From: a virus | Direction: 5' to 3' (one strand) | DNA length: 21,071 nucleotides | Virus record (IMG/VR): IMGVR_UViG_3300035670_001420 | Location: 1-21,071 of that record | Shown here: in pieces, positions 1 through 21,071 of the stretch | How the letters are laid out: every line of letters starts with the position of its first letter | Position numbering within the stretch: position 1 is the stretch's first letter | Position numbers and translations under genes: made by a program | Notes under the pieces: generated by a model | What the model was told of the DNA's origin: nothing | The model's input: only the letters and a program-made list of their open reading frames with translations | Database searches by the model: none

Positions 1-61
1 TAATTGCCATTCCTGCTACACTAATAGTTTGTACCAGGTTATGATTTTCTACTTCAACCAT
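1..61 (-). CDS. Partial CDS, unknown function (5' end only)
   Basis: The first 20 codons of a minus-strand gene run off the left edge of the window. It starts with ATG at 61-59 and reads MVEVENHNLVQTISVAGMAI. An AAGGAG ribosome binding site lies at about 72-67, 5 nt before the start. A consensus promoter (186-214) sits about 125-150 nt upstream, with a terminator just before it, so this is the first gene of a new transcription unit. After a tail fibre gene, phages often carry lysis genes, further fibre genes or a chaperone. The visible residues do not let me choose, and I assign no function. The start is well supported by the ribosome binding site and the open frame. Confidence 0.7.
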   Translation of the reverse strand, partial: MVEVENHNLVQTISVAGMAI

Positions 62-185
62 TGCAGCTCCTTTTTCTATTAGCAGTGGTTAACATACATA
101 TTTAATTGTAGCCGGTCTGCCAACTAACTGTATTGGCTCTGCTATTGTCAAGTAAAAATATTTAAACCTTTTTTGATTCTTGTAT
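62..185 (-). other. Leader (5' UTR) of the partial left-edge gene
   Basis: This is untranslated sequence between the promoter and the ATG at 61. A transcript starting about 7 nt past the -10 box would have a leader of roughly 118 nt, longer than usual for phage structural genes. A weak stem can form (GCCAA at 119-123 with TTGGC at 133-137, loop of 9 nt). I recognise no riboswitch and no convincing small gene here. Confidence 0.45.
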
Positions 186-214
186 ATTATATCACAAGGG
201 CAAGAGGTTGTCAA
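186..214 (-). promoter_or_regulatory. Consensus sigma70-type promoter, leftward
   Basis: On the minus strand the -35 box is TTGACA (214-209), the spacer is exactly 17 nt (208-192) and the -10 box is TATAAT (191-186). Both boxes match the consensus, and a TG one base before the -10 gives an extended -10. It starts 5 nt beyond the T-tract of the terminator at 219-255 and reads towards the gene starting at 61. The block CCCTTGTGATATA that covers the 3' part of the spacer and the start of the -10 also occurs in the promoter at 18549-18577. Confidence 0.88.
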
Positions 215-218
215 CTAT

Positions 219-255
219 AAAAAATGCCTTGCTCAATCGTTATTGAGCAAGGCAT
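219..255 (-). terminator. Rho-independent terminator after the tail fibre gene
   Basis: A perfect 14-bp inverted repeat (224-237 with 242-255, ATGCCTTGCTCAAT and its complement) encloses a 4-nt loop (238-241). On the minus strand it is followed by a T-tract at 224-219. It lies 113 nt after the stop codon of the gene ending at 369 and closes the tape-measure-to-fibre transcription unit. A further copy of ATTGAGCA at 254-261 directly repeats 242-249. A short 7-bp hairpin (261-267 with 271-277) lies just upstream in the transcript. The stretch 256-368 holds nothing else I can recognise. Confidence 0.92.
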
Positions 256-368
256 TGAGCAGAACTTTTTAAGTTCTTTGTCGATCAGTCCATGGTTTCC
301 AAGTTAGTTTAGTCAGCTCGGTCGCCAAGTCGGGGTATATTTATCAATCAAAAATATTTTTGTTAATA

Positions 369-3300
369 TTAGCTAAATGTATACCCGGCTTTGCCTGATG
401 CAGAGCTGCCCGAGTATGCACCTATTTTAATAATATATATACCGTCTGCAGGTACTGAATAGCTAAAATAGCTAGCTGTACCATAACCGGAGTAGTCGTC
501 ACTCAAAGCTACTGTAGTACTACTAGGATCAAGTAGTCTAATATAGGTATCTCCATTAATTACGGAGGTGCCAAGTAAAACTGCTGTGCCTACCTGTATT
601 GTTTGACCGGCGCGTAGATATATTGCAACATTGGCAGTATTCTGTGTAGCACTAGCGGTATCAGTAACATTAAAATCTATATAACTTACGCCAGTGGTTG
701 GATCTCCTCCAAGTATTCCCCATGCGCTAACAGTACCAGTACTTATATACCCACTAGCAGTTAATTGTATATTATGTTTTAAAGGCGCACTGCCAACAGT
801 ACCACTAAAACTTCCACTAGTATTATTTGCTAGTATCGTAAGTAAATGGTTGGGCGGAGAAAAAGTATTAAAAAAACCATTAGGTACTTTTTGATCTAGG
901 GTTAATGTTATTTGATTATTACTAGTACTGGCAAAATTTTGATTTACTGTAATAGTAAATGCTTGTCCATCTACTACAGTAGTAGGACTTAAAGTTATAC
1001 TAGTTAGTGTTGGAGTTACTACCGGTGTTTGGCTAGTATCACTAATAGTATAATAACTGCTTTGATAGTAGGGCGTGCCTACATATGGTCCAGTTCTATA
1101 GAAATTTACGCGATACTGCTCTGTGCCACTTTCTGTAAGCTGATCTGTTTTTATAGTTATACTAAAAGCTCTAGTTACTGTACCATCAATGCTTTGAAGT
1201 GTACCGTATATTAAACCATCAAAATCACTGCCAGTAACCCCTGCACCACCTTCAATAGCCCAATAAAAATTATTGCCTATAAAAGTAGTACCATCATATC
1301 TTTGGTTGTAACTATACGCATTATCAGTAACATCAAAAGTAAACGTTATAATTCTATTAGTAGTTTCATTTTGTCCAGTACTAGGACTTGCTGATAGAGA
1401 GCTTATTTGCGGAGCAGAGTAAAGTGTAGGAGCTACAACTGTAATTTGTGTGCTAGCGGCAGTATTATTATTGCCAGCACTATCTTGAAAAGCTCCAGCA
1501 GCTATACTAATATTGGCAGTGCCACCAGTACTTGGAGCTGTATATATAAAACTATAGCTTGTTCCACTGCCTGTAAAACTACTTATAGACCCTATGCTAA
1601 CACTAATGTCGGCACTAGTAAGAGTTGTCGTTGACTCACTAGTAGTAATTGTAACGGTTGCTGTTGCGTTAATAGGTATGGCACCACTACTTGGTGTAAG
1701 TGTTACTGTTGGTGGTTTTACATCTCGTATAGTACCAGTAACAGTTTTACGTATAGTGCCACCACTAGGGCTTCTAACAGTTAGTGTAACTGATTGATTT
1801 CCACCATCAATATTAGCGGCTGTTAAATTAATATCTTTATAGAATGGGCCTACCCAATAATTAGTACCAGGTTCTGTTTCATAGTTAGAGCCTTCGTCAA
1901 TCGTTCCGCTAGTAGGGTTAACTGTTAAATTAGCATTATCGCTGCTTATACTAAAGGTTGGTAATACATTTAGCGTACCTGCACCTATATACTCTATTCT
2001 AAAAGTTTTACTAGAGCCTCCGTTAATAAAATCAGTATAATCAGTTAAACCTACCTGCCAATCGCTACCAGCAGTACTAGTATCAGCAATAGTTATAGTG
2101 GGGCTAGTAGCAACTACCGTACCTGTTGTAGATCCTGTACGAATACTTATTGTAAATGTTTCAGTACCCTCTGTCAATTGATCAGCAAAAATTGTTAGTG
2201 CAACTGTTCCATTAGAACTAGAATTAATAGTAAAATTTCCACTGCTTTGTGTAGGTGTTAAATCTATTCCACTAATCGAGTTTAGGGTCCAATAAAGTAC
2301 AGTATTTGCAGGTACACCAGTTGTTGTTATAACAAATGTAATACTTTGGCCCTCATTAACACTACTAGTACTAGTTGAAACAGTATAAGTAGCTGATGCA
2401 ATTTGATGGGCATGTTGAATAGGGTATTCTACAAGTGTTTGAACACCGCTTTGAGTAAGAGTACATCTAATAACTGCAGCATATGTTCCAGCGCTACCAG
2501 TATGAGAAATAGTAGCATACGGTAAATTACTAGCGGTTGTTAATACAAAATTAGCTGCGTTTTCTATTATAGACCAACTATAATCTATATTTGTACTATC
2601 TCCTCCACTAGTATTTATGTTATATGTTTTAGTAGTAGTACAGCCAGTCGAATAGGTGGTATCATATCCACATACAGTAATTCCAGAGCCTTCTGAAATA
2701 GTGCCAACTAAAGTGTTAGATCCAGTTCCTCCACTGCCTGTTCCGCCCAACAAAGTAGTATTGACAATAAATATAGTATTATCGTATTGACTTCCCCATT
2801 GATAGGTAGCATTAACAACAGCATCTTCAAAACCAAAATCAGTTTTTACAAGTTTATAATAGAGTGTACTTGCTTGCCTTCTAAATGCTCCTGAATAAAA
2901 ATCTATTCTAGAACTTATAGCGTTAGTCGAGCTTTGCTGCCATATTTCTTTATAAAATTCTGGTATAACTATGGCTGAATAACTGTTATATAGAGAAGTA
3001 TTTGTAATTGATTGTTCAGTAGTATCATAGAAACTAATTTTTGGAGATTCTTGTATACCAGCAATATTTATATGTTCAAGACCAGAATCAAACGTAAGTT
3101 TTTGAGGGCTGCTATTATTCCAAATTCTTATACCATAATTGTGGCTGCTTAAACTAATATTATTTAGTTGAAATACATAGGCTTCTGCTAAAGAATAGGT
3201 TGTGCTGGACGACGGCAGTATATATTTAGTAGTTAGCGTGTATGAACTAAACGTTGAAGATATAAAGCTATTGGCAGTAAACCATACATTGCTACTTTCT

Positions 3301-3833
3301 GGTACTGTATAGAGTACTAATTTGTAAGAATTAGGACTTCCATAGCTAATAGTTCTTTCATGTTGTCTTGTTAATCCATAGGTATATGTAGGTGAACTAT
3401 TAAAAGTTACTCTGCCTACAAATACAGGCGTAACATAGTTAGTAGAAACTAATCTATCGCCGTTAGCATTTGTAACTAACATTCCATAAGTTGGATCACT
3501 TAATTTAGTAGCAAATATTGCTATAGTAGTAGTTTCGCCACCACCAAGAGTTATTCTACTGGTTAACCTAGTAAAAGTTAGCACTGCTTGACCTGAACCA
3601 TTTGTACTTGTAGTAATACTATAAGGTCCAGCCTCAAGAGTATAGTATTTTAGGTATTGTGCTCCTGGTATATTAGTATATGTTAAACTTGAAGATGATC
3701 CTACACTTATATTGCCCGGATTACCGGCATAAGGACTAAGTTGCAACAATTCTACAAATACCCTGCCTCCCAACATTGTATCAATCAATGTTGGGTATCC
3801 GGGATTTCTATAAACTTCTATTCCATAAGCCAT
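369..3833 (-). CDS. Tail fibre / adhesin with Ig-like, Calx-beta-like and PPC-like domains
   Basis: This 1154-residue structural protein is probably a distal fibre or adhesin of the tail tip. The N-terminus (MAYGIEVYRNPGYPTLID) looks like other phage tip-attached proteins. A Gly/Thr-rich linker lies near 362-372. Then come an Ig/PKD-like domain (about 378-478), a Calx-beta-like domain (480-585, with VNEGQSITF and QLTEGTETFTISI), a beta segment (585-705), a bacterial Ig-like domain of the Big_12 kind (705-800, with AGAFQDSAGNNNT), a second Calx-beta-like domain (800-935, with DQLTESGTEQYRVNF), a further Ig-like stretch (936-1060) and a C-terminal PPC-like beta domain (1060-1154, with YIRLLDPSS, SDDYSGYG and VPADGIYIIKIGAYSG). 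Its ATG overlaps the upstream gene's stop as TAATG, with AGGA 11 nt upstream. No intramolecular chaperone or depolymerase motif is evident. The domain calls are by pattern; receptor binding is inferred from position and composition. Confidence 0.8.
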   Translation of the reverse strand: MAYGIEVYRNPGYPTLIDTMLGGRVFVELLQLSPYAGNPGNISVGSSSSLTYTNIPGAQYLKYYTLEAGPYSITTSTNGSGQAVLTFTRLTSRITLGGGETTTIAIFATKLSDPTYGMLVTNANGDRLVSTNYVTPVFVGRVTFNSSPTYTYGLTRQHERTISYGSPNSYKLVLYTVPESSNVWFTANSFISSTFSSYTLTTKYILPSSSTTYSLAEAYVFQLNNISLSSHNYGIRIWNNSSPQKLTFDSGLEHINIAGIQESPKISFYDTTEQSITNTSLYNSYSAIVIPEFYKEIWQQSSTNAISSRIDFYSGAFRRQASTLYYKLVKTDFGFEDAVVNATYQWGSQYDNTIFIVNTTLLGGTGSGGTGSNTLVGTISEGSGITVCGYDTTYSTGCTTTKTYNINTSGGDSTNIDYSWSIIENAANFVLTTASNLPYATISHTGSAGTYAAVIRCTLTQSGVQTLVEYPIQHAHQIASATYTVSTSTSSVNEGQSITFVITTTGVPANTVLYWTLNSISGIDLTPTQSSGNFTINSSSNGTVALTIFADQLTEGTETFTISIRTGSTTGTVVATSPTITIADTSTAGSDWQVGLTDYTDFINGGSSKTFRIEYIGAGTLNVLPTFSISSDNANLTVNPTSGTIDEGSNYETEPGTNYWVGPFYKDINLTAANIDGGNQSVTLTVRSPSGGTIRKTVTGTIRDVKPPTVTLTPSSGAIPINATATVTITTSESTTTLTSADISVSIGSISSFTGSGTSYSFIYTAPSTGGTANISIAAGAFQDSAGNNNTAASTQITVVAPTLYSAPQISSLSASPSTGQNETTNRIITFTFDVTDNAYSYNQRYDGTTFIGNNFYWAIEGGAGVTGSDFDGLIYGTLQSIDGTVTRAFSITIKTDQLTESGTEQYRVNFYRTGPYVGTPYYQSSYYTISDTSQTPVVTPTLTSITLSPTTVVDGQAFTITVNQNFASTSNNQITLTLDQKVPNGFFNTFSPPNHLLTILANNTSGSFSGTVGSAPLKHNIQLTASGYISTGTVSAWGILGGDPTTGVSYIDFNVTDTASATQNTANVAIYLRAGQTIQVGTAVLLGTSVINGDTYIRLLDPSSTTVALSDDYSGYGTASYFSYSVPADGIYIIKIGAYSGSSASGKAGYTFS

Positions 3834-6800
3834 TATGCAAGATTTCCTATTCTAACTCGCAAAACATTGCCTTCATAAACTTCTATTTTTTGATCCGTTA
3901 ATACAATTCTGCTTGCACCTACATTTTGTCCCAGTTGTAGTCTATCAGCAGTAATTGTGCCAGTAATTATCTGGTCGCCATTAATCTGTGTTGATCTACT
4001 AAATGCAGAAATAGTATTAGTACCGTCGGTTACTTGTGTACTACTACTAAATGTGACTAATCCGCTGAATCCTATAGCTTTACTAGGCGTGCCAAAAGTT
4101 AGGTTACTTCCGTTACTAGTATTAGATCCACTAGTATTTTCCACTGCTGTAAATGTAGCTACCCAATACCTATAACTATTATTTGCTTGAAATATTGGTG
4201 CGTTTTTACTCCAATTACCGTCTAAACCTAAAAACGTTCCAGTAGTAAACGTAAAACCACTAGCGCTTGGGCCTGCTGGGATATTGTCGTCAGTAGTAGG
4301 ACTAGTTTTATAAACTACACCCGTAGCAGTTCTACGACCATCAACGCCTGTGCCGTCACTGTTTATACTATAATATATAGTCTTATTATAGTACACTCCC
4401 TCGGACAAAGCAGTAAGTGTTATTGTCATAGTAGAGTTAGTATTAGGTATTGCCGTTACACTAGCACTATAGTTTGTTGTTACACCTCCTGAAAATGTGC
4501 CCCCACTTACTGTCCAGGTATAGCTAGGACTAACTAAATTTTGCGGATTAGCTGTTAATGTACCTGTGTTAGCTGGACTATAAGTAGTACCAGATAATTT
4601 AAAACTACCTGTTGTGGCGCCTAGAATATCTAAACCTTTGGCTGCTGAACCTGTGGGTCCTGTAGGCCCTAGAACACCATCACTAGTTACAGCTATTGTA
4701 ATGGTTTTTTCAGCAGTATTGGTTCCATCACTAACAACTACTTTAACTTGTATTGAACTAGTATTAGCAGGAGTCATTATAGTAGTAGCACCATTTGATG
4801 GACTAAAACTAGCCGTACCATTTGGACTTGACCAAGTATAAGTAGTTGGTGTAATATTTTGTGGTAATGCAGTTAAAGTTAGACTTGCTGGCGTATAACC
4901 AGTAGTACTATTATATTTAATTGCAAGTCCACCACTTATATCAACGCCTCTAGCAGGAGAACCTGGGGAACCATTTTCGGCTGTTTTTATTGGTGTTGAC
5001 CAAGTTAATGTATTTGTATTATTTCCGGTTGCTTGTCCAACTGCTACAGCTCTACTTTCCCAAATAGGATCTGTTCCAGCAGGAATAGAAGAATACCAAG
5101 TAACACCATAACTTGTAGGTACAGTGGTTATACTTTTACTTGTAAAACTATAAACACCGCCAGCAGGAGTAGAAATTGATATAACATTACTAGCAACTCT
5201 AGTAAATACACTAATTTCTGCAACTGTTTGTCCATCTGTGCCAGGCTGACCTTCTACGCGCACAGGAACATTCCACGTCCAAGTAGTGCCGCTTTTATAC
5301 CCTGTACTAGAATATAGTGGGTTTAATCCGGTTGTTTCTGCTACAGTACTAACCCAACCTGCTGGAGGACTAGTTGTTGAGTTAGCTGGCTTATCACTAA
5401 GGCCTAGTACTGTAGGGCTTCGCTTAAATACAATATCTACACTTGATCCTGGTGATCCGTTTTCACCCTTAATTTTTATAACATTACCGCTTTGTACAAA
5501 GGTTAAGCCGTTATCAGTACTTACTAATAATTTAACGTATTGATCTGTAGGTCTAGGTGTTGTTGACCAATCAGTACTACCATTAGGGCTAAATTCAAAT
5601 CTAGCACTTTGACTTGGTGCAGCTACTTTAGAAGGAGTACCCCAGGTTGCATCTTGTGGAGATAATCCATCACTAGTAAAAGTTCGTATACTTACCCATA
5701 GCGGTTTGCCATTATCAGCAGGAATTCCATCACTCCATGTAATACCAGTACCACCAGCATTTGCAGGTCCTGTAGGATTTGGATCAGAATAACTGCCGCC
5801 AATAGGTGTACTTGGAGGATTGCTATCGGTGCGGATAAAAGCATAAGAGGTAACCGCAGCTTGACCACTAGACCCTTTATAAACTACACCTATTTGTTCC
5901 TTATCAAGTAACGTATAGGACGACGTACCTGTTTTATACATTAATTTAGCATTTACACTAGTAACGTCACTGTTATTAGCAAGCGTAACAGCAGGTAAAT
6001 TGCCGCCTGCCGGCACTATTGTATAAGTAGTAGGTTCCGATTGACTAGGACTATTCCACAGCGCATAGTATAGTGGCTCTCCGCCAAATTCTACTGGTGC
6101 TTCGTTACCCTTAATTTTATAAACTTTAAAATTAATTGTAGACGGAGTATGAGCACCATCTGTTAAATAATCAGCACTTGCTTTAGTTATAGCATTAGTA
6201 TTACTACGTAGTTCATATACTACGGCAGCGTCGCCGTCTTTATTTTTGCTTAAGTTAAACCTTTCAGTAAATAACTGTCCATCATCTGTCTTTTTAGCTG
6301 TAATATCTACATAACCGCTATCGCTGGTCATACTTACCACATATACAGTAGCTCTACCATCTACAGCAGTTAAACTACCATTTATTAAGCCTGTACCAGT
6401 ACGTGGCGTAGTATTAATATTTGTATAAGAAATACCTCCTGCTAATTCACTAACATAAAAAGTATATCCTGATGTTTGTAGTACACCATTATCATATACT
6501 TCTATTGTAGTACTAGCTCCAAGGTAATTTCCACCTGTTCCATCTGGTAAGGTTGGAATAATACGAAAATCGTTTGTTAATTGAGCGTCAATATTAGTAG
6601 CATCAGTGCCGTCTTTAACTCTATTAACCGTTAGTGTTCGCAAAAATGTTTTGCCTGCAACTACAGCTTTTATAATACCATAAGCTTTTGTTGCTTCTAT
6701 AGCAGTAGCTTGTATATACCCCTTTGGTTTACCATCAATTGGACTATCATCCTCATTATTAATTTGTAGTGTATCATCAAAACCGTCTTGAGAATCTATG

Positions 6801-8125
6801 CTATATTGAATTCTATTTGCTGGTACAAAATTTATGCCTTCTACTATTAGTGCTTGACTTTCTATTATAGGTTGTGTGCCAATATATTGATTGTTTTTGT
6901 TAACAGTTACAGTTTGATTTTCATTTTCTAAACCCATATATACAGCATCGCTGCCTTGTTTTAAGTAGTAAATACTAAATAAATCAAAAGCTGTAACATC
7001 ATTACCAACTATAGTGCTTTCTGCTACTACTTTAAAAACTTTACCTATTGGAGGAGTCATTCCACTAAAAAAGGCTGGTAAAACTGTTAATTCGCTTTCA
7101 TCTGTATTTAAACTGGTATTATTCAGGTATCCGTTTGTATACCCTAAGCCTGTGCCCTTAATAGGAATAGGCAGATTTGCTCCACCTGGATCATATGTCC
7201 AAGTAAACTCTATTTGTCCAGGAATATTAGAAGTAGATGCACTTAAAACAATGCCATCCTGAGGATAAATTGTAGCTCCAGCAGTATTTTCTACAAGTGC
7301 AAATGCTAATCCAGGAGATGCTGTTATAGCTACTAGCGGGGCTGTTTGGCCAGGTCTTCGTTTTCCAATATTTAGTACTTTTTCAATAGTTATCTTATTA
7401 GTAACATCAGTAGGATTAGTCCAAGTTGCCGTAAAAACTATAGTTCCTGTTAAATCAGTAATAGCTGTAATTTCATAGTTACCATCTTCATCAATAGTAC
7501 CCTCTGCCTCACCAGTAGTTACCTCTACAACGTCGATGTTGCCAGTAATTGGATCGGTAACCTCAACAGTTTTTACTGCAAAAGTTACTTGACCACTGGT
7601 AGTTATGTCTTCACTATATCTAAATACTTTAAATTGTCCTGTGGCATCTGTAAATGTTGGGTTATTACCATTTTCATCTGTAGGTATTTCAATAGGGTCA
7701 CGTGTTAAATAACCTTGTATAGGCAGTGAAACATCTAATGTTTTGGGATCTAATTCAGTAGGAACATTATTAATTGTTACAGGTAGTATAGTGTATTCTG
7801 ACGGTTGAAGCTTACTAATAAAAGCATATTTAATATAATAAGTTTTATTATCTTGTAATAAATCTGTATCTGCGGCTTTTAATTTATCAATTATTAGTTG
7901 TCCCTGAAATGGTCCATCATAGTATAGCTCGTCAGCAACTGGCTGCGCCCCTTCCCAGCTAGTTGCTCTTATCCATATTTTTACACCTTGTAGATCACTA
8001 CGAACATCATTTTGAACCACTTGTATACCTGTACCGGTATCTATATCATCTACGTTATATGCATTAGTTGGCTGGTCAAAATATAAATTTAATGACTTAT
8101 AACCAGGATTTATTCTTAATGCCAT
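3833..8125 (-). CDS. Tail tip / central fibre protein with repeated beta modules and collagen-like hinges
   Basis: This 1430-residue protein is encoded 10 nt after the tail-tip hub gene. An AGGA ribosome binding site overlaps that gene's TAG stop. The first 115 or so residues (VKIWIRATSWEG, NKTYYIKYAFISKL) resemble a fibronectin-III-like module of J proteins. The middle is a chain of beta domains. Four degenerate modules near 757-833, 898-960, 967-1045 and 1260-1350 mostly end in a W/F-G/S-T-P type motif. Two tandem Ig-like repeats lie at 1057-1153 and 1161-1260. Short Gly-X-Y runs (GENGSPGSS, GQPGTDGQT, ENGSPGSPARG, GPTGPTGS) separate them. The C-terminus (1378-1430, INGDQIITGTITADRLQLGQ) is the kind that ends many J-type host specificity proteins. 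It probably projects from the tip and helps in host recognition. There is no sign of a frameshift or truncation. Confidence 0.8.
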   Translation of the reverse strand: MALRINPGYKSLNLYFDQPTNAYNVDDIDTGTGIQVVQNDVRSDLQGVKIWIRATSWEGAQPVADELYYDGPFQGQLIIDKLKAADTDLLQDNKTYYIKYAFISKLQPSEYTILPVTINNVPTELDPKTLDVSLPIQGYLTRDPIEIPTDENGNNPTFTDATGQFKVFRYSEDITTSGQVTFAVKTVEVTDPITGNIDVVEVTTGEAEGTIDEDGNYEITAITDLTGTIVFTATWTNPTDVTNKITIEKVLNIGKRRPGQTAPLVAITASPGLAFALVENTAGATIYPQDGIVLSASTSNIPGQIEFTWTYDPGGANLPIPIKGTGLGYTNGYLNNTSLNTDESELTVLPAFFSGMTPPIGKVFKVVAESTIVGNDVTAFDLFSIYYLKQGSDAVYMGLENENQTVTVNKNNQYIGTQPIIESQALIVEGINFVPANRIQYSIDSQDGFDDTLQINNEDDSPIDGKPKGYIQATAIEATKAYGIIKAVVAGKTFLRTLTVNRVKDGTDATNIDAQLTNDFRIIPTLPDGTGGNYLGASTTIEVYDNGVLQTSGYTFYVSELAGGISYTNINTTPRTGTGLINGSLTAVDGRATVYVVSMTSDSGYVDITAKKTDDGQLFTERFNLSKNKDGDAAVVYELRSNTNAITKASADYLTDGAHTPSTINFKVYKIKGNEAPVEFGGEPLYYALWNSPSQSEPTTYTIVPAGGNLPAVTLANNSDVTSVNAKLMYKTGTSSYTLLDKEQIGVVYKGSSGQAAVTSYAFIRTDSNPPSTPIGGSYSDPNPTGPANAGGTGITWSDGIPADNGKPLWVSIRTFTSDGLSPQDATWGTPSKVAAPSQSARFEFSPNGSTDWSTTPRPTDQYVKLLVSTDNGLTFVQSGNVIKIKGENGSPGSSVDIVFKRSPTVLGLSDKPANSTTSPPAGWVSTVAETTGLNPLYSSTGYKSGTTWTWNVPVRVEGQPGTDGQTVAEISVFTRVASNVISISTPAGGVYSFTSKSITTVPTSYGVTWYSSIPAGTDPIWESRAVAVGQATGNNTNTLTWSTPIKTAENGSPGSPARGVDISGGLAIKYNSTTGYTPASLTLTALPQNITPTTYTWSSPNGTASFSPSNGATTIMTPANTSSIQVKVVVSDGTNTAEKTITIAVTSDGVLGPTGPTGSAAKGLDILGATTGSFKLSGTTYSPANTGTLTANPQNLVSPSYTWTVSGGTFSGGVTTNYSASVTAIPNTNSTMTITLTALSEGVYYNKTIYYSINSDGTGVDGRRTATGVVYKTSPTTDDNIPAGPSASGFTFTTGTFLGLDGNWSKNAPIFQANNSYRYWVATFTAVENTSGSNTSNGSNLTFGTPSKAIGFSGLVTFSSSTQVTDGTNTISAFSRSTQINGDQIITGTITADRLQLGQNVGASRIVLTDQKIEVYEGNVLRVRIGNLA

Positions 8126-8135
8126 ATTAAAATTC

Positions 8136-11100
8136 CTACTGAATTGTTTTTATCAAAATTGAACCTAGAGCACTACTAGAACTATAGTTACCTGTTCTAT
8201 TAATAGCTCGGCAAGCTATTCTATAATTTATTCCTGATGCTGAAATAACTTTATTTGTTACAGTTGGTTTAAAATCTAGTAAATTAAATATCGCCTGTGT
8301 TTTACTTCTAGCAATTAAAATATTGGCAGTGTCAACTACAGACCAGAAATCGGCTGTACCAGTATCAGTGGTTTTATATATTCTAAACTCATAAGTTTCG
8401 AAATCACTAGGCTCACTATTAGTTCCTGTTAGTACTGCTTTTACGTATATAAAGGTATCTTGAAATGTTATACTTACGTCATCTGGCTTAAAAGGATTTG
8501 TATTTCTACCTACAGCTTGAAAGCCATATTCCTTGCACCACGGTCCAAATATATCATGCTCATTGTTAGTATATCTAGCTCTTGTTTTATATAATCCATT
8601 GGTTGTTAAACCTCTAATAATTATACTGCTTGATTGTTTATCAGTGTAGTATGGATTTTTAGGTGTATCGGAATCAAATAAACTATCTGCAGGTATAACC
8701 TCTACTTCAATTGTTGTAGCAGATTTACTTAATTCGCTTGGATTAGCAAATGTAATTACTGTAGTATTTATAAAAGTTCCGCTAGATATTTGTTCACTTA
8801 AACCACCAGTAGTAACTATATCAACTATTTTTGGTACATCAGTTATAGTGTTTTTTACTATATCTATGTTTTCCAATGATATATTAGCATTAAAAGCTAC
8901 ATTTTCGTTATCTAAATCTTTGGTATATATTTCTGGACTATAATCTGTTAGTGTAATTGTTGCGCTTAAATTGTTACTAGGTTGAATAGACAAAACTATT
9001 AAATCTTGTGTAACTTTTTGACGTTCACCAATCATTATTAAATTATCTACTTCAGCACCAGTTAAATTACCGCTGCTAATAGTTATAGTGTCGTAGTAGT
9101 TACTAGACAAAACACTGTTTATATCTCTGCTTATACTAACGATTTCATTATTTTGCGCATCTTTATTGTTCGTTCTAATTAGTACGCTATATAATTTTGC
9201 ACTATTTAATAATATAGGTTCTGTAAGTGTAATTGTACTACCACTAATAGATTTAATACGTGCCGAGCCCGCTCCCCACAGCGGTATATCGTGTGTTACT
9301 TTTACTAAATCGCCTCTGGTGCACACCAAATACTCAAAGTCTACATTTATTGTATATACTTCTGGCCTTAACTTTAACTGTGCCAGGTGCCAGCGAGCAA
9401 AATATCTAATTTGATCAGGATTTGTAACACCAGGTAAATTAATTTGTTCAAATTTTTCAGCTGCTACAACATATCTAGATACTCCTAGTGAATGAGTAGC
9501 AGTGCTAAATGCTCTGCCTGTACCTGTTGCAGCTGTGTTATTTTTTACAAATGTTTCACCAATTCTAGGTGTTCCTATATATCCTATAGCGTTCCAGTTA
9601 GTAGTTCCTAGATAAGTAATTTTATAAGTATTGCCGTTAACAAAGCCATTAGCATTTACTATATATCCATTATATTCGCCGTAACCATAGTTATATACAA
9701 TTATTTCATCAGCTTGATAAGCTTTTTGTTCGTTTGGAAAACTAACTCTAAAAGCGTCTGGTATAAACACTAAATTTTTGGTGCTAGTAAATCCCCAACT
9801 ATTATGCGGTGTAAAATGCTGTACAGTATAACTTCTAGCTTTATCTATTACTACACTCCACTTACCATTGATAAATGTTGGACTAGCCATGCCTGCAGCA
9901 GCTATATCGCGTAAAACTTCCATTAAGCTTTGAGTACTATTTAATACATTATTGTATTCAAACTTTGGTTTGGTAGCAGTAGTTAGATTACAAAATTGAT
10001 GCCACTCTACAAACTTATCCCAGTCTATTTCACTATCACTAATTGGATAAGCATTTGCAGTATGTTGTAATACATGTATAAACAAACTGGCAGGATTGCT
10101 AGTTTGTCTACTAACCCAGGATGTACCGTTCCAATCCTTAGCTATAGTTTGTACTAATGCATTAACTCCCTCTAAAGTGCCATTGACTTTATTAGTACTT
10201 TGAACAACTATTGCTGTTCTGGCCAAGTTACGTTTATTATTACCTCTAACTGGTAGCGCATTTAATGGTGGTGTGCTAGTGTCTGTAGCTGTAACTGCAT
10301 ATAGATAGGCTTTATGAGCAAATTGAGTTTTTCCTGAACTAGTATTATCTGCGGTTAGTCGTTTTATACGAACAGTATAAGTATTTCTAGGTTTATCTAC
10401 AAAATCATAGATAAAGTTAAAGCCATCTTTTTCATTTCGCTCTAATTCTACAATTTCCCAGCCTCTATTTGGGTTAATGTTATCGACACCATCCCAAACA
10501 AATCTAATAGTACACGCTACTCCGCGATTACTAGCGGTTAAACTTGGATTAGTGCCATCACCAGTTCTGTTTTTTGCCTCAACCCTAATAGTTTTTGTGC
10601 CGCGTTCAAGATATACTTGACTTCTTACTGCTCCAAATGGCACCCCGCCTTCTTCATCATTTTTAAATGATTGGGCAGTAGTAGCTACTAGAACATTATC
10701 AATATATAGGCTTGCCCAATTATCGGCCGCTAAGTCTATAGTATAATATCCGTCATTTGGAAATGAACGCGTTGTAGAATCTATATAATCATGTGATTGT
10801 GGGCTTGTACTACTCCACACAGCATCATTACGTAAAAATTCATTTGCCCAAGTACTGCTAGTAACAGAAACTCTGTTTGGTAAATGAGACTTTGCACTAA
10901 ATATTAAACTGTCGATTTCCGTAGTACTAGTGTTACTAATATCTGTTGTAATACTGCCGCTAGATATTGTAACTAGTTTATTGCCGGTAGTTTCAGTATT
11001 TACAACTTCTGGTGTTACTGCTATAGTTAAACCAGTTTTTGTATAACTAGTATAAGTAAATGCGTTTTGATAATAAAAACCGCTAGGACCTAGCTCAATT

Positions 11101-12857
11101 TCATATAGTTTTATAAAACCAGTGGGTACTTGTGGAGTATAGTTATAATCGTTACTTTGATTTACTAAATAACTATAGCTTGTGGCTTCCATAGCTGATT
11201 TTAAACCACTAGACGGTTGGCTATTTCTAATATCGGAAACGCTTCCAGCAAATAACTCTACACTACCATTTGCTTGTAGTGCAAATACATACTTTCTATA
11301 TAACTCATAGACACTACTTTGATTATCTCCAAAGGAATAAGTAATATTTCCTGGCGCTTGTAAGTTAAAAGTTTTTGCAACAGCTAAACTGTACCTAAGA
11401 TCATTTTGTGTAGGCGTAATATCTGTTTCTGCTCCTGGTGTATTAAAACTACTAGGATAACAAGCTATTGCAAATCTTATTTTGTGTGCATAACTATTAC
11501 CACTTTCCGTATTTACCATTCGTAAACCTTCTGGAAAATTAATAGCTACTTTAATATTTGTTGCTGGTTGTGAAAATGTAACAGTTGTCCACGGGTTTCC
11601 AGTAGTAGAGTTATTAATTAATTCTACTGGATTTGTCGGCAGTTGCTGTACGTCGCTAGGATAATAATTATTAAATGCTTCAGTTTCGCTAGCTGTTTCA
11701 CTGTCGCTGCCACTAAGGGTTAGCTGTATATTTCTACCTGTTTTAGTAGTATCTTGATATAAGCTACTAACTTTTGTACTGCCTACAGATATACTATCTT
11801 GATCAATCCATAGCGGACCAAATCCCCAAATAATTATTAGATGCAATAAACTTGTAGTAGTTAAAGTCTCTAGATAGGGTGTGGCACCTAATAATCCTGT
11901 TACGCGAGTTTTACCTAATACTACTGGTATTGCACCAAATGGATTAGCTTGATTTTGTGTTCCTGCAAACATATTGGTAGGTATAGCTTGCCCAGGATCT
12001 TTTGGTGGCCTAATAGGAAACGCTGCATTTACAAGTGCCATACCAGCAAACTGTATAGCCATAGTAGTAGCAAACTTTGCTCCTGCAGATGCGCTTACAA
12101 CAGCCACATCCATGCCACCTATAGTTGCAGCTTCAGCAGTACCAAAAAGTTCTGTAGCAAGCGGTCCACCAAAGTAATAAGCTGCTATCATAATAGCTAT
12201 CATAGCAACAGTGCGTACCCCTCTACGACCTTGTGCTACAATTTTATAGTTAACTATTTGATCTTTTTCAAAATAAGTAGTAGACCATTTTTCCTTGGGT
12301 ATAACTACACCATTAATAGTTAGTATTAGTTGATTACTAAATTCTATACTTAAATTATATTTTGTAGTAATATAATTTGCAAAAGCCTGGCAATTAGTAC
12401 CAGGCGTAGCAAATTCTACTGCTCTACTCCAGTATAGTGGGTGTGGGCTGCCAACTATTGGTAGAGCCGCTTTTTCAGTATAACGATAAAATCCTTCTAG
12501 TCTGCTAAACCACATAGGGCTATTAATAGACTCTATTACACTGTCTTTACCGTCACGACTATGTAAAAATTTGCTATTACCAATGTATACACCAACATGG
12601 CTAAGCTCATTCATTATGCGAAATAAACAAAGGTCTCCAATTTCAGGATTGGTTACCTTAGTCCAGCTATCTTTATAATAACTAATGGCAGCTACAGCCT
12701 TAGGGTCGTAGCTGCCATCATATAATTCGCTATAGCTAGGTAAATCAATGTTTAATTCATTTTTATAAAATAGTCTTGCTAATCCCCAGCAATCTATACC
12801 TTGTTCGTTTCTACCGTTTTCTTGGTAAGGTAAACCAATATATTTATTATAATCCAT
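8136..12857 (-). CDS. Tail tip fusion: NlpC/P60 peptidase + I-like + J-like hub protein
   Basis: This 1573-residue protein combines functions that lambda encodes as K (C-terminal half), I and J. Residues 1-131 are an NlpC/P60 cysteine peptidase with Cys23 in GIDCWGL, His87 in SHVGVYIG and His99 in FLHSRDG. Such domains can cut peptidoglycan cross-links. Residues 133-213 look like the ubiquitin-like part of I. Residues 214-285 are hydrophobic and rich in Ala/Gly, as in I. The J-like hub begins near 294 (NMFAGTQNQANPFGAIPVVL). Later J-like stretches are FIHVLQHTANAYP (about 926), DAFRVSFPNEQ (about 1032) and LRPEVYTINVDFEYLVCTRGDLVKV (about 1160). A jelly-roll-like insertion sits near 655-790 and a small module near 1065-1117. 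Fibronectin-III-like sequence fills about 1325-1573. The start overlaps the upstream stop as TAATG. Fusion of K-type and J-type parts is inferred from one uninterrupted frame. Confidence 0.87.
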   Translation of the reverse strand: MDYNKYIGLPYQENGRNEQGIDCWGLARLFYKNELNIDLPSYSELYDGSYDPKAVAAISYYKDSWTKVTNPEIGDLCLFRIMNELSHVGVYIGNSKFLHSRDGKDSVIESINSPMWFSRLEGFYRYTEKAALPIVGSPHPLYWSRAVEFATPGTNCQAFANYITTKYNLSIEFSNQLILTINGVVIPKEKWSTTYFEKDQIVNYKIVAQGRRGVRTVAMIAIMIAAYYFGGPLATELFGTAEAATIGGMDVAVVSASAGAKFATTMAIQFAGMALVNAAFPIRPPKDPGQAIPTNMFAGTQNQANPFGAIPVVLGKTRVTGLLGATPYLETLTTTSLLHLIIIWGFGPLWIDQDSISVGSTKVSSLYQDTTKTGRNIQLTLSGSDSETASETEAFNNYYPSDVQQLPTNPVELINNSTTGNPWTTVTFSQPATNIKVAINFPEGLRMVNTESGNSYAHKIRFAIACYPSSFNTPGAETDITPTQNDLRYSLAVAKTFNLQAPGNITYSFGDNQSSVYELYRKYVFALQANGSVELFAGSVSDIRNSQPSSGLKSAMEATSYSYLVNQSNDYNYTPQVPTGFIKLYEIELGPSGFYYQNAFTYTSYTKTGLTIAVTPEVVNTETTGNKLVTISSGSITTDISNTSTTEIDSLIFSAKSHLPNRVSVTSSTWANEFLRNDAVWSSTSPQSHDYIDSTTRSFPNDGYYTIDLAADNWASLYIDNVLVATTAQSFKNDEEGGVPFGAVRSQVYLERGTKTIRVEAKNRTGDGTNPSLTASNRGVACTIRFVWDGVDNINPNRGWEIVELERNEKDGFNFIYDFVDKPRNTYTVRIKRLTADNTSSGKTQFAHKAYLYAVTATDTSTPPLNALPVRGNNKRNLARTAIVVQSTNKVNGTLEGVNALVQTIAKDWNGTSWVSRQTSNPASLFIHVLQHTANAYPISDSEIDWDKFVEWHQFCNLTTATKPKFEYNNVLNSTQSLMEVLRDIAAAGMASPTFINGKWSVVIDKARSYTVQHFTPHNSWGFTSTKNLVFIPDAFRVSFPNEQKAYQADEIIVYNYGYGEYNGYIVNANGFVNGNTYKITYLGTTNWNAIGYIGTPRIGETFVKNNTAATGTGRAFSTATHSLGVSRYVVAAEKFEQINLPGVTNPDQIRYFARWHLAQLKLRPEVYTINVDFEYLVCTRGDLVKVTHDIPLWGAGSARIKSISGSTITLTEPILLNSAKLYSVLIRTNNKDAQNNEIVSISRDINSVLSSNYYDTITISSGNLTGAEVDNLIMIGERQKVTQDLIVLSIQPSNNLSATITLTDYSPEIYTKDLDNENVAFNANISLENIDIVKNTITDVPKIVDIVTTGGLSEQISSGTFINTTVITFANPSELSKSATTIEVEVIPADSLFDSDTPKNPYYTDKQSSSIIIRGLTTNGLYKTRARYTNNEHDIFGPWCKEYGFQAVGRNTNPFKPDDVSITFQDTFIYVKAVLTGTNSEPSDFETYEFRIYKTTDTGTADFWSVVDTANILIARSKTQAIFNLLDFKPTVTNKVISASGINYRIACRAINRTGNYSSSSALGSILIKTIQ

Positions 12858-13435
12858 TAAAATAATCCCGGAAAATATAATGGTGAAAATGTAAAGCTAG
12901 GGAAAGGTTCTCTGGTAAAATTAATCATTTCTAGCTGTAGTTCTATACTTTCGGCACTATAGGTAGCACCTACTATATAAAATCTTGAAAATTGTGCTTC
13001 TGGGTTGGGACCGGTTAGATTGCTAGAAAGTACAATGCTTATAGTTACTTCTGTAGGCTTAGTTAAGTATTTTCTAATAAGTGCTATGGCTTCTTGCGTT
13101 ACATAATTAATTGTAATACTTATGTTTCCTACGCCGGTATCTTGTTCTTCCGGCAAATTAATTTGCATTGGCACAAACCAGTACTCAATACCTGCAAATG
13201 TTACACCGTAAATAACTTCAGCATCATCGGTGTAACCTTCTAGTGTTTCTAATTCTTGAGTGGACCAACCAAGTGTAGTTCCTGTTAATCTGCCTGTAAA
13301 AGTATCTGCTAATCTAACGTCATCATTTCCGCCGGTAGGATCTTTAATGGTTATTAATGTAATTACTTGTGCATCTGTTTCCGATGAAAACATTGCACGA
13401 ATTGCTGCAGCAGATAAACTATTTAGTCTACTCAT
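12857..13435 (-). CDS. L-like minor tail protein (DUF1833 family)
   Basis: The protein has 192 residues. Its features fit the DUF1833 family, which takes the place of lambda L between M and K: SRLNSLSAAAIRAMFS at the start, a beta-rich middle with EYWFVPMQINLPEE, and the ending EPFPSFTFSPLYFPGLF, where FPGLF is a hallmark of the family. It belongs to the tail tip, next to the distal tail ring. Lambda L carries an iron-sulphur cluster in its C-terminal part, but this protein has no cysteines, so no such cluster is possible here. The start codon overlaps the M-like gene's stop as ATGA and has no clear ribosome binding site, so translation is probably coupled. The stop overlaps the next start as TAATG. 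Confidence 0.86.
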   Translation of the reverse strand: MSRLNSLSAAAIRAMFSSETDAQVITLITIKDPTGGNDDVRLADTFTGRLTGTTLGWSTQELETLEGYTDDAEVIYGVTFAGIEYWFVPMQINLPEEQDTGVGNISITINYVTQEAIALIRKYLTKPTEVTISIVLSSNLTGPNPEAQFSRFYIVGATYSAESIELQLEMINFTREPFPSFTFSPLYFPGLF

Positions 13436-13794
13436 GGTAATATTTCAAATTGTAAATTAGTTTGCCAGTAACCAGGCGCACGATATTGTAGTGTAAAAAA
13501 TTGTCCGTCACCTTGTGGAACTAGACGACACTCAACAGTTGTGCCTAATCTAGGATGAGTAAAATTAAATCGTTTTACACCTAGCAGCGTATTATTTACA
13601 AAATTTTCTAATGTTGTAGTTTGTTGTGTGGTCATAATAAAACTAAGTGTCATAGTAGTAGGCCGGCGGCTACGTCGTCGTTGTTTTGCCGGCCCTGCAT
13701 CCATAGTAGAACGGATAATATTTACGCCTATAGTTTCTGTAAAGTCTTTTTGTGGACTTTGAGGTAAGTCTGTTGGCCAAGGTACATTTGCCAT
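13432..13794 (-). CDS. M-like minor tail protein
   Basis: The protein has 120 residues and fits the phage minor tail family of lambda M. It opens with WPTDLPQSPQKDFTET, followed by RSTMDAGPAKQRRRS, NFTHPRLGTTVECRL and the ending APGYWQTNLQFEILP. The DAGPAKxRRR motif and the THPR motif are typical of the family. It probably forms the ring at the distal end of the tail tube, where the tip complex docks. A strong AAGGAG (13805-13800) within the end of the tape measure gene lies 5 nt before the ATG, and only 1 nt separates the two genes. Length is as expected. Confidence 0.88.
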   Translation of the reverse strand: MANVPWPTDLPQSPQKDFTETIGVNIIRSTMDAGPAKQRRRSRRPTTMTLSFIMTTQQTTTLENFVNNTLLGVKRFNFTHPRLGTTVECRLVPQGDGQFFTLQYRAPGYWQTNLQFEILP

Positions 13795-13795
13795 A

Positions 13796-16700
13796 CTATC
13801 TCCTTCCTACCATTGAAGTTATACCAAATGTATTAGTAAAACTTTTTTGTAAATTGCTATTAGTACGGCTTAGTTCCCCAGCAACCATATCACCAACAGT
13901 AACTTCAATACGACGATTACCTCTGCCATCAGTTGTTTCTTTGGCAGTTGCTTTTTCTGGACTGTAGTTATTAACTACTATGGCTACATTTCCTTGATTT
14001 CCACTAACTCCTAAATTGCCATTACTATCGCGTTTTAGGGGCATAATGGCTTCTGGGCCTGCTTCTCCCATTACTCCTAAACCTTTAGCCGCTTTAAATA
14101 ATGTAGGTTGGTTAACTATACTGTTAGTAAAGGTTCCACCGTTGGCATATCCCATAATACCTTGATTATTAAAAGCATTACCCATAGCACTAAAGCCAAA
14201 AAATGATGCTAAACTTGCTCCTACTGAGGTGCTTCCACCAAATAAACTCTTAGCAAAATTTTGCATTTGCATTTGCAACATTGTTCTAAGGAAATCTGTA
14301 AGCATACTATTCATAAAATCTTTAAAACTAAATTTGCCTGTTTGTATAAATGACATCATTGAATCTGCCATTTTACTAAATTGCTGGCTCCAAGTATCTC
14401 CTAATTTTTTAGCGCTATCTGTTATAGTAGTATTTAAATCTACTATTTTTGTTTGCTGATTATATAGAGTAACAGCGCCACCAACAGCATCAGTATATGT
14501 TTGACCAATAGCAGCACCGGCATCCATAAAACTTGGTTGCCCTGCTGGCGATACTGGACCAAATTCAGTGTCAGCTCCAGGAGCATTAGCCATGTCTCTT
14601 AATAGTTTTAATGCGGCAGTATCTCTACCATCCATAGCTTGACGTATAGATTTTTGTAGTGCTAATTCATTACCTATTTGTTGCAAGCGTAAGTTATTTA
14701 ATCTATATTCTTCTTCAGTTAATTGACCTGTGCTATTTTTATAATCTAATTTTTGTTTTTCAAAATCTAGTTGTTGTTCTAGCGATCTTATACTGGCTGC
14801 ATCTGCTTGCTGTGTTCTTTCTTGTATAGCAGTGGCTTGGTCTAAAAATCTATTAACCTCAGTAAGATTTAAATTTCGCAGAGCTTCTTCACCCTTGCCA
14901 GCTAGTTCAGATAACATCTTTCTGCTATCTGATTCTATTTTTGCTATTGCTTCCCTGTATATCTCAGACTGCCTTTTAACTTGTGAGTTATACGTTGATT
15001 CAGCTTTTGCCAGCTCAACACCTGTTTTTCCCTTACTTTCTACCTCAAAAGTTTGACTAGCAGCTTTTAGTTCTCCCTTATATTTTTCTAAGGCTATTTG
15101 CTTATTTAAATCTTCTAAACTTTTAGTAAGTGTAAATCTAGCTTGTTGACCGCCGGGTCCTTGATCTGTAAACTCACTAATTTCTCTAGTTATACTATCG
15201 GCTCGTCGTTGTAGGCCTTCTACAATATCTCTGGTAGTTAATGTTGTGTCTGTGATAGCCCCTTTTAATCTTTCTTGCTCTTTTTGATTATTAGCGGCAA
15301 TCTTATTTAAACTTATGCCTTTTATTTGATCTATTAAACTTATTAAAGTTGGGTCTTGTTTAGCAAGCTCACTTAGTTTAGTAACATTAAAAGATGCAAC
15401 TGCTTTTTCTACTTCACCTGTTCTAACAACACGTTTTTGCAACTCTCCCTGTCTTTCTTCTACCGCAGACTCTAACTGATTGCCTCGGTCTTGTGCATCT
15501 TTATAAAACTGTAACTCTCTAAGATCTGCATCTCGCTGAACCTGTAATCTTAACAGTTCAATGCCTAGTACAAGTTTTACGTTTCCATCAGCTATTTTAT
15601 TTTGAACGTCTATAGCTTGTATAGCTAGTTCAGTTTGGCGTCTGGCTGTTTCTACTGTTTGCTCTCTGTATGTACCAACTATAAATTGTTGTTGTTGAAC
15701 TGATAACTGTTGCAGTCTTAGTTTAAAATTAGCTAAACTTGCGTCTATTTGTTTATTTACACTATCTTGAATCAATTTGCGAGCTGTAGCAGAAATTTCT
15801 TCCATTCTACTATTAAGACCGCCTAATTTAGATTTGGCATCTTCTATAATTTCTGGCAACTGTGCTAATTGTGATCTTTTTAACTGTTCATCACTAGCAC
15901 TTAGTGGTCCGCTTGCCAATTCTTTTTGCAATTGTTTTAACTTTAGTTCACTACTAGCCAATGTCTTGTTATAAGTATCTGATTGAGCTGTTAAATCCTT
16001 GTACTCAGCAACTAATGGCGCTAATGATAAGGCTGTGCCAGGGTCTAAAAATTCTAGCCCGCCTTTTTTACTTAATTCGTCCATAGCTCCGCGAGCACCA
16101 ACTGCATCATTTAAAGCTTTTTTAAGTGCTGCAGCTTGTTTAACAGTATTACCTAAAAATACTGTTAGTGGACTATTATCTTTGGTAGCATTAGCTAAAT
16201 TTTGAAATGCCGTTTCTGTTGCTTTAGCAGTTTCGCGCACATCTTGGGTAACTGCTTGTGCCTCTTTTACGCCTTTTTTACTATTATTGATAACTTCTTG
16301 TACAGCTCGACTAAGTTCTAGCAAGTCTTTATCTCGTAAGCTAGTAGTTAGACTTTTTAATTTTTCTGTAAGTCCTTCCTCGGACAAGTCTGTAGTATCT
16401 AATACTTTTCCTAATCTTTCTTCTAATGCTCCACGCATATTAACAGGCATAGTTTGAAGTGCGCTTGTTACACTGTCAACTAAATTTTCAGCTAGTTTTT
16501 TAGATCTTTGTCCACCCCAAAAAACAGATAAAAAATCTTTTACTTTGTCAATCCAACTGCTCATTTCTTCAGATTTAGCAAATCCTTTATTTACCCTATC
16601 TAAGCTATCAGATATGCCGTCTAAACTATTAGCAAATGCATTAATACTATCAATAGTCAATGCACCTTTATATTTTTCTGCTACCATAGTAGCAGTTTTA

Positions 16701-18493
16701 GTAGATTCTTCTAGTGATTGTATTGCACTGTCAAACTCTTGCACAGCTTTCTTGTTTTTACTAAATAACGTATCTAGTATTAAAAATGTAGCAGTAGCTA
16801 TTTCTAATGCTACAAAAGCTCTACTTAAACTCTGACCAAGTATACTAATTGCACTAGCGGCGGCTACCATACTACCTTGCACTACTGTTACAAATTTACC
16901 TAGTCTGCCAATGTCTTGGTCTGCTTGTGCTTTACCATATAATTCTTTAATACCACTAAGGAAGCCTTTGGCCTCTACATCACCAGTTACTTCACTTAAT
17001 ATACGAAGTCTAGCTGCCTTGCTACGAGCTTGATCTCTTATTTCTTCTCGTTGCCACAATTCTGACAGAACTCGTGCACGTTTTTGTAATCCTTCTTGTA
17101 AAGTTTCATCTACGCTGGCTAATGCCTGACTACGCTCTAGCACTAATTTTTGTGCAGCAGCTACTTTATCCATAGCTACAGCAATTTTTTGTTTATCGGC
17201 AGATTCGCTTTGAGCAAATTTTGCACTAGTTTCTTGCAGCTTAGCTATACTTTTTTCATTAGCAACATCTTCACTAGTTGCTTTACCAAACCACTTACTG
17301 CCGGCAACTCGCTTATCCATACCACCACTAGCACCCAGTAATTCTTGTTGTGCTTGTTTAAGCTGTTGTTTAGCTTTATTTAAGTTTTCTTCTAAGGCAG
17401 GAATTCCTAGGGCTCTTTCTTGTTTAGCTGAAAAAGCTTCTTGAAAACTTCTATTAATTCGTGTGGCTTTTTCAGCTGCGTCTTCTGCTGCTGCTTTAAG
17501 GCCCTCACGCCATTGCCCTAGTGCTGGTAGTGCTGTTTTAGTAATTTTAAAAGCTGCTAAACCAATGGCTGCTGTTATTAGTCCGGTATTGTCTGCTAGT
17601 AGTTTAGCTATAGGAGCTATTATCGAATTTACAACTGTTAGTATATCTTGTGCCACATTTTTTAGCTGTGCTAGCAATTTATCGTAAGGATTGCCTTCTT
17701 GTGCGATCTCACTAAATTTATCTCTGCCTTCTTTAAGTACAGCATTAGCAAATGCTTGGCGGCGTTCAAAATCTGTTAGTTGCGCTTCGGTCTTACCAAC
17801 TTTACGAGCATAGTCTTCGGCCGCTTTACCAACTTTAGTAAACAAACCTAGTTCGTCTAGTAGTTCCGGCTCTAATTTTGTAATGCCTCGTGTAAGTCTA
17901 CTAACAGCATCGCTCATATTTAAGCCTAAGGCTTGCGAAGCTCCTTTAGCTACTTCTCCTAGTTGCATAAACTGTTCACGTGTCATGCCGCTACTTATAG
18001 CTTTAGCAGTAGCTTCCATAGATTCGCGTAAACTAATAGCTCCACCGCTTACTTCTGCAAACTGTTTAGCTAGTGCACCCATAGCTGTGCCACTAGCCGC
18101 ACCTAGTTGATCTAAACTGCGAATCATTGTTTCGGTTTGCATTGCATCACGTAGCACACCAAAAGCAGATGAAACAGCAAATATATTTGCCGCCCAAGTA
18201 GCGTATAATCTAACCAAGCCACCTAAACCACGGGCTTGATCTGCAAAGTCACGAGCACTAGCACCTCCACCACCTGCTGCTCCACGAGCACGATTATAGT
18301 CGCCTACGGCAGCTCCATACATAGGATCAATACCAGCACGACGCATAGCAGCGCTGCCAGTTTTAGTACCTTGCATTAAGTTCTGTGAACGCTCTAGCTG
18401 TTCGTTTAATTTTTTAGCATCATTAGTGCGGCTTTGTATCGTGTTATTTTGGTCCTGCACACTAAGATTTACGTCAATACGATTACCTGCCAT
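13796..18493 (-). CDS. Tail tape measure protein
   Basis: The protein has 1565 residues and sets tail length. By the rule of about 0.15 nm per residue, the tail would be roughly 235 nm. An N-terminal helical region leads into a conserved tape-measure segment (about 100-260, with SLDQLGAASGTAMGALAKQF and ISSGMTREQFMQLGEVAKG). Hydrophobic stretches lie at about 286-316 and 538-577. Long helical, coiled-coil-like sequence rich in Gln, Lys and Glu fills about 330-530 and 580-1330. The C-terminus is of the lambda H type: FIQTGKFSFKDFMNSML and FLRTMLQMQMQNFAKSLFGG near 1365-1418, then GVMGEAGPEAIMPLKRD near 1470. In lambda H the C-terminal part is removed on maturation; whether that happens here is unknown. 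The start is supported by GGAG at 18502-18499, 5 nt upstream. It is the first gene of its transcription unit, with its own promoter at 18549-18577. Confidence 0.95.
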   Translation of the reverse strand: MAGNRIDVNLSVQDQNNTIQSRTNDAKKLNEQLERSQNLMQGTKTGSAAMRRAGIDPMYGAAVGDYNRARGAAGGGGASARDFADQARGLGGLVRLYATWAANIFAVSSAFGVLRDAMQTETMIRSLDQLGAASGTAMGALAKQFAEVSGGAISLRESMEATAKAISSGMTREQFMQLGEVAKGASQALGLNMSDAVSRLTRGITKLEPELLDELGLFTKVGKAAEDYARKVGKTEAQLTDFERRQAFANAVLKEGRDKFSEIAQEGNPYDKLLAQLKNVAQDILTVVNSIIAPIAKLLADNTGLITAAIGLAAFKITKTALPALGQWREGLKAAAEDAAEKATRINRSFQEAFSAKQERALGIPALEENLNKAKQQLKQAQQELLGASGGMDKRVAGSKWFGKATSEDVANEKSIAKLQETSAKFAQSESADKQKIAVAMDKVAAAQKLVLERSQALASVDETLQEGLQKRARVLSELWQREEIRDQARSKAARLRILSEVTGDVEAKGFLSGIKELYGKAQADQDIGRLGKFVTVVQGSMVAAASAISILGQSLSRAFVALEIATATFLILDTLFSKNKKAVQEFDSAIQSLEESTKTATMVAEKYKGALTIDSINAFANSLDGISDSLDRVNKGFAKSEEMSSWIDKVKDFLSVFWGGQRSKKLAENLVDSVTSALQTMPVNMRGALEERLGKVLDTTDLSEEGLTEKLKSLTTSLRDKDLLELSRAVQEVINNSKKGVKEAQAVTQDVRETAKATETAFQNLANATKDNSPLTVFLGNTVKQAAALKKALNDAVGARGAMDELSKKGGLEFLDPGTALSLAPLVAEYKDLTAQSDTYNKTLASSELKLKQLQKELASGPLSASDEQLKRSQLAQLPEIIEDAKSKLGGLNSRMEEISATARKLIQDSVNKQIDASLANFKLRLQQLSVQQQQFIVGTYREQTVETARRQTELAIQAIDVQNKIADGNVKLVLGIELLRLQVQRDADLRELQFYKDAQDRGNQLESAVEERQGELQKRVVRTGEVEKAVASFNVTKLSELAKQDPTLISLIDQIKGISLNKIAANNQKEQERLKGAITDTTLTTRDIVEGLQRRADSITREISEFTDQGPGGQQARFTLTKSLEDLNKQIALEKYKGELKAASQTFEVESKGKTGVELAKAESTYNSQVKRQSEIYREAIAKIESDSRKMLSELAGKGEEALRNLNLTEVNRFLDQATAIQERTQQADAASIRSLEQQLDFEKQKLDYKNSTGQLTEEEYRLNNLRLQQIGNELALQKSIRQAMDGRDTAALKLLRDMANAPGADTEFGPVSPAGQPSFMDAGAAIGQTYTDAVGGAVTLYNQQTKIVDLNTTITDSAKKLGDTWSQQFSKMADSMMSFIQTGKFSFKDFMNSMLTDFLRTMLQMQMQNFAKSLFGGSTSVGASLASFFGFSAMGNAFNNQGIMGYANGGTFTNSIVNQPTLFKAAKGLGVMGEAGPEAIMPLKRDSNGNLGVSGNQGNVAIVVNNYSPEKATAKETTDGRGNRRIEVTVGDMVAGELSRTNSNLQKSFTNTFGITSMVGRR

Positions 18494-18520
18494 AGTAGCT
18501 CCAGGTGAATTTTTCTAGTT

Positions 18521-18536
18521 GCATAATATTTTATGC
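18521..18536 (-). repeat. Inverted repeat in the tape measure leader
   Basis: GCATAA (18521-18526) and TTATGC (18531-18536) form a perfect 6-bp inverted repeat around a TATT loop. It lies about 6-21 nt past the transcription start expected from the promoter at 18549-18577 and 28 nt before the tape measure ATG. It could be a small stabilising 5' hairpin or an operator. An A/T-rich 6-bp repeat may also occur by chance. Confidence 0.4.
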
Positions 18537-18548
18537 GAGATTACACCA

Positions 18549-18577
18549 AGTATATCACAAGGGTTTTAAAATGTCAA
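18549..18577 (-). promoter_or_regulatory. Near-consensus sigma70-type promoter for the tape measure unit
   Basis: On the minus strand the -35 box is TTGACA (18577-18572), the spacer is 17 nt (18571-18555) and the -10 box is TATACT (18554-18549). A TG one base before the -10 makes an extended -10. The only departure from consensus is C for A in the -10. It lies between the chaperone terminator (18597-18631) and the tape measure start (18493), so it can drive the tape measure, tip and fibre genes down to the terminator at 219. It shares the 13-nt block CCCTTGTGATATA with the promoter at 186-214, while the first 9 spacer bases differ. Confidence 0.87.
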
Positions 18578-18596
18578 ATACAAATTTTTTTGCAAT

Positions 18597-18631
18597 AAAA
18601 AAGCCCGCTGTTTAACTGCTAGCGGGCTTTT
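18597..18631 (-). terminator. Rho-independent terminator overlapping the end of the T frame
   Basis: An 11-bp inverted repeat (AAAAGCCCGCT at 18599-18609 with its complement at 18621-18631) encloses an 11-nt loop. On the minus strand it is followed by six T (18602-18597). The core GCCCGC/GCGGGC is strong for this A+T-rich sequence. The upstream arm encodes the last residues of the T-like chaperone frame, and its TAA stop (18614-18612) lies in the loop. It separates the tail tube/chaperone unit from the tape measure unit, whose promoter starts 20 nt further on. Confidence 0.9.
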
Positions 18632-18926
18632 GATCTCGTTTATTAATTAATTCGGCTCTTGCAGAATCTATTAGTTTTATTAACTGAACTATTAATTTTC
18701 TATCTTCTAAATCAATTTCCATATAGTCTAATATTTCAGTTAAACCTATAAAGCTTTTGCCTAAATATAAACCATTAAAACCTTCCCATTCATCTTTTAA
18801 CATGCGATATACAAGAATTGCTTGCTGCACGTCTATAGGAAAGTCTTCAAATTCTACCGGCATTTCACTGTCTATAGGATCATTACCCATCATTTCACAT
18901 ATTTCTAGGTAACGTTCGCGTGTCAT
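18612..18926 (-). CDS. T-like part of tail assembly chaperone, made as a GT frameshift fusion
   Basis: This is an acidic, mostly helical 104-residue segment counted from the first in-frame ATG (ERYLEICEMMGNDPIDSEMP, then DFPIDVQQAILVYRMLKDEW). The ATG at 18926 has no ribosome binding site. The frame stays open upstream to 19004, overlapping the end of the G-like gene. It is therefore most likely translated only by a -1 shift at GGGAAAC (19001-18995). The fusion would be 131 residues of G plus 127 residues from this frame, 258 in total, and span 19387-18612. As in lambda, GT would recruit the tape measure while G coats it; neither is expected in the virion. The sequence resembles phage proteins I remember from this position, but the role rests mainly on context and the slippery site. 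Confidence 0.82.
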   Translation of the reverse strand: MTRERYLEICEMMGNDPIDSEMPVEFEDFPIDVQQAILVYRMLKDEWEGFNGLYLGKSFIGLTEILDYMEIDLEDRKLIVQLIKLIDSARAELINKRDQKPASS

Positions 18927-18955
18927 GCCAAGTTGTTGATTTTGAAAGTAGTTAT

Positions 18956-19387
18956 TTAGTTGACTCTCGACTCCTTCGAGCTGTTCTTGGAAAAGTTTCC
19001 CAAGTCACCAACTTGTTCACTAATAAAGCTGTCAAAATCGTTGGAATTCCTCATTAAGTATAATGCGTTCTCACTAGTATAGTTTAGCTCGTCTTCTGGA
19101 TCTAGTTTACTTACATCTACTGGGGCTAGTTGTTCTAAGTATTTAATCTTTAAACCTGTCCAGCCTTTTACTGCATTTTCTACATATAGTTGTAAAAACA
19201 ATTCGTCATTTAATTCTTCGTGTGGTTGACGATTTTTAAATGTAGTTTTTGTAGCTTTTTTACGAATATTTACAAGAGTTTCGCGGCTTAAAAAAGCCAA
19301 GCTAATTTTAAATCCTGGCATACCAGGATACTCTACTTCAATACTTTTTGATGGGACTAATAGGGTTTTTAAACTGAGTTCTGCCAT
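18956..19387 (-). CDS. G-like tail assembly chaperone
   Basis: This 143-residue protein (AELSLKTLLVPSKSIEVEYP, FKISLAFLSRETLVNIRKKA, FLQLYVENAVKGWTGLKI) sits between the major tail protein and the tape measure, where tail assembly chaperones are found in most long-tailed phages. It begins with a short beta-like part and continues with helices, in line with the family. The last 12 residues (from Phe132) are read only when ribosomes do not shift at codons 130-131 (GGA AAC). The ATG lies 51 nt after the major tail protein stop and has no strong ribosome binding site, so the start is less certain than the frame. A GC-rich hairpin precedes it. Confidence 0.87.
   Translation of the reverse strand: MAELSLKTLLVPSKSIEVEYPGMPGFKISLAFLSRETLVNIRKKATKTTFKNRQPHEELNDELFLQLYVENAVKGWTGLKIKYLEQLAPVDVSKLDPEDELNYTSENALYLMRNSNDFDSFISEQVGDLGNFSKNSSKESRVN
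18966..18980 (-). other. Possible stimulatory hairpin downstream of the slippery site
   Basis: On the minus strand CTCGA (18980-18976) can pair with TCGAG (18970-18966) around an AGGAG loop. It begins 14 nt after the heptamer, somewhat further than the usual 5-9 nt, and has only 5 bp. It may help the -1 frameshift, or be incidental. Confidence 0.35.
18995..19001 (-). other. -1 programmed ribosomal frameshift site (GGGAAAC)
   Basis: The minus strand reads TT G GGA AAC T, so the heptamer fits X XXY YYZ in the frame of the G-like gene (codons 130 GGA and 131 AAC). Slipping back one base re-pairs the tRNAs on GGG and AAA, and the next codon CTT (18995-18993) is in the T-like frame. That frame has its closest upstream stop at 19007-19005, directly before the site, and stays open to 18614. 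Lambda uses GGGAAAG for the same purpose. The product is a 258-residue GT fusion. Confidence 0.88.
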
Positions 19388-19404
19388 TGTTATACTTGGT
19401 TAGT

Positions 19405-19425
19405 AAGACCGGCGTTGCCGGTCTT
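19405..19425 (-). repeat. GC-rich hairpin between major tail protein and chaperone genes
   Basis: A perfect 9-bp inverted repeat (AAGACCGGC at 19405-19413 with 19417-19425) has a 3-nt loop. It lies in the 51-nt gap between the two genes. No T-run follows it on either strand, so it is not a standard intrinsic terminator. It could protect the major tail protein message from 3' exonucleases or reduce expression of the chaperone gene. Confidence 0.65.
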
Positions 19426-19438
19426 GGTTGATAAAAAA

Positions 19439-21043
19439 TTATCCTGCGTAGTACTTAACGTTAATTTCGTTTGCTTCCTCAAGATCAAAGTTACGTACAC
19501 CAGCAATTGTATCAGTACCCTGTGCTGTAAAGTTAATACTTGTACTAATAACCTGTTCTGTGGAAATAGTAGGAATTGTTAACACAACACCAGGCATTTC
19601 TATTTCTACACGATCATCTGCAGTAGTACCGCCAATTGTTAGCTTCATATAAAATCTAGGATCAACTGTAGTACTACTACCTGCTAATAAATCTCCTAGC
19701 AACTGAGCTGTTTGTTTGCGTCCAGTTGTAGGATCATCAGTATCGTTGGCACCAGTAGCTCCGCCGCTACGTAAATATGCTGTAACATTGCCGCTAATTG
19801 CTCGTGTACCTGCAAAGTAAGTAACAGGAGTATTAACAATACCTAAGTTAGCTGGTGTTAAATAACTAACATTATTACTTAGTGTTAAATTTCCGCCGGT
19901 AAGTGGTAAGTTATAATAACTTGTAGGCGCTGGAGGTGTTCCAGGAGAGCCTAATCCAGCAAATAACGAGAAAGTACTTAGTTTGTTAGCAATAAAAGCA
20001 GCTGTAGTAGTTTTTGGTTTATAGTTACCACTAATTGTTGGTGCACCTAATCCACTAGCTGTAAATGTACCGGCTGTGCCTAAGCCTGGTGCATTAATCT
20101 GTCTAATTGCTTTTCCTTGACCTGCCCAAGCAACGCTAGCAATAGCGTCGATGCCAAAATCAACTGTTGCAGTATTTAATACGCAATCATCAATAACAAA
20201 ACAAGCCGTATCCATAACCACAATTAGTCCAAAACGCTTTAATTGGTGTGCTTGGCTGTGATTAGATACTACTGTGGCTACTGTAGTTGTTTCTGTCCAT
20301 GCTTGAGTAGCACCTGTTGTGCTTGATGTAAAAAATGCGTTCCACAACACGCTTTCTTCTGCAGTAATTACTGGAGCACCAACAGCACTTACTGTAGTAG
20401 TTACAACTGGTAGTGCTACTGCTTCTGCTCCACTATCTGGATCAACTATAGTAACTGTAGGGGCCACAGTATATCCGCTACCACCATCTATTAGATAGAT
20501 ACCTATTAATTTTTGATAACTAGGTGTGGCCGAATCTGCTCCAAAAATAGGTGCAAATGTTGCTGTTCTACCACCAGCAGGAGCTGATGTGGCGTAAATA
20601 AAAGTATTTGTTCCAAAATCTGTGCCAAAAGCCTGCGTTGCAGCACTTGCAGTTACTATATTAGCTGGATATGCACTAAGTAGTGTAGTGCTACCACCAC
20701 TACCTGCGGTAACTGCTCCAGTAGTTGCTCCCCAAGTAAAACCTGTAACTGTACCACCTGAAGTATCCTTAAATGGACGAATATAGGTAGTCATATTAAA
20801 ATCAACTGGATCTAACTGTGTGTTAAATGTACGCTGTCCACGCACAGGCACAGCACCGGTTTCGCTTAATGTAACAGTTTCACTAGTAGTATTCTGACTA
20901 AATCCAAAGCCATCAAGTACCTGAATTTCTCTAGTATTAGTACTGTTAAAACCTGCTGCTTGCACTACTCCAATTTGACTACCACTAGTTCCTACATTAG
21001 TAGTAAAGAAAACTCTACTATTACGAAGTAAATTAAAACTCAT
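19439..21043 (-). CDS. Major tail (tube) protein
   Basis: This 534-residue protein begins SFNLLRNSRVFFTTNVG and ends with a beta-rich part (FYMKLTIGGTTADDRVEIEM, then FTAQGTDTIAGVRNFD). Composition (Thr/Ser/Ala/Gly-rich, beta-forming) and position directly before the tail chaperones identify it as the tube subunit, which stacks around the tape measure. It is longer than the roughly 150-250 residues of many siphovirus tube proteins. The middle has extra material, including a GGSGYTVAPTVTIVDPDSG module near 178-216, which may be displayed on the tail surface. The start is supported by AAAAGGGA (21058-21051), 7 nt upstream. No promoter is visible in the 28 nt before it, so it is probably transcribed from further upstream. 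I rely on context more than on a family motif. Confidence 0.85.
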   Translation of the reverse strand: MSFNLLRNSRVFFTTNVGTSGSQIGVVQAAGFNSTNTREIQVLDGFGFSQNTTSETVTLSETGAVPVRGQRTFNTQLDPVDFNMTTYIRPFKDTSGGTVTGFTWGATTGAVTAGSGGSTTLLSAYPANIVTASAATQAFGTDFGTNTFIYATSAPAGGRTATFAPIFGADSATPSYQKLIGIYLIDGGSGYTVAPTVTIVDPDSGAEAVALPVVTTTVSAVGAPVITAEESVLWNAFFTSSTTGATQAWTETTTVATVVSNHSQAHQLKRFGLIVVMDTACFVIDDCVLNTATVDFGIDAIASVAWAGQGKAIRQINAPGLGTAGTFTASGLGAPTISGNYKPKTTTAAFIANKLSTFSLFAGLGSPGTPPAPTSYYNLPLTGGNLTLSNNVSYLTPANLGIVNTPVTYFAGTRAISGNVTAYLRSGGATGANDTDDPTTGRKQTAQLLGDLLAGSSTTVDPRFYMKLTIGGTTADDRVEIEMPGVVLTIPTISTEQVISTSINFTAQGTDTIAGVRNFDLEEANEINVKYYAG

Positions 21044-21071
21044 AATTTATTCCCTTTTATGGGTATTCGAC

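Follow-up and report, generated by a model that had tools for sequence, protein, structure and literature searches.

Two conserved terminator-promoter cassettes, A and B, were found in the late region of the window (the whole 21,071-nt stretch of phage DNA analysed), and in both promoters the spacer carries a block, CCCTTG, which is kept in relatives under purifying selection, as is the geometry of the cassettes. This description of A and B is more secure than either account, polymerase or regulator, of what reads the block. According to the reading that we slightly favour over a phage regulator, and to which we give a probability just short of one half (about 0.48), A and B would restart late transcription units through the host sigma70 polymerase, which would itself read the block. 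Activity of the two promoters, its late timing and recognition of the block by the polymerase, and not by a separate protein, are inferred.

Two junctions on the minus strand

A and B lie on the minus strand, as does every long gene in the window, and they were the highest-scoring promoter-like sites in two half-window scans (Table 1). Both are sigma70-type promoters, judged on TTGACA, a 17-nt spacer and TATAAT, with the full sequences TTGACA-ACCTCTTGCCCTTGTGA-TATAAT (B) and TTGACA-TTTTAAAACCCTTGTGA-TATACT (A). The positions given for them by the sequence-only reading were thus correct, with the minus strand as theirs, and so was the claim of a 13-nt block in the same register: the 13-mer CCCTTGTGATATA is exact at both promoters and has no other zero-mismatch copy in the window. 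Its TTGACA-N9 spacing was off by one, the gap from TTGACA to CCCTT being 8 nt (N8). When TTGACA-N8-CCCTTGTGATATA was searched with up to 3 mismatches, 2 matches were found in the window versus 0 in 100 shuffles. Beyond the -35, TG and TATA, the two promoters share CCCTTG plus an A at -13; in relatives the A is free to vary and CCCTTG is not.

Table 1 Positions of the two junctions and their neighbouring genes in the window
Feature	Position	Strand	Remarks
Start of the gene behind promoter B	1..61	minus	MVEVENHNLVQTISVAGMAI..., cut by window end; orthologue of ~114-aa membrane/coiled-coil protein
Promoter B	214-186	minus	-35 TTGACA 214-209, 17-nt spacer, extended -10 TGA, -10 TATAAT 191-186
Spacer block at B	192..201	minus	G-22 (201), CCCTT (200-196), G-16, TG, n
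Intrinsic terminator of junction B	215..256	minus	15-bp stem 256-223, then U-tract; -22.9 kcal/mol, z -6.9 (RNA fold)
1154-aa presumed tail-fibre/adhesin gene, last before terminator B	369..3833	minus	Big_12 Ig-like domain
Tape-measure protein gene, first after A	13796..18493	minus	PHROG tape-measure families, best E 1.3e-45
Promoter A	18577-18549	minus	-35 TTGACA 18577-18572, 17-nt spacer, extended -10 TGA, -10 TATACT 18554-18549
Spacer block at A	18555..18564	minus	A-22, CCCTT 18563-18559, G-16, TG, n
A+T-rich stretch, terminator to -35 at A	18578..18593	minus	UP-element-like; AAAATTTTT in relatives; conserved columns u-12 to u-5
Intrinsic terminator of junction A	18594..18631	minus	-19.1 kcal/mol, z -4.0 (RNA fold); kept in relatives
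Tail assembly chaperone genes (143 and 104 aa), last before terminator A	18612..19387	minus

That each promoter comes directly behind a strong terminator was likewise borne out, and the spacing is kept in relatives: wherever both elements were detected, the distance from T-tract to -35 was 26 nt at A (24 in G003) and 10 nt at B. A simple scan of one genome (G019) gave 9 strong terminators, and only at A and B did a near-consensus promoter lie within about 30 nt. The composite of a terminator stem-loop and a host-type promoter is conserved at both junctions across relatives. The unit ahead of A consists of the major tail protein and the chaperones, and that ahead of B of the tail fibres, among which the 1154-aa presumed tail-fibre/adhesin protein had no PHROG match. 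B lies about 125 nt from the start of its downstream gene, whose 20 visible residues match a ~114-aa membrane/coiled-coil family of relatives. In three relatives (L358, L376, L003) the B promoter precedes a different gene than in the others, and B therefore behaves as a module boundary.

If the preferred reading is right, the terminator would end the upstream unit and the near-consensus promoter would restart transcription with the host sigma70-type RNA polymerase, giving each unit its own level, and the cassettes would insulate the tail and post-tail units. The sequence-only reading had contrasted such separate units with lambda antitermination. This contrast is weak, because the major tail protein is nearest to that of T5-like phages (about 30% identity) and relatives have D5-like regulators, although the tail tip protein is J-like. 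The T5-like tail protein and the D5-like regulators indicate a control region that is not of lambda type, and separate late units are then unsurprising.

Two further observations concern this region. At 8136-12857 (minus), an N-terminal minor-tail-protein part and the J-like tip protein are united in a single protein of 1573 aa. The B leader (186-100, minus), like many B leaders of relatives, contains TTTTT(A)CTTGACAA about 30-40 nt past the -10, a second -35-like hexamer with no -10 that is absent in several relatives. A structured leader RNA at B was considered and rejected: the window gave no match to Rfam, and several B sites do not have the leader motif TTTTTCTTGACAA.

Conservation of the spacer block

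The exact string TTGACA-N8-CCCTTGTGATATA occurs in 32 IMG/VR stretches. Allowing any base at -13 and TATAMT, at least 118 stretches were found, versus 6, 14 and 14 for permuted blocks, and 77 of the 97 CCCTT sites among newly fetched loci fall in this lineage, as do some CTCCT matches. The suggestion of a phage-specific promoter signature thus holds, limited to this lineage. The bias of a motif search was then removed by collecting relatives through protein similarity alone, using for site A a chaperone alignment (best 80 of 412 relatives) together with major-tail-protein loci gathered earlier, and for site B the gene after B (best 80 of 197 relatives). At site A, CCCTTGTG was present in 58 of 83 rows; the remainder carried CATATGTG (11), CCCTTATG (3), CACTTATG (3) or rarer types, with -35, TG and -10 intact, and these three elements were strong in all lineage members listed. 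At site B, CCCTTGTG was found in 64 of 77 and CCCTTATG in 4, and the promoter was strong in 73; a weakened -35 (TTGAAA or TTGAAT) goes together with a degraded block at four sites. The block at A is conserved in the clade to which the window belongs; several sister clades lack CCCTT at A and keep the rest of the promoter, with GGTTG, GGTCA or CCTAT as the block, and many genomes have another block at A yet CCCTTGTG at B.

Conservation of CCCTT in relatives had been set as a test by the sequence-only reading, and the block is indeed kept at the same two sites. The further copies that it expected elsewhere in the genome do not occur: in relatives' genomes the block is confined to A and B, which rules out a signal with many genome-wide copies, always stands in fixed register with the -10, and has no exact copy apart from a promoter. 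Elsewhere in these genomes, strong promoters differ in their spacers, which are 18 nt long in one repeated class, so the block belongs to A and B and is not a general late signature.

To quantify constraint by column, parsimony changes were counted on protein trees (for B, that of the downstream gene), including loci found by motif and by protein. Although the counts depend on trees built from short proteins, B shows a large contrast: 20-23 changes in each column of the free spacer (-28 to -24) and 8 at -23, against 0, 1, 5, 2, 1, 0 and 5 changes in the block (-22 to -16), 0 in TG, 11 at -13 and 0-3 in the -35/-10 hexamers. The corresponding values at A were 7-17 (-28 to -23), 2-8 (-22 to -16) and 18 (-13). 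Position -17 was T in 59 of 59 B sites and 53 of 56 A sites; -16 was G or A in 58/59 (B) and 56/56 (A), its replacements being almost only G to A, and an A at -21 was seen at no site. Judged from these rates, purifying selection on the block is strong at B, near that on the -35/-10, and moderate at A. Selection on the shared part, which the sequence-only reading had thought plausible, is thus upheld by the protein-only block counts as well as by the column counts, and the block very likely does something.

The same counts bear on the idea that A and B derive from a single cassette and stay alike through duplication or recombination, with no selection on CCCTT. Two genomes (G002 and G008; L130, L152-L153) share TTAGCC between the otherwise variable spacers of their own A and B, which suggests exchange between the sites, and the B cassette stands before other genes in the three relatives named above, as expected of shuffling boundaries. 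Against this, the five columns beside the block at B are saturated and the block is nearly fixed, and the N8 of A differs systematically from that of B across the lineage. The column-wise rates largely refute common descent without selection, which we regard as improbable.

Candidate readers of the block

The TRTG motif occupies -17 to -14 and is best known from Gram-positive promoters. In the preferred reading the block would be a functional extension of the core promoter, its -17 to -14 part (TGTG, with only G and A common at -16) acting as a TRTG-type extended -10 and its -22 to -18 part ([A/G]CCCT) lying on the Z-element, the part of the spacer that the beta-prime zipper touches. The latter has been placed at -22 to -18 with a loose consensus AACCT (review, PMC10911233), and elsewhere at -24 to -18 (PMC4496709) or -17/-18 (PMC5101437). 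The earlier statement that CCCTT is not a sigma70 element therefore needs narrowing: CCCTTG falls on the Z-element window and the TRTG, and not being a sigma70 element does not make it something other than a polymerase element.

A conserved sequence at -22 to -18 in register with the -10 agrees with the Z-element, as does the CCT shared with AACCT (PMC10911233). [A/G]CCCT matches that consensus at 3-4 of 5 positions, the A at -21 never occurring; the block differs in being nearly invariant at B, in having G at -22 and C, not A, at -21, and in its lineage specificity. The likeness to TRTG lies in T-17, A/G-16, T-15 and G-14, A being the commonest replacement at -16, as TRTG predicts, and leaves -22 to -18 unexplained. 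A polymerase element also fits the fixed register, the asymmetry and the lack of free exact copies, and a search of 16 relatives for the sigma70 region 2 family found none, which likewise led us to discard a phage sigma factor as the reader. Several points count against the polymerase. A promoter this near consensus should need no Z-element, the constraint at B exceeds what a loose element should require, and the sister-clade blocks at an intact promoter A are not Z-like. Moreover, CCCTT is not enriched in the cellular promoters of the one bacterial order tested, which is not the host's: in 295 genomes it occurred in 5 of ~150 YYYYT-TGTG promoters among the matches listed, T-rich blocks dominating. 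In unrelated phages the excess is at most mild (15 lineages versus 6, 7 and 9 for permuted blocks, among the matches listed), so that a general preference for CCCTT was rejected.

The stricter constraint at B and the lack of a general CCCTT enrichment keep a phage regulator as a serious, if less probable, rival. The block would then be bound by a putative regulator, such as a D5-like DNA-binding protein, which would hold back or license the strong promoters until late infection, CCCTTG being its asymmetric footprint inside the spacer. Such a factor would explain why constraint at B approaches that of the -35/-10, above expectation for a loose basal element, and why the block is lineage-specific and limited to A and B; a near-perfect late-gene promoter also needs some means of early silence. 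D5-like domains were found in 12 of 16 relatives tested, at full length in 5 (E 1e-38 to 1e-42) and as short paralogous domains in others. On the other side, the block has neither dyad symmetry nor an exact copy away from a promoter, which are common though not obligatory operator traits, A and B do not strictly covary, and G002, G042 and G044, in which A is without the block, have full-length D5-like matches too. A bolder version, which we think somewhat unlikely, makes GCCCTTG the specific site of a putative new phage factor, perhaps a D5-like protein, perhaps an alteration of the host polymerase by the phage, which would make near-consensus promoters late-specific that are otherwise constitutive; if true, it would be a switch located in the promoter spacer.

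Two other arrangements were rejected. A dyad operator with its centre at the -10 (CTTGT...ACAAG at B) fails because there is no covariation at -13 and the right arm is missing from several B sites that retain GCCCTTGTGG, and pairing of the block with a terminator arm, judged by eye, fails because the terminators vary and the block is fixed.

The host's own housekeeping promoters might also use the block and be copied by the phage, which we consider least probable of all. The nearest annotated phage by tip protein (36% identity over 68% of length), Curvibacter phage P26059A, is a freshwater isolate that infects Curvibacter, Comamonadaceae (PMC5964084), and the host may belong there. However, an exact TTGACA-N8-CCCTTGTGATATAAT occurs 15 times in 84,980 species genomes, mostly in Clostridia, with no match labelled Burkholderiales, and P26059A itself lacks the block.

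The lineage and comparable systems

The phages of this lineage are uncultured, tailed and apparently aquatic; the relatives' records are metagenomic and mostly incomplete, the whole ones reaching 82 kb. A literature search found no description of the block. Among the closest parallels to the cassettes is the PeSL (promoter early stem-loop) of T4-like phages, which are myoviruses; a citing paper (PMC4503421) describes it. Both systems combine a terminator hairpin and a host-type promoter as one conserved unit at module boundaries, and here B is retained in some relatives that have another gene behind it; PeSL occurs in many copies in shuffling early regions, whereas here two fixed late-region copies per genome accompany siphophage-type tail genes. 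T5-like transcription, with its D5-like regulators and many host-type promoters, resembles this lineage in the major tail protein and the D5-like proteins of relatives and differs in the tail tip, which is J-like here; in the one T5-like Vibrio phage examined (L158), the equivalent region contains no near-consensus promoter. P26059A has a terminator and then a promoter directly after its major tail protein, but without CCCTTGTG.

A spacer block that is nearly as fixed as the intact -35/-10 boxes it accompanies, across a large lineage (412 relatives by one tail protein), offers a natural and testable case of polymerase (Z-element) versus phage factor reading the spacer. In addition, a terminator followed by TTGACA-N7-GCCCTTGTGnTATAAT can serve as a marker for annotating late-unit boundaries in these phages.

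Other promoter elements were noted during the searches. In G019 (L122, about 25.5-29.5 kb of the record), G001, G007 and G008, TTGACAC-N-GC-AAAATTATGnTATAATTTTGGCGCCA is repeated in several copies per genome, with an 18-nt spacer, the palindrome TGGCGCCA and an AT hairpin; in G019 and G001 it is preceded by GACCAGCGGC/GACGAACGGC-type repeats, with D5-like HTH genes nearby on the other strand. In unrelated phages (L012, L015, L197), CCCC(TTGTG) lies in an inverted repeat (GGGGCTTG...CAAGCCCC) that overlaps the -35; the window has no such operator-like arrangement. Finally, a different promoter signature, likewise phage-specific, is the TTGACAATAAATGG/CA-CTCCTGTGCTATAAT repeated ahead of small genes in L280, L285 and L286, from one or more unrelated phages.
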